From Tricholoma matsutake (Eukaryota > Basidiomycota > Agaricomycetes > Agaricales > Tricholomataceae): a DNA stretch of 64,000 bases. The stretch is from contig AP026544.2 of assembly GCA_026075535.2 (NCBI GenBank), forward strand, positions 1,426,001-1,490,000, read 5' to 3'. Each line of letters starts with the position of its first letter. Position 1 is the first letter of the stretch. The position numbers were made by a program, and so were the translations under genes. Below the pieces are notes generated by a model. The model was not told where the DNA came from and ran no database searches. It was given only the letters and a program-made list of their open reading frames with translations. Below, piece by piece: positions 1-64,000 of the stretch.

Positions 1-399
1 TAGGAAACCACCCCATTACCTAATAAAATTTCATTTTTATTTTATTATGTCGAATTACGCTATATTATGCCAAATGACGCTACACTTTGATAGCATGAGA
101 ATTTTATTTTGCACGCATCAATATGTATGTGCATGTACGAGTGCATCAGTAACAACAAAGTACAATATATGTAACATAGTATATAAACCCTAAATATATG
201 CCTAGGGGACCCCAGTTGTGTTCTCTTAGGTATTGCACCTATGCTTGTGGTGTGAACAGCCTATCTCAACAAACTCACCTATTAATAACCCCTCACATCA
301 AAACCATCAGTTCCCAAATCACGCACGCAGATCCCGCCCCCTTGTTGTAGAGAGAACCCGCATGGTCTTAGCTAGCAGATAGTGGGTGTTGCCCTAACA
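1..399 (+). repeat. 5' LTR of Gypsy-1 (three bases missing at window edge)
   Basis: Aligns along its whole length with 5755-6142. It ends in CTAACA, the inverse of the TGTTAG that opens the 3' copy. It carries an 11-bp insertion near 169-182 relative to the 3' copy. Most other differences are CG/TG/CA exchanges. Confidence 0.95.
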
Positions 400-896
400 G
401 AAGAACACAACTTCCCATATCAGTGCACCTTCTCTTACTTGCGCATATGTCATTGTTTCACCATGCCACATCCAATTACTCATCCTTTTGGCATGAGCCA
501 GAAGTACTTGTATATACGTAATCTACCTTTTCTTTTGTAAGCTGATGCCAGGCCTTGCCTTACATTGTGACTGCCAGTGATCGAGAGCCAGCACTCATCA
601 TTAGGACAGCTGCAACCAGACAACCAATTGGATCTGGTTTAGTTACAATTTCCATCACTCTATTCAGACGACTATTTTAGTTACAAGCCGAATTCAGTGT
701 TATCCCCGAGATCAGGCACTGTTGGAAGGGTTATTGATCCAAAGTGTCAAATTAGGCGCCTGACAAACGACAAACGATCGACAAACCATTGACGAATGGT
801 CGACAAATGATCATGTGACCCGTAAACATTTGGAGAGGTCTCAAAGAACAAATCTTGAATTTGTCGAAGAAGTGATTCATCACAGATTTTACAATT

Positions 897-1893
897 ATGT
901 CTGAACCTTCAACTTCTAATCCCGACCCTAATCCTGTTCCCACACCAGTGCTAGAGGCGAAAATTGATGCACTTACAGTGCAAATGTCCCAATTAGTGTC
1001 AGTGTTGGCAGCATCACAGCCCAGACAAGCAGAAGTACAGCCAGAGACAACAGGAGAAAGAGATGATGAGATGGAGGAGATGGTGGAGTGGATGTCGCAG
1101 GAGGATGAGATGGCAGAGAAATCTGGAAATGGAAAAGTGTGCTTACCTAAGTACATGTCCCCACAAATCTTTGACGGTACCATGGAGAATACAAAATCCT
1201 TCATCAGCTCTATAGTATTGTACATCCATGGGAGGAAGCCAGAGTTTTGTACAGCCGAATCTAGGATTATGTTTGCTCTCTCATTGGGAGGCACAGTTTG
1301 GAGACCCTAATCCAAAGGCGACAGCCAATGCTAAATTAAAGACCATGCACCAAGGTTCTCTAACAGCGGATGAATTTATTTTGCAGTTCAAAGCAGAAGC
1401 TTTGCAAACAGATATGGGAGAAGCCACGTTGGTAGAGTTTTGGAAAGCAGGATTAAATCCCTCTTTATTCAAGTCTATCTACTGACTACCTTCTATGACA
1501 GAGAAGTTGGACGAGTGGTATAATTGGGCAATGCACCTTGACCAGCAATATTGGCAGGAACAGGCGGAGTCAAAGGTGATGTACGGAAGTAGTAAATTTG
1601 GAAAGCCATCAGGAGCAAAGTCCGAGAAAGGAAAGGCGCCTCAGGTGCAAGCTCCGAGGGCACAGCCACTGGCCATGGCAGTGACACTTATAGTTATGGA
1701 GTCAGCAGCACCAGCAGAGGCAATGGAGGTTGATCAAGTGGGGAGATGAGCCCCACTTAAATGTTTTAACTGTGGGCAGTTAGGACACATTGCTAGGAAT
1801 TGTAGGCAGAAAAGAAAGTTTAGGGAAGCTACAATTGAGGAAGTGAAGCTGGAGGAAGGCAAGCAGAAGAATTTTGTGGAAGAGTCCCAGTGA
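897..1893 (+). pseudogene. Gag of Gypsy-1, broken
   Basis: Capsid/nucleocapsid precursor. The N-terminus is low complexity (Ser/Pro/Thr, then acidic), followed by a retrotransposon-gag domain and a CCHC zinc knuckle at 1762-1803 (C-x2-C-x4-H-x4-C). The frame is broken near 1280-1290: the first frame ends at 1310 and the family-like continuation lies in another frame. The family alignment expects about 30-40 more residues at this point, so this is a deletion rather than a simple slip. Two further stops (TGA at 1483 and 1747) fall where relatives have arginine. The start at 897 is the first ATG after the leader. Confidence 0.85.
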
Positions 1894-4800
1894 AGGTTTC
1901 CCCATTGGTGACCCAGAATCATTACAATGTATTAGTATCCAAGGAAACCCAGAGCAAACCAGAAAAAGAAATCGAGGAGGAGTACAACTGTTCTGAATCA
2001 CGTGACAAAGAGGAGTACAACCATTGTCAATCACGTGACAAAGAAAATTGTCACACACCATTTCTGAAAACACCTAAATTCTTTATTTGCTCTGTGCAAA
2101 TAGAACCCAAAATCACCTTGACTGTGGGACTGAAGACAGTGGACACACATGCAGCAATTAATGTGGAAGTGTTGCTTGATATTGGTGCTACAGGATTATT
2201 TATTAATCAGTCTGTAATTACTGGAAACGGTATTAGCACACGCAAGCTGGCACAACCTATAATGGTGTACAATATTGATGGAACAGTCAATCATGGAGGA
2301 ACTATCAAGGAGGAGGTGACTATGGTGCTAAAGTATCAGGAGCATCAGGAGCGAGCCATATTCGAAGTGTGCGATCTTGGGAAAACCAACCTAATAATAG
2401 GATGTCCATGGTTATGGAAGCATAATCCCGAAATTGATTGGAAAACTGGGAAATTACAAATGACTCATTGTCCTAAGGAATGTAATGTGTATGGGAGGAA
2501 GATGAAGAAGGAAAAAAGGAAAAAGAGAGAGAACGAACATCCAAGGAAGTATTCTGTTATGATGGAGGAAGTGGAGGATGAGGAAATGCCAAATGGGGAA
2601 GTTCTGGTCATGATTGAGAAAGAAGAGCAGAAGCAAACCTTTAGAGCAATTCATGGAGGACAGTCATGGGACAAGAATATCGTGAAGGTGGAGAAGCCAG
2701 TGGAGGAGTGGGTGCCAAAAGTGTATCATGAATATCTGTCAGTGTTCCAGAAGGAGTCTGAGCGAATGCCAGTGCAGAAGCCATGGGATCATGCGATTGA
2801 GATGAAGCCAGGGTTTGTGCCAAAGAAGTCGAAGGTATATCTGTTATCTCTGATGGAACAAGAAGAAGTGGATGCATTCCTGAAGGAGCAATTGTGCAAA
2901 GGATACATATGACCTTCAAAATCACTGCAGATGTCACCAATATTCTTCGTGCCAAAGAAAGACCAAAGGAAGAGGATGTGTACAGATTATAGGTATCTGA
3001 ATGAGTGGACAGTGAAGAACACGTACCCCCTGCCATTGATCTCAGAAATAATTGACAAGGTGGGAAAAGCCAAGGTCTTTACAAAATTGGATTTACAATG
3101 GGGATACAATAATGTACAAATAAAGAAAGGAGATGAGTGGAAGGCCACATTTGCCATGCATCGAGGATCCTTTGAGCCACTTGTCACATTTTTCGGGATG
3201 ACTAATAGTCCCCCGACCTTTCAAAATATGATGAACGTCATTTTCAAGGACATAATAGACAAAGGTGCAGTAATAATATTTATTGATGACATTCTGATAT
3301 TCACAGAGGATGAAGAAAATCATGAGGCAATAGTGCAGGAGGTGCTACAGAGGTTAGCAGAGAATGATCTATTTTTGAAACCGGAGAAGTGTGTGTTTGG
3401 GGCAAGTGAGATTGAGTTCCTAGGATTATTGATCAGCCCTGACGGGATCAAAATGGATCTGATCAAGGTACAGGCAATCACAGATTGGCCTGCACCCACC
3501 TGTGTCAAGGAGGTTCAAGCCTTCTTGGGACTCGCAAATTATTATTGTCACTTTGTGCACAATTTTTCTAGAATTGCTGCACCCTTACATAACCTTACAC
3601 AAAAGGGAGTAGTATGGAGGTGGGGAGAGCAGCAGCAGACAGTGTTTGAGGAGTTGAAGAGGAATTTTGTGGAGGGACCAACATTAGCCCCAGCAGATTT
3701 CACATGTCCTTTATGAGTGGAATCAGATGCATCTGATTTTGCTACTGGAGCAGTATTATCAATGCTGTGCAAAGATGACAAATGGCATTTTTGTTCATAT
3801 CTGTCCCGAGGGTTGAATGATGTGGAGAGGAATTATGATGTGCATGACAAAGAGATGTTGGGGATAATACGAGCATTGGAGGCATGGAGGCATTATTTGG
3901 AGGGATGTATGCATCAGATTGAGATCTGGATGGATCATCAAAATCTGCAATACTTCATGTCTGCTAAAAAGCTTAATTGCCGGCAAGTATGTTGGGCACT
4001 ATTCCTATCATGTTTCAATTTTCACTTGGTCCACAAAGCGGGAAGCTTAATGAGGAAAGCAGATGCATTATCCAGATGTATTGATCATAAAAGGGGGGTG
4101 GAGGAGACAATAAGAATGTTACCTTACTCAAACCCAAATACTTTTGCATTTGTGCTATGCGTCAAGGGCATCTACTAATAGATAGCTCAGAAACAGAAAT
4201 GTTGTCCAAAATTAGACAATGTTTGGAAATGGACAATGAAGTAGTGGAAGCCATGAAAGCTCTGAAGGGAGAGAAGAAAGGCAATATTAAAGGAGATGAA
4301 TGGGCTGAGGAACAAGGGTTGGTGTTGTTTTGAGGAAAAGTGTATGTACTGAAGGATCAGGATTTGCGAAGGGAGATCATCTGGTTACATCATAATATGC
4401 CAACTGCCAGACACCCAGGAAAATGGAAGACATTGGAATCAGTAATGAGAAATTATTGGTGGCCTGGAATTTCAAAGTATGTGTTGGGGTATGTGGATGG
4501 ATGTGATACATGCATGACAGGGAAGAAATTTCCAGAGAAACCTGCAGGAAAATTAATGCCAAACCCTATACCTGAAGCACCGTGGTGAGATATATCTGTG
4601 GATTTTATTACCAGATTACCCAAAGCTCAAGGGTACGATGCAATATTTGTAGTATGCGACCGCTTCACCAAGGAGGTCCATATTATTCCTACTACTACAG
4701 AAACCTCATCATTGGGCTTGGCATGCCTCTATCTAAATCAGGTATGGCGGTTACATTGGTTACCCAATGCCGTTATCTCCGATCATGGACCACAATTTGC

Positions 4801-5743
4801 TTCTGCGTTTATGCGAGAACTGAACAACATATTGGGAATTCAAACTAAACTATCTATGGCATATCACCCGCAGACTGATGGGCAGACAGAGAGAATGAAC
4901 CAGGAGTTGGAGCAGTACCTACGTATGTTTGTCAACTACTGACAAACTGACTGGCCCGAATGGCTGGCAATGGCCGAATTTTCCCACAATAACAAAATCC
5001 ATTTGGCTACTCATATGTCACCCTTTTTTGTGAATTATGGATATCATCCTCGCATGGGAGTAGAACCCAGAAGGGAAGTCAAAGTACAGTTGGTAGAAGA
5101 CTTTGTATCTAAGATGCAAAAGGTACAAGAGGAAGCAGAGGTGGCATTGAAGAAAGCACGTGATGACATGATGCAACACATGGATCATACTCAAGCACGC
5201 ACTCCAGAGTACAAAGTTGGTGACTTGGTGTGGCTAAGTACCAAGGACCTGAATATTCCATGACCTTTGAGGAAACTTACAGAGAAACAAGTTGGCCCAT
5301 ATGCAATCTCTAAAATGATCTTGCCTAATGCAGTAGTGCTAAAATTACCCCAATCATTCAAGGTTGATCCCAAGATTAATGTATCCCGCCTATGCCCTTA
5401 CTGCCCACCCACTATTCCTGGCCAACAAACTACTCTGCAACCTCTGATAATAGTAGAAGGTGCTCCAGAATACGTAGTTGAAGAAATTCTAGACTCACAT
5501 CTTTGACAGAACAAATTGGAGTTCTTAATAAAGTGGAAAAACTATACCGACAAAAATTATTTGTGGGAGCCTGAAGAGAATTGTAAGCAAGCGCACAATG
5601 TGATTGCCCAATTCTTTAAACGTAATCTGAATGCTCTGCATCGCATTGCAAGAATGGTGTATGAGGGGATGAAATTCTGGCCTTACCAAAATTTCATGGA
5701 GGGGACAGATGCAATATTTTCTTGCCTGGAAGTCAAGGCATAA
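1890..5743 (+). pseudogene. Pol of Gypsy-1: protease, RT, RNase H, integrase, chromodomain
   Basis: One long polyprotein frame interrupted by TGA at 2910, 3714, 4331, 4586, 4940, 5261 and 5504, and by one frameshift near 4155-4180. The aspartic protease motif is at 2178-2189 but reads D-I-G where the catalytic D-S/T-G is expected. The RT covers about 2800-3500 with catalytic F-I-D-D near 3280-3291. RNase H follows from 3717. Integrase has an HHCC finger (4390-4520) and a DD35E core (Asp codons 4658 and 4781, Glu codon about 4888). A chromodomain with the W-K-N-Y-T-D type core spans about 5450-5640. Every TGA sits at a position where relatives carry arginine. Products would act in the cytoplasmic particle and in nuclear integration, but this copy cannot encode them. 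Confidence 0.92.
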
Positions 5744-6142
5744 AAGGGGGGTAATGTTAGGAAACCACCCCATTACCTAATAAAATTTCATTTTTATTTT
5801 ATTATGTCAAATTATGCTATATTACACCAAATGACGCTACACTTTGATAGCATGAGAATTTTATTTTGCATGCATCAATATGTATGCACATGTACAAGTG
5901 CATCAGTAACAACAAAGTACAATATATTAACCCTAAATATATGCCTAGGGGACCCCAGTTGTGTTCTCTTAGGTATTCCACCTACACTTGCAGTGTGAAC
6001 AGCCTATCTCAACAAACTCACCTCTTAATAACCCCTCACATCAAAACCATCAGTTCCCAAATCACATGCGTGGATCCCACCCCCTTCTTGTAGAGAGAAC
6101 CCACATGGTCTTAGCTAGCAGATAGTGGGTGTTGCCCTAACA
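5741..6142 (+). repeat. Polypurine tract and 3' LTR of Gypsy-1
   Basis: A purine run (5744-5751) precedes the LTR, which begins TGTTAG at 5755 and ends CTAACA at 6142 (388 bp). The target duplication cannot be checked because the left flank is outside the window; the first five bases after the LTR are CCCAG. Confidence 0.93.
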
Positions 6143-7111
6143 CCCAGAATCCACTGCAAGGCCGACCACGCATTCTCACAGCTGATCAAACCAAGGAACT
6201 TGTGTCTACACTGCAAGACTCCCCAGAAATGTATTTGGATGAGATCCAGGATTGGATTGCTGTCACACATGATACAGGGATGTCTCGAACTGCACTTCAT
6301 GTGCTTATCAGAGATGCTGGACTTACTTACAAAATGCTTCGGAAGGCAGCTGCAGAGTGGGATGAGGAGGCTTGGCAGAAGTGGTGGGATTTTATACATG
6401 ATCATCTTGTCGCTATGATGATCATAACCGTTGATGAGTCCAGCAAGGATGACTGCACAGTTTTCTGAAGATATGGGCAAGCACCCCATGGACAATGTGC
6501 CACAATTCCTGCTGATTTTGTCCATGGTGACCACTACAGTATTCTAGCTGCTATGAGTGTTGAAGGTTATGTGGGGACTCACATCGTGCCTGGGTCTGTG
6601 GATGGAGATGAGTTTTTTGATTTCATTGTGAATAAGATTGTATGTTCCTTATCACTTTCTAAAGTCTCCAATGGCATCATTCTGAATAATGATCATAGCT
6701 CCCACAAATGAATCCATTTCCTCAAGATTGAAGTGTCTTGATCCTTGATAACTGTGCAATCCACAAAAGTGAACTTCTGCATGAAGTTGTTGAGGCTCAA
6801 GGTTTGCACTTCCATACCAATGACATTTATTCCATCTCATTGGTACTGCTGCAAGAAGTGTTTTGCTATTCCTCCCAGCTTACTCTCCAGACTTCAATCC
6901 AATTGAGGAGAGCTTTAGTGCTGGTATTTCTCAATTTTCACAATATATATTCAGTGTTTGACTTGGAGATTTGCTAGTCAAGGCATGGATTAGAAGAAAT
7001 TGGAGATGCATGATGGACAGTGAGACACCTGAATTGGACTTGTTAGAGGCATGTGGTTGTGTCACTGCAGAGATGACTTGAGCCTGGTTTCATAATTCAG
7101 GTTATCTGTAA
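6143..7111 (+). pseudogene. Tc1/mariner-type (DDE) transposase, C-terminal two thirds, interrupted by Gypsy-1
   Basis: The reading starts inside the helix-turn-helix region, directly at the LTR edge, so the N-terminal part is beyond the retrotransposon. The catalytic blocks are visible: V-D-E-S-S-K-D near 6430-6455 followed after a TGA (6466) by R-Y-G-x-A-P-H-G; L-D-N-C-A-I-H near 6738-6760; and Y-S-P-D-F-N-P-I-E-E-S near 6865-6910. An intron of 59 nt (6640-6698, GTATGT...TAG) restores the frame between the first and second blocks. In-frame TGA codons at 6466, 6729 and 7079 all fall at expected arginines. The segment 6850-7000 carries additional frame damage. The gene ends at TAA 7109-7111. 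Confidence 0.85.
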
Positions 7112-7383
7112 ATCTCAGCATTATTTCACACATCCACTACAACGAAAACAGATGTATTAGAATAGTAAAGTGGCTTCAAAAAATGCAATGAAGGCACGAT
7201 AACTATGAGATGTAGAAGACTGCTATGTATGTGAGGTGTGGAAAATTATGATGAACCAGAGAATATAACAGAAGAGAATATAACACTATGTATGAGTGAA
7301 TCAGGTGAAAGCATACGGCAATATATGACAGTAGAATAGGAAGGAACAAAGGGGTATATGTAGTAAATCAGTAAACCACAAAC

Positions 7384-9189
7384 CTACTTATCCTGCAGGA
7401 ACTTCTTGTACTTGTGGTAGGCCTTCACAACTTGACCCCATGTGAGAGGTGCAAACCCAACACGCTCCCAGTGAGCCTCCTTTACAGCTGAAAGATCATC
7501 ACCAACCTCAAATCCGAGATCCTCCAGTTGTGCCCCAAACTGTGTCACCAAGATTATATCTGGTACAAAAGTCCTTGAGTGAACCACCCATAGGAGGAGG
7601 AGAGGAGTGAGGATCCCCATTCATTGCACAATTTCCTGAAGTCCCACCCATGCCCCATGGTGATGTTACACCTGATGGATTGAAAAACAGAGGAGGATAG
7701 CCATGTGGCATGGGCGGAGGATATGGGTATGGATACATGAAAGGAGGATGGGCCCCAGGGAACGGTGTACCATGGTATGGTGAAGGAAAGGCCCCAGCTG
7801 GCGGCAGAGCATTAGTAGGGGTTACAGGAGGGTTGGCAGGTAATGCTGGGGTTGGTGTATTTGGAGCTGCGGCTGGAGGTAATCGGGAAGCTTTTTTGGA
7901 GTTGAAATGAGTTGATCCAAGGGGTGGGGCAAGAAGTGATGCTTTTCCAACACACTAAACATATGGTCAATATATATATGATGTTCATAAAAGCACACTA
8001 ACAATTTGCGCAGCCCAGAAAATTTTCTTGGTATGATCGAGAATAAAGTGCTGATTTGTTGGTCGGTGATGGAAGCATTCAACATTGGGATGATCAGAAC
8101 AAATCCCTGCATGATACTTCTCTTCAAGTTTGGCAATAATTTCAGCCAAACCATCATCAAACTGAGGCTAAAAACCTATCTGTCAGAGTATGACAAAGAC
8201 CATGAATCTCTCCTGTACCTTCTTTCTCTTGCAATCATCTTCATTGCTTGATTCATACTCATCCAGAGCATGAGGAGCAGAGCCAGAACCAGCAGTAGAT
8301 GACTGAGACTAGGAAAATGTGTCACTTTGGTTCACCACAAGAGTTAAGAATGATACCATGCCAGGATCAACAGGTTTCTTGACTGGCTCAGCCATCTGAA
8401 TGATGATATATGTACTAGAGACATTTGGAGGAAGAGCCTTCAACTGCTTGAGAAGGGATGCATAGCCAGCATCAGTGCGTAGTGGGAGCCAAGCAGAATT
8501 TGCTGGTTTGAGCCATCACCACTCAAAAGTATGCTTAGGAAGAAAAGATGGTTCCGTCTCGAGAAGATCTGCAAGAATTTCCAAAAGGGTTTCCCAGTCA
8601 TGTCCAGTCATTGAGGAGACAGGACCGTATGCAATGGGGTCAACTTTCTGAGCTTTCTTTGATTTTCCATGACCAGTTGACCATTTCAGAGGTGGAACAG
8701 CCCAGACAAGGATTTCAAACTTGGTTGATGAGTCAGAGTCTACTGCAGTAGTTGGAGCTGCTTCTGGTTCCTCAGGAGTAAGCAGTCTTGTAACCTGAGG
8801 TGTGCACACACATGAAACATGTGTGTCTGGCAGTCTTGGTTGAGATGCTGATTGTGAGGGAACAGTGGGGTGAGTTTCTAGAGTGACTTGTGAAGGAGTT
8901 ATGGGAGGAGTTTGAGAAGGGACTACAGGAGGAGGAGGTTGTGATGATACGACTTGTTGGGCTGCTGCAAGACAATGACCTGTATAGAGTTTTTACTCAA
9001 CACAGCCACAGCCACATGTAAATTCATCAACGCACCAAAAATAGTAATTTCCATGTCACTGAGAGCAGGACTGAGTGGGGAAGAAGCTTGAGTGAGTTCC
9101 AAATCCACAGGTTGCAGTCCTGCATATGCTGGAGGTGGTGGGGTAAAATATGGAGGTGGTGGACTTGATGTTGGAATCCAGGGCAACAT
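7384..9189 (-). pseudogene. Relic of a multi-copy Agaricomycete protein family, unknown function
   Basis: Read from 9189 downward: a Pro/Ser/Thr-rich N-terminus, a conserved block (8700-8440) rich in K-W and W-W-L-K-P-x-N-S-A-W-L-P-L type residues, a linker, a His/Cys block (C-S-D-H-P ... C-F-H-H-R near 8130-8060), a second Pro/Gly/Tyr-rich linker and a short C-terminal helical domain (7600-7390). I recognise this order as one that recurs in mushroom genomes as an unnamed family, but know no function. A clean intron is visible at 8162-8218 (57 nt, GT...CAG on the minus strand). Frame changes near 8950, 8300, 7900 and 7600 and stop codons indicate a dead copy. Confidence 0.55.
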
Positions 9190-9419
9190 TAGAGTGCCGA
9201 GACAGAGGATTTGAAAACTGAAGTAATGAATGACAAGAGTTGAACAAGTAAAGACAGTATGGATAGTAATGAGTGAGTTTGAAGAGAGGGAAGAGACCTC
9301 TCGTTGAGTGGCCCAGACAGTATCAGATCAGCTGAGGTAAGCCTAATATATTGCTAATTTATTATATTGGATTGCAAACAAAATAAATCACGCATTCTCA
9401 AGGTTTTCGGACATGGCTG

Positions 9420-10200
9420 TAATTGCCTACCTCCTCTGCTGGCTTTCCAGTGGGGGTGGGTGGTACTGCACCAACATTGGAACATGAGATCAATGTAACT
9501 GCAAATAACACACAAACAAGATACACATTGAGAGGTGTAATTCATTATGCACATAACCATTTTACTGCACACTGGAAGGATGCCGAGTTTGGCAGCCTAC
9601 ACTAGACTTAGGTTTACTAAAAGACAGGATCAAATTATCTTTGTTGCATGGAAGTAGGAACCATAAGTTACTACAAATAAAAGAATAGGAAGTTACTATA
9701 CCTTCATTGCATGGAAGTAGGAATGAAGGTTAAGGAATAAAAAATAAGTAATATATAAGAAAAAGATCGACCGTGTAAGTCTGCATCAAGCATAGTGTGT
9801 GATTTGGGAAGGCCGCATCAGGCATAGTCACATAATAGGAAGGTACCACATCAATAGGATAATGTCAGCACTGCTGGATGTGGATAGAAGAGTAATAAGG
9901 ATGTATGGTGCTGTTGCCAGGATGCATGTCGCCGGTTGTTGTTGTCGTATTTGCTGGTGGCTGTGCCGGCAGCGAGGGTGATTGTGTCGGTGATGTGTGT
10001 GGTGTGCTGGCACCATGGAAGTGTGTAATGGCAGCATAGGTAAATTAACTTGTCGTAATGTTGTGAGTCTGTGGGGCCAGACTTACACACATGTTGTATT
10101 GGCTTCAGGAACATGGTTCCACAATGGAATAGTAACAGACCGGTCATTGGCGTGGCAACCACTGCAACAACGACATCAGGATACAATAATTTGTGCTATT
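9420..10200 (+). pseudogene. Relic of a ubiquitin-hydrolase-like cysteine peptidase (His box), split
   Basis: Two separated pieces match successive blocks of the relic at 61995-62498. The first (9510-9580) encodes a R-Y-T-L-R-G-V-I-H-Y ... N-H-F-T-A block with the expected catalytic His. The second (10095-10160) encodes the following W-F-H-N-G block. The roughly 500 bp between them (9581-10090) look like an insertion; they contain a 17-bp direct repeat (TTGCATGGAAGTAGGAA near 9643 and 9707) but no terminal repeats that I can recognise. No Cys box is seen upstream. Similar blocks follow the helicase in some mushroom Helitrons, so this may be Helitron debris. Confidence 0.45.
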
Positions 10201-11050
10201 TATAGCCAAGGACATACCCCATAGAGAACTCAGATCTGCCATGCGAAGCAATGGCCTACTAGCCCATGTATACTTTGTGATTGAAGCTCTGTAGCCTATG
10301 CAAGCTAGAATAATTGTTCCAATTCTGTATTCCACAGGACAAGCACAAATACAAGTGATCCAGTTCATTACATAAAACATTCTGTCGACCTTCCTTGGAC
10401 CTTCCTTCCTTTTTTGGAATTTCCATTTTGGGAATTGATTTTTGGCGAATTAGGGTTGTCCACAATTGACACGCGTTATCGAGCCTCTTACACATACTTC
10501 CTTCCTATCACACGGAAGATGCCGAGAGTCGCACGGACACACTCATTTAAGTAAGTAGGCGTTGAGGGGTTTCGTGTCCTCCGACGGTCCGATGACTTTG
10601 GTCGTCCGGTCACGACAAACGGGGTAAGCGTACAAAGGGGAGCGATGGAAATAGCAAGGACGTCGAAGGACAGGTTGAAGGAGGTAAAAAGAAGATGAAA
10701 CCAGTGGTAGACATTGCTACTCAGCTCGTGTCTACACTTGAGTGTGCAGGGACGCGATACCAGAAACTGCTTTATTACAAACTTGGGGAGTCCGATGGCA
10801 CTTCGAAATCAAAAGGTGTACGTTTCCACAAAATGCTTCTTTTTCGGAGCTTTTGCTCCCATATAGCATATTGCATGCCTGGTTTGTATACGGTCACAGT
10901 CTTCCCTCGTAATGGCGGACCCACACTGGATAGGCGCCAGGAGGCCATCGATAACAGCTTTTGCGGGTAACCCACAACAACGTGGAAATATAAACGCCCG
11001 CAGCTGCCTTATATAAGTGCTTGGGTGGCGACCGTCAAGACTTATACTTC
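10201..11050 (+). promoter_or_regulatory. Intergenic region and probable promoter of the ZNFX1-like gene
   Basis: I see no supported gene here. The left part is AT-rich with pyrimidine runs near 10385-10415. The right part is CpG-rich, like the gene it precedes. A TATA-like sequence (CTTATATAAG, 11008-11017) stands about 35 bp before the chosen ATG. That is close for a TATA box, so transcription may start almost at the codon or the box may be fortuitous. A 91-residue ORF at 10695-10970 has no recognisable domain. Confidence 0.35.
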
Positions 11051-14000
11051 ATGACTCGCCCACCACCTTGTCGATTCCACAACTCACCAGGCGGATGCAA
11101 CCGTCGTGAAAAATGTGCTTTCTCACATATCACTCAAAATACGGATCATGGAGAGACCCAAGGGTCTGAGAGTCCCCATTCCTCTGTGGGTACTACCTCG
11201 CCAACTCCACGTGCCTCATCTAGTACTCGAGGTCCACCTTCCTCGTTTTCTTCCCCTCCAAGAGGCGTGTGCAACTACTACTGGAATACCGGTAGTTGCA
11301 AAAGAGAGTTTGATTGTCGTTTCGAACATACCACAAAGAAGAACCAATAATTTCATTCAATCCCCTAGGCACAAAGTTACTAGTCAGGTTGCCGAAGACA
11401 TAATTGCCCCATATCTAACCGAGAAAGGCCTGGCTAAAATCCATAGCGGCGGAACCGACGGATTTTTTGCTCAAGACGGCACGACATCTTTATCACCGAC
11501 TGAAGCACACAACTGCCTGAAACGATATCTTTCGGATGGCTTCAAATTTGATTCGACCCCTCAAATATATTCATTTCTCATCCCCCTGAGCAGTGCTAAC
11601 GCCTCAAACCGTCTATGGGTGAGCTTGAGTCATACTCAAATTAGCGTCCGCTCATCTATATTTTCTCTAGACTCAAGAGGAAGGACAGGTGCGTCATTCA
11701 TTTTGCTTTGGATCCTGTGCTCATTATATCCCCTCATTAGCTCCTACTGTCGACTATAACATCAGTACGTTCTATGGCTGTGGGTTGCATACAAGCTTGT
11801 AGTAAACTGATATCCTCAGACCAATGGACGTCTTCGCCTCACCGATATTATCAATTGGCCTCAAGTTTCAACTACGGCTGGCCGTAACCGAGACGTGCTT
11901 TCTTTCCAAAGAGGGGTTCTGCCCCTGCTTAGGGTGAGTGCGGACCACTATTTGAGCATGCTATAATTCATTCCATCTGGTATTACAGTACATGTCATCG
12001 GAATTCGTTGTTAAGAGCACTCTCAGGACGCAAGCCAAGTATGCATTATTATGTTAACATCATAAGCACTCAAGTACTTATCGACGCGTAGTCACTTGTA
12101 CATGACTATCTTACAGAATCTTCCCAAGTTCGCGGACGTGATCGAGGAATGCATGCAAGCCTTCATGACTTCTCGTTCATTCAAGGATCCTGCCACTAGC
12201 AGCGTGAACGCAGAATGTCTCGATACGCAGATCTTCGCATCCATCGGAGGAGTATTGCACGAGTATGTTACGTCTATAATTCATAGCTGACTGTCACGAC
12301 TCATCATTTCATAAGGTTCCTGGTCCGCTTCAAGAACGTAGTTGCCACATATCCACGCTTAGCAACGATGGTGGTTAAAATCCGTCAATTTTTCGACGAA
12401 TGGGGTACCGGCATAGCCGCAACTCCGCCGTTGTTCGATAACCCTCTTAAGAGTCTTCAGCCTATGGTTGGTGAACTCGTCATGGGGACGATCAAGGAGA
12501 CTTTTGATCGTCTCATATCGATCGTGGAGCGCGAACAGGGCAAGTTGATACCGTCTGACCAGAGAGAACGTCAATCCGATCGCAAGGGCATATCCCAAGA
12601 AGGTGTCATAGCTGCCCTTCACACAAGTTATGAAGGACCTGGGCATCGTCGAGCAGATGGACCACGCCATGATAATGACTTCGAAGACATCTATGATATT
12701 CGTATTGCCCCGACTCATGCAGAACTTATGTGTCATGTTCCTCCTTTCTTGCCAGCAAATTTTTATGAAGCTCCCCACCCTGCCCCACCAGATAGTATGC
12801 AGCGTTTACTAGATATCCAGTTCAGACTCCTGCGGGAAGAATTGACGTGAGTTATATCTACAGTCATTCGGAGGAATTGATTTGACCAACTCGTCACTTT
12901 ATCCAGTGCACCACTAAGAAAGGCCGTCCGGCTTGTTTACGATGACATGAAGTCGCCGAAACGAAGCAACACGAAACTCGCTGAACTCCTTCAGAAGAAG
13001 GGAGGAAAGTATAATGGGCTTGCTGATAGTCAAGAATCCCTGATGTTCAACGTGTATTCGGGCACAAAGTTTGTTTCGTTCGTCCCCGACTGGCGAGGGA
13101 TATCTACCAGCATTCTCATCGATACGCCACCAGGTCGTGCTAGGTCTGATAAACCTGGTGCACGAGTTGCTTTCTGGGAAGGCATGAGCGGTAAACGGCT
13201 TTTTCAAGGCGGACTTATCGCGCTTGTATGGGGGTCGGGTAGAGATGTGGCAGTGCATCTTGGTGTTATTGCGAGTTCTGTAAAGGATCTCACTGAGCAT
13301 GTGAGGCGAAACAAGGAACACGTAATGTTGCGTGTGGTATTTTTCGATACGAAGTTGGAACTGCGCGTTTTACAAGACCTTCGGAACCCTGGAAATGCTA
13401 GAGATGGGGCCAAATTCTTGGTTGAGTCCCCTGTCATGTTCGAGGCCATCCGCCCATTCCTTGAGGCTCTGAAAGTGGAGCCAGAGATTTTACCCTTCTC
13501 TCGCTATCTTGTTCATCACCCACATGGTTTTCTTGATACGTGCAAGGTGGAGCCCCCGAAATATGCGCGACTTCCAAACTTCACATTCCAGCTTGCGTCT
13601 CTCTTCCCAGAAGAAGCGGAAGTCGAGGATTTGACGCTCTCCGTAATGGATTCTCACTCAATCGAGCACGCTCGAGCGGAATTACGAAAAAGCCGTCTCG
13701 ATTTCAGCCAAGCCGATGCTGTCGTAGATGCTCTGACGCGAGAAGTAGCGCTCATACAAGGGTGGGCTATCTCACAATTTTGCGTACTAAATTTTAACTA
13801 TCTATTTTCTTTCAGACCTCCTGGTACGGGAAAGGTATGCACATATTTGCTGAGCAACTTTCATTGTCCTTATATTGTCATTAGAGTTTTACAGGGGTTG
13901 AAATACTGCGCGTTTTGAAGACAAATGATGTGGGCCCGATTCTAATGATTGCTTTCACCAATCATGCACTCGACCATATGCTCTGCTCCGTACTTGATGC

Positions 14001-17000
14001 CAACATTACTCACAAGATCGTACGTCTTGGTTCTAGGTCTTCCGACGAACGAATTTCGCAATATTCCATTGAGACACTGGAGATGGCCGATGGCCAGTCC
14101 CGACTTGACAGGACTTTCAGTAATCGACGACGGGAGCTCAAGAACGTGCAAGAGGACATCAGGAAGCTTATGAACCAGGTTCTTAATCTGGATATCGAGT
14201 CGGACTCCTCTGAGATTATGAAGTATCTGTCATTATTCCACCCCGAGCACCATGAATATTTGGCACATCCTCCTGATTGGGTCTCAAGTCTAAGACTCTA
14301 CGACAATCGTGACGTGGACGGTGGTGTTTGGCAGGTGCAAGGTCGCAAAGGAAAGCGCCATATTCAGGACACATCGTTCTATGCATACTGGAGGGACTGC
14401 GGCGACTTGGAGTTAGTAGATGCAGTGGTAGATGGCTCATACGCGGGTCAGAACATGACTCCTGAGCCCAAGGAAGTATTGGCCAAGAATCAGTTCGATC
14501 TGATAGATGTAGAACCTCACGGCGAGTCGACTGATGAAGACGAAACATCTACAGGTGATTCCACCGATGATGATGAAGACGACGTAGCAGACTGCTGGAA
14601 GAAAGTTCGGTTCGATGCGCCTATCGAGACCAGTGTTCAGGAAGAACGCCCGGCGCCTCGAGTCGTGACTCCTGATCTATCTTCAAGTTCTCGATCATCT
14701 ATAGATGAGCCAGAACCCCACGTAAATTTGGGGCCTGAGGACTTCCAGGATCTTAAAGGATTTCTTGCTGCTATCGGCTGTGTACGAGATCCTGCGGTGC
14801 CGATGTCTGATCGATCCCTGGGAGAGCTTCTCGACTCCCCGATTCCAGATATCTGGAGTATGAGTAGGAGTGAGCGGTGCAAGCTCCACACGTTTTGGGT
14901 CAAGCACACTCTTGTTGAGCTGAGTTCAAGTCAGATGGGTGAATTTGAAAGACTTCGTGTGCTTCATACTAAGATGCTTCAAGAGTGTAACGAAGGAAAA
15001 GAGGAGGTATGAGTATGACTCGTAGCTACTGCTCCTGCTCAATCTCTTCCAGGCTCGGCGAAATTTGCTTCGAAATGTCGACATTATCGGGTGCACAACT
15101 ACAGGTAGACCCCTCCACTCCATATCATCCTCGTTACTGAGTGTATTATGTTAGGTGCAGCAAAGTTGGCGACTCTTTTAAAGGTAAGCACGTTCATCGT
15201 ACAGTTTGCGGAGTTGTCAAAGCGTTTAATTCAAGGGTGTGAGCCCTCGAGTACTACTCGTGGAAGAAGCGGGGCAAGTAATGGAGGCTCACATCCTAGG
15301 CAGTCTTGTGCCGTCCATAGAGCATCTTATCTTGATCGGGGATCCCTTACAACTTCGGCCCACACTAAACAATTTCTGTGAGTTCCGTTTGTGGCATAAC
15401 GCTTAAACCATTTGATGGTTGTGTTTCTTTTAGCTCTGTCTGTTGAAAGCCGTCGAGGCAGAGAACTTTACAGGTTTGATATGTCGCTGATGGAACGCCT
15501 TTCGTCTTCTGGACTAGCCATGTCTCGGATAGACGTTCAAAGACGGATGAGACCTACCATATCGAGCCTGATAAGGTTGGTAGTCGCTCATGCTTCTCGG
15601 GTAGTACCCTCAAAATACGGATATAGAAATACCCTTTACCCTGGACTTGAAGACCACGAACTAGTCCGTGACTACCCGTCAGTCCGAGGCGTTGCGAAGA
15701 ACGTATTTTTTGTTTCTCATGATCACAAGGAGAATGACGGCGGGGATGACACAGCAAGCAAATATAACACGTACGAAGTATGTCACTCCATATTATCCTC
15801 TTCGACGATGTGGTTAATAATATTGTACAAGGTAAAAATGATTCGAGACCTCGTCATGTATCTACTGAGGTAAGCAGCCCTTTGAAGTGATGTATAGATT
15901 TTATCATGCTCACCTCGAGAAATTTCAGGCAGGGCTGTTACTCAGAAGAAGGTGATATTGTTGTGTTGTGCGCTTACCTTGGCCAACTCGCTCGACTACG
16001 TGACGAGCTAGCAAACGAGGTGGCGATCATCATCGACGAGCAAGACAAAGCTGCCCTTGCAGATCAGGAAGCCGAAAGAGATGAGGACCTGGGGGTAGAC
16101 GTTGCGATCGAGGCAGTCAAAGTCACAAGAAGGGTATTCTTTGTTGTGTTATTTTATGGACATCCATACTAAATATCTCAAAGGTTCGGCTTCGTACTGT
16201 GGACAACTATCAAGGCGAGGAGGGCAAAGTGAGCATTTTGCGTCTATGCTGTTTGAACCTTCTTGCTTACCTCCGGCTTTGTCAGATTGTGATTCTCTCT
16301 CTTGTCAGGAACGCAGGTACCTTCGAGGACGACATAAGAGCTTTAGGATACAATCAAGGTCGAAGGCCAACGATTGGATTTCTGAAGGTTGGCGAAATGT
16401 CCTTCGACAACTTGAATTTCTTACTAACATGAAGTTTTCGATGCTTTAACAGTCAGAGAATCGAACAAATGGTATGTTTTAGCGTTCGTAGGCCTGGTCA
16501 TATGCTTGACTCTACCATTCAGTGGCCTTATCTCGAGCAAGAGAGGGACTATTCATTTTTGGGAACGCGGATATTCTGTCATCTAGGAGTAAGATGTGGC
16601 GATCTATCATTGAAGAACTGGAGACAGGTGGTAACCTTGGCCCTGCACTACCCATTTCCTGTCATCGTCATCAAGATAACACGGAGTATGTGTCAGAACC
16701 TGGAAAACTCCCTGAAATCGCCCCTGACGGTTATTACTTACACTGGTATCAAACTTCATGATGTACTCATCATAATTATAGGAGGATGCATGCGGCCTTG
16801 CGATTTCCGTTTGGAATGTGGCCATCTTTGTCCTTTCAAGGTCTTTCACTGCATTTTTTTTACATTCCTTAGTACTTACCCCCTGTTAGTGCCACTGTGA
16901 TGACCCGAGGCACGTTACCGTCCCTTGCACGCAACCATGCAGGAGGCTTTGTCCGAGAGATCACCCTTGCCTCAAACAGTGCAACTCCCCATGTGGCGAC

Positions 17001-19547
17001 TGTCAATTCCTTGTCGCAAGTGTGGAACTTCCCTGTGGCCATGTAAAGGCTGCTGTTCCTTGGTATGTTTTACCCTTGAGTCGCATAAAAGTTGATTGTA
17101 ATCCGTTTGTAGCTGCCAGCTGGATTCACTCGAGACTGTGTTCTGCGATCATGAGATGGACAAGCAACTTCCTCATTGCGAGCACACTGCTCGCATGCTT
17201 TGCTCGGAAGATCCCTCCGACCATCACTGCATCATCCGCTGTGGGAAGCTCATGAACTGTTGCAGCAAGCTCTGCAAAGCGCAATGCTATATATGCCAAC
17301 GGGAAAACCCAGGGAGCGAGGGACCTATCCAGAGATTACGGCATTCCCCACATCCCTGTGAGAAACGATTGTACTGTGAGCACCAATGTGCGGAGAGATG
17401 TTCCGAGGACCATCAGCATACAACGAGTTGCAAGGCCAAGTGCAGGCAAATTTGTGCTCATGCGCAATGCCGTTTACCATGTTCTGTACCTTGTGCACCC
17501 TGTCAGGAGCCATGTACATGGTGAGTGATACCAGTAATCACTGGAGTTTACTGAAACACCACTTTACACAGGAACTGTTCGCATTATACGTGTCCTGTAC
17601 CTTGCGGATCTGTCAGTGAACTGTTTTGTCCCGAGTGTCTCCCTCTGACAAATATTTGCAGGTCTGTGCCCGCCTACCATGTGATCAGGCTTGCAATAAT
17701 ACATTGAAATGTGGTCATCGCTGCCCCTCTGGTAAACATTTCCTTAACTTGGCTGTAGCCCTAAGTCTAACCTAGAGGATGAAAGTGTGCGGAGAAGATT
17801 GCTCCATCCAAATATGTCCTCAGTGCGCCCCGAACAACAGGAAGGCCCAAGTTGTCGACTTTATTTTGCAACGTACCCTTGCAGAAGTTGCACCACATGC
17901 AGGCACGCTCGACGAGCTGCTGCTTACCATCCCATCTTGTCGCCACACTTTCACAGTAGAGAGTCTTGATGGTCATGTTGGCATAACTGACTTCTACTCA
18001 CAAAACGAGTGCACCCGACAATGGAGTGGCCTGTTGGCTCCCATCGGTTTCAGGAAGCCACCCACCTGTCCAAACTGTCGTGTACCTATCACTGCACCTC
18101 GTTATAGTCGTGTCATCAAGCGAGCAGACTTGGACATCTTGGAGAGAAATGTCGCTGCTAAGATGTCTCGATCTCTTGGTGTCGTGCAGGCCCATGTACG
18201 AAATATGTCTGAAGAGACAGTGCAGACATTTTTAAGCCAACACGCAGCTTCCATCGTCATACCTCCATCGAAAAAGACTCCCTCGCTAAAGAAGAATAAA
18301 AGCGCCAGGAAGGGTGCTCTTAGAACAACCAAGGACGTCCATGTTCCGATGTCAGCACAGAAACTGGATGCCACGAATCTGGAACTGTTCCATATTCAAC
18401 CTAAAGCAGCTCAAATCTGGAAGGAAGCAACGAAACAGCTATCTATTGCTTATAAGGAGGTGGTTGCTGTCGCAATGACTCGTTCTGCACACTTGCGTGC
18501 CTGGGAAGCTGCTTTTTCATTCCTCTATGAACGTGAAATACAAGCGTGTGCCAATGACCCTGCCAGGATGCCCAGACGCCCGCGAGAGCATGCGATGAGG
18601 GTCGCTAAAATACAGGTTGGTCAGCCGCGGCCGCTTGCTGACAGAAGGTTTTTGGTGGAGGCATTCTGGTCTACACTGGACATTCGCATGATGCTCATCC
18701 GCCTTGCACAAATATGGCTGGATGAAGTGAAGAAGCGTGAAGCCTTCTATCCCGCTTTTCATCGACAAGAATGGGCTACGTATATTGACTTCTTGCTCCA
18801 CACTTGTCGTCGTGATGCACTGCAAGCTTTCGAAATTGCTGAAGCCTCTGAGTCTCATCGACAACTCATGAGGACAGCTCTCTGGCAGATGCGCATTACA
18901 TTGGAACAATTCCGCTTTCAGTTGTCGATGTGCAAGCTGAACGGTACTATCAAGGAAAACCGTGCGGATCTGGCTGAAACTTCTGTCAAGCACGGTAAGG
19001 TGGCGGAACAGAAGATGAGGGATACGATAAAGGTATATATGTCGAAGAGGGCAGACGGTCTTCAAACAGAAGAAAAATGGGTCCAAGACAACTTCTCTGG
19101 AGCAGCCCAAGTGATTGTTGATGAGTGGGCAGCGATTGAGCGTTCTATTCGACTTGATACATTCCATCAGCCAGTATCTGTTGAAGAGAAAATGCAGATC
19201 GTAGGAGCGTTGGGATTCGGTGGGTGTTTTACTCCATACTTCACCAGCTTGGTCGGATGCTGAAGGGTCTATCAGCTAATACGGGACATTACTACAACTG
19301 TCCTAATGGACACATGTTTGTCATTACTGAGGTAGTGGATTTTCGTATCTACTTCGCGACAGACACTGAACAAGCTTTTCAGTGCGGAGGAGCCATGGAG
19401 CGGAGTCTCTGCCCCGAGTGTGGAGAAACTATCGGAGGCACAAGTCATCATCTAGATCCCTCTAATTCTCGTGCAACTGAATTTGACGAGCTGGCTCGAA
19501 GAATCAACCCTGGCGTGGGTGGCAGTCCGTGGATAGTACCATGGTGA
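11051..19547 (+). CDS. ZNFX1/Hrr1-like helicase: CCCH fingers, SF1 helicase, NFX1-type Cys repeats, RZ finger
   Basis: About 2,330 residues. Exons: 11051-11618, 11671-11688, 11741-11764, 11820-11933, 11989-12038, 12092-12262, 12316-12846, 12907-13761, 13816-13834, 13885-15006, 15053-15104, 15155-15183, 15236-15377, 15434-15575, 15627-15777, 15832-15869, 15929-16133, 16184-16228, 16286-16387, 16453-16471, 16523-16729, 16782-16840, 16890-17062, 17113-17520, 17572-17611, 17662-17731, 17786-19219, 19276-19331, 19383-19547. Phases agree at every junction from exon 2 on. Domains: two CCCH fingers (11069-11325), P-loop P-P-G-T-G-K (13816-13834), G-C-T-T-T-G-A-A-K, Walker B-like V-E-E-A-G-Q, G-D-P-L-Q-L, Q-R-R-M-R-P and V-D-N-Y-Q-G-E-E motifs, NFX1-type Cys/His repeats (16782-17840) and a C-terminal RZ finger. 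Fission-yeast Hrr1 acts in RNAi-directed heterochromatin; that role here is inferred. Exon 1 has an unexplained frame change near 11338-11375. Confidence 0.9.
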
Positions 19548-19943
19548 AGGAGGAAATGTGCTGCTAGGCTAGCCAACTCAAATTGAGAATTGTGCTGCTC
19601 TGCTAATCATGAATGATATTGGATCTTAAGGAAGAAGAACATACGTATGCAGAAGTAGGATGTACTAGACTCGAGAACCTGCTTTTTTGCCATTAGAAAT
19701 TGGACACCAAACCAAGGTATGCCGGAATTTGCCGGTACAAATAACGTGATTTGCGCCTTCGGACGGGCCTCCTACAGGAGCAAGTGCGTGTTTATTGGAG
19801 TGTTCAGAACACAAATGCCCCTCGGGTAGGACCTTTTGAGGGCATATGGCGTCATTGTCAGGCCGATCGGAGGATAAACAGACGTTATCAAACGAAAAAT
19901 CTCCTTACAGAGCGTGTTTCTTGATGTTATCGTTGATTGACAG
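19548..19943. other. Intergenic, no gene seen
   Basis: 396 bp between the helicase stop codon and the next start. It should hold the helicase 3' end and the promoter of the zinc-finger gene. I see no clear polyadenylation signal, repeat or RNA gene. Confidence 0.5.
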
Positions 19944-21050
19944 ATGGTGAAGAAGAAGGTGCGTCCCTGTCCCCATTCAGCGACTTACACCCACGACGAT
20001 GAACTTGTTTTATTTATAGCGGCCATCTGAGTTCACGGCGTCGAGTACGCGATATTGCGATTCATGTGAGCTCGACGTGAAGATTGGACTCGGTGGGGAG
20101 TCCAACTGGGCTACTCATACAGAGAGTGCGGCCCATCGCAAAAACGAGGCCTCCAAGAATACTTCTGCCAAATCCAAGTCAACATCGTTCTTCAAGAAGC
20201 TGCCAGGAAGCCCACCCAGGTCCCTGCAGCCGGCCGCAGCTCCTTCTCTGTTACCCAATCCCACACTCTCATTTTCCGGTTCATCTCAGGCTGGCCCTTC
20301 CTCAACATCTCATGTCGTCGACACTCCGAACGACGAACCTATTGTTATTGACTCGGACTCGGATGGTTCGCCTCCACCACCACCTACCATGGCTCCCAGC
20401 ACCGACGCCGTTTCCACAACGTCTCTTCTTTCGGAACTCGAATGTGTATCAGTCACCTTACCTTTGTCTATACCCGAAGGCACGGACATGGATGTCCTTG
20501 CTCAATTTTCTAGGGACCCTGTTCTGGAGCTGGAAGCCGGTCAAGATGCCTGGGAAATGGCAGATGGAGCACTTAATGGAACCATTGGATACGATAAAAC
20601 AGTCGAGGATATCACGAAGATTATTCAACGAGGGATGGATGGATTATGCACGTGGTTAAGGATACTCGTTTGTGAGTTGCAGGTTGACGATATTTTGCTT
20701 GAGGGGTAGATTAAATGCCTGATTGGTGCCATGGTCGCGGTGTAATATGCTGATAACCAGTCCCTCACTGAAATTTTATTCAGCGGAGGAACTTCAGCAC
20801 CAGCCCCAAAGTTGACATCCTCTTCGGGAGGAATTCCGATTTCCGACGGCGACGCCAGACAAAGGACCGAAAACCCGAGACATACCGAAACCTGACGCTC
20901 TCGCATGCCCGGGGTATTACCTGCTGGCCAGTCCTACACGTCATATGCCTTTCAAATCCATGCAATTCAGATGCTCCCATGGTCGCTGAAAATGGACGAC
21001 CTCAATTGCCTCACGTTACATTCAAAACAATGCTCTGGTGTGGCAAAGAG
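19944..21050 (+). pseudogene. Zinc-finger protein of an expanded Agaricomycete family, truncated by a Copia insertion
   Basis: A 15-nt first exon (19944-19958) is followed by a 61-nt intron (19959-20019) and a long second exon. The N-terminus has a C-x2-C ... H-x4-H finger of BED/U1 type (20047-20125), then a Lys/Ser-rich stretch, a Pro/Ser-rich linker, an acidic I-V-I-D-S-D-S-D patch (20341-20364) and a helical domain (20440-20700). An in-frame TAG at 20707 falls before a block relatives continue. A probable intron (about 20740-20782) follows. A C-P-G-Y block near 20905 and an L-P-W block near 20975 lie in different frames, so there is an indel. Homology stops exactly where the Copia LTR starts at 21053. 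Function unknown; the finger suggests nucleic-acid binding. Confidence 0.6.
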
Positions 21051-21052
21051 AC

Positions 21053-21227
21053 TGTTGGAATTCTAGCAACTCGAACAGAGCCTGTGTACAAGTGCTCGAA
21101 TTATAACAAACAAATACTACGTGACTATTAATGTAAATGAGACTCCGAAATGGTGATATCCGTCTGAGCACGACAACTTCCACACACCCCCTTGAGCGAA
21201 AGACGGTAGTTGGCAATGTGAATAACA
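21053..21227 (-). repeat. 3' LTR of the Copia gag-only element (with respect to Gag)
   Basis: On the plus strand it opens with TGTTGGAATT and closes with ACA before the C-run. The first 78 bp recur at 22150-22226 with small indels. The outer boundary is firm, the inner one is inferred from the polypurine tract. Confidence 0.6.
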
Positions 21228-21246
21228 AAATGAGTGAGTGCCCCCC

Positions 21247-22011
21247 TCATTTACATAGAGTAAGACTCGGAGTCTGCATCGGAATCGTAAAGACCCTCAG
21301 GGAAAACCCAAGCCGTAGAGGCAACCAATGACTCCCTTGCCCCTGTTCGAGACAATAGTGACAAAAGATCTTGAGGCCCCGCCCCCTAGGTCGTCCAGCA
21401 TGCATTGCAGCATTCTCTGGATCCTCCCTGACTTGAGGACCAACTTGTCGAGCTTCCTCATTGAGTAAACGGTTGATGACGAAATCGAGAGCGAGTTTTT
21501 CGGGGTCAAGGGCAGCGAAGGAAATGGCAATGGGAGTGTAGGAGTCGTACAAACCAGCAGTGAGAACGACAATTATATCCTCGTCAGAGACTTTGACATC
21601 GATGTTCTCGAGACGACGGGCACGAGCACGCACTTCACTAATCCAGCTCTCCATGGTCTGACCCTCCTCATCCATGGTGGAGGTGATGAAATGTCGGCGG
21701 AGTTGGAGTCGGCTACCGAAGCCTCGAGCACGGTGAACCTTCGCGAGAGAATCCCAGATGACTTTGGGATCTTTGCTGTTCATGTGAGCGAGCTGCGAAT
21801 CGTCGACCCTCAAGGTTATCTCGGCCTTACAAGCAGCCTGCCTCTTGCGAAAGGCTTTCACCCTTGTTCGATCCGTTTCCCCCACTACCAAAGCATCGTC
21901 CCCAGTCACGATGTCCCAGTAGTCCGCCCGAACCAAAACTGCCTCCATCCGCACCGACCATTCGGGGTAGTTCGCATGATTGAGCCTCGGGAATTTGACA
22001 GTTTCTGTCAT
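21247..22011 (-). CDS. Copia-type Gag polyprotein
   Basis: 254 residues from ATG 22009-22011. The N-terminus carries the L-N-x-x-N-Y-P-E-W block, then the R-A-x-W-D-S-L and long helical core of UBN2-type Copia Gag. A degenerate zinc knuckle (F-C-H-Y-C ... H-W) is at the C-terminus, missing the last Cys in this frame. The frame is open throughout and CpG-rich, unlike the Gypsy elements, so the insertion may be recent or unmethylated. A longer upstream reading to 22182 runs into the LTR and lacks similarity, so I chose the internal ATG. Expected role: forms particles with a polymerase supplied by an autonomous relative. Confidence 0.75.
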   Translation of the reverse strand: MTETVKFPRLNHANYPEWSVRMEAVLVRADYWDIVTGDDALVVGETDRTRVKAFRKRQAACKAEITLRVDDSQLAHMNSKDPKVIWDSLAKVHRARGFGSRLQLRRHFITSTMDEEGQTMESWISEVRARARRLENIDVKVSDEDIIVVLTAGLYDSYTPIAISFAALDPEKLALDFVINRLLNEEARQVGPQVREDPENAAMHAGRPRGRGLKIFCHYCLEQGQGSHWLPLRLGFSLRVFTIPMQTPSLTLCK

Positions 22012-22149
22012 GTCGTTGTAACGGTGGCGACTGGCAGGTAACGAGAGTGTGTCGAAAAGAGAAGAACACAGGCAACTGACACTTCTCGTAGATTTTCGGC
22101 CTCCACGTAGCAATGGAAACAAAAGTATTGACAGGTTGTTGAGCACTTG

Positions 22150-22226
22150 TGTTGGAATTCTAGCAACTCGAACAGAGTACAAGTGCTCGACTCGGAATTA
22201 TGACAAACAAATACTACGTCACTATA
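22150..22226 (-). repeat. 5' LTR fragment of the Copia element
   Basis: The first 28 bp match 21053-21080; similarity continues with an 8-bp indel to the sequence CACTAT and then stops. Only about 40% of the expected LTR remains. Confidence 0.55.
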
Positions 22227-22499
22227 AGGTAAGTTAGGAGTTAGTAAGGTTAGGTCAAGTTAATAAGCTGATATCAGGCTTATGCGTGCTGCGAGCTGCG
22301 CCCAGCTTTGAACGTTCCTATTGGCGTGAACAATAAAGCCTTGATTAGCCATGGTGAGCACAAGCATCATAAATACACAACTTGATCAACTCACTGAAAC
22401 AATTTAACATCAGCCTGAGCTTTCTGTACTTCTGAAAGCGGATAATCCACCATCCCTGCTAATGTTCCTGACTTCCACTTCTTTACAGGAACCAGAGCT

Positions 22500-22800
22500 G
22501 CTGTCACGTCAACAGTTGACATCGCATCACTCCCCATTTCAGCAGGTGTCGTTGTGTGAAATAGTGTCGCTTGCGTTTTTCCCCGCTAAATAGATCAGGG
22601 CTTGCTTGCGTACTTCGGCAGGAGCATTGGGACATTGTTTAGGATCTGCGAGGTGTTTGATATGTTTGTTGTCTCAGTTTTGCAGGCAGTTGCTATCATT
22701 GGGACAATGGTTACATTGCAGCCAGTAGCGGTTGGATTTGTCATTTTTCTTTTCAATAACCAAGTTCGAGGAGACAACTGCTGGGTGTTTTCTGCCAGCC
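22500..22800 (-). pseudogene. BED-finger relic of a hAT-type element, opposite orientation
   Basis: The minus strand (about 22760 down to 22580) encodes a block that parallels the zinc-finger start of the hAT transposase at 24250-24420: N-K-S-x-R-Y-W ... C-N-H-C-P ... D-N-K-H-x-K-H-L-x-D-P. A stop breaks it. It belongs to the same hAT family as the copy at 24 kb, but is much older and lies outside the 35-kb block. Confidence 0.5.
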
Positions 22801-23503
22801 ATTACAATGGAAATGGAAGTGGTTACAAATATTTCTAACCGAAGTTGTATGATATATTGTATGTTTTTTTCAGGAACACATTGGTTCTGACTATTCTCAT
22901 GTCAAAGGAAACCTCCATCTACATACATTTTCCCGTTCTCATTTACCATTCTCCCATGTTCGCGCTAGTAGGTGGTATACTATTATGACGGTTCCTTTGA
23001 ACAATTATTATTTTCCGCGCGCGCACAATTGTTGTTATCTATTTATCTCCACCTAATATCAAGCCCCGTCCTAGCGTGCCCTCCGACCTCGTCCTCTCAG
23101 GCTGCAATGTACCTCTAATGTAACTGAGTACTGACAATGCCATCAGCCAGTTCGGGTGGAGGGCAAGATTGAGTGAGCAGAAAGCTGGCAGTAAGGTATG
23201 ACGGTTCCTTTGTACAAATATTATTTTCCGCGCGCGAAGGGATTTCCCGTGCACGCAACGGTGTTGTCCTCATCTAACAATGATGATCATGCATCATGCA
23301 TCATGTCAGATCAGCCCCCATGTGCCTGTTTCCCATCATCATCGATCATTCATCTGCTGACCGTCTCCCACGGTCCATCACCATGCGCCACAGCATCCCG
23401 CTCATCATGTGCGACGATGAGCAAACTATTCAATGAAGTACGAATCATTTCCATTCGCTTTTTTCATTTATTACATAATCCTACATAATTTCCAATTGAA
23501 TTA

Positions 23504-23765
23504 CACTGGCTGCACAGCAAGATACTTCTGAGAAGGTATGATGTCAGTATTCTGGAAGTACTCCTAATACTGCCACCATACTCACCAAGGGATATTTTGC
23601 CAGTATACATACCAATCTAGAATACTACTTCAGTACCTTCAGTACTATCAAAATATAGTACAATACTGTCAAAATACTTCTGGTGAAGTATGTTGACAAT
23701 ATTAGGAATACTGTCAGGATACTTTCACAGTACTTCTCAGGCAGTATTGTGCCTTGCACCCAGTG
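23504..23765. mobile_element. 262-bp foldback MITE with CACTGG ends and TTA target duplication
   Basis: It opens CACTGGCTGCACAGCAAG and closes, on the other strand, with CACTGGGTGCAAGGCAC; the inverted similarity continues inward for 80 bp or more, so it is almost one long hairpin. TTA flanks both sides. The matching region of the outer element (58485-58500) lacks it, which shows the empty site directly. CACT-type ends with a 3-bp duplication suggest a CACTA-like parent. Confidence 0.8.
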
Positions 23766-23923
23766 TTATTACCTTACACCTGCTTGAAAAGATGGATTAT
23801 GCCATTCCAACTGATAATAAATATACATTTTCAATTTTCATAACACTGAGTAGTACAGCATATAACTATTAGATACTTATTAAAAAAGCAAAGATAATTT
23901 GCAGTGGAAAGGCATGCCACGAA

Positions 23924-26795
23924 TAGTGTCATTGGCTGAACTCAGCCATTTGGCTGTCCAGTTCTGCCAAACAGGCAATTGCTGGCAGATGACAGAACCG
24001 TTGGGGCAGAACTTGGCATAACTAAGATATGTTCTCAAAAGTTCACATTCATCATCTAGATATAATTTGATCAAGTAATTAAGTTATGATGATGATGTCC
24101 ATCCGAAAATAAAGGAGCATCAATAAAAAAACTTTGGGCAAGTTTTGGGTCACTGTGAAACAGTTTACCCTCCAACTATGGTACCCAGAATCACTGGAGG
24201 TTGCCCCGCTGCTGCTGTGATTACCAAAAACTTCACGGGTCTTGAGGCTCTAGCCAACAAATCAGGCCGCTATTACTGGAAGTGCAACCATTGCCCTGAT
24301 GGCACACCAGGCAGCCACATCGAGGGATGTGACAACAAGCATGTCAAACATCTCACTGATCCCTGCAAATGCCCCAATGCATCTGAGAGTATCTGTAAAG
24401 AACCACACATCTTTCTTGCTGGAAAAGGTGATGGAGGTGACATTGTGGCAGTGACCCCTGACCAAGAAGGGCAAGAGTCTTCCGATGTTCAGGCTGTTGC
24501 AGTGGTGAAGAAGAGAAAAGGGCTTGAAGGAATCATCAACTATGCATTGACACCAGCTCAGAAGCAATGGGCAGATGTAAAGCTTTTTCAGTAAATTGTT
24601 CAGCATACGTAATTAATCGACCAGTGCACTCACTCGCACTGAATACTTAGCTTCATTGTCCATGCAAATATTGCATTTGCGGCTTCGGAAAATTGGTATT
24701 TCAGAGAATTCCTAAACGAGTTGCACCCTTCATATGAGTCACCATCACAATTTGTGCTTTCACACTCAATTATGGATAGTGAAGCTGCTTGTGTCCAACT
24801 TGAGGAGTTACATCAGCTTTCAAAAAGAACAAAGCTTACTCTGCTTTACGACAGGTGGGATGATAGAATTGGGCATAGCCTGTATGGAGCTGTGGCTTCT
24901 GAGGTTAATCAGTATCCCATTGTTCTAAGCCTTGATGACATGACAGGTCACCGAGGATCAGCTGATATGCTCCTTAAAACATCTCAAAAGGCATTGAAGA
25001 ACATGGATATGGATGATGGAAGAAAGTTGATTGCACTCACCACCGATAATCCAACTGTAATGCAAGCATACAGGAGGAAGTTTCAAGTGTCATACTATTG
25101 GATTCTAGTGTGTTACTATCTCCCAAGCTGACAATGGAACTGTGACAATTGATACGTTGTAGACCTTTGCATGTTTTCTTGATGGGTTAAACACGATAAT
25201 TGGAGAGATTGTTGCATATCCAGAGATGAAGAAAATTGTCACGAAGAGTATGAAAATTGTCACATTCTTTAGTAGCTCCCATTACTGGGGTGGTCAGCTC
25301 AAGAATGAAGCACAAAAGGCAAAGATCAATTGTGGCCTGAAGAAAAATGGGGAAACACATTGGTATGCACTAATTCTAATGGCTCTCAGTGTAAAATCCC
25401 ATCAGTATGTCTCTTGTGGCTGTCAGCATGATAGTATTGATGATAAAAATATGTATGGCTATTCTTCCACTCACCCAAATTTGTATTCGCGATGATGCAC
25501 AGAGGAAGATTGGTGGCCTTTCCCCAGTCTCGCATGATGTTGTTGACACTGTACTTCACAATCGTAACTTTTGGCATCAGATTGACCAACTCATCAAGAC
25601 AATGAAACCAATTGTTGACACAATTGGAAATCTTGAATGCCAAGAAGCATCACTTGCTGACTGCATGCTTGAGTTAATCCATTGCGCATGAGTGATGGGC
25701 TGCCTCCAAATGGATGACAATGATGATCTTGGCTTTCACATGCATGCGAAGGCAGTTTTCAATCGACGTTTCCATTGCTATAAATACAGAAATTCATTCT
25801 CTTGCCCTATTCCTCCACCCTCTCACTTGAAAACTCACCTCTCCCAGGCTGCCAGTGGCCGCTCATTTCAGTTCATGGTCCAGGCTTCACTCAAGATTGC
25901 ACATCAATGGAGGTGGAGTCAGGAAAAAGCTTCTCATTTAGTGGAAGATCTTAAGCAGTACTACCACTGTAAAGGGCCATTTATGGGCAGACAGGCAGAT
26001 GGGCTCGACTGGTGGGAAAGCCTCCCAATCAAACCTGCATCACACCCACTCCAGTCCCTTGCTATCATTCTCCTCTCCATTGTTCCCCATTCTGTGGATG
26101 TGGGACACCTGTTCTCTGCACTCGGAGGCACTCAAACTCCGAAACAATGCAACCTATCAGTGGATACATTCGAGACTTTGGGTAAACTTTGTGCCAACTA
26201 TTCATATCACATTTATCAATGGGATCAGGCAGCTGGAAAGTCCACTCATTGTCGCCACAACCATATGCATACCCACCCTACAAAAGGAATCAATGTTGAG
26301 CTTGTCAAAGAGGTTGAATCAACATTCTGCTATGTATCTCCGGTTGCAGTTTCTTCAAAACCCAATAATGATTTCTTCGATGATCCAGAGGATTTCTCTC
26401 TCGATGAACTGGAAAAGGAGTTTGATGAATTTCAGAAAGAGTTGAACAAGGAAGCACTACCAGATGCTGATGGTGCAGAGGTTCTCGATGGTGAAGTATA
26501 CAACTTTGAAGAATTAGAGTGGATTGATCAGGGTGAGGTCCCTGGATGGCAGGATGTGGAATTGGTTGCTGTTGACAATCATTCTGGCACTCAGACAACT
26601 TGGAATGTAGAAGCACTGATGTCAATGAAGGGAATGGCTGCCTAAGAGTCGACCAGTAGTATGAATTTGTTTTGTAGAAATGTACGACAATTTTCAGGTG
26701 TTGATGGTTCCACTGAGTTCTGCCACCCCTGGCAATTGCTGTTCTGCCAGTTCTGCTGGCATAACTGACCCGGAACAGTTCTGCCACCCACACTA
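23924..26795 (+). mobile_element. hAT-type DNA transposon, 2.9 kb
   Basis: Ends are TAGTGTCATTGGCTGAACTC on the left and, inverted, TAGTGTGGGTGGCAGAACTG on the right (15 of 20 match). An 8-bp duplication GCCACGAA (23916-23923) / GCCACAAA (26796-26803) flanks it, differing only by a CG to CA change. The sequence on either side is continuous in the outer element near 58310-58345, confirming the insertion point. Subterminal repeats containing GGCAATTGCTG occur at both ends. Confidence 0.85.
24178..26645 (+). pseudogene. hAT transposase, broken
   Basis: BED-type zinc finger near 24280-24370 (C-N-H-C-P ... H-x-K-H-L), then an RNase H-like DDE domain including W-D-D-R ... L-Y-G and the D-D-M-T-G-H-R-G-S-A-D block (24850-24975), and a C-terminal dimerisation domain with W-W-E-S-L ... 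H-P-L-Q-S-L-A-I ... V-P-H-S (26010-26160). Probable introns lie at about 24612-24652, 25110-25160 and 25405-25485. An in-frame TAA at 24592 (CAA to TAA) and TGA at 25689 (an expected Arg) disable it. The protein would bind element ends and cut and paste in the nucleus. Confidence 0.8.
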
Positions 26796-26814
26796 GCCAC
26801 AAACCATTGTTCAA

Positions 26815-29360
26815 TCAACGTTGACCATGCACATGATAAAAGAATTGTTTCCAGTGTGTTGGATTATTTCTCCAAAGTGAGTATATTATAGTAAATACAG
26901 CATCATATGCACAGCTGTTATTACTCCATATTAAACCAGAAGGAGGTGAAATCTGAAATGTTGTAATACCAGATGCCATGTGAGTTGTGTTGTGACTGGT
27001 TTTTGCTTTTTTCTTTAGATTTTCAGTTGTGGAATTATCAGTTATCATACTGATTTTTCTTTTTAAGGATTTACTTGAAGCAGAAGTGGGATTAGCTTTT
27101 GCAGGAGTAGCTGCAGCATGCTTCTTCTGTTTTTCTACAATTTTCCATCTGACATCTTCTATTTCAGGTTCTAATAAAGGATCTCTGGAATTCCATCTAA
27201 TTGCTTTGTGTACAGTTGATGGTACATGATGCATTCCTTTCCATTGTCTAAAAGCCATGATTAGCATATTTCTCTGTTCACCAACCACACTTCTGTGCAA
27301 TTTTCCATTATATCTCAAGTCAGTAATTTCATCAAGCAACTCTAGCTCTCTGAATTCTTGTCTTAAGGCACCAGAAGCACCACCTGTAATTTTTTGAGGA
27401 TGAAATGACTGTGTTATTAGTGTACCAGCTGCAGTTGCACTGTGTGACAATGCTGTGTAGTAAGACTGATGAGAACAATTGTCATTAAGGTTTACTACAT
27501 TATAAGGCCTAGTTTTACCTTGAGAAGCATAATCTGTCATAGAAAAGTTGGGAAGAACCTCTATCTGGGTCCTTGACACATGTACCTTTGAGTCATCAGG
27601 CAAAGAACAGTAAACTGGATTTGTAGTTTTGTATAATGGTACAATATTTTCAGGAAGTCCATGAAATTTAACATCAGATGGAGGATTGGTCAATTTGACA
27701 AAAAGTGTTTCCAATGTTGGTTGACCATGTACACCAGGAGATACTTTCCAGTCATATACTGTAGCTTCTTGACCTTTTGTAATACAAAGTTCTGTTGCAC
27801 CATTATATCTTATCACTACAGGTAAGCCTTTACATAAGGATAATGTTCCGGCTATATGTCTGTCAATTGTACTATATGGCCGATTCCAAAGAATCTGCTG
27901 CAACTTGTCTGATATCTTATCAAGTTTAAGTACAGAACCTTTGAATTTGGATTTCTCTGAGTGGACTTTTTGAGAATCTTCAGAGTAAAAGTGTGTCAAT
28001 ACTTGTCCAGTTTCAGCAGCAAAGCATTCTGAGCCAAGCTTGTTAATCTCATCCTTGTGAACATTTAGTGCAGTAATAATTGATATGTCATGGAACTTAT
28101 CATCACATACAGATGGTTGTCCAGATATGGGAGATGATATAAGTGTTTGTAAAAATGCAATGTCTGTAGGTGTACAGGCCTTGTACCTCATATTTTCCAA
28201 TGCTGTACGAAATTAAGCATCTTCTGGAGTCTGGTTTTTTTGTCTCATGTTTTCCTGAAGTATAACCACTGTAGTTACTTGATGCCACAAAGATTTTCCT
28301 ATTGCTTCTTCCTGAGATCTCTGAGTTGATGCAATAGCTCCAATATTTTGACTATATAAAGAAGTTCCTTCACTACCTACAACTGGTGGTAGCTGTGCAA
28401 AATCACCTGCAAATAGCATACTTAAACCTCCAAATAGCTGCTCTGGTATGTTCAATGCAATAGCAAGCTGACATGAGATACGATACATATCATGACAAGA
28501 TAACATAGAGACCTCATCCAAAAAGATATAATCTACTCCAATAAGTCTAGATCTCACCTGAGCTAAATTTGTAAGTCCTTTCTCATTATAGTCACTAATA
28601 CCAAAAAGTGAGTGATAAGTTGATCCTCCAAGCAAAGCAGCTGCACTTCCTGTTGGTGCTACTACTATAAGTCGATATGATTCATTTCTTTCCTTGAAAC
28701 TGCTTTTTAAAGCTTTTAAAACTTGAGACTTGCCAGTTCCAGCCATTCCACCAATATACATTTGTAAAGGTTCTGAATAAGGATCACTAGCATGTGTGGC
28801 TACAATGTGAAATGCCTTTTCTTGCTCAGTGTTAAGACTGAATTTCTTAACTACAGTATCAAGAACCTGTTGTGTGTCAGGCTTGTGGATTTTTTTTGTT
28901 AGATAAGATTTGTCAGCAATTTTAACAATATTTGAAGACAACTGTTCAAGATATTGTTCAGTTTCAAGCTTATGATTTGCAGGCATTCTTTGCTTCGCTG
29001 CTCCAGAACCTCTTGCCTTTTTTTGGCAACTTCATTTTTCCATTCTAATCCTGATAAGTTGCGCTGGATTGGCAGAGGGTTCAGTTCAATATTAGTATGA
29101 GTATTGACCTGGTTTTCAGCAGTCCAACCAAGGTTGGTCATAATATTTTGCATGGTCATAGTTTCCCATTGCGTTCTTATTTCTCCTTTTCCTAACTGGA
29201 GCAAATGAAGAGGAATATCATCTTGATCATCTTCAGGATAGTGTGCATAGAGATTATCAGATGTACAATCCTCCAAGAAAGTAGAATCTGCTTCTTCCCA
29301 TGTAGACAAAACACCGGCATTTTTCTTTAATTGAGCCCGGTAATCATCTCTTGCATCCAA
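26815..29360 (-). pseudogene. Helitron Pif1-type helicase with a C-terminal cysteine-peptidase start
   Basis: Walker A G-G-M-A-G-T-G-K-S (about 28728-28754), Walker B F-L-D-E-V-S-M (about 28505-28528) and the Y-A-S-Q-G-K-T motif (about 27515-27535) define an SF1 helicase of the Pif1/RecD2 group. A frame change separates 28213-28986 from 26815-28200. After a basic linker the protein enters S-G-L-I-W-S-N-N-S-C-A-Y-D (26890-26930), the form of a ubiquitin-hydrolase Cys box, and stops 30 residues later at the truncated end. The helicase would unwind the strand displaced during rolling-circle transposition. The peptidase role is unknown. Confidence 0.75.
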
Positions 29361-32300
29361 ACATTCAAATCAAATATTGAAATTCTTCATAAGTTCCAAT
29401 TGTCTTTCAGTGAATAAGTAATTACTAAAGGCATCATTCCAGCTTTCAATACTAAATTTCAGTTCCTTTCCAGTTTGCCAAGGCTTAAAAAGAGTAAGCA
29501 TAGTAGAACAATAATATTCTCTATCTCCTTGATCACAATGGGGTAAATTGGCTCCAATAAAGTTAACAACTATATTATCATCATCAGGGCCAACCTTGAT
29601 ATGATGGGTGTTGTAAAGAGGATGAGTGTTTGTAAACTGATAGAACTGGTACTTGTTTTTTTCACTTCTGTCAAGGTTGGAGGCTTATCTTCAGAACTAT
29701 ATTCTGTATCAACAGACTCAAATGATTGGTCTCCAATTAGTTCAGATTGCATAGATAAATCTCCTTTATCACCATTGTTGGGATCATCAGAAGCAGTATT
29801 ATCTAGCTTTGACTTGCTTTTTTTGGTCATCTTTTCTCTTTTGAATCTTCTGATCCAATCATATAGTGACATGTTCTCAAGCTCAGGTGCCCGATAAATA
29901 TAATCAAAGACAGGTGAAAGACCTATTATCTTACCCTTCAGTTTCAAAAGTGCCACTTTAATTGAAAAGCTTGTTGCTTCTTCTGGATGCCAGACTTTGC
30001 GAGCTTCAGATACATATGTTTGCCAGTAAAATGGAACAAATTTGTGACTGGTATAGTGATCAGGATTTCCTAGCAAATACATGGATATCATAATTGCACC
30101 CATTTCCATTTTTGCTGACAACAAATTCACTACTTTTGCCATCAATTGCCTTGCTTTCTCTCTACTTGGCAGCATGCCATTAACAAGTTCCATGTTTTTA
30201 GTAAAGATTGATTTGATTGATTCAAAAATAACATGAGTTTTCAAGGGGGCCTTAGTTATATAGTCAGATACATAGATAGTTACTGCTTTAATAGCAGTAC
30301 CTGACATAAGGCAAGTAACATCTGTGTTGCAGCGGAAAATATAAGTCAATAAGGGTGTAAAAGTATTTAGCCAAGGTTCTCTCTTTTTCAAATCTAGTGA
30401 ACCAGTTTCCTTGTCCATATGTGTTTCTTGAAATAAAGGTCTGGGAAATCTTGCCTTGCATTTGCCCCATTTATTGTCCATGCAGCCAGTATATACATGC
30501 CTTTTATTTGTACTTCCATCATTATTTTTATTTCTATTACAACTATGGACATTTGACTTGGTAAGAAGATCATCAACTGTTTGGTAAAAAGACCCCACCA
30601 TGTACTTAATTTTTTACATGCATGACATGTTTCATGAGGATCTGATTTTTTACAAGCAGGAGGAGGCGGCCAAGGCATGGTTTGTGTTGGGTTTTTATAT
30701 TCTGGCAATTTCTTCTTTGAGTCAATCTGTGCCATGACATCTTCTTGTGTGCCAGTGAAGTATTCTCCTGAAACACAGCTTTCCAACCATTTAACAAGAT
30801 TCTTCTGGAAATCAGAATCAGAATCAAGTATTTTGTGTCACATTTCTTGTGGTGTCAAAGATCCTTTTATCCAGAGCAAGAGATGCATATGTAGTGTGAG
30901 CCAGCCCTGTTGTTCAACAGTTCCATAATATGCCTTAGTATCTCCATACAACCCACGGTGTTTGGATTTTACACCCAATACATCTTCAATAAAGGTTTGG
31001 ACCATGAAATGAAAAAATCAAGCACTTGCTACTGGATTTTCACATATACGATGAATTCTGTCACTCTCATCCAATATACAAGGCTCAAACTTAGTATCTG
31101 TTCCAGCATAATAGAGACATATTGGATGCTTAACATCAGCAGGAGATAAAGTTATATACCAGGATGGTGCTCCACAATGATTCACTAATGACCAAATTTC
31201 ATTCCGCATGTATTTTTTACTTGTCATGGATCCTTTGACACTTCCAGCAATATGATCCAAGTCTTTTATAACTTGAAAGCAATTTTTCTCTTCATCAGTT
31301 TCAGCTACAACATAATCTCCACCAGAAATCTTTTCAATTAAACCATTCAGAACAGTCTGATCAAGATTCAAAAGTCTGTCTGTAATAGCTTGAAACTTGC
31401 TTTTCTCAGCAAGTAAGAAACTTTGAGTTGTACTTGTCTTGATTTGTTCATGACTAAATGCAACAAATGGAAAATTGACATCTGTCTGAAATCTTTTGTC
31501 ATGATACATTAGTAAATGTCTTTTGTGCTCTTTGTCAGACAAACCAGCTGAGCCAATACCTCCTAGTCCATATGGAAATAACCAGGGAAACATCTTAGGA
31601 TAAAGTTGTGGATTATCCCATGTAGATTCAGCCTTATTGCTATGGCCTACAACCAGAAATTTTCCCTGAGAATTTAAATGCTTAAGTGCAAGCCCCTTTA
31701 GTCTATTAGTGGTCATAGTATCCAATTTCTGTCCAGTCAGCCCATGTACAGTATAGGCACAGTCACCTTCAGCAGTACCATCTTCATCATCCATATCATG
31801 TAGACTAGTTCCTTCCAATGTTTATTACTTGAGAGAGGCTTATACTCTACTGAGCAGGGTGGTCCATCTTCAGGATACTCTGCCAGATTTTTATGTGAAA
31901 TGTCTATATCTGCATAATCTCTGTGGTTTAACTCCAGCCACTCCAGTGCTTGTGCTACATAGTGCCGTCGCACAAGAACCAAGGATCGATTATAATCTTC
32001 CAGAGTTGGTTTGCATGGACCAGTAAAAAAAATTGCAAGCACATCATCCATTTCATCTCTAGGAGGTGGAATTTTACTATATACCTTAGGAATGGGAGTT
32101 TCAAATGCAATTGCATTAGCTTTCATTTGATGGCCCCCTTGCCCTCTGCCTTTAACACATGCAAGTGATTTTTAATAGCTTTCAATCTGCTAAGTTCCTC
32201 AATTGGTACTAACTCACCACATACAGCACAACCTCCTTCTTCAATTTTATTTTTTGTCATCTTTTTACAGGCTCCATCTGCTATGTCTCGTGCAAGAGCA

Positions 32301-33217
32301 CTAGTCAATGGCTCTGGTGGAAACGGAAAAAAAGAATTTATAGTACTTGAACTATTCAACTGTTCTTTGAATGTGTTAGTACTTAGAGAATTTTCTTGCT
32401 TCTTTTTCTTTAAGTTTGCTCTATGACATTGTAACCGTGGTAGCTCAATTGAAAATACACTAACAAGTACATTACATTGGGGACAGGAGTGGTTTTTTAA
32501 ACAGGCCTGTAAGGTCTTTTTACTGTCACGAGCACTAGTATGACAACCATGGGATTTTGCCATTTTCAGTAGAGTAGTTGCTGAAAGATATGGGGTAAGA
32601 TCTTGAAGTGGCATGTTAACATAAACAAACTGGCTTGGTGGGTACTGCAATAGCCCAACATCATTTACATGATCAGCATATTTGAATACATTCTTTGTAA
32701 TGTCCAGCTGGTTTTCATCACGTGGTAACATATATGGCTCTATTCGAGAGTAGGAGAAAACACAAGCAGCATGACCTCCCATGTGAAGAGTTCTATTATA
32801 TGGCACAAATGTTGCTGATGCATCCTGTTTGCAATATCCTCTGGGGTCATGTACTTTATGAAACTTGGATAGCAGATAAGGCACATTCTGATTGCAAGCA
32901 AAAAAAGTCTGATCTTGATATTTTAGTGGATGTAAACTTACAAGACCACAAAGCATGGATTTCACAAACAAATACAAGAAATGAAACTCTTTAAGGGCCT
33001 TATGCCCAAGACAAGAAAAAGTTGAAAACAAATAAGATATAGTTGAACAATCATCATCATATTTATGTTTTACAAGAGCCCAGAGCAGTGCCACAAAATC
33101 ATGTTTGTACATTACATTCTGTTTCAGTATCAAGGATAGTGTCTGGACCCTGACTGAGACATTGACTACTGGAAGAATATTGAGGGACAGTATCCAGTGT
33201 TGCAAATGGAACAGCAA
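26824..33217 (-). mobile_element. Helitron (rolling-circle transposon), decayed and truncated at its 3' end
   Basis: Coding order on the minus strand is: zinc-finger-like N-terminus, DUF6570-type region, HUH Rep endonuclease, Pif1-type helicase, start of a cysteine-peptidase domain. The coding sequence ends within the sequence shared with the outer TIR element (26803-26833), so the 3' end lies at or beyond that junction and the rest of the peptidase is missing. I could not find a TC 5' end or a CTRR 3' end with hairpin, so the outer boundaries are approximate. Confidence 0.8.
29570..33217 (-). pseudogene. Helitron Rep (HUH endonuclease) half of the Rep/helicase protein
   Basis: N-terminal region 33217-32123 has Cys/His-rich blocks. 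A P-P-P-R-D-E-x-D-D-V-L block (32070-32020) starts the DUF6570-type domain. The HUH motif reads L-H-M-H-L-L-L-W (about 30870-30893), and two tyrosines four residues apart (Y-V-S-D-Y-I-T-K, about 30253-30276) are the expected nucleophiles. Between 32123 and 32126 the reading jumps from a Cys-C-containing block directly to the DUF6570 block; relatives have about 80-100 more residues there, so a deletion is likely. A TGA at 30838-30840 replaces an expected Arg, and frames change near 30600 and 31810. Confidence 0.75.
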
Positions 33218-34372
33218 AAAAACTAAATTTCTGACTCACTGCCAAAAGTTAGAAAATACCTCTGCATAACTAAAGTAAGACAAAGTGCAGTTTAGTTGCC
33301 TTATGGTACAAGAAATTAAAGGAACAGATATATGTAACACATGTTTAATAAAATATTGAGAGCAAGAGGTTATACCGTGACTGTATTTGCTAAACAGATT
33401 GCCGTTGCCTCTGAAATGCATTGGCACTGAAGTTGATGCCAACCAAGATATAGAAGTAAAATCATGGCATAAGTCAGATATGTTAGAGAAGTTCACATTG
33501 GCATAGAATGTAAGAATTGGATAAAAATTCAAGTTTTCAACATATTCTTTGTAAAGAATGCCCCAAAAGGGGTTTGTCAAATCACCCACACCAAGGGTAT
33601 CCACGTTGGGTGGATGCAAGATGCCCTCATTGGGGGAGCCCACATTTGGGGCTAGGTAGTTGTCTCCATTGGAGAAACCCATTTTGGGGTCCATGTAATT
33701 TCCACAAACAGAAATGCTGATGCAGGGGGAAATACTGTCGCTATCCTGGACATATGCTAGAAAAGTTGGTAGCACGCAACACATCAATATTATAGCAACT
33801 GGCTATTCATACTGTACAATTGGTTGGAAGGGCTTAAAAACATAACCCTTGGATCATCTGTGCTTGCAAAGGTAGTCAAAGGAAGTCTACTATGAGTCAT
33901 GCTGGTGAGGTAAGAACTATTGAAAAGGTCTAGATGAATATCTGGCCATATTCAGTTCATGGTTCTCAAATGAATTCATACCATACCATATGAGAAGAAG
34001 GACCGCAGACCCTGGTGACCAGTGCTCTCTGGTGGACGAGACCTTGGTGCCAGATTATTGCCTAACACATGTTAAAGTCAAGGCTGGAATGTGAGTGCAG
34101 TATAACATACCATTGGACATGACGGCAATCAGGTATAAGCAGAAAATCACTAGCAGGGAGAGCTGTTCGAATGCTTGCAACATGGTGGTTCGAGATTGAG
34201 AAGAAAATTGGCAATCAAAGTCGTACCACCTGTCAAGGATGGATTTCGAATGGGAACTTCCAAGAAACTTTTCACATGATTCATGTTCAACCCATACCAG
34301 AGGCTAGAGACTATTTGCATTTACAGACATAGACTCTAGTAGATACAAGAGAAAGTAATACACAGATAGAGG
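33218..34372. other. Unassigned segment between Helitron and SPT5-like relic
   Basis: No gene supported. A 183-residue minus-strand ORF (33236-33787) has no recognisable domain. The part 33540-33700 is built of short GC-rich units (CCCATTTTGGGG and similar). The string GGGGGAAATACTGTC at 33727-33741 resembles the polypurine/LTR start of Gypsy-2 at 52695-52710, but similarity does not continue. Confidence 0.4.
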
Positions 34373-36900
34373 CTACTGTATCCATACTTTGTCCCAGAGC
34401 ACAGATTCATGATAAGAACGACAGATATTTTTTTTGTTAAAGTACGCAAATTGGTTAGCTGGAGGATAAAGAAGAATCAAGGCGTCATGGGGCTCCAAAG
34501 GAAACTGGCAACTCGAGATGCAGTTATAACAACCGATGAAGTTGGAATTGCCAGAAAGATCAGGCCCAATGACTACCACACATTGGCCTAGCACTGCTTG
34601 GATCAGCTGGGCATCTGAAGCGTTTACTGCACCTTCTCTTTCAGTAGTTGCTTCTGGTACGATGTACTTCAAGGGAAATTTGACCTGGGTCGCCATGAGC
34701 CCCAGTTTGACCATCACTGAACTATCCAATCCTTTCCACAGATGGTTGAGCACTAACACACCCCGACATCCTTCATACTTCCCCCCTCGATAGTAGATGC
34801 CCTCCTTTGTCCCTAGAATGACAATGTCAAGGCGTTTGTTGTCAAGTCGCAGGTCTAGCAGCCACTCTCCTAAGTCTTGTGAGTTGGACAGAGTAGCTTC
34901 AGTCTATGTGACACATACCAAGCTTTACCATGGGTTTAGTCGGCAAACAAGAGGCCGGGTCCCAAGCCACATCAAGGGATGTTTCTCGTGAATCGGAATG
35001 AATTGGCGTAGTAGGACGAACAATCAGTCTGGTTGACAACATGCCCCTTGGAATCCATTGCGCTTTCAACAACAACAAACCAGTCCTGGTGAAAGTTCAA
35101 TTAGTCAGCCCAAGGATCGCCATAATCGCACTCACACTAGCTCTAACACCTCGTCGTTGTTGACCTCAACAGTGGTTTTCATGGTTTGTGTGTCAATCCT
35201 AAGAGTGACACTAAACTTTTCATTCACAATAAGGGTAGAGCCAAGAATGGCCCTTCAGATTACCCTTGATAACACGAATGTTCATGCCACGAAACGGATC
35301 ACCAGTACGCATGGGATCTCTAGTTCGTGCCTTACCACACCCTGGTTTTTCCTCAACTACACCCAATCCAGCACCAGAGGTGTAGATGTTCTTCTTCCAA
35401 TTGAGATGAGTCTGTTCAACTTGGAACTATGAAGGTCAGATACAGGCAGAATGATCAGAGCTGGTTCAAATACCTCTTCGCCAACAGAGCCTTGACATTC
35501 CAGTTCTCCAACTGTTGTACTATATAGCATTACTAATCCTCCATATACCTCTGTAATAAAACCCTCCCACCCTTGATGTTCTCCACAGATAATCGTCACA
35601 TAATCACCACAGGTGAAAGCCCTCTGTATGTCCCGCAGAGGCACTTCAACAAGTGGATTGTCATCAGAAGTCTCAATTTGAGCCGTCTCCGAGTTATCAA
35701 TGCTAATAATGTGACCCAGCATTCCCTGAAGCTGGCCTGAGTGTACAAGCACCTTTTCAGATGCCCCAAACTGAACTTTTGATTGAATGACTCGTATCGC
35801 TTGTCATACATCTACCTTGCTTGATTTGTCAAAGAACACAAGCTCCTTCTCCTTTGGTAGCACATCGACATCATCTAAATCCATTGTTTTGAAAATTTGC
35901 ATCCAAAATCCATCAGGTGTGAAAGTTTTTCCACAAAACCTGTATAGACCACAACTACGATGCCTGACTTCCCTAGTTCCCAGGCTGTCTTTGATGATAT
36001 TGGGATCAAAGAGAGCTTGGGGCAGTCGCCCACGAGAGTCAGGGTTAAGCGACAACCTAGGTATAAAAATTGCCTCCACAACGTCCTCATGAACATCAGT
36101 TACAAACCCTAAGTTGTGGTGATAATGGCCACCACGCCGAAGTCACACCCATGAGCCCAACTTGAAAGTTTGTGATGCAGATGAGGGCATCAAGATTCCA
36201 ACACGATCTTCTAATGTCACGAACGTTAAATGGGACTTGTTTGACCCAAGAAAAGATACCGGAGTGATGCCCTTGAGAAAGGCACCCAGCAACAATCTTG
36301 CATCAACCGTAGATCAATGAATCTCGATATAGATAGCACCGGGTTGGTGGTCGCAGTAGAAAACAGAAAGTACAGGGAAACTCAAGGATCCAGCTGATGC
36401 AGCTTCCATGCATTTGAGCAGAATTTCATGTTCGCAACCTTCCTGAACAGAGGTCAACAAAATGCACAGAAATTTGGAAAAGCATGCAGAACATACGTCA
36501 ACTGACAGTCTCCAAATTTCTGGGTCATCCAAGGAAGGATAGAGCACGGTGTCTTCAACAACATCTACAATGCCCGAACCCTGTGCCAAAACTGATGTGG
36601 ATGTGGTAGCAACACCAGCATATCAGCCCTTGATAGCCAAAGCGACACCTTCTAGATGCGCTGCCTCCTCTTCCATGGTCGTATCAGCAGGCATCCAAGA
36701 AAACTGAGAGGTTCCAGTGAGAGGTTTATTGTGAACAACGAAACCTAGGGGGATCCGCTGAGTTATCTGCCAAAGGTGGCAAATGTACCCTTACCGTCAC
36801 TGTCGTCATCCTCCGTTTCTGAGTCTGTCACGTCGCCATCCTGATCGACGGATGCCTCTAGGTCTAGGAAAGACAATACTGACGAGTTCTGAATAATATT
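34373..36900 (-). pseudogene. SPT5-like transcription elongation factor copy (NGN/KOW), broken
   Basis: Read from about 36900 downward: an acidic start (D-L-E-A-S-V-D-Q-D-G-D-V-T-D-S-E, 36870-36810), an NGN-like block (36530-36314), and two KOW-type stretches, V-H-S-G-Q-L-Q-G-M-L-G-H-I (35745-35700) and G-D-Y-V-T-I-I-C-G-E-H-Q-G-W-E-G (35620-35560). The far C-terminal block has V-V-V-I-G-P-D-L-S-G-N and an F-N-K-K-N-I-C-R-S ending near 34376. Stops at 36314 and 35804 are TGA at positions consistent with Arg; the part 35340-34790 has many frame breaks. SPT5 with SPT4 binds RNA polymerase II during elongation. Divergent extra SPT5-like genes are common in mushroom genomes. Confidence 0.7.
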
Positions 36901-38289
36901 TGAGTGCAAAGTGCAGATCAAGCTAGCACTCACTTACCTTTGCCCATTTAACTGAACATTTAGGCATTTACCACTATCCTTTGTACAAGTATGGTAGTTG
37001 TGGCTATTCTTACAACTGTCAAAAGTCTTAATACATATCATTTACACCCCTACAGGGTCACAGACTTACTACTTACTCTGTTCTCTCTTGGCAGGTGGTG
37101 GTTGAATGCAGAGGAAAGAAAATATGACATGATCAAACAAGTCCCACTATAGCGTGTTCAGCACAGAAGTTGCCGTTTTGCCAACTGTTATGTTGGATGT
37201 TGTTTGGTTCTAGGGCTGTTTTCACTCTTGTTTCACTTCCACCACCATCTCCCACTCCATGAACTGGATTCAAGTGTTTACATGGTAAGTGCCGAAATCT
37301 TGTTGTATGATACGCCCTGGCTAACCAATAAGCTACAGCGTACTCACTTTTTGAGAAGATTGTACAAGGTCCAGGCGAGCACCTTTGTTGGCTGCGATAT
37401 TTTCTTTCAAAAATTCAGCTCTGTACCTTCGAGTACCTGTTTTAGAATACTATATACTACACTACATCTACCACATGATTGAAAACCGCCGTACAAGACC
37501 CCAGAAGCTCCTGCAATTTGAGGTCTGTCCGGATTCGAAAATTGTCATACGATTGAAAACCATCTCAACTTTGCAATGATGACATACCGGCATCTAAGAG
37601 AGTTTAGTTGCTGGTAATGACGTCACTGCAGGTTTATGGTGTATACGACATGAACAAAAATATGTTTTGCAAAGCGCCGGTGAGACATAAGTCGTACCCT
37701 TTCTCATGTCACTCTCTAACAGATCTTCAGGTATCCGGCAGTCATCCCTACCCTTTTGTTAACAATGTTATTTGCAACCCACAGCAGAACATTGCATGCG
37801 TCATGGTCTAGCAGCCGACCCACATTTCGACGCTGGTGATCCCCCAGGTAGGTTGTGACTGTGATTGCTCTTTGAACTAACCTCACCAGAATGGTAGTTC
37901 CTACGACAACTATGTTCACCGCGAACATGTATTCAGATGAATGAGTGACTGTTATAGGTAGGTCATGCCTGGATTAATTCAGAGAATCTGATCTGATGAA
38001 TATGCAAACCAGTATTCTACTGCATCGACCAACTCTTCGTGGGCAATAGACCCATCCCTGGCATGTTTGTTGTTAGACATGAGTAGACGACACCCTCCTA
38101 GAGCAAATATCACAGTTGATCCTCTACAGATCAGGAATTCATTGTACAGCAGCTGATTATCTAGTTCTCCTTGCAAATCCACAAAAGAGCAAATATTACT
38201 ACTGTAATCAATATGATGTGATAGTCATAAAAGGGTTTATGAGATAAGCTTGAAGCGAGACCTTCCGCAGCAGGGAAGGTCTCACCTAA
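36901..38289. other. Segment without an identified gene
   Basis: AT-rich, short ORFs only, none with a domain that I recognise. It may contain the 5' end and short first exons of the gene that is clear from 38290 on, but I could not chain exons here with confidence. Confidence 0.35.
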
Positions 38290-41200
38290 GTTCTCTCTGC
38301 CTACCATGAACGTTACTTCTGGTTTACAACTGTTCAATCCTCCAAACAGAGACCCACATCTCCCTTGACTATATTCAACCAACTCACACCCGCTGATCAA
38401 GGGCAAACATGGAAAAATCATTATTATGTTGCAAGACTTGTCTACTTTTGCAATGGCAGACAATCTCAACGCTGCGTCAGAGATGGAGGTGCCTGCTATG
38501 AAGGAAGAAAATGACAAAAAGGGTCAGTGACATTTAGCATTCAGCTTGTACTATATCTTACTAGTCCATCCAGGGTTCTCCCTTTTGTGTCCAAGCAACA
38601 AGGATTACCTGCTAGCGAGGAATGTCAAGGACAGCGGAGATCCTTACAAGGATAAATTAAAATCATGGGCCATGGGCAAGTTTGTGCAAAATTTGAAAGC
38701 TTATTTCATGGCTGACCACCTCACAGGAGTGTGTACAATGCTGACTGACTTCGTTGGATGGAACAGATGTGAGATGCCATTCTTGGGCCTCTGGGGGAAA
38801 TGTCAGACAAGAAAGCTAAATTCGACAAGAACACATCTGGTTACATCAGGGGAGTCACTTTCAAAAGGTCCCGTCATGCCATAGCAACTCGAAATGGCGA
38901 CCGATGTTACAGCATTGCCGCTACTTTTCAAGAGCCAAGATTGTTAGATGCTCCAAGCGCAGGATCAAAATATGGTGAAGGAATAGATGCTGATGTTCGC
39001 ATGAGGAAAGAAATTCTTGAAGTACATCTTGATGTTCGAGCAAGATTTGAGATAAATTGACATGTTGTGTTTCTAGCTCAGCGCCTTCTCGGCAATGAAA
39101 GGCCTGGAGTGGGGGCCAGAAGGCTTGATCGATAAAATGTGTACACAAGCTGCAGTTGCAAACACCCCTCAAATCAGCATTACAGACAATGTTTGTTATC
39201 CTGCTTTCCAACTCAACATTGCCACTGCAGTTTCTAAGCGCTTCAAATCAGGTAGTGTTCATTTTCATTCGCAGATTTGGAAGTATTCAATAGTCCATAT
39301 AGTCAATGTGTTCAAGCGGTCTCTGGGTCACGCTGCTGGCACACACATCGATGGCAGCAATTCACCAGCATGCCCAACTGCATTGTTGAATTGGAGCAAA
39401 CCTCATCCGGATGTAGACGAGGAGTTATTCAGCATCCTTGATTGGGGTATATCTTGGGTAATGGAAGAGTTTTCTACATTGTATTTCTCCAGTCTCCACT
39501 TCCATGGGGGCAGCCAGCCTTTCTACTGTACTCCATACTGCATTGACAACACGAGTCACAACTGCTTAACATTGATAGGGTATCCTCTGAACAAATCCTT
39601 GAATGGCACTAGTTCCATGGTGTTTGCAGCCTTACCAGATGGGAAATTACTCAAAAGTTATTGAGAGATGCAGTTACCTGCATAGGTACAAATTATCACA
39701 TTGTTGTCTATAATCTAAATGATAACCACAGTATCATGGGACAACCTCAATGTCATTCCTGCACCCAGGCAACTTTCACCACCGATGGGCACTGCATCAT
39801 GGACACCGAAGACTATATCAACTTCATGGTCCATTTGTTCGCACAGCAAATGACTTATTATATCAGCCAAACCAATCCAAAGGCACTGCTTAGGTTCGAT
39901 CAGGATAAATTCTTTTCTAGCTTTTCCTACATAAATGATGAAGGTGTACGTGTTGGTCTGAAACCCTCCCCCTATCGTCCTGGATGGAGCGGGCGCAACA
40001 CAGAGATTGGTACCGTGTATAAAGAAAGGTTGAATGAACTTTCAGAAGAGGAATTGAGGGTGTTGCACAATTCCGATTCGATTTCCCAAGCACCATATGC
40101 AAACAATGTTCTGCTTTCTGCAAAAATACACTGGGAGGAACAGCTACAAGAAACCTCAATGTCCATTCTGATCTGTGCCATTACTGAAGCGGTGTCCCCA
40201 TGGAACGTCATTGGAGGACGACCTGCCGCCCGGAAAGGTTTGTCTTGCATTCTGCTTCTGATATCGCGTTAACAACAGCTCGCTACTATAGGGATAGTGG
40301 AACAGTTGCGCAGTACCAAGAAAGAGACGTATGCGAGGGATCTTGTTGGCATTAAGTTGAAACAGAAGAAGCGCGAATGGAAAGTCAGCCCTCCCGCTGG
40401 TAAGATCGATCGCCTTCTATTCGATGTAAAACTTAAACTGCCCAGCCAAGAAAAGGAAGACAGGAAAGGAACAGAAAAAGGCAAAGAAGAAGAAGCAGAG
40501 AGACGGCAATGATTCAGAAGAGGAAGATGAGATTCAAGGCGACTCTGATGAAGGATCTGATGATGAGGATGACGAGGAGATGGAGGCATTTCTTAAAGAT
40601 ATAGACCCTTCGGTTATCCTAAGAAACCATAGCAGTGATGGAGGGTCTTCCAACAACAGTATGTTTTGAGTATGATGGCTATATGAAGGTTGATACCAAT
40701 TATATTCAGGGATCGCAAGCATGAAAGAGACAAAGGGAAAGAAGAGGATATTTTATGATGCAGATTCTGATGATGAAAGCGACGAGGAGGATGCTTTGGA
40801 AGAGACAGACGACAGGCAGGACCATCATACTAATGGCGATAAATTTATCGGCATTGTAATCACTACACGACCTCCAAAAGGTTGGTATCCATGTGGTAGA
40901 TTATGATAGAATCTCATTCTATATATTCAGCTGGCAACACTAACCATGGTAGCCTGGACAGCATGGCTCAGGATAATATGTACATCGATTATGCAGGTTG
41001 GGGTCTGTAGTCCAGTACTTAACAGCAGGCTTACTCCATTTCCTAGCTGGAACATTACCTTTGCCAAGCAGTGGCAACCCCAGTCCACACAGTCTGCTTC
41101 GGGTGTCTCTGATAGAGAAACAACAGACTGATCATTTGAGAACAGGTCCAAAGTCACCTCTAACAGCTATTATGGAGGAATATTTACTAGTGCTTCTTGG

Positions 41201-42959
41201 GTCCATTGAACACACGTCAGGCAGCGATTTAGCGGGAGCTCTGAGCTACACAGACCTTATAGACTCAGACTTGTATTATGCTATGGGAAAGAAAGATGCT
41301 CCATCGATCATGGTCAACCTCCTCCATCAGTTCAATCAACTTATCAGGAGTCACACTGCTATTGGATTTGTACTGCAGATAGTATGCCACTGCCTTTTAC
41401 TCCTGAACCTTATATTGTGGGAATGGTTGGAGGGTGAAATCAAGAATTCATACCAAAACTATCGCCACTGGTTGTGTCCTCTATGTCTCCGTGTACAGGG
41501 TTTACTTGATTCTCAGCCACAAACATCCACAGAGCTTCGTGTAGACGATTTTATTACCGGTCTTTCACCAGCTGTCCCTATCTATCGCCATATTGGCTGT
41601 GTAAAACGTCGGTATGACTTGGAAAGTTCACAAACAAGACTATGGGATGTGGATATCCTGCTGGAAAAAATTCTTGTTCAATGGTTTGACTTTCCTTCTG
41701 AACCAAATTTCTGTTTGCGGGTGCTCTTTGTTCGAGAGATTGTGGATGCCATAGGTTGTGATGCTTTGTTTCTTCAGCCTGTATGGCAAATAGCATCATC
41801 AGTTTCATGGGTTTTATTCAAGAATATCCCCCCAAATCCTACTCGAGCCGATCTCCACAAGTGGGCTTTGAGCGAACTCTGCCACCATGCCTTGGTGCAA
41901 ACTGGCAGCAAATCTAGGGAGATTTTGAGCCAAATTGGGTGCCACTTTGGAAAGCTGTGTCCAGGTGAGAAGGCTTTGTCTTCTTGGGTCATTAAAGAGT
42001 TATCTTCACCGTCACGCACTCCCCGATCTCCCTCACCCAGAAACATTTTAGTGCTCCCAGACGAGGCACAGATGCACAGGCTTGTCACCCAAATCGAGCT
42101 TTTATACACTTTTTTGGACCATCCACACCAGCACATTGTTGTTCCTCATGATTGCGGCCAAACCCTAGAGGAACGCGATGCAAAGGCCAGGGCCGTGTTC
42201 CTCTTACATGTTCAAGAAAATGCTGATAAAAAGCTCCCATTCTGCGATTACACACCCTCTCATCTATGCATTCTGGAGCCCGGAGGGCTGTTTAGCCCCG
42301 ATGCCATATCCACCTGGGAAGGACTCTTCAGTGCGTTGGTTTTCAGAGGTGTCACCTATCACACAGATTTTCTACACCAGCAAAAACGAATATTTCAACA
42401 TCCGTCTGATTGGCAGGAGTTATACAAGAAGCTATCATCAGTTCATCCTCCAATTTATTTCTGTGACAAGAACACCTATAGACAATGCATGGATGCACAG
42501 GACATCCGCCACATCCCTGCATTTTGGGAAGCATCAGGTGATTTGGAGTTGGCAGGATGGGTAAAGGATGCGAGACCCATCAAATTTGAAACGTTATACA
42601 ATACATTTCTCAAGGGGACCCTCGGCAAGAGAAAGGCATTTCTGGGATTCGGGGCCTTAAAATTGTTTTTGCTCATGTCAGACTATGCAATAGCTGGGAA
42701 GACAACAATGCCATCGCCCACTTTGGTGGGCAAGATAATATATGAAATCGGTTGTGGCAGTTTGAAGGGACTGTTGCGTTTGGGATTTGCTTGCATGGAT
42801 GTTGAGTCAACTGTTCAGGCCTTTACAACGGTCCATGATTTTCTTATGCATGCCATCCCAGATCGTCGTCATCAACAGATGGGCTTTGGGGTGATATTTG
42901 TTGAGTATGCGCTCTGCAAGTCTGGTCGGCTCGACATTAGTATATTCAGAAACGTGTAA
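38290..42959 (+). CDS. Long multi-exon gene of the 35-kb element, possible 2OG-Fe(II) oxygenase segment
   Basis: The 5' end is uncertain. Readable blocks: 38310-38515, 38560-38840 and 38800-39027; an intron at 39028-39082 (GTACAT...CTAG, about 55 nt) joins a block to 39240; another probable intron ends near 39292; then a block with G-T-H-I-D-G-S-N-S-P (39340-39365) and F-S-S-L-H-F-H-G-G (39485-39515). The H-x-D followed about 50 residues later by a His in a Gly-rich turn is the pattern of 2OG-Fe(II) dioxygenases such as TET/JBP, but I cannot align the rest, so this is tentative. An acidic linker (40505-40660, 40720-40800) follows, and the last exon (about 41000-42959) encodes some 620 residues of unknown fold. 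TGA at 39661 may be a defect or lie by an intron. I recognise the family as recurrent in Agaricomycetes. Confidence 0.45.
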
Positions 42960-43072
42960 GAAAAAATATAGAGTCAGACCAGGCCCATACTATAGCATAT
43001 TTCAATATTACTCCAAAGGGCAGGACAGTCGCCCAATTTTAGATGACAGCGCTATCAGGGAGAAAACAGAAA

Positions 43073-45615
43073 CTAAGCTAGGAGGCCAGGAACAATTACG
43101 AATAGAATATTAGGCATAAGAGCTAACACCATCCCATTTGCGTGCTGTCCTACAGTGGGTTCAAAGGAACCAGCAGCAAAACCTACTGTCACCACAGAGT
43201 TGTCGATGAGGTCGCATTTACCCCCACCCCATAGGGGCAAATCATTCAGTTTGTCAAAGCTGGTCTTGTCAAACTGAAATCCCGTTTGGGTCACATCAAA
43301 AATAGGGACTAAACAGCTGAGTTAGCGCCACCAATGCAATTCCAAAATTAGCGACTCATTCATACCAGGCTGATCAAAATCGAGAAAGCTCAGATAATTA
43401 TCCATGCTCATTTTAGAGGAACTTTTCGTGGGAGAGGAGTACTTGGACAGGTGAGCACCTGAATACTTTTTTGGAGCTAAGTTATGATCAGTACTACTCG
43501 AAGCATCCACCGTTTTCCATGAAAAACTTACAGCCGGAACTGGCACCCTCTTTTTGCGTAGAGAGCGCAAATGTGGGCCCCGAAACAGGACCCACAAGGT
43601 CACGTACCCCAAATGCATTGCCTAGATATCCCACCATTAACTGAAATTCCTGACTGAGCAGGACCAAACAAAGACAGTGAACTTGTTTGTCCGAATCATA
43701 GCCTGTGCTGTACGGGGTCCTGAGATAGGTGTCCCTGACACAGCCTGTAATCAAAAATACCGCGTTCTCCCCTGTGTCAGAAATTACCAGCCTGAAATCC
43801 TTTGCCCTGACAAACGACAGGCTTGCACGAGCAGGATTTAAGAAACATCCATAATGTTCGAATGCCAGGGCAGCATCCAAGTTCCTGTCCCAGGACCGTG
43901 AGTAAAACAGCTGCAAAACTAGACCTGATATTTTTTTAATAACATACTCTTTTTGCACCCCATACAAATCTGGAGCGATTAGGGAATATTTTATATACTT
44001 ATCAGCATCAACCACATCCTTGGAACTATGTGGCGACATGTAGACATATCTGAAATAGCATTAAGTCTCAAAATTGAACCAACAAATGCAATCCCCTTAT
44101 GGCAACTTTGATTTCAAGGACTTGTAGACATCCCTGAGCGCCTCGTCTTGAAGGCTTTCATTGAGCACAGTTCCATCTTTGACCATTGCTTTATCCTTTT
44201 GGAGACATTCTGATGTTTCTTCAGGAGTCAGAGATCGTTCTTCCTTAGGCGCCATAGGTCCGTCGCCAATGCTAGAAACAAAAGAGGTTCGGCATTAAAT
44301 GCAAGGTAATCAGAATAGCAGATGGTATTTAATACATTTTCTCCTTCCACGCCCTCTTCCTGGCAGGCTTCCCCTGTCAAGACCTTTGTGTCCACATAAG
44401 GTAAGAAAACAGGTGGACAATAATAAAGCAGTTCTGACCTCTTGTCAGACTCATCATCCACCAACTGGGCCCTTGAAATCGAGAAGTCTACCTCAGAGTC
44501 ATCAATGAAGTCCCGATCATCAGAATCTTCTTTGCATATCAATTTGGCAGAAATTTTAGACTTCTTCACAGCCACGCCTCTTTCCTTGGAGCACTTGATA
44601 ACCAGATGAGAGGGCTGTTTGACATCCTCTGACTCAGAATCTGACGATATAGAAATAACCAATGGTTCTCGCAGATGACCGGCTTTCCGCTGTTTGCCCC
44701 TATAAAAAGACAATTATAAGACCCCGAGAACAAAAGAAATAGCACATACACATAAGGCCTAGCTTTTCTAGATTTTCTACGATGTTCATGTTCCTCTTCA
44801 GAAAATGGGGATTGTTCTCTAGTATGTCTTAAGAAACATTTAACCTAAGCAGGAGCTATGATGAAAAATAAAAATAAGATAAAAACCCACCCTTTCTTTT
44901 TCTGTTGTCTGTGCCCACTGAAAATCAGTGCAAAGAAACCAGGATGGCCAAACCAAAACATACCCCTTAATTTTTGTAGAATCCACTGTGCTATCACTCG
45001 CGTCTTCTTCAGACAAGGGAGCAGGCTCTCTGAGATGACTAAGAATATGTCAATAAAAATTTTGAGGTAAGAACTTAAAATGGTTGGATACACACCTTTT
45101 CCCTTTAGGCTGCTGTTGGTACCTACTAAAATTAAAATGAGAAGAAACCAGGAAGAGTAAAATTGCTACATACACCTTATCTTTCCTCAAATCTCTAGGA
45201 CAGTTTCCAGTGTTGTCTTCTGAACTGGAACTCGATGTCGCTGGTAAGGACTCCTGCTCCTTGGAAGCTTTTGTAGCTTTCGTTGTAATCCCAGAGGTTT
45301 CATGTTTACTGTCGGATGAACATCAAGTGAATCAATGCTTTGTTGCACAACTTACAGCAGTTCCTTTTCCAAGGTAACATCAACATCTGCCGGACGCGGG
45401 CTGTACAATCATGTGAAAATTAAAGGATCAAACCATAGAAACAATACAGACCTGGAAGTACAGTTGTAGGCACCTTTCTCCATAAGTCGCTTCAGTTGCT
45501 GGGGACGAGCGGGGGTTGGGGTAGAATCCCTGTCCGCTTGTTCTATTGGCATTTGGCTACCAGGGTGCTTTTGGCCACGCTGGGCAGTTGGAGGGGACTT
45601 TCTTGTGATGGCCAT
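43073..45615 (-). CDS. Multi-exon gene with acidic repeats, expanded Agaricomycete family, unknown function
   Basis: ATG at 45613-45615, first exon 45451-45615, second exon 45356-45400, then several short exons to 44713, followed by larger exons 44713-44230, 44039-43512, about 43497-43370 and 43321-43073. Junctions use GT-AG and keep phase where I checked. The N-terminal half is Lys/Ser/Asp/Glu-rich with recurring H-x-R-E-P/Q units followed by S-E-E or S-D-S-E-S-E-D. The C-terminal half has aromatic-rich blocks (L-V-L-Q-L-F-Y-S-R-S-W; F-D-K-L-N-D-L-P-L-W-G-G-G) typical of a family present in many copies in mushrooms. No stop breaks the chain, so it may be functional. Gypsy-2 lies only 56 bp upstream of the ATG. 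Confidence 0.55.
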
Positions 45616-45670
45616 GACAGGCAGGACTCCCAGTTCCTGCCTACCTCAGAACAAACAAAGCATCAGAAAC

Positions 45671-46376
45671 TGTCAAGAACCGTTTCTTGCCTGATCAGAA
45701 CCCACATCCATCTGACTCTTTCCCGCACGTCAAACATGACTTTTGTCTACGCCTCCCAATTTTGTTCCTGGCTGCCTTGCACTGCCCACGCTGCTGTGCA
45801 TCAGGCCACCTTGTACAGCATCCATGGCTGCCTTTCCAAGGCTGCCATCTCTATTGCAAATTTGACTATGGATTCCTGTGCAGCTCCCATAGGTAATTTA
45901 TCTACGCAGTCAAGACACTGCCGCAGTCTTCATTCCTGTTCCACATTATTCTGGACTACAGTATTTAAGCTTAGTTAGTTTCGCCTTGTATTCCTCAGTT
46001 TGTATATCAACATAGACTCAACTTTACCCTGCCAATCTAAAACCTCCTTCTACTCCAACCCCTGTCCTCTAAGAGTCTGAACTACATTCGACTCAACCTC
46101 TAGTATCCCTCCAAAGTTCTAGTCTCATCTGAACTCAACCTAAGTCCCTCCGTACTCCTCCCTGCATTTACCTGCACTTTCCTGCTCCTACCTCTAAACC
46201 CTCGACTTGAAATTAGGACACCAGACGAGGTGAAGGGCACAGCTTCTTACAAGCTGAAGCCAAGTCCTTTCCATTCCCCCTCCCGCAGAATCCGCATCGA
46301 CCCAACAATCTCCCGCTATCATCACCCGCAGTGTCCAGTCAGATTCTGAAGCGGCCTCTAGGATCAGTTCTTAACA
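45671..46376 (+). repeat. 5' LTR of Gypsy-2
   Basis: 706 bp, TGTCAAGAACC...TTCTTAACA. It matches 52706-53411 almost throughout. Confidence 0.97.
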
Positions 46377-46416
46377 GTATATATGAACTCACACTTCACT
46401 CATCCATTTCCTCTCT

Positions 46417-47807
46417 ATGACCCCTACTGAGACCCGCCAGCGCACAACAAGAAACTCCCAATGTGCCAGTACTATTCCAGGGATCTCTGCAATCCAGCGA
46501 TCCACCCTTTCCGACCCTCGACCCGCCACTACTTTTGGAGTGTCTTCCAGACCCTCAAACATCTTTCGACAAATCGGCTCAGGAGCTCCCTCAATCAGTG
46601 CCAACCTCATGTCTGCCCATGCCCCACAACCTTCCGGCAACCCAGAAGGTTTTCGATCAAGAACTCCCCTTGAGTACATAGGAGGCATCAACCAGCCTGA
46701 ACCCTTCAGGTCGGAAGATCCTGGTCTAGAGGACGGACCCCCCAGCAGACCCGACGACCCTAGTGGTCCTGACGGCCCTGGGGGTGACCCTGATCCCAAT
46801 GATCCTGAGGATCAACCTCCTGCAGGGGAAACCCTGACCCAGGGGATAGGTTCATAGATGTCCTTTACAACCTCTCGGAGAGTATCTGCACCCTTCATCA
46901 GAATAACACACCCAAGACCGAAAAAATCAAAGTTCGCAACCCCGACACTTTCAACGGTGCCAATCCAAAGAAACTTAGAGACTTCTTAGTCTCCTGCAAT
47001 TTTCATTTCTGCGACCATCCACACATATTTTTCTCTGATGAGAAAAAGATCATATTCATCCTTTCTTATCTTAAGGGATCAGCTCTCAGTTGGTTTGAGC
47101 CTGGTCTGAATGACCCGACAGATTCCGCACACTGGATGTGGGACTACGAAGCTTTCCTTGCCGAGCTGGAAAGCAACTTTGGTCCGCACGACCCGGTCGG
47201 AGATGCAGAAAAAGCTCTCTCTGATTTAGCAATGAAGAAAGGTGGTCGTATCACGAAATATAACGTTGACTTCTGGGAATTAGCTTCTAGGGTCAACTGG
47301 AATGAAGCAGCCCTTCACAACCACTATTTCCGTGGTCTTCCGCTCTGGCTTTGCATAGAAGTTCTCTGGGGTGGTAAACCCAATACTCTGGCAGAACTGC
47401 GCTTGAAAGCGCAGGACAGTGATGACATCTACTGGATGCAAGAAGACAAATCCCATTTCGAAACAAAGAATTCCAGTAACATCACTAACTCTAGTTGGAA
47501 GGACTCTTCAAAAAGCCCTTCCCCGTTGACAAACCAAGCATCTTCAAACTCCACCCATGGTAACACCTCCAACCAGCAGTCTTCTGTGACAAAGAACACT
47601 TCCTGGGACAAGCCCAAGTCGTCCATCTCCAATAAGTTGGGGAAGAATGGCAAGCTTACTGGGGAGGAACGAGAATGTCGCATGAGAGAACGACTTTGTC
47701 TCTACTGCGGTGAGGAAGGGCACATAGCAGGAAACTGCCCGAAATCCAAAGCTGCAAAAGCCCGTGCATCCACTGTCATTCCCAAGACTACGGACTCAGA
47801 AAAATAG
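46417..47807 (+). pseudogene. Gag of Gypsy-2
   Basis: The N-terminal 147 codons (46417-46857) are Ser/Pro/Gly/Asp-rich. The retrotransposon-gag domain starts in another frame (D-R-F-I-D-V-L near 46845) and runs without stop through a CCHC knuckle (C-L-Y-C-G-E-E-G-H-I-A-G-N-C, about 47698-47740) to TAG 47805-47807. One small indel near 46800-46840 therefore separates the two parts. If that indel is a sequencing error, gag would be intact. The product would form the virus-like particle. Confidence 0.85.
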
Positions 47808-50800
47808 TCCGCAACCCTCAGGATACAGCCATTGGGGCTGGGGGTTGCATTGACCTTACCCACTTGGCTGCCTACATTCGTCTCAACGCATCCGCTCTTT
47901 CTGACCCTGACTCCTTAACCATTGTTTTAACCTTTCCCGAATTTTCTGCCCCTTTCCAAACCCTTATCGACTCTGGCTCCTCCCACTGCTTCCTTGACTC
48001 CTCTTTCATGTTGAATAACCAACTCAGCATGGAATCCATTAACCCGATCGGTTTACGACTCTTTGATGGAACTTGCAACTCCACTATAACTCAGATCATC
48101 AAACTTCCGGTCACCTTCCCTGCTGGTGAAGTATTCAATTTGTCATTTTATGTAACCTCGCTTGACTCTTCCTGTTCCGCCATACTCGGTCATAACTGGC
48201 TGAAGCAATACAATCCATTGATTGACTGGTCTTCAAGCCAACTCGCTTTCCGCTCTGCAGATCATAGAGGTCCAGCACCCCTGACGTCACCTTTGTCCCC
48301 AAATCTTCCGGTAGAAATCTTTGACTCTTCCGCACTTTCCAAACCCCCCATTCCTCCTAAGTTTACACCTCCCGACATCTCCTTCATCAACGCTGCCGCT
48401 TATGCACATGCTAGCAAACTTCCTGGGGCAGTAGCTTTTCAGATGACCTTCGCTCCAGAAGGGTTATCCACCCGCTCCGCCCATTCCACTAACTCTTCTG
48501 ACCTTTCTGAGATTCCACCTGAGTATCACAAATTCGCTGATGTCTTTAATAAGACTAAAGCGGATACCCTTCCTCTGCATCGGTGCTACGACCTCAAGAT
48601 AGAGACAGAAGACAATACTCCTCCGCCTCCGGGCTGAATGTATTCTCTCTCCCCCTCTGAATTAGAAGCCTTATGAGTCTTTATTGACAAAAACGTCCGC
48701 TCAGGTTTCATCCGCCCATCCAAGTCACTGCATGGTGCCCCTATTCTCTTCATCAAGAAGAAGGACAGTAGTCTCCGACTTTGTGTCGACTACCGAGGAC
48801 TTAACCATCTTACAAAGAAAGACCGCTACCCACTTCCTCTCATTTCCAACCTACTTGACTCTCCCCGCAAAGCCCGCTTGTTCACCAAAATAGACTTGTG
48901 GCACACTTATCACCTAGTCCACATCGCTGATGGTGATGAGTGGAAAACTACTTTCTGCACCCACTACGGATCCTTCGAGTGGTTGGTGGTCCCCTTTGGG
49001 CTCACTAATGCACCCGCAGCTTTCCAGTGGTTTATGAACGACATCTTCAGCGACATGCTGGATGTTTGTGTCATCATATACCTCGACAACATCCTAATCT
49101 ATTCCGATGACAAGTCCCAGCACGGGGCTCACGTCAAAGAAGTCCTCCACCATCTCCGGAAAAATGGACTTTATGCCTCTCCACAGAAATGTGAGTTCCA
49201 CAAAGACACCATCGAATATTTGGGTTTCATCCTTTCACCGGATGGACTATGGATGTCCAAGGATAAAGTCAAAACTGTGCTTGACTGGCCCAAGCCTAGG
49301 AAAGTTAAGGATATACAATCCTTCTTAGGCTTTTGCAACTTTTACCGCCGCTTCATTAACGGCTATTCAGACATTGTCATCCCACTCACCTGCTTGACGC
49401 AGAAATCTGCACCTTGGGACTTCAACAAGAAGTGCCACAATGCCTTTGAAAAGCTCAAACAAGAATTCACCCACGCCCCCATCTTAACACAATGGGTACC
49501 TGACTCACAGATGGTACTCAAAACCGACGCTTTTGACTATGCCCTAGCGGCTATCCTTTCAGTTTACACTGCGGATGGAGAAATCCATCCGGTTGCTTTT
49601 CATTCCCACTCCTTCAATCCCGCTGAACTAAATTACGACACCCATGATAAGGAACTCTTGGCCATTTTCAAAGCTTTCTAACACTGGCGGCAGTATTTTG
49701 AGGGTTCCGCAAACCCGATTGATGTGGTCACTGACCACAAAAATCTTGAGTACTTCAGCACTACCAAGTTGCTCACCCGCCGCCAGGCCCATTGGTCTGA
49801 GTACCTTTTGCAGTTCAATCTCGTCATCCGCTTCTGCCCCGGAAAACTAGGGGCCAAACCAGACGCACTCACTAGACGTTGGGACATCTACCGCAAAGGG
49901 GGAAATAGCGACTTTGCCTCCATAAACCCAACCAACTTCCAACCTGTATTCACACAGGAACAGCTCACCTCTTCCCTCCGCGCCACCTATTTCACCACAC
50001 CCGTCCTTCAACAAGCAGTATTCATGGATGTTGAGAAACTTCACCATGACATCCGCACCTCCCTACCCCTTGACCCCTTTTCATCTGCACATCTTCCAAC
50101 ACCTACTGACCCCAACTGGGCCATAGACGAGGCAGGTCTTCTCTGCCACTTGGACCGGATTTATGTTCCAAACATCGTGGATCTTCACCTCAAAGTCCTT
50201 CAGTACAAACACGATCACATCCTCTCTGGCCACTTCAGACAAAACAAAACCCAGCAGCTTGTCCACCAGGAATATGTCTGGCCAAACCTCCGCACCTTTG
50301 TGCAAGAATTCTGCAAATCCTGTACCACTTGCAAATGATCCAAATCACCCCGACACAAGCCCTATGGGTTCCTAAAGCAACTTCCGGTTCCAGAATGACC
50401 TTGGAACTCCATCTCCATGGACTTCATTGAACAACTACCTGACTCCAATGGTCACACCGCTATCCTGGTCATTGTTGACCGCCTCACCAAGCAAGGCATC
50501 TTCATCCCAACTGTCAATGAAATCACAGCCCAAGAACTAGCCAACCTGTTTGTCCTCCATGTCTTCTCCAAGCATGGCATTCCATTGCATGTCACTTGTG
50601 ACCAGGGATCTGAGTTTGTCTTCCATTTCTTCCGCTCCCTCGGAAAAGTGCTCGACATGCAGGTCCATTTCACTTCCGGTTATCACCCACAAGGTGATGG
50701 TCAGACAGAACGACTTAATCAGACCCTGGAGCAGTACCTCCAGATCTTCTGCAACTATCAGCAGGACGACTGGTCTCACCTCTTACCCTTGGGCAAATTT

Positions 50801-51493
50801 GCCTACAACAATGCTCCTTCTGCCTCTACAGGCATATCCCCTTTCTTTGCCAACAAAGGCTATCACCTGAACATTTCCGTTTTTCCAGAACATGACTTAG
50901 CTTCACAGCATGCCTGCGAGTTCATTGTTGACTTAGATGACCTTCATCAGGAGCTTCAGAAACAGCTTGCGGCCACTCAAGAGCATTATCAAGGTCCTGC
51001 AGACAAACATTGGGCACCCGCACCCGACTTCAACATTGCTGACTCTGCCTACGTCACTGCGGAAAATATCCGCACCACTCATCCCTCCAAGAAACTTTCT
51101 GAAAAGCACCATGGGCCCTTCAAAATCATTGCCCACCTAGGCACTCACTCAGTCACCCTGTGGCTCCCGGATCACATGTGGGCCATTCACCCTGTTTTCC
51201 ATGTCTCTCAACTAGAGAAACACTCCCCGAACACAGTTCCAAATCGAGTGCAACCTCCACCTCCTCCGATCACCATCGACGACAAGCTTGAATATGAGAT
51301 CACCGAAGTCCTCGACTCCAAAGTTGACAACCGACATTGCTGCAAGATTCTCTACCTCGTCCGATGGGAAGGTTACCAGGGAACCAATGAAGAGACCTCC
51401 TGGCTACCTGTTATGGAACTTGAGCACACCCAAGAACTCCTTGCAGATTTTCACTCCCGCTACCTGCAAAAACCCGGTCCATTACCCACTTAA
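47801..51493 (+). pseudogene. Pol of Gypsy-2: protease, RT, RNase H, integrase, chromodomain
   Basis: One frame from the gag overlap to TAA 51491-51493, interrupted only by TGA at 48635, 48674, 50336 and 50396 and TAA at 49679. The protease has intact D-S-G (47970-47978). The RT active site reads Y-L-D-N (49079-49090) where Y-L-D-D is required; the Asp to Asn change is GAC to AAC in a GACGAC context, that is a CG to CA transition. Integrase has an HHCC finger (50190-50335) and a DD35E core (codons 50477, 50600, 50708). The chromodomain is at about 51290-51450. The copy is inactive but recently so. Confidence 0.92.
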
Positions 51494-51579
51494 AGGCTAT
51501 TCACGTTGCTTATTCACTTGGTTTGTACTCAGAAACAAAATTCATTGAAAAAAGATTTTTTTTGGATCCGACCGGATCC

Positions 51580-52568
51580 CTACACTACCTCCGCTTCTCC
51601 CTCTTTGTCTTTGTCACCCTCTCCCCCAACCTCACCCTCTTCTCCACCCTCGTCCTTCTCTCCACCCTCCTCATCTCCACTCTCGCTCTCCTCCTCATCA
51701 TCCGCTCGCCTTTTCTCCAGATATCTCTGGAAGGCCTCCCAGTCATCTCCAGACTTTTGGATCCCACGTCTTTCCCACTGGGACTCTTGCACCGCCCGCT
51801 CCACCTCTTTGTCACCCTCGTCGCTCTCCTCCCCGGCACTTTCTTCCTCCACCCACTCTGGGTCCAAGGTGTCCTGTATCTCTCCCATTGATTCCCACAC
51901 CGCAGTAGCCACCTCAGCAAACCCCTTCCTTATCAACTTCATCATTTGTTGCATTATTTCCAGGTTTTCCCTGGTCGCCCCCGTCGTTCCCGCCGGTTTT
52001 GCCACAGGGGCTTCCTGCCCCTCCCACACTACCTCCTCGCACTTATGTTTGACGCATGTGCAGTTGTCGCACACGCGTCCCTTCGCACCCATCTTGAAAC
52101 AAGCGATCTTTTGATATCTGCACCTAGGCCACTTGTCAGTACAAAGAGACTGGAAAGGGAAACAAGTATGTACCATTTGCAAGGCAATGTGGCCTGCACC
52201 TGCACCAGACCCTCCAACTCCTCTGACCCCACTCGCACCTTCGACTTGGTGACTTTCTTTTTCTTGGGGGACTTGCTCCCCTCAGCCTCATCCTCCAAAC
52301 TTGTGGCCACAGCTGCCCACTTCTTCTCCGCTCGTCTTGTGGCCAATGACTCCTTTTTCTGCGCCTCTGCCTGACGTGCCTCCTCAGCCTTTGCAGCCTC
52401 CTCTGCTGCCTTCTGCGCCTCCTGTGCCCAGTGTTCCTCCTCCCTTGCTGCTTCCTCCAGCTCCTTCATCTCCCATTCCATCTGCTCCTTCATCGCCTGC
52501 TCCCTCTGTTCGTGTTGAGCCCTCATGATGGCCAATTTGATCTGCGCAGATACTGCTGGAGGGGACAT
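51580..52568 (-). CDS. Antisense accessory gene inside Gypsy-2: coiled coil, Zn-cluster-like, acidic tail
   Basis: Two exons on the minus strand: 52568-52200 (from ATG 52566-52568) and 52149-51580, joined by a 50-nt intron (52150-52199, GTGCAG...CCAG) that is phase 0 on both sides; 312 residues. Residues 10-80 form an Ala/Glu/Lys/Arg-rich coiled coil, a basic patch K-K-K-K-V-T-K-S-K follows, then a Cys region just after the intron with C-x6-C and C-x2-C-x6-C spacing reminiscent of a Zn2Cys6 cluster with its first pair altered, and finally a strongly acidic tail (last 60 residues). The reading frame has no defect, unlike pol on the other strand. Function unknown; the layout suggests DNA binding. 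Family members with this layout recur in mushroom genomes. Confidence 0.65.
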
Positions 52569-52705
52569 AATTGATAGTTGATGGGGGAAGGAAAGAACGT
52601 GAAAATTTTTTCAACCAATTACCGCATTCAGAAAATTCAACCAACTTCCTCATTCGGACTCAAACCCTCACGTGCCTCGTAGGCTCGGCACTAAGGGGGA
52701 AATAC

Positions 52706-53411
52706 TGTCAAGAACCGTTCCTTGCCTGATTGGAACCCGCATCCATCTGACTCTTGCCCACACATCAAACATGACTTTTGTCTACGCCTCCCAATTTTGT
52801 TCCTGGCTGCCTTGCACTGCCCACGCTGCTGTGCATCAGGCCACCTTGTACAGCATCCACGGCTGCCTTTCCAAGGCTGCTGTCTCTATTGCAAATTTGA
52901 CTACGGATTCCTGTGCGGCTCCCATAGGTAATTTATCTACACAGTCAAGACACTGCTGCAGTCTTCATTCCTGTTCTGCATTATTCTGGACTACAGTATT
53001 TAAGCTTAGTTAGTTTCACCTTGTATTCCTCAGTTTGTATATCAACATAGACTCAACTTTACCCTGCCAATCTAAAACCTCCTTCTACTCCAACCCCTGT
53101 CCTCTAAGAGTCTGAACTACATTCGACTCAACCTCTAGTCTCCCTCCGAAGTTCTAGTCTCATCTGAACTCAACCTAAGTCCCTCCGTACTCCTCCCTGC
53201 ATTTACCTGCACTTTCCTGCTCCTACCTCTAAACCCTCGACTTGAAATTAGGACACCAGACGAGGTGAAGGGCACAGCTTCTTACAAGCTGAAGCCAAGT
53301 CCTTTCCGTTCCCCCTCCCGCAGAATCCGCATCGACCCAACAATCTCCCGCTATCATCACCCACAGTGTCCGGTTGGATTCTGAAGCGGCCTCTAGGATC
53401 AGTTCTTAACA
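52706..53411 (+). repeat. 3' LTR of Gypsy-2
   Basis: 706 bp, the same length as the 5' copy; followed by the GAAAC duplication. Preceded by AAGGGGGAAATAC. Confidence 0.97.
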
Positions 53412-53416
53412 GAAAC

Positions 53417-54140
53417 TGTATTAACTCAGTTCATATTCACACATACTTTATAGTTACAACATCCTTGATGGGACTTTGGCTTTTGACATGCCTTCTGTCA
53501 CTCTTGACAGCAGGAGGCAGGGTAGCAATGTCTTTTTTTTCAAGCACCAGGGTGGGCTTCAAAGACGACTTAGAGGAGCCGGCCACCCTAAAAACCAGGA
53601 TAAAGCTGGAAGATAGTGACATGTACAAAAAAAGAAACGTACTCAGAAATCTCTGCGGTACCAAATTTAAGTTGCTTTGAAGAGGAACCCAAGGTAGACG
53701 CCCTGCACAATTATAGCAAATGAATCAGAGAGCGATTGTACAGTAACAAAAGTAAAACTTGCCTTTTGGATGACACTGCAGGCATGTCATCGTATTCTGG
53801 GGTAACAGGAGAGGCGAGGCAACTCTTCTTGGGGCTGCACCAAGACAATTTCAATTCTCTGCGACACAAGACATTAGCCCACTATTGACTATAGTGCTGG
53901 ACTCTTACTCTTTGCTTGAAGAATCTTGTTTGTCTGTTTTTCATTTGTGCGACTTGGGGCTACAGACCTCAAGTCAGAACAGCTTCATCTGAAAAATAAA
54001 TACTCAAGCACTAACCGGGGGATATTTTCAACTGGAGGCAGAGACTCGCTGCAGCCAAAACACAAAAAGATGAATCGGCCTGGAGCTAGTCAAATGGAAA
54101 GGACGTACGACGATGCTGTTATTGTCAGTCATGATCGAGG
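53417..54140 (-). pseudogene. Fragment of a multi-exon gene, unknown function
   Basis: The minus strand shows short coding stretches separated by possible GT-AG introns: a Ser/Lys/Pro-rich block (about 53880-53760), a short block ending near 53640, and a block (53589-53437) with S-S-K-S-S-L-K-P-T. The composition resembles the N-terminal half of the gene at 43073-45615, which Gypsy-2 now separates from this part. It could be that gene's displaced upstream region or a separate partial copy. I cannot decide. Confidence 0.3.
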
Positions 54141-55189
54141 AAGGTGCTGATCTATTGGTGGATCAGCAACAACAAGGAAAAAAATGTGGACGTTGTACCC
54201 AGTGATTTTTTTAGTGCGGGCCATTTCAAAATAGGCGAATGCAAAGTGATAGCAAAAGTAGATGGTTGGAGGAGACAGAATTTGTTGGTGGGTAACAAAA
54301 GCTGCAAAGACTTTATAGCAGATTGGAATGGGAATATCCGAGTCAACGAGCAGAAACCGACTGGATGTCTGTCAGAACAGGGATCAATAAACTGTGCAGA
54401 AGAGTGGGTGTAGCCAGGAGAAGCAGACATACCAGATGAAAGGTCTTTAACCGACTTACCTGTCATAGACCAACACCAACATATTGGCTGTCAGGCTTTT
54501 ATGGAAAGATCTAACAATAAGTGTACTACAACTGAAGGATATATTTATCAGAAAACAACACTCTACACAGTCAACATTCTGAAAATACATGTCGACAAAG
54601 GCGAGGCAGGGAGTAACAACATTATGGGTCGTCAGGTCCAGTCAAGAATCCTAACTGAACAGGGATATTCACATAAACTTTGACAGTGAAATTGGTACTT
54701 ACATGATAAGTCAAAAACTTCGATCCCCATAAGACAGAAATAGACAAATAACATGAGTATATCAATAAATCATCTCAGCCAGATATGACCTAAGAACTGA
54801 GCAGGCACCAGTTTTCAAGGGGGGGACACGAGAAAGGCATAACCACAGTGTGACCCACACTTGAGGATGGTATGGCAAGAAAGAAGGACGTGTAGTTCCC
54901 GCCTGCCAAACAAACTTTAGGCTGGTGGATCTAGCAACCTGAAATACAATGATCACAGAAAGATTCACATAATTACGCAGCACCAAAGTGCTCCTGCGAT
55001 GTAACAAATTAGTCTAACCCAATTGTGCAAAAAGTACAATAATCGCAGGAAGAGCCAGAAAATTACCCACACCACCAACCTGCTCCTGCGACATATTTTC
55101 CTAATGCCAAAATATGGATCTCCACTACAATAACAAGGCTGCTGGTGAGGGTCAACAAAGATAATTCATAGCACTAAAATGAATAAGCA
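54141..55189. other. Segment without an identified gene
   Basis: Only short ORFs on both strands with no recognisable domain. The sequence CTCCTGCGA(T/C) occurs twice (near 54990 and 55082), with AATCGCAGGA between them at 55041, which hints at an old inverted repeat, but no boundaries are clear. Confidence 0.3.
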
Positions 55190-56110
55190 CACATAGCTGA
55201 TGCTCTGGAGGCTATTGCCCAAACCAGAGTGGACAATGCTCATGCTGGCACCCAGTTATCTGAACTTACTAAGGCAAGCTCAGTGTTCCCCTGTGCAACT
55301 CCCAGCCTAACATACAATACTTACAGGATCCTGATTGGCTATCTCATTATACTGTGGAAGAAACCAATCCTCAGTGATGGTGCCTGGCATTTAAGGGCAA
55401 AGATGAAACCCTGGAAGAAGCGATTTTAAGTGTTCAAGGGATCATCTGGCAAAAGGACCTACCCCCATTTGTGAAAGAAAGGTACCCCTTATTCTATACC
55501 CAGAAAGCATGTACTAACCAGGTGTCAGCCTACGAAAAGCTCACGTCAGATTCCTCAAACAGTCGGTATCGATGACAGGATTTCAGACTCCATCTTTTCA
55601 GGCAGCAGCAGACAACTTATCGAGCATCTATGCAGTCTTCGCTCGGTGTGTTCTGCCCACCAAGTTACAAGCCTGGGTACTAGACAACTATGAAGACTTT
55701 CATTCTGTAAGTGCATCCAACAGACTTTTCATGGCTAGAATGGAGGCCCCGACCAACCCTGCCTTGGAACTCGGTCGTGATGTGGACCCCCAGGGAAAGC
55801 TGGCAGAACTTGCTCAAGGCCAGTATTTTCATGGCGAGGACAACAAAGTTAGATACTGGGAAAGAACCGTCAATTGCCTTGGAGGTGGCTATGAGTAAGT
55901 GGCAGAACGGATGGCCTAATAAATGATTACAAACTGTATAATAGGTTTGTACCCACCTTGCCCACAAGGATTCAGGTCAGAGACATTGTTGAAGCAAAAT
56001 TATCATTCTTGGCAGTACCTTTGAGAGGCGGAAGTTTCAAAATGATGTTAGTTCTTCGAGATCTAACCCTCCTAGATGGAAACTATGCCCACATAAGCCG
56101 TTATTCATTC
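55190..56110 (+). pseudogene. Partial copy of an unnamed Agaricomycete family
   Basis: Blocks on the plus strand: D-N-A-H-A-G-T-Q-L (55230-55275); after a probable intron (to 55327) D-P-D-W-L-S-H-Y-T-V-E-E (55328-55365) with an internal TGA at 55374; F-L-K-Q-S ... the 108-codon stretch 55572-55898; and V-R-D-I-V-E-A-K-L-S-F-L-A-V-P-L-R-G-G (55975-56035) followed by V-L-R-D-L-T-L-L-D-G. The last block is the part that I recognise from multi-copy mushroom proteins. No function is known. It ends in a stop near 56113. Confidence 0.4.
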
Positions 56111-56940
56111 CTGACATAAACTTCACTGAACTCCTCCAAGAAAGCCACGGCAGCTCGTGCTTTGTGCCAAATTCAACCGACTCCTGTCGTGCCACTGAAA
56201 AGACACATAGGATACCAAGACGAACAGGAAGGCGAGGCTCGAACAAAGTTAAGTAGGATGGAATTGGATGAAGGACGAAACGACTTAGATTAGTCTTTAG
56301 ACTCACCTATCTAGATCGTATACACTATTTTTGGCTGCCAAGATTGATGACGACATAAGCAGCAAATAACTCATTTAGTTACCAGAGATGATGTCTACGA
56401 GCGTCTACACTTTTTGGGCCTCCTGGTTGATCAGCGTTAATCAGCATTCTCGTAAAAGTTCCATCAAATCTCCGTAGTATCACCTTGACTTCAGATGTTG
56501 AATTTTAACCTATTCCTTAACGCATAAATTAAGTTTAAAGTGCCCTGAACAACTAAACTCTACAAGGACACCCAGTTGACCAGGATTATGCTTCCTGAGA
56601 CAATAAAACTACCATGGACTCAACCACTGCAAAACGGCGGTGATGGTTGACAAAAAGAAGGGCAAAACAAACAGCTGCCAATACAGCCCATGCAGAATGG
56701 CAATTGCCAAATGGAAGTTCGGGGACGTCTTGTAGCCGGGTGCTGATGATCGAACCTGCACAATTACAAGATTTAAATTACTTAGGCCCTTTCTTGAGGC
56801 AGTCTAATAAAATGAGATCTATCCAATCACTACAAATAAATTCAATGAAATAAAAATATAATATGTAGAATGGTTAGTACGGAGTACAACAGGATGTTGG
56901 ATATAAGCTATGCATTTATTAGAAGCGATCCATGGGAGGT
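56111..56940. other. Segment without an identified gene
   Basis: AT-rich with stops in all frames, no repeat structure seen. Probably decayed sequence of the 35-kb element. Confidence 0.35.
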
Positions 56941-57560
56941 GGGCGGGCACGATAGTTGCTGTCGCCTTTGCTGTCGTCTGCTATGGTGGTAGTGGTGGTG
57001 GCCATTGTCACATCGTTCATGGCCATCGCTTTGTGGTTGTCTCTTTGTGATTGCCACAGTCATCCTCTGCTATCGTTCCCCTGTCGTTGGTCTTCCCCCA
57101 TTCACACTGTTCTCCCTGTCATCAGCTCGTCCCTGTCGGCTCGTCACCCTGCTCACAGATGGTGTCTTCATCATAGTCATTGTCCCTCTGTTGTCCTTCA
57201 TCCTTGTCATCCCCATCCCTGTCCCAGCCATCCTCTTCCTTGTCCCTGGTCCCTGCTGTCATTGTCCTTCCTCTCATTGTTGGTGTCGTTCTCATTGTTG
57301 TTTCCCCCCCGCCCTGTCATTGTGGCACCCTCTCACCATCTTCGATGTCCACCCCACGAGCAGCTGCTCGCAGCGGTGGGGGTCTGGTAGGTGGGTGCTG
57401 GCAGCGGTCATCATCTTCTGCACCTTGCTGTTCATCCTCATTGCTGGGCCAAGTTGTCCCCATTGTCCCAGTTGTTGGCTCTCATCCTGGTGTCTCGTCG
57501 TCCTGATCGATTATCCACCCTGCGAGCAGATACTCGCAGCAGTGGCACAGATGTAGGTGT
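56941..57560. repeat. Pyrimidine-rich low-complexity repeat with palindromic 30-mers
   Basis: CT-rich on the plus strand (CCTTGTCCCTG, TCATTGTCC units). Two palindromic motifs built as CCACC-n-CGAGCAG...CTCGCAG-n-GTGG stand at 57349-57380 and 57509-57536. The same motif and a purine-rich counterpart recur at 62820-63500, in inverted orientation. The long ORFs here are artefacts of the base bias. Confidence 0.55.
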
Positions 57561-57977
57561 AGGTCTGCTGTCTTGGTGCTGTCTCGTGGTAATAGAACCT
57601 AAAGATCAAATCAAAACCTTTGTTAGTTGAACTTGAAGAGAAAAGAGAAGAGAAAAGAAGAGAAGAACTTGAAAAAATATCACTTAGGCCCAACAAACAA
57701 CTTGTTTGCAGCCATACATTGTGTTGCTGAGCATGGTTGAGGAAGTGTGACTCAACATGACAGTTTCCTCTTTTGTTCAAAATCTGCGTGTTGGTAAAAC
57801 CTGCTGAATATGAAAATATGTAAGGGGCTGAGTTTGACTGACTTCAAAATATAAGCCTGCATTCAGACAGACTTGAAACTCCGAAGCCTGCTGAGCAGCC
57901 ATCAGACTTAACGTATCACTTTTGCTGGGTGGTTGGTCGAGTTAAAAAGACAAGTCCTCGTACCTCAGACTCGTAAC

Positions 57978-58131
57978 ATTGCAGCCTGAGAGGACAAGGT
58001 CAGAGGGCACACTAGGACGGGGCTTGATAGGGCTTGATATTAGGTAGAGATAAATAGATAACAACAATTGTGCACGCACGGGAAATCCCTTCGCGTGCGG
58101 AAAATAATAATTGTACAAAGGAACCGTCATA
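57978..58131. repeat. Right terminal region of the inner 35-kb element
   Basis: Inverted match to 22984-23109 (left end of the outer element), ending GGAACCGTCATA at 58131. Differences between the two are mostly CG/TG or CG/CA, plus indels of 19 and 9 bp. Confidence 0.8.
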
Positions 58132-58309
58132 GTAAGGCCATAGTGGAATCAACAAAGAAACCGTGGGATCCCAAATAACAAATTCTTGTTACTATGTTAC
58201 TATATTGATATCTACCTACGCTACATAAGTAGCTAAGGACATACTGAGAAGTAAGCCTCGATGCTTCTCAGGCATCGATCATCGATCATTTCAGCCCACA
58301 TGCACCGTT

Positions 58310-58784
58310 AACATTGATTGAACGATGCTCGAAGTCGTGGCATGCCTTTCCACTGCAAATTATCTTTGCTTTTTTAATAAGTATCTAATAGTTATATGCT
58401 GTACTACTTAGTATTATGAGAATTGAAAATGTATATTTATTATCAGTTGGAATGGCATAATCCATCTTTTCAAGCAGGTGTAAATAATTCAATTGGAAAT
58501 TATGTAGGATTATGTAATAAATGAAAAAAGCGAACGGAAATGATTCGTACTTCATTGAATAGTTTGCTCGTCGTCGCACACGATGAGCGGGATGCTGTGG
58601 CGCATGGTGATGGACCGTGGGAGACGGTCAGCAGATGAATGATCGATGATGATGGGAAACAGGCACATGGGGGCTGATCTGACATGATGCATGATGCATG
58701 ATGTTAGATGAGGACAACACCGTTGCGCGCGCGGGAAATCCCTTCGCGCGCGGACAATAATATTTGTACAAAGGAACCGTCATA
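58310..58784. repeat. Right terminal region of the outer element
   Basis: Inverted match to the left end of the inner element (23197-23503, 23766-23923 and 26800-26833), with the MITE and the hAT missing. It keeps the CG-alternating hairpin near 58727-58754. Confidence 0.85.
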
Positions 58785-58885
58785 TACTATCAGTAAATAA
58801 GCTCGCTTCGTCACATACAGTCAGACGCCTGTTTACAAGTGCCAAACACCTTTCCTTCCCCGGCCTTCTCCCCCGTATTTATGCC

Positions 58886-59713
58886 ATGGAGTCTCTACCC
58901 ATCATAATGGCTGTATACACCCTCGCAACAGGCATCAGTATATGGCTCGAAAAACGCGCAGAAAAAGAAAGAACAATAAAAGGAATCTCGGAGACTATCT
59001 CGCAAATTCAGAATATTCTACTACCGCTGAAAACGACACGACTCGGAAGCATCGACAAACCAGTATTTGACTCCGTCCGCAGTATGGGAGCTGCACTCAA
59101 GCGGACGAAAGAGCATCTCCTCGTGTGGGAATATAAGCGCACACACCGACTTTCTTCTCTGTTCATTCCTTCGACTGCGCTCGGCCAACTCAAATACGAC
59201 GCACAGCAACTTGACCAGCAGCTGATGTTGCTGTTGACGTCTTTGGCGATTGTTCAGTATAGTCATTCACAGAATAGTTCGAGTGCGGGTTCTGAGTTCG
59301 AGTCAGGGTCGAGTGTAGTACCCATAGTAGCTGGAGCTACGAGGAATCGTGCTACAGTGTTAGATTGGGTGGAGAATAGGGAGGTTAAAGAATTTTGGCG
59401 TGGTTACGTAGGAGAAAAGGTTCGTCATGTCGATCACTTTGCTGTGTTTGTTCACCTCAATGGGGGGGGAAAATACTACCAGATCCAATTTATCTCTGAA
59501 CTTGAATTCCGCTCGCGGTTGAGTTCTTGGCTGGGGGAAACACCTTCGTCGGTATCTTTTGGTCAGTTGATGTTACGGCTCGATGAGTTTGGTGTTGGAG
59601 GGGTCACACCTTCGCACCTTGATGAGATTGCTGCCGGGAATTCACTAAAGGATGTCTTGAAGATGTATATGGAAACCGGGCACTTGCCAGCTTATCGGGG
59701 AACTCGTTGTTGA
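58886..59713 (+). CDS. Protein with hydrophobic N-terminus, first gene of a putative conflict module
   Basis: 275 residues, single exon, ATG at 58886 shortly after the right end of the TIR block and a CT-rich stretch typical of fungal promoters. Residues 5-20 are hydrophobic, followed by a charged helical region to about residue 125; this arrangement is reminiscent of HeLo/MLKL-like N-terminal domains of fungal cell-death proteins, but I cannot confirm it from sequence alone. The second half has two compact blocks (V-D-H-F-A-V-F-V-H-L and S-F-G-Q-L-M-L-R-L-D-E-F-G-V-G-G) of unknown fold. Its TGA (59711-59713) overlaps the next ATG. No damage is seen and CpG is abundant. Confidence 0.6.
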   Translation: MESLPIIMAVYTLATGISIWLEKRAEKERTIKGISETISQIQNILLPLKTTRLGSIDKPVFDSVRSMGAALKRTKEHLLVWEYKRTHRLSSLFIPSTALGQLKYDAQQLDQQLMLLLTSLAIVQYSHSQNSSSAGSEFESGSSVVPIVAGATRNRATVLDWVENREVKEFWRGYVGEKVRHVDHFAVFVHLNGGGKYYQIQFISELEFRSRLSSWLGETPSSVSFGQLMLRLDEFGVGGVTPSHLDEIAAGNSLKDVLKMYMETGHLPAYRGTRC

Positions 59714-60294
59714 TGTGCGGTGTTTCAGATGGGCCAATCCCTACTACGCCATCGGAGTCGAGACTCGTAGAAAGCCACACCACCGAAATAAAGCTCCCAT
59801 TATTGGTATGGATCGACGATAACCTGATTAACAATACCAGCGAAGTCGCTCATGCCCATGAATTGAATATCAATGTTATTCAACTTACATCAACAGCTTT
59901 AGCAAAAGCATGGATTGAGGAGCACTGGGGTCAGTAACTAAAGTCAACTACGCGATTGACCCTTGAACTTACGTTTCCTGAAGACTTTCTGAGACAAAAC
60001 GACGATCCCTCCTTGATCCGGTTTATCTCGGACAACCATCGTGATGAACATGGATCGAATTCGTATCTGAACTATGCAGCAGGCGAAAATATCCTGAGAT
60101 ACCTTCGTGGGCGTCATTACAACGCACCGGTGCTGATCTTTACAGGATGGAGTGTCAATGCAACCCAATACGTTACGGATTATCGCTTTGCAGGATCGAC
60201 AACGGATTCAACTGTTTGCTATCAGTATATATCTTCTCTAGCAGCAGGAGGGACAGATGATTTGGGGTGGATGAAATTCATGGCGGCAGTGTAA
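59713..60294 (+). CDS. Receiver-like (REC-type) protein, second gene of the module
   Basis: Two exons, 59713-59929 and 59984-60294, with a 54-nt intron (GTCAGT...GAAG); 175 residues. The core begins with L-P-L-L-V-W-I-D-D-N-L, the acidic pair at the end of strand 1 seen in receiver-like domains, followed by a strand-helix pattern, an R-F-I-S-D-N-H-R-D-E block and a P-V-L-I-F-T-G block at the expected later strand. Similar receiver-like domains accompany effectors in prokaryotic and fungal conflict proteins. The short N-terminus and the TGATG overlap suggest either a shared transcript with the preceding gene or a frameshift that split one protein. Role inferred: sensing or adaptor. Confidence 0.55.
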
Positions 60295-60519
60295 GAATGA
60301 GGCATATTTGGTTGCTGGCAGTGTTTGGGCAGTGTTTGGGGAGTGTAGTCCATTAGACGGTACCCGGTCCGGTCACCGGTAGTCCCACATAGTTTTATTA
60401 AAAGATATTACCACGCGTCTGGCGCTTCCAAGTCCCAACTGCTGTTGTGCGGCTGCCTGTGCAAGCTAGAGACTACTCGTCTAAACTTTCAGTCTTTATC
60501 CGCTGTTCATATCCGCTGA

Positions 60520-61896
60520 ATGGATTGGCAATCGCCCACTGTGGAATCAGCTCCTTCCGTCAATGGTAGTGATGATAAACGCCTCGAGCGTTTTGGTGAT
60601 TGGATTTCGGCGATCCCAAACTTTGCGGAAATTGCAGACCAGGGACGATCTATATACCACGGGGGCGATGTTTCAACCCGCCTGGACGCCATACGCCGGG
60701 CAATTGAGTTCATTAGAGAGAACTGGAGCGACTACCCAAAATTTGTGCAGATCCTTCGCGATCACATACGATCGCAGCCATATGCGTACAGTGCAGGGAA
60801 AGAAGCACAGGACCTTATTGATTCCATTTTATCCACTCGTAAAGAGTGGTTGGACCGACAAGTGCATCCCTCTACCAGCGATAACTTCGATGTTGTCCGC
60901 CTTTATACATCCGGATTTGGATACAACCAAATTTTTTCGCTGTTGAATTCAGCGCTTCGTACAGACAATTTGATAGAAGATAGCAGCCTACTTCAGGCCA
61001 CCGTTTTCCTCATTGAACTCCTCAATATCGACCTGTACAACTTCCTCTTCACCCGCCCCAGTGCAGCATTCCAGGGCTTGGTATTCCGGGGGATCTCCCT
61101 CCACAGAGACCAAATCCAGGAATTTAAGAACATTGCTGCAAGGCCGGTCCGTGATCGGCATTTGAGCGTACCGCTCTCAATGATGTCAGCTAGCACATCG
61201 ACCGAAGTTGCTTTGAAGTTTGCACGTATCGATGCGAATAATCGCACTACCCACCAGCCCTTTCTGTGGAGAATTCACGTTGCCGACCTTGATCCAGCGC
61301 TCCTTAGGATCTACTGTGATCGGTTTCCTAGAAGTGTTGTGACGACGCTGTGTGCTGTACCTATTCACGAACTCTCCCAATTTGAGACGGAGGAGGAAGT
61401 TTTACTTCGGGGCCCCTTCTTCCAGCTCATTCGCATTGCTGATGAGATTGTTGATGGCCATGAACCGGCTATCCAGGTTATGGATCTTGTCATGTTGAAT
61501 ACGAACAGAGATCATCCTAGCACTATGGAATTGGGGGAACTACAGGATGAAGCGCGGAAAACCTTCACTTGTTTGGTGGGAATGGGAAGGGCTGCGGTGT
61601 GCAAGCAGGTTGCTGAGAAATATCACCTAGTGGATGACGCAGTGGTTTATGGCGAAATGTTTGACGAGCAACAGAAGAAATTAAATGAGCTCCTGAAAGG
61701 CACTGAGGATCTCGGAGTGTACCCTAAGGGGCTGTTTCCGAAACTTTGGGTTTTTGTCCGGACCTGTTTTCGTGATTTTATCCGCCGTTTTGCAAGTTTC
61801 CAACACTGGTCTGGTCCGAGTCAGCCACAGGCCCTAATTTTGGACGAGCACTCGCGAAAGGACACTGTTGGCTCAAAAACAGAAGGAGAAGTCTGA
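60520..61896 (+). CDS. ADP-ribosyltransferase-fold protein, third gene of the module
   Basis: 458 residues in one open exon. The three ART signatures appear in order: an Arg in L-V-F-R-G-I (R190), an S-A-S-T-S-T-E block (residues 223-229) preceding A-L-K-F-A, and E-T-E-E-E-V-L-L-R-G (residues 289-298) with the Glu pair expected for the catalytic E-x-E. This is the R-S-E class shared by ecto-ARTs and VIP2-like bacterial toxins, which transfer ADP-ribose from NAD to proteins. No signal peptide is seen, so it probably acts inside the cell. The first 150 residues are helical and unique. The C-terminus (about 330-440) is helical with no motif. The target is unknown; it may be a cell-death effector or a moonlighting regulator. 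The fold is well supported, activity is inferred. Confidence 0.75.
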   Translation: MDWQSPTVESAPSVNGSDDKRLERFGDWISAIPNFAEIADQGRSIYHGGDVSTRLDAIRRAIEFIRENWSDYPKFVQILRDHIRSQPYAYSAGKEAQDLIDSILSTRKEWLDRQVHPSTSDNFDVVRLYTSGFGYNQIFSLLNSALRTDNLIEDSSLLQATVFLIELLNIDLYNFLFTRPSAAFQGLVFRGISLHRDQIQEFKNIAARPVRDRHLSVPLSMMSASTSTEVALKFARIDANNRTTHQPFLWRIHVADLDPALLRIYCDRFPRSVVTTLCAVPIHELSQFETEEEVLLRGPFFQLIRIADEIVDGHEPAIQVMDLVMLNTNRDHPSTMELGELQDEARKTFTCLVGMGRAAVCKQVAEKYHLVDDAVVYGEMFDEQQKKLNELLKGTEDLGVYPKGLFPKLWVFVRTCFRDFIRRFASFQHWSGPSQPQALILDEHSRKDTVGSKTEGEV

Positions 61897-61994
61897 AGTG
61901 TAAAACAGCCATATTTGCCAGTCAAGTACCCAATATGATGTATAATATCATATCAAGTCAACTTGCATTAGTTCTTTTCTCGTTCTGAACTCTG

Positions 61995-62498
61995 CTATAT
62001 CTTACAACCAGCGAACGTGACTTGCGCTAGCGCACCACGGAGTGTGGCTCTCACGTTTTTTGTTTTGATGGCCTGTCTCTGTCCCGTACAGAGCATACTA
62101 CGGCCTGGGTCATTGCTCTTCATTGTCAATTGCGAACGTATACAGCCATGATTGCATTCTGGGTAGGTATACCGTATCGAACTCTCATCTTGGGATTCGT
62201 AAACCAATGAGCTGCCTGTAAATATTCCATCGTGGAACCAAACCATGCCATCTTTCGTGACTACGCGAGCAGTGAAATGGTCCGCAGCATAATAGATTAT
62301 ACCACGCAAGATATAGCGACACTGATGGTTGTTTACGTCAACAACCAGGACACTGTCCAAAGAAGGCAGGCAGTGTGATGTGTCCACTGCGAGCAACGGA
62401 GCCTGAAAGGTAAGCAAGAAACGACGAAGCAGAGGAGTCTCACATGTCGAGCAGCTGCTGGATAGTGGAGCAGAAAAATCATTGAAATGTTCCTGCAT
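61995..62498 (-). pseudogene. Ubiquitin-hydrolase-like peptidase relic (His box)
   Basis: On the minus strand an open stretch encodes P-L-L-A-V-D, then R-Y-I-L-R-G-I-I-Y-Y ... D-H-F-T-A-R (62300-62265) with the catalytic His, and D-G-M-V-W-F-H-D-G (62250-62225) with the expected Asp. The same blocks occur, split, at 9510-10160. No Cys box is seen, so this is a 3' fragment or an exon of a longer gene. The first 50 residues (62498-62350) are less certain. Confidence 0.5.
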
Positions 62499-62800
62499 TG
62501 TCTTTCCTTGTGGAGGGCCCAGGATCGTGAGTTCGCACGTAGTGCTGGTTCTCTCATTCTAAGGACTTTTTTTTCGAATTTTCTTCCAAGTCCCTCTCGG
62601 CATTTCCCGAAAATGGAAATTCAAACTCAGCATCACCGACGTCACACGTTGTTTGTGTTCAATCCACCGCTTCCGCTACACACCTCTACACCACCATATC
62701 CATGCCAGCCAGAGCCACTAGTGACTGCAAGCAAGATTCATATTCTATGTATGTTGTAACAATGAGATGGCGCCAAGACACCGACACCTAGGACGACGAC
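62499..62800. other. Segment without an identified gene
   Basis: Mixed composition, no repeats or ORFs with recognisable domains. Confidence 0.35.
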
Positions 62801-63620
62801 CCAGGACGGGATCAGGAGAACCCACCGCTGCGAGCCCCTGCTCGCAGGGTGGATGGAGGGACGAATGACGAAGATGAAGATGAACCATGAGGGGGAGAGG
62901 ATGACAACAACGAATGATGAACCACTACCACAGCACCTCTAACCACCGCGGCGAACAACTGCTCACAGGGTACAAATGGGGAGCAACAAGATGGGATGAC
63001 AATGCCAGGGGACTGGGATGGAGAGGGGTATGAACGACGCATGTGGCGAGGAGGAAGAGAACGGTGATGGGGCCAAAAAAAAACATCAAAAGGCAAGTTT
63101 TTTTTCTTTCCCCTTTTCTAATTTCATTTCCTTGTGGCTAACAACAAAAATTTTAGGTAGTGATTTTACTATTGACAACAATGACGGGCGCCCCCTGATC
63201 GACCCCCACTACTGCTATGAGTCCCTGTTTGTGGGGTGGTTAGGTGGTAGCACAACCATATGCCCACGAGGAAGGCCACAAGGACGATGGGGTGACATGA
63301 CAGCAGCACCCACTGTAGCAGGTACCATGATGCAAGGAATGCCACCACCCCTCACCCCCCATCATCTCCCTCACAGCGAGATGGGGTTTTTCACTTTGTA
63401 GCATTGAGACGGCACGACGCCCAACCAGGACACCATAACGACGAACAGCATGCCACCAGCCACCAGCCTCGTGAGCAACCGCTCAGGTGGATCGCGGGTG
63501 GAATGACAATGATGACAAGGCCACCATGATGATGGGGGAGCAGCAATGATTGGGGGCAAAGGGGAGCATTTAGGACAGTGAAAAGGGGTGTCAAGTGGGG
63601 GTTGGGTAAACACATGGGAA
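62801..63620. repeat. Purine-rich low-complexity repeat with palindromic 30-mers
   Basis: AG-rich on the plus strand. A palindrome CCACC-G-CTGCGAGC...GCTCGCAG-GGTGG lies at 62822-62853, with weaker relatives at 62943-62972 and 63462-63490. It looks like the inverted counterpart of 56941-57560. ORFs here are composition artefacts. Confidence 0.5.
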
Positions 63621-63649
63621 CGACGGGAGCAGGGATGAAACTGTAGTCA

Positions 63650-63960
63650 GCGATGTGCTTATATATATATTATTCTTATTTTTTTGCTTAAACTGCTGCT
63701 TAAGTTTCCTTATTGACATGGCTAGGCAGCCCCCTAAGAGCCCAAAAGCAGTTTAAGAAGTGATATAAGCATGAATAAGGGGAATTTTGCTTAATTCAGG
63801 AAACAACCCTACTTATTCTAAGCAGAATTTCCTTAACAGCCATTTGCTTAATCTTTCTTAATTTCCACTTTAAGTGCAATAAGGAGACATTAAGCATAAT
63901 AAGTTAGTGTCGAATTTTCCTCATGTAGTGATGGCAAAGTTCGGTCACTGTGAGAGTATG
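63650..63960. repeat. AT-rich segment with TTAAG/CTTAA inverted motifs, possible MITE
   Basis: Many copies of GCTTAA, CTTAAG and TTAAGCA on both strands, with partial inverted similarity between 63685-63715 and 63870-63905. The ends are not clear enough to define an element. Confidence 0.3.
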
Positions 63961-64000
63961 GATTTCAGCCGTTCAAGTAAGAAAATGGGAAATGTAAATG

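Follow-up and report, generated by a model that had tools for sequence, protein, structure and literature searches.

The 35.8-kb interval at positions 22978–58790 of the window, a stretch of 64,000 nucleotides of the Tricholoma matsutake genome (TMA_r1.1), is very probably a stack of nested transposons that was built in place. The boundaries of this stack, its target-site duplications (TSDs) and the copies of its layers elsewhere are established at the level of DNA sequence. The TIR element whose ends delimit the interval is itself without any gene.

What we infer is the sequence in which the layers arose, together with the deletion and the mobilization in trans. A non-autonomous TIR element (MITE) of ~0.86 kb would have inserted first, duplicating TACTAT, and a second copy would then have entered it in opposite orientation, duplicating GTAAGG. 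Both MITEs presumably relied for their movement on a transposase acting in trans, of the cut-and-paste IS3EU type; none was found among the copies read. Later, a CACTA-like MITE, a hAT-like element and a large Helitron-like rolling-circle element would each have entered the inner MITE, and a gypsy retrotransposon would have inserted within the Helitron-like element. A deletion may have fused the interior of RepHel to MITE position ~323 with loss of the Helitron-like 3′ end and of MITE 147–322. The absence of this MITE segment from the inner copy means that the Helitron-like element did not insert cleanly.

Termini and target-site duplications

Two + strand occurrences of the motif TATGACGGTTCC, at 22984 and 23197, face two reverse-complement occurrences that end at 58131 and 58784, which reproduces the four inverted termini reported in the initial annotation. 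As described there, TACTAT adjoins both outer termini (22978–22983, identical to 58785–58790) and GTAAGG adjoins both inner termini (23191–23196, identical to 58132–58137), exactly in each case. Alignment to an 806-bp MITE consensus agrees with an outer element that has its A-end on the left and its B-end on the right and an inner one that has the reverse arrangement. Ends and TSDs thus bear out the proposal of two oppositely oriented family copies, one inserted within the other and each flanked by a 6-bp duplication of its own.

The outer MITE (+ strand) is composed of its A-end part (22984–23196, MITE 1–232, 91% to the consensus) and of the remainder to its B-end (58138–58784, MITE about 233–806), whose positions 58262–58784 align to MITE 285–806 with 97% identity. 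Without the inner element it measures 860 bp. The inner MITE (− strand) consists of the B-end part (23197–23503, MITE 806–507, 96%), a next piece that ends in the TSD GCCACGAA (23766–23923, MITE 509–352, 99%), a segment holding the second copy of the hAT-like TSD and MITE sequence to about 323 (26796–26835, 84% over 37 bp) and the A-end part (57976–58131, MITE 146–1, 89%). The match of 26796–26835 to the MITE is short and weak (E=0.082 in a small search); what favours its reading as MITE is that it follows directly on the hAT-like end. MITE sequence makes up only ~650 bp of the inner copy.

No element interrupts the GTAAGG site in the 11 other small MITE copies aligned: it reads exactly CAGTAAGG in eight of them, carries 4 extra bases in two and has two substitutions in one. 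Random pairs of 6-mers from the window match at a frequency of 3.3e-4 (2,000,000 draws), so that two exact matches at the predicted places would occur by chance at about 1e-7, in line with the improbability asserted in the annotation. Part of the right side of the interval is duplicated at a locus on C5, with 952 bp deleted across the MITE ends, which indicates that rearrangement does occur here. A duplicate of the left flank of the outer MITE at the C5 locus was considered as well and rejected, as the 40 candidates scored out of 62 gave no such match.

The MITE family

The termini belong to a ~0.8-kb family with 61-bp TIRs, whose 11 small copies have lengths of 757–817 bp. It displays the attributes of a MITE, being short, flanked by TIRs and TSDs and present in multiple copies. 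An exact 6-bp TSD is found in 14 of the 21 end pairs examined, while the other seven comprise three with 5 bp, one with a 2-bp shift, one within a repeat and two without any duplication. The solo small copies with different 6-bp duplications that the annotation had suggested searching for are among them. No autonomous relative was present among the copies read, which come from searches that scored the best 40 of 63 and the best 40 of 58 candidates, and searches of the open-access PMC literature showed no description of the matsutake family.

The termini TATGAC..GTCATA follow the TA..TA pattern that excerpts of PMC10045372 give for the IS3EU/GingerRoot DNA transposons, together with TSDs that are usually 6 bp. 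The MITE resembles them in its termini, its 61-bp TIRs and its mostly 6-bp TSDs (14/21 exact, 3/21 with 5 bp), features that would fit its assignment to IS3EU. It differs from the Pucciniales IS3EU families in that it starts with TATGA, whereas theirs start with TAYGG in the portion of PMC12730594 that treats them.

Inserts in the inner MITE

The CACTA-like MITE (23504–23765, 262 bp) has the termini CACTGG..CCAGTG and the TSD TTA (23501–23503 and 23766–23768). At least 36 other copies (96–100%; best 40 of 406 candidates scored) end at 23759–23776; the query started at 23504 and the copies bear on the right bound, not on the left one. The 2.9-kb hAT-like element (23924–26795, + strand) features a short TIR (TAGTGT..ACACTA) and an 8-bp TSD with one mismatch (GCCACGAA vs GCCACAAA), the combination expected of hAT elements. 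Its weak match to DUF659 (E=0.0014, 18.8 bits) is below the Pfam cut-off of 34.7. A copy at C5:9895323 starts exactly at the left end found in the window, 23924.

The Helitron-like element occupies 26836–57975 (− strand), with its 5′ terminus at about 57975 and a truncation at 26836 within the RepHel frame. Its size is about 23.4 kb after subtraction of the gypsy insert. The RepHel gene region (26836–33235, − strand) codes for the Helitron-like N domain followed by the PIF1 helicase that distinguishes Helitrons (Pfam Helitron_like_N, 31021–31821, E=1.3e-17; PIF1, 28216–29031, E=2.4e-25). No frame is open throughout, the three frames of 26836–33900 having 97, 150 and 133 stops with introns not modelled. 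The 5′ end reads TTAYRAGTCYRAGG, whose first bases may be host or element, in all seven copies read (window, C9, five others) and is followed in each by unrelated flanks; the canonical Helitron1 5′ TC is absent from these copies. A terminus at 26836 was suspected from the many matches that start there and was discarded, since in the C9 copy the reading frame runs on without a stop for 17 codons beyond the left breakpoint of the window; such match starts are uninformative because a truncated query must produce them. Eight copies are 98–100% alike over an 80-bp probe. The colinear matches listed for other loci stop short of the MITE ends, though the queries included these ends.

Within the Helitron-like element, the gypsy LTR retrotransposon (45671–53411, + strand) has LTRs about 96% alike, TG..CA ends and the TSD GAAAC on both sides. 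Its right end at 53411 is shared by a piece of LTR at C6:8761106-8761506. The sequences that flank the gypsy element are only 226–235 bp from each other at four loci that lack it (C10:9704601-9704832, C2:4774122-4774351, C5:1011960-1012195 and C5:3099163-3099389).

Genes carried by the Helitron-like element

The Spt5-like gene (35360–36622, − strand) codes for NGN followed by KOW motifs. It matches SPT5 chains of the PDB (to E=1.2e-9), and its Pfam matches are all below cut-off (Spt5-NGN, E=0.0023; KOW2_Spt5, E=2.7e-5). Searches of the open-access PMC literature showed no Helitron described as carrying an Spt5-like gene. The dioxygenase-like gene (39077–40269, + strand) comprises two overlapping frames and carries HxD (39344–39352) and LHFHGG (39494–39511), the two motifs of a putative HxD...H metal triad of 2OG-Fe(II) dioxygenases. 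Among the 25 of 44 relatives that were aligned, HxD is present in 22 of the 23 with letters at that place and the H in 25/25. Sequence comparison of the gene with Pfam and PDB yielded no meaningful match, and PDB sequence searches with its alignments gave none or two chance-level matches. Models of its relatives would be similar to TET/FTO dioxygenases, in a ranking where thebaine demethylase, SpoC and prolyl hydroxylases stand beside NgTET1 and FTO, and CcTET, TET2 and CMD1 stand lower. Among 8000 candidates scored, a third gene product, from a 660-aa reading frame (40977–42956, + strand), has two relatives, both from metagenomes, with identities of 91 and 62%; none of its Pfam matches exceeds the cut-off.

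Equal spacing suggests that the cargo genes are present in the eight young Helitron-like copies; one genome comparison of the interior scored 16 of 87 candidates, with none of these eight copies among the 16. We tentatively propose, as a possibility somewhat short of even, that matsutake hosts a recently active giant rolling-circle family (at least 23.4 kb) kept unmethylated and transcribed by its own cargo, namely a TET/FTO-type nucleic-acid dioxygenase, an Spt5-like elongation factor and a large protein. The cargo would then be an integral anti-silencing equipment and not an accidental capture. It can now be tested whether rolling-circle elements of fungi bring along a demethylase and an elongation factor of their own to counter silencing.

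Alternative origins of the interval

The initial annotation had interpreted the interval as a gene-carrying TIR element of 34.9 kb, which after subtraction of recognizable later insertions would still measure about 17 kb and contain multi-exon genes. A real autonomous element of 17–35 kb, whose internal deletions are the small copies, would account for the intact ends and TSDs around 34.9 kb and for other large end pairs of 4.6–16.7 kb with 6-bp TSDs (L039, L041; L040 and L047/48 outside a repeated terminus). It is nonetheless very unlikely, as the CACTA-like, hAT-like and Helitron-like stretches are separate repeat families, each with boundaries of its own and copies elsewhere that lack MITE ends, and the interior belongs to them rather than to the TIR element. 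The MITE halves of the large copies are broken at different positions, where they hold a Plavaka-like tnp2 (L041), a Harbinger DDE (L040), copia (L057) or gypsy (L047/48, L056 and L068). The gene common to all large copies that the annotation suggested looking for as the transposase did not emerge from the ten inserts compared, whose similarity is limited to five holding or resembling gypsy elements; the end pairs C2:11270525-11285179 and C1:8201367-8216957 were read in part. On C8, the last matched piece of a MITE with a B-end at 8239641 is separated by about 15 kb from a Helitron-like copy (8218274); the two are oriented to each other as they are in the window, which would also favour the large autonomous element. 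This proximity is probably a coincidence because the C8 MITE continues to position 246, beyond the breakpoint of the window at 323, and no far-side A-end is found among the matches scored.

A MITE could also have gained the 31-kb Helitron-like block by repair, in replacement of MITE 147–322, and have moved into the outer MITE as a 35-kb unit. Both breakpoints do lie within the MITE, with 176 bp replaced, and the left junction overlap is only 2 bp. Such a capture is improbable: the right junction coincides with the terminus of the Helitron-like family in 7/7 copies read, as insertion predicts, no second locus with the same block between MITE ends was seen among the best 40 of 63 and the best 40 of 58 candidates, and intact movement of a 35-kb MITE derivative would be unlikely. 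The rearranged C5 duplicate lends some credit to two unrelated MITE copies brought together by chance or recombination, an origin that the two exact TSDs at predicted sites and the closure of the outer element into a full-length MITE make extremely improbable. The nested stack built in place removes the claimed new class of giant TIR element. It illustrates that a ~0.8-kb MITE can mimic, layer by layer, a 35-kb transposon with perfect target duplications, and it brings to light a Helitron-like family that is unusually large for fungi and has cargo genes.

Comparison with known Helitrons

Fungal transposons carrying TET/JBP include Helitron2 of Agaricus bisporus, according to sections of PMC12730594, and the matsutake element likewise has a dioxygenase-like gene within an Agaricales Helitron-like element. 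Its motif is HxD, versus HxE in the PE type found in Agaricales (same sections), and it has in addition the Spt5-like gene; the word KOW is absent from the main text of PMC12730594. HELPO1 of Pleurotus, as portrayed in parts of PMC4289320, is similar to the matsutake element in its RepHel (Helitron-like N and PIF1), its extra genes and its several copies. The 5′ end TTAYRAG in place of TC and a different cargo set the matsutake element apart from fungal Helitrons of the HELPO1 type (same parts of PMC4289320). It also exceeds in size, with at least 23.4 kb, the 6–7 kb and up to 14 kb that passages of a 2019 review attribute to fungal Helitrons (PMC6431247).

Architecture of the nested insertions

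Re-reading of the sequence gave the four termini, their orientations and both 6-bp duplications exactly as in the initial annotation, whose inference of two nested insertions is correct. The structure is real: an outer MITE copy (TSD TACTAT, 22984–58784) encloses an inner copy of opposite orientation (TSD GTAAGG, 23197–58131). The further proposal, that the inner copy is a 34.9-kb gene-carrying TIR element in its own right, does not hold. The interval is very probably an ordinary nested transposon stack with one noteworthy passenger, a Helitron-like element; MITE sequence makes up ~650 bp of the 34,935 bp between the inner termini (by subtraction of the pieces, with the CACTA-like insert taken as 260 bp).

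In the numbering of the MITE consensus (A-end 1, B-end 806), the inner copy opens with positions 806–507, followed by a 262-bp element reaching 23765 (ends CACTGG..CCAGTG, TSD TTA). The latter has at least 36 other copies at 96–100% among the best 40 of 406 candidates scored, most of them ending within 3 bp of 23765. MITE 509–352 then precedes a hAT-like element (23924–26795) that has an 8-bp TSD with one mismatch and whose C5 copy starts exactly at 23924. A short MITE stretch to ~323, a weak match on its own, ends at 26835; the Helitron-like element occupies 26836–57975 on the minus strand and MITE 146–1 closes the copy. The Helitron-like element is itself interrupted by a gypsy element (45671–53411) with TG..CA ends, GAAAC on either side and LTRs 96% identical over 725 aligned columns, an alignment that overruns the true ends. 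At four other loci without the gypsy (C10:9704601–9704832, C2:4774122–4774351, C5:1011960–1012195 and C5:3099163–3099389) its flanks are 226–235 bp apart. Window 50987–61883 is duplicated at C5:2802968–2812809 (L055 and beyond) without 57628–58579, with 98–99% identity outside the stack and 97% inside.

The MITE family

The window corresponds to C7:1426001–1490000 of the genome searched (13 contigs, 161,040,721 bases), which contains 42 occurrences of TATGACGGTTCC, some of them in an unrelated repeat (TATGACGGTTCCGGTGAATAACC in loci L051, L053 and L054), versus 10 of the reversed control. The consensus built from eleven other small copies (757–817 bp) together with the outer one of the window (860 bp) is 806 bp long and has inverted ends of 61 bp. 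An exact adjoining 6-bp duplication is found in 12 of the 21 end pairs examined, a count that leaves out the partly read C2:11270525–11285179 and C1:8201367–8216957; it lies immediately outside a tandemly repeated terminus in L040 and L047/48, giving 14 pairs. Three pairs have a 5-bp duplication, judged by eye from flank sequence (L044; L043 and L045/46, outside the repeated terminus), one is shifted by 2 bp (L063), one falls within a short repeat (L058) and two show no duplication (L066, L067). No transposase for the MITE was found among the copies read.

In four of the 21 copies one end is followed outwards by a tandem repeat of its terminal 12–19 bp (L040:5743–5759, L043:1261–1280, L046:2651–2663, L047:199–218), with the target repeat beyond it, possibly a trace of imprecise end cleavage. 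Head-to-head A-ends, 13 bp of one missing, at L047:789–1260 (C7:2684574–2684873) and C10:4521745–4521984 are inverted dimers.

The other large copies are loaded MITEs. Their breakpoints differ (MITE positions near 735–748 in L039, 331–338 in L041, 316–324 in L045/46, 396–397 in L047/48, 569–573 in L057 and 457–461 in L068). Among the elements inserted are a Plavaka-like tnp2 element (L041) and a Harbinger DDE element (L040), names that we gave from Pfam matches to Transposase_21 and DDE_Tnp_4, respectively, a copia (L057) and gypsy elements (L047, L056, L068). The L056 and L068 inserts resemble each other (94.6% over 6.2 kb), and both match window 1–6142. A gene common to the large copies, as anticipated for a self-standing element, is absent among the ten inserts that were compared: only those of the window, L045/46, L047/48, L056 and L068 show similarity, four of these containing gypsy elements and L045/46, with no Pfam match in the single frame scanned, resembling them. 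Window 1–6142 is another gypsy-type element with ~400-bp terminal repeats, relatives of which interrupt the MITE in L068 and adjoin a MITE end in L056.

The Helitron-like element

Pfam matches to Helitron_like_N (E=1.3e-17) and PIF1 (E=2.4e-25) occur in RepHel (Rep/helicase) order. A right end in ...GACTYRTAA is common to the copies of the window and C9 and to five more, all of which diverge beyond it (7/7); on this sequence evidence, 57975 is the true terminus. Position 26836 was rejected as the opposite one: there the C9 copy carries the RepHel frame on for 17 codons (..THWKQFFYHMNCDLLEEICNGFNNHS), where the window enters the MITE with a 2-bp overlap. The two junctions are most simply explained if the window copy's 3' end and MITE 147–322 were lost together. 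At 26818–26900 the truncated RepHel ends in NNSCAYDAVFTIIYSLW, possibly the start of a cysteine-peptidase domain.

Segments 26836–34500, 33900–45500 and 53410–57976 match many loci in colinear order, for instance C8:3184102–3220028 and C8:8163566–8218274, the latter with extra DNA. An 80-bp probe from one of eight copies at 98–100% also matched four at 89–90% and three at 79–84% (15/15 candidates). The equivalents of 26836 and 56.4–56.7k are 22.1–22.5 kb apart in five of the eight (C1:9.06, C1:13.38, C1:3.67, C5:2.29 and C6:12.14 Mb) and 17.2 kb in the shorter C6:10.83 copy, while C10:0.46 and C13:0.045 are left out, no span being derivable from the matches scored; in the window copy without its gypsy this distance is ~22.1 kb. 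At C6:3581402–3583828 right and left ends follow in tandem order ~2 kb apart, which, from coordinates only, would represent tandem copies or circular permutation.

Capture of the Helitron-like block by the MITE, followed by movement as a 35-kb unit, is most improbable. It gains slightly from a C8 locus, which also counts against the stack, where a MITE (B-end at 8239641) and a Helitron-like copy (8218274) have the window's relative orientation, the last matched MITE piece being ~15 kb from that copy. This MITE, which has a copia insert, extends without a break to position 246, beyond the breakpoint seen in the window, no A-end on the far side is among the matches scored, and 71.6% of the genome is reported as repeats (PMC10211490); the proximity is therefore taken for coincidence, and the nested stack is the reading retained.

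Comparison with known elements

In its TA..TA termini and 6-bp TSDs the MITE resembles IS3EU/GingerRoot elements (PMC10045372). VTD deubiquitinases are known in Helitrons (PMC9741609). The Helitron-like element, at least 23.4 kb long, is above the sizes that one review gives for fungal Helitrons, 6–7 and up to 14 kb (PMC6431247).
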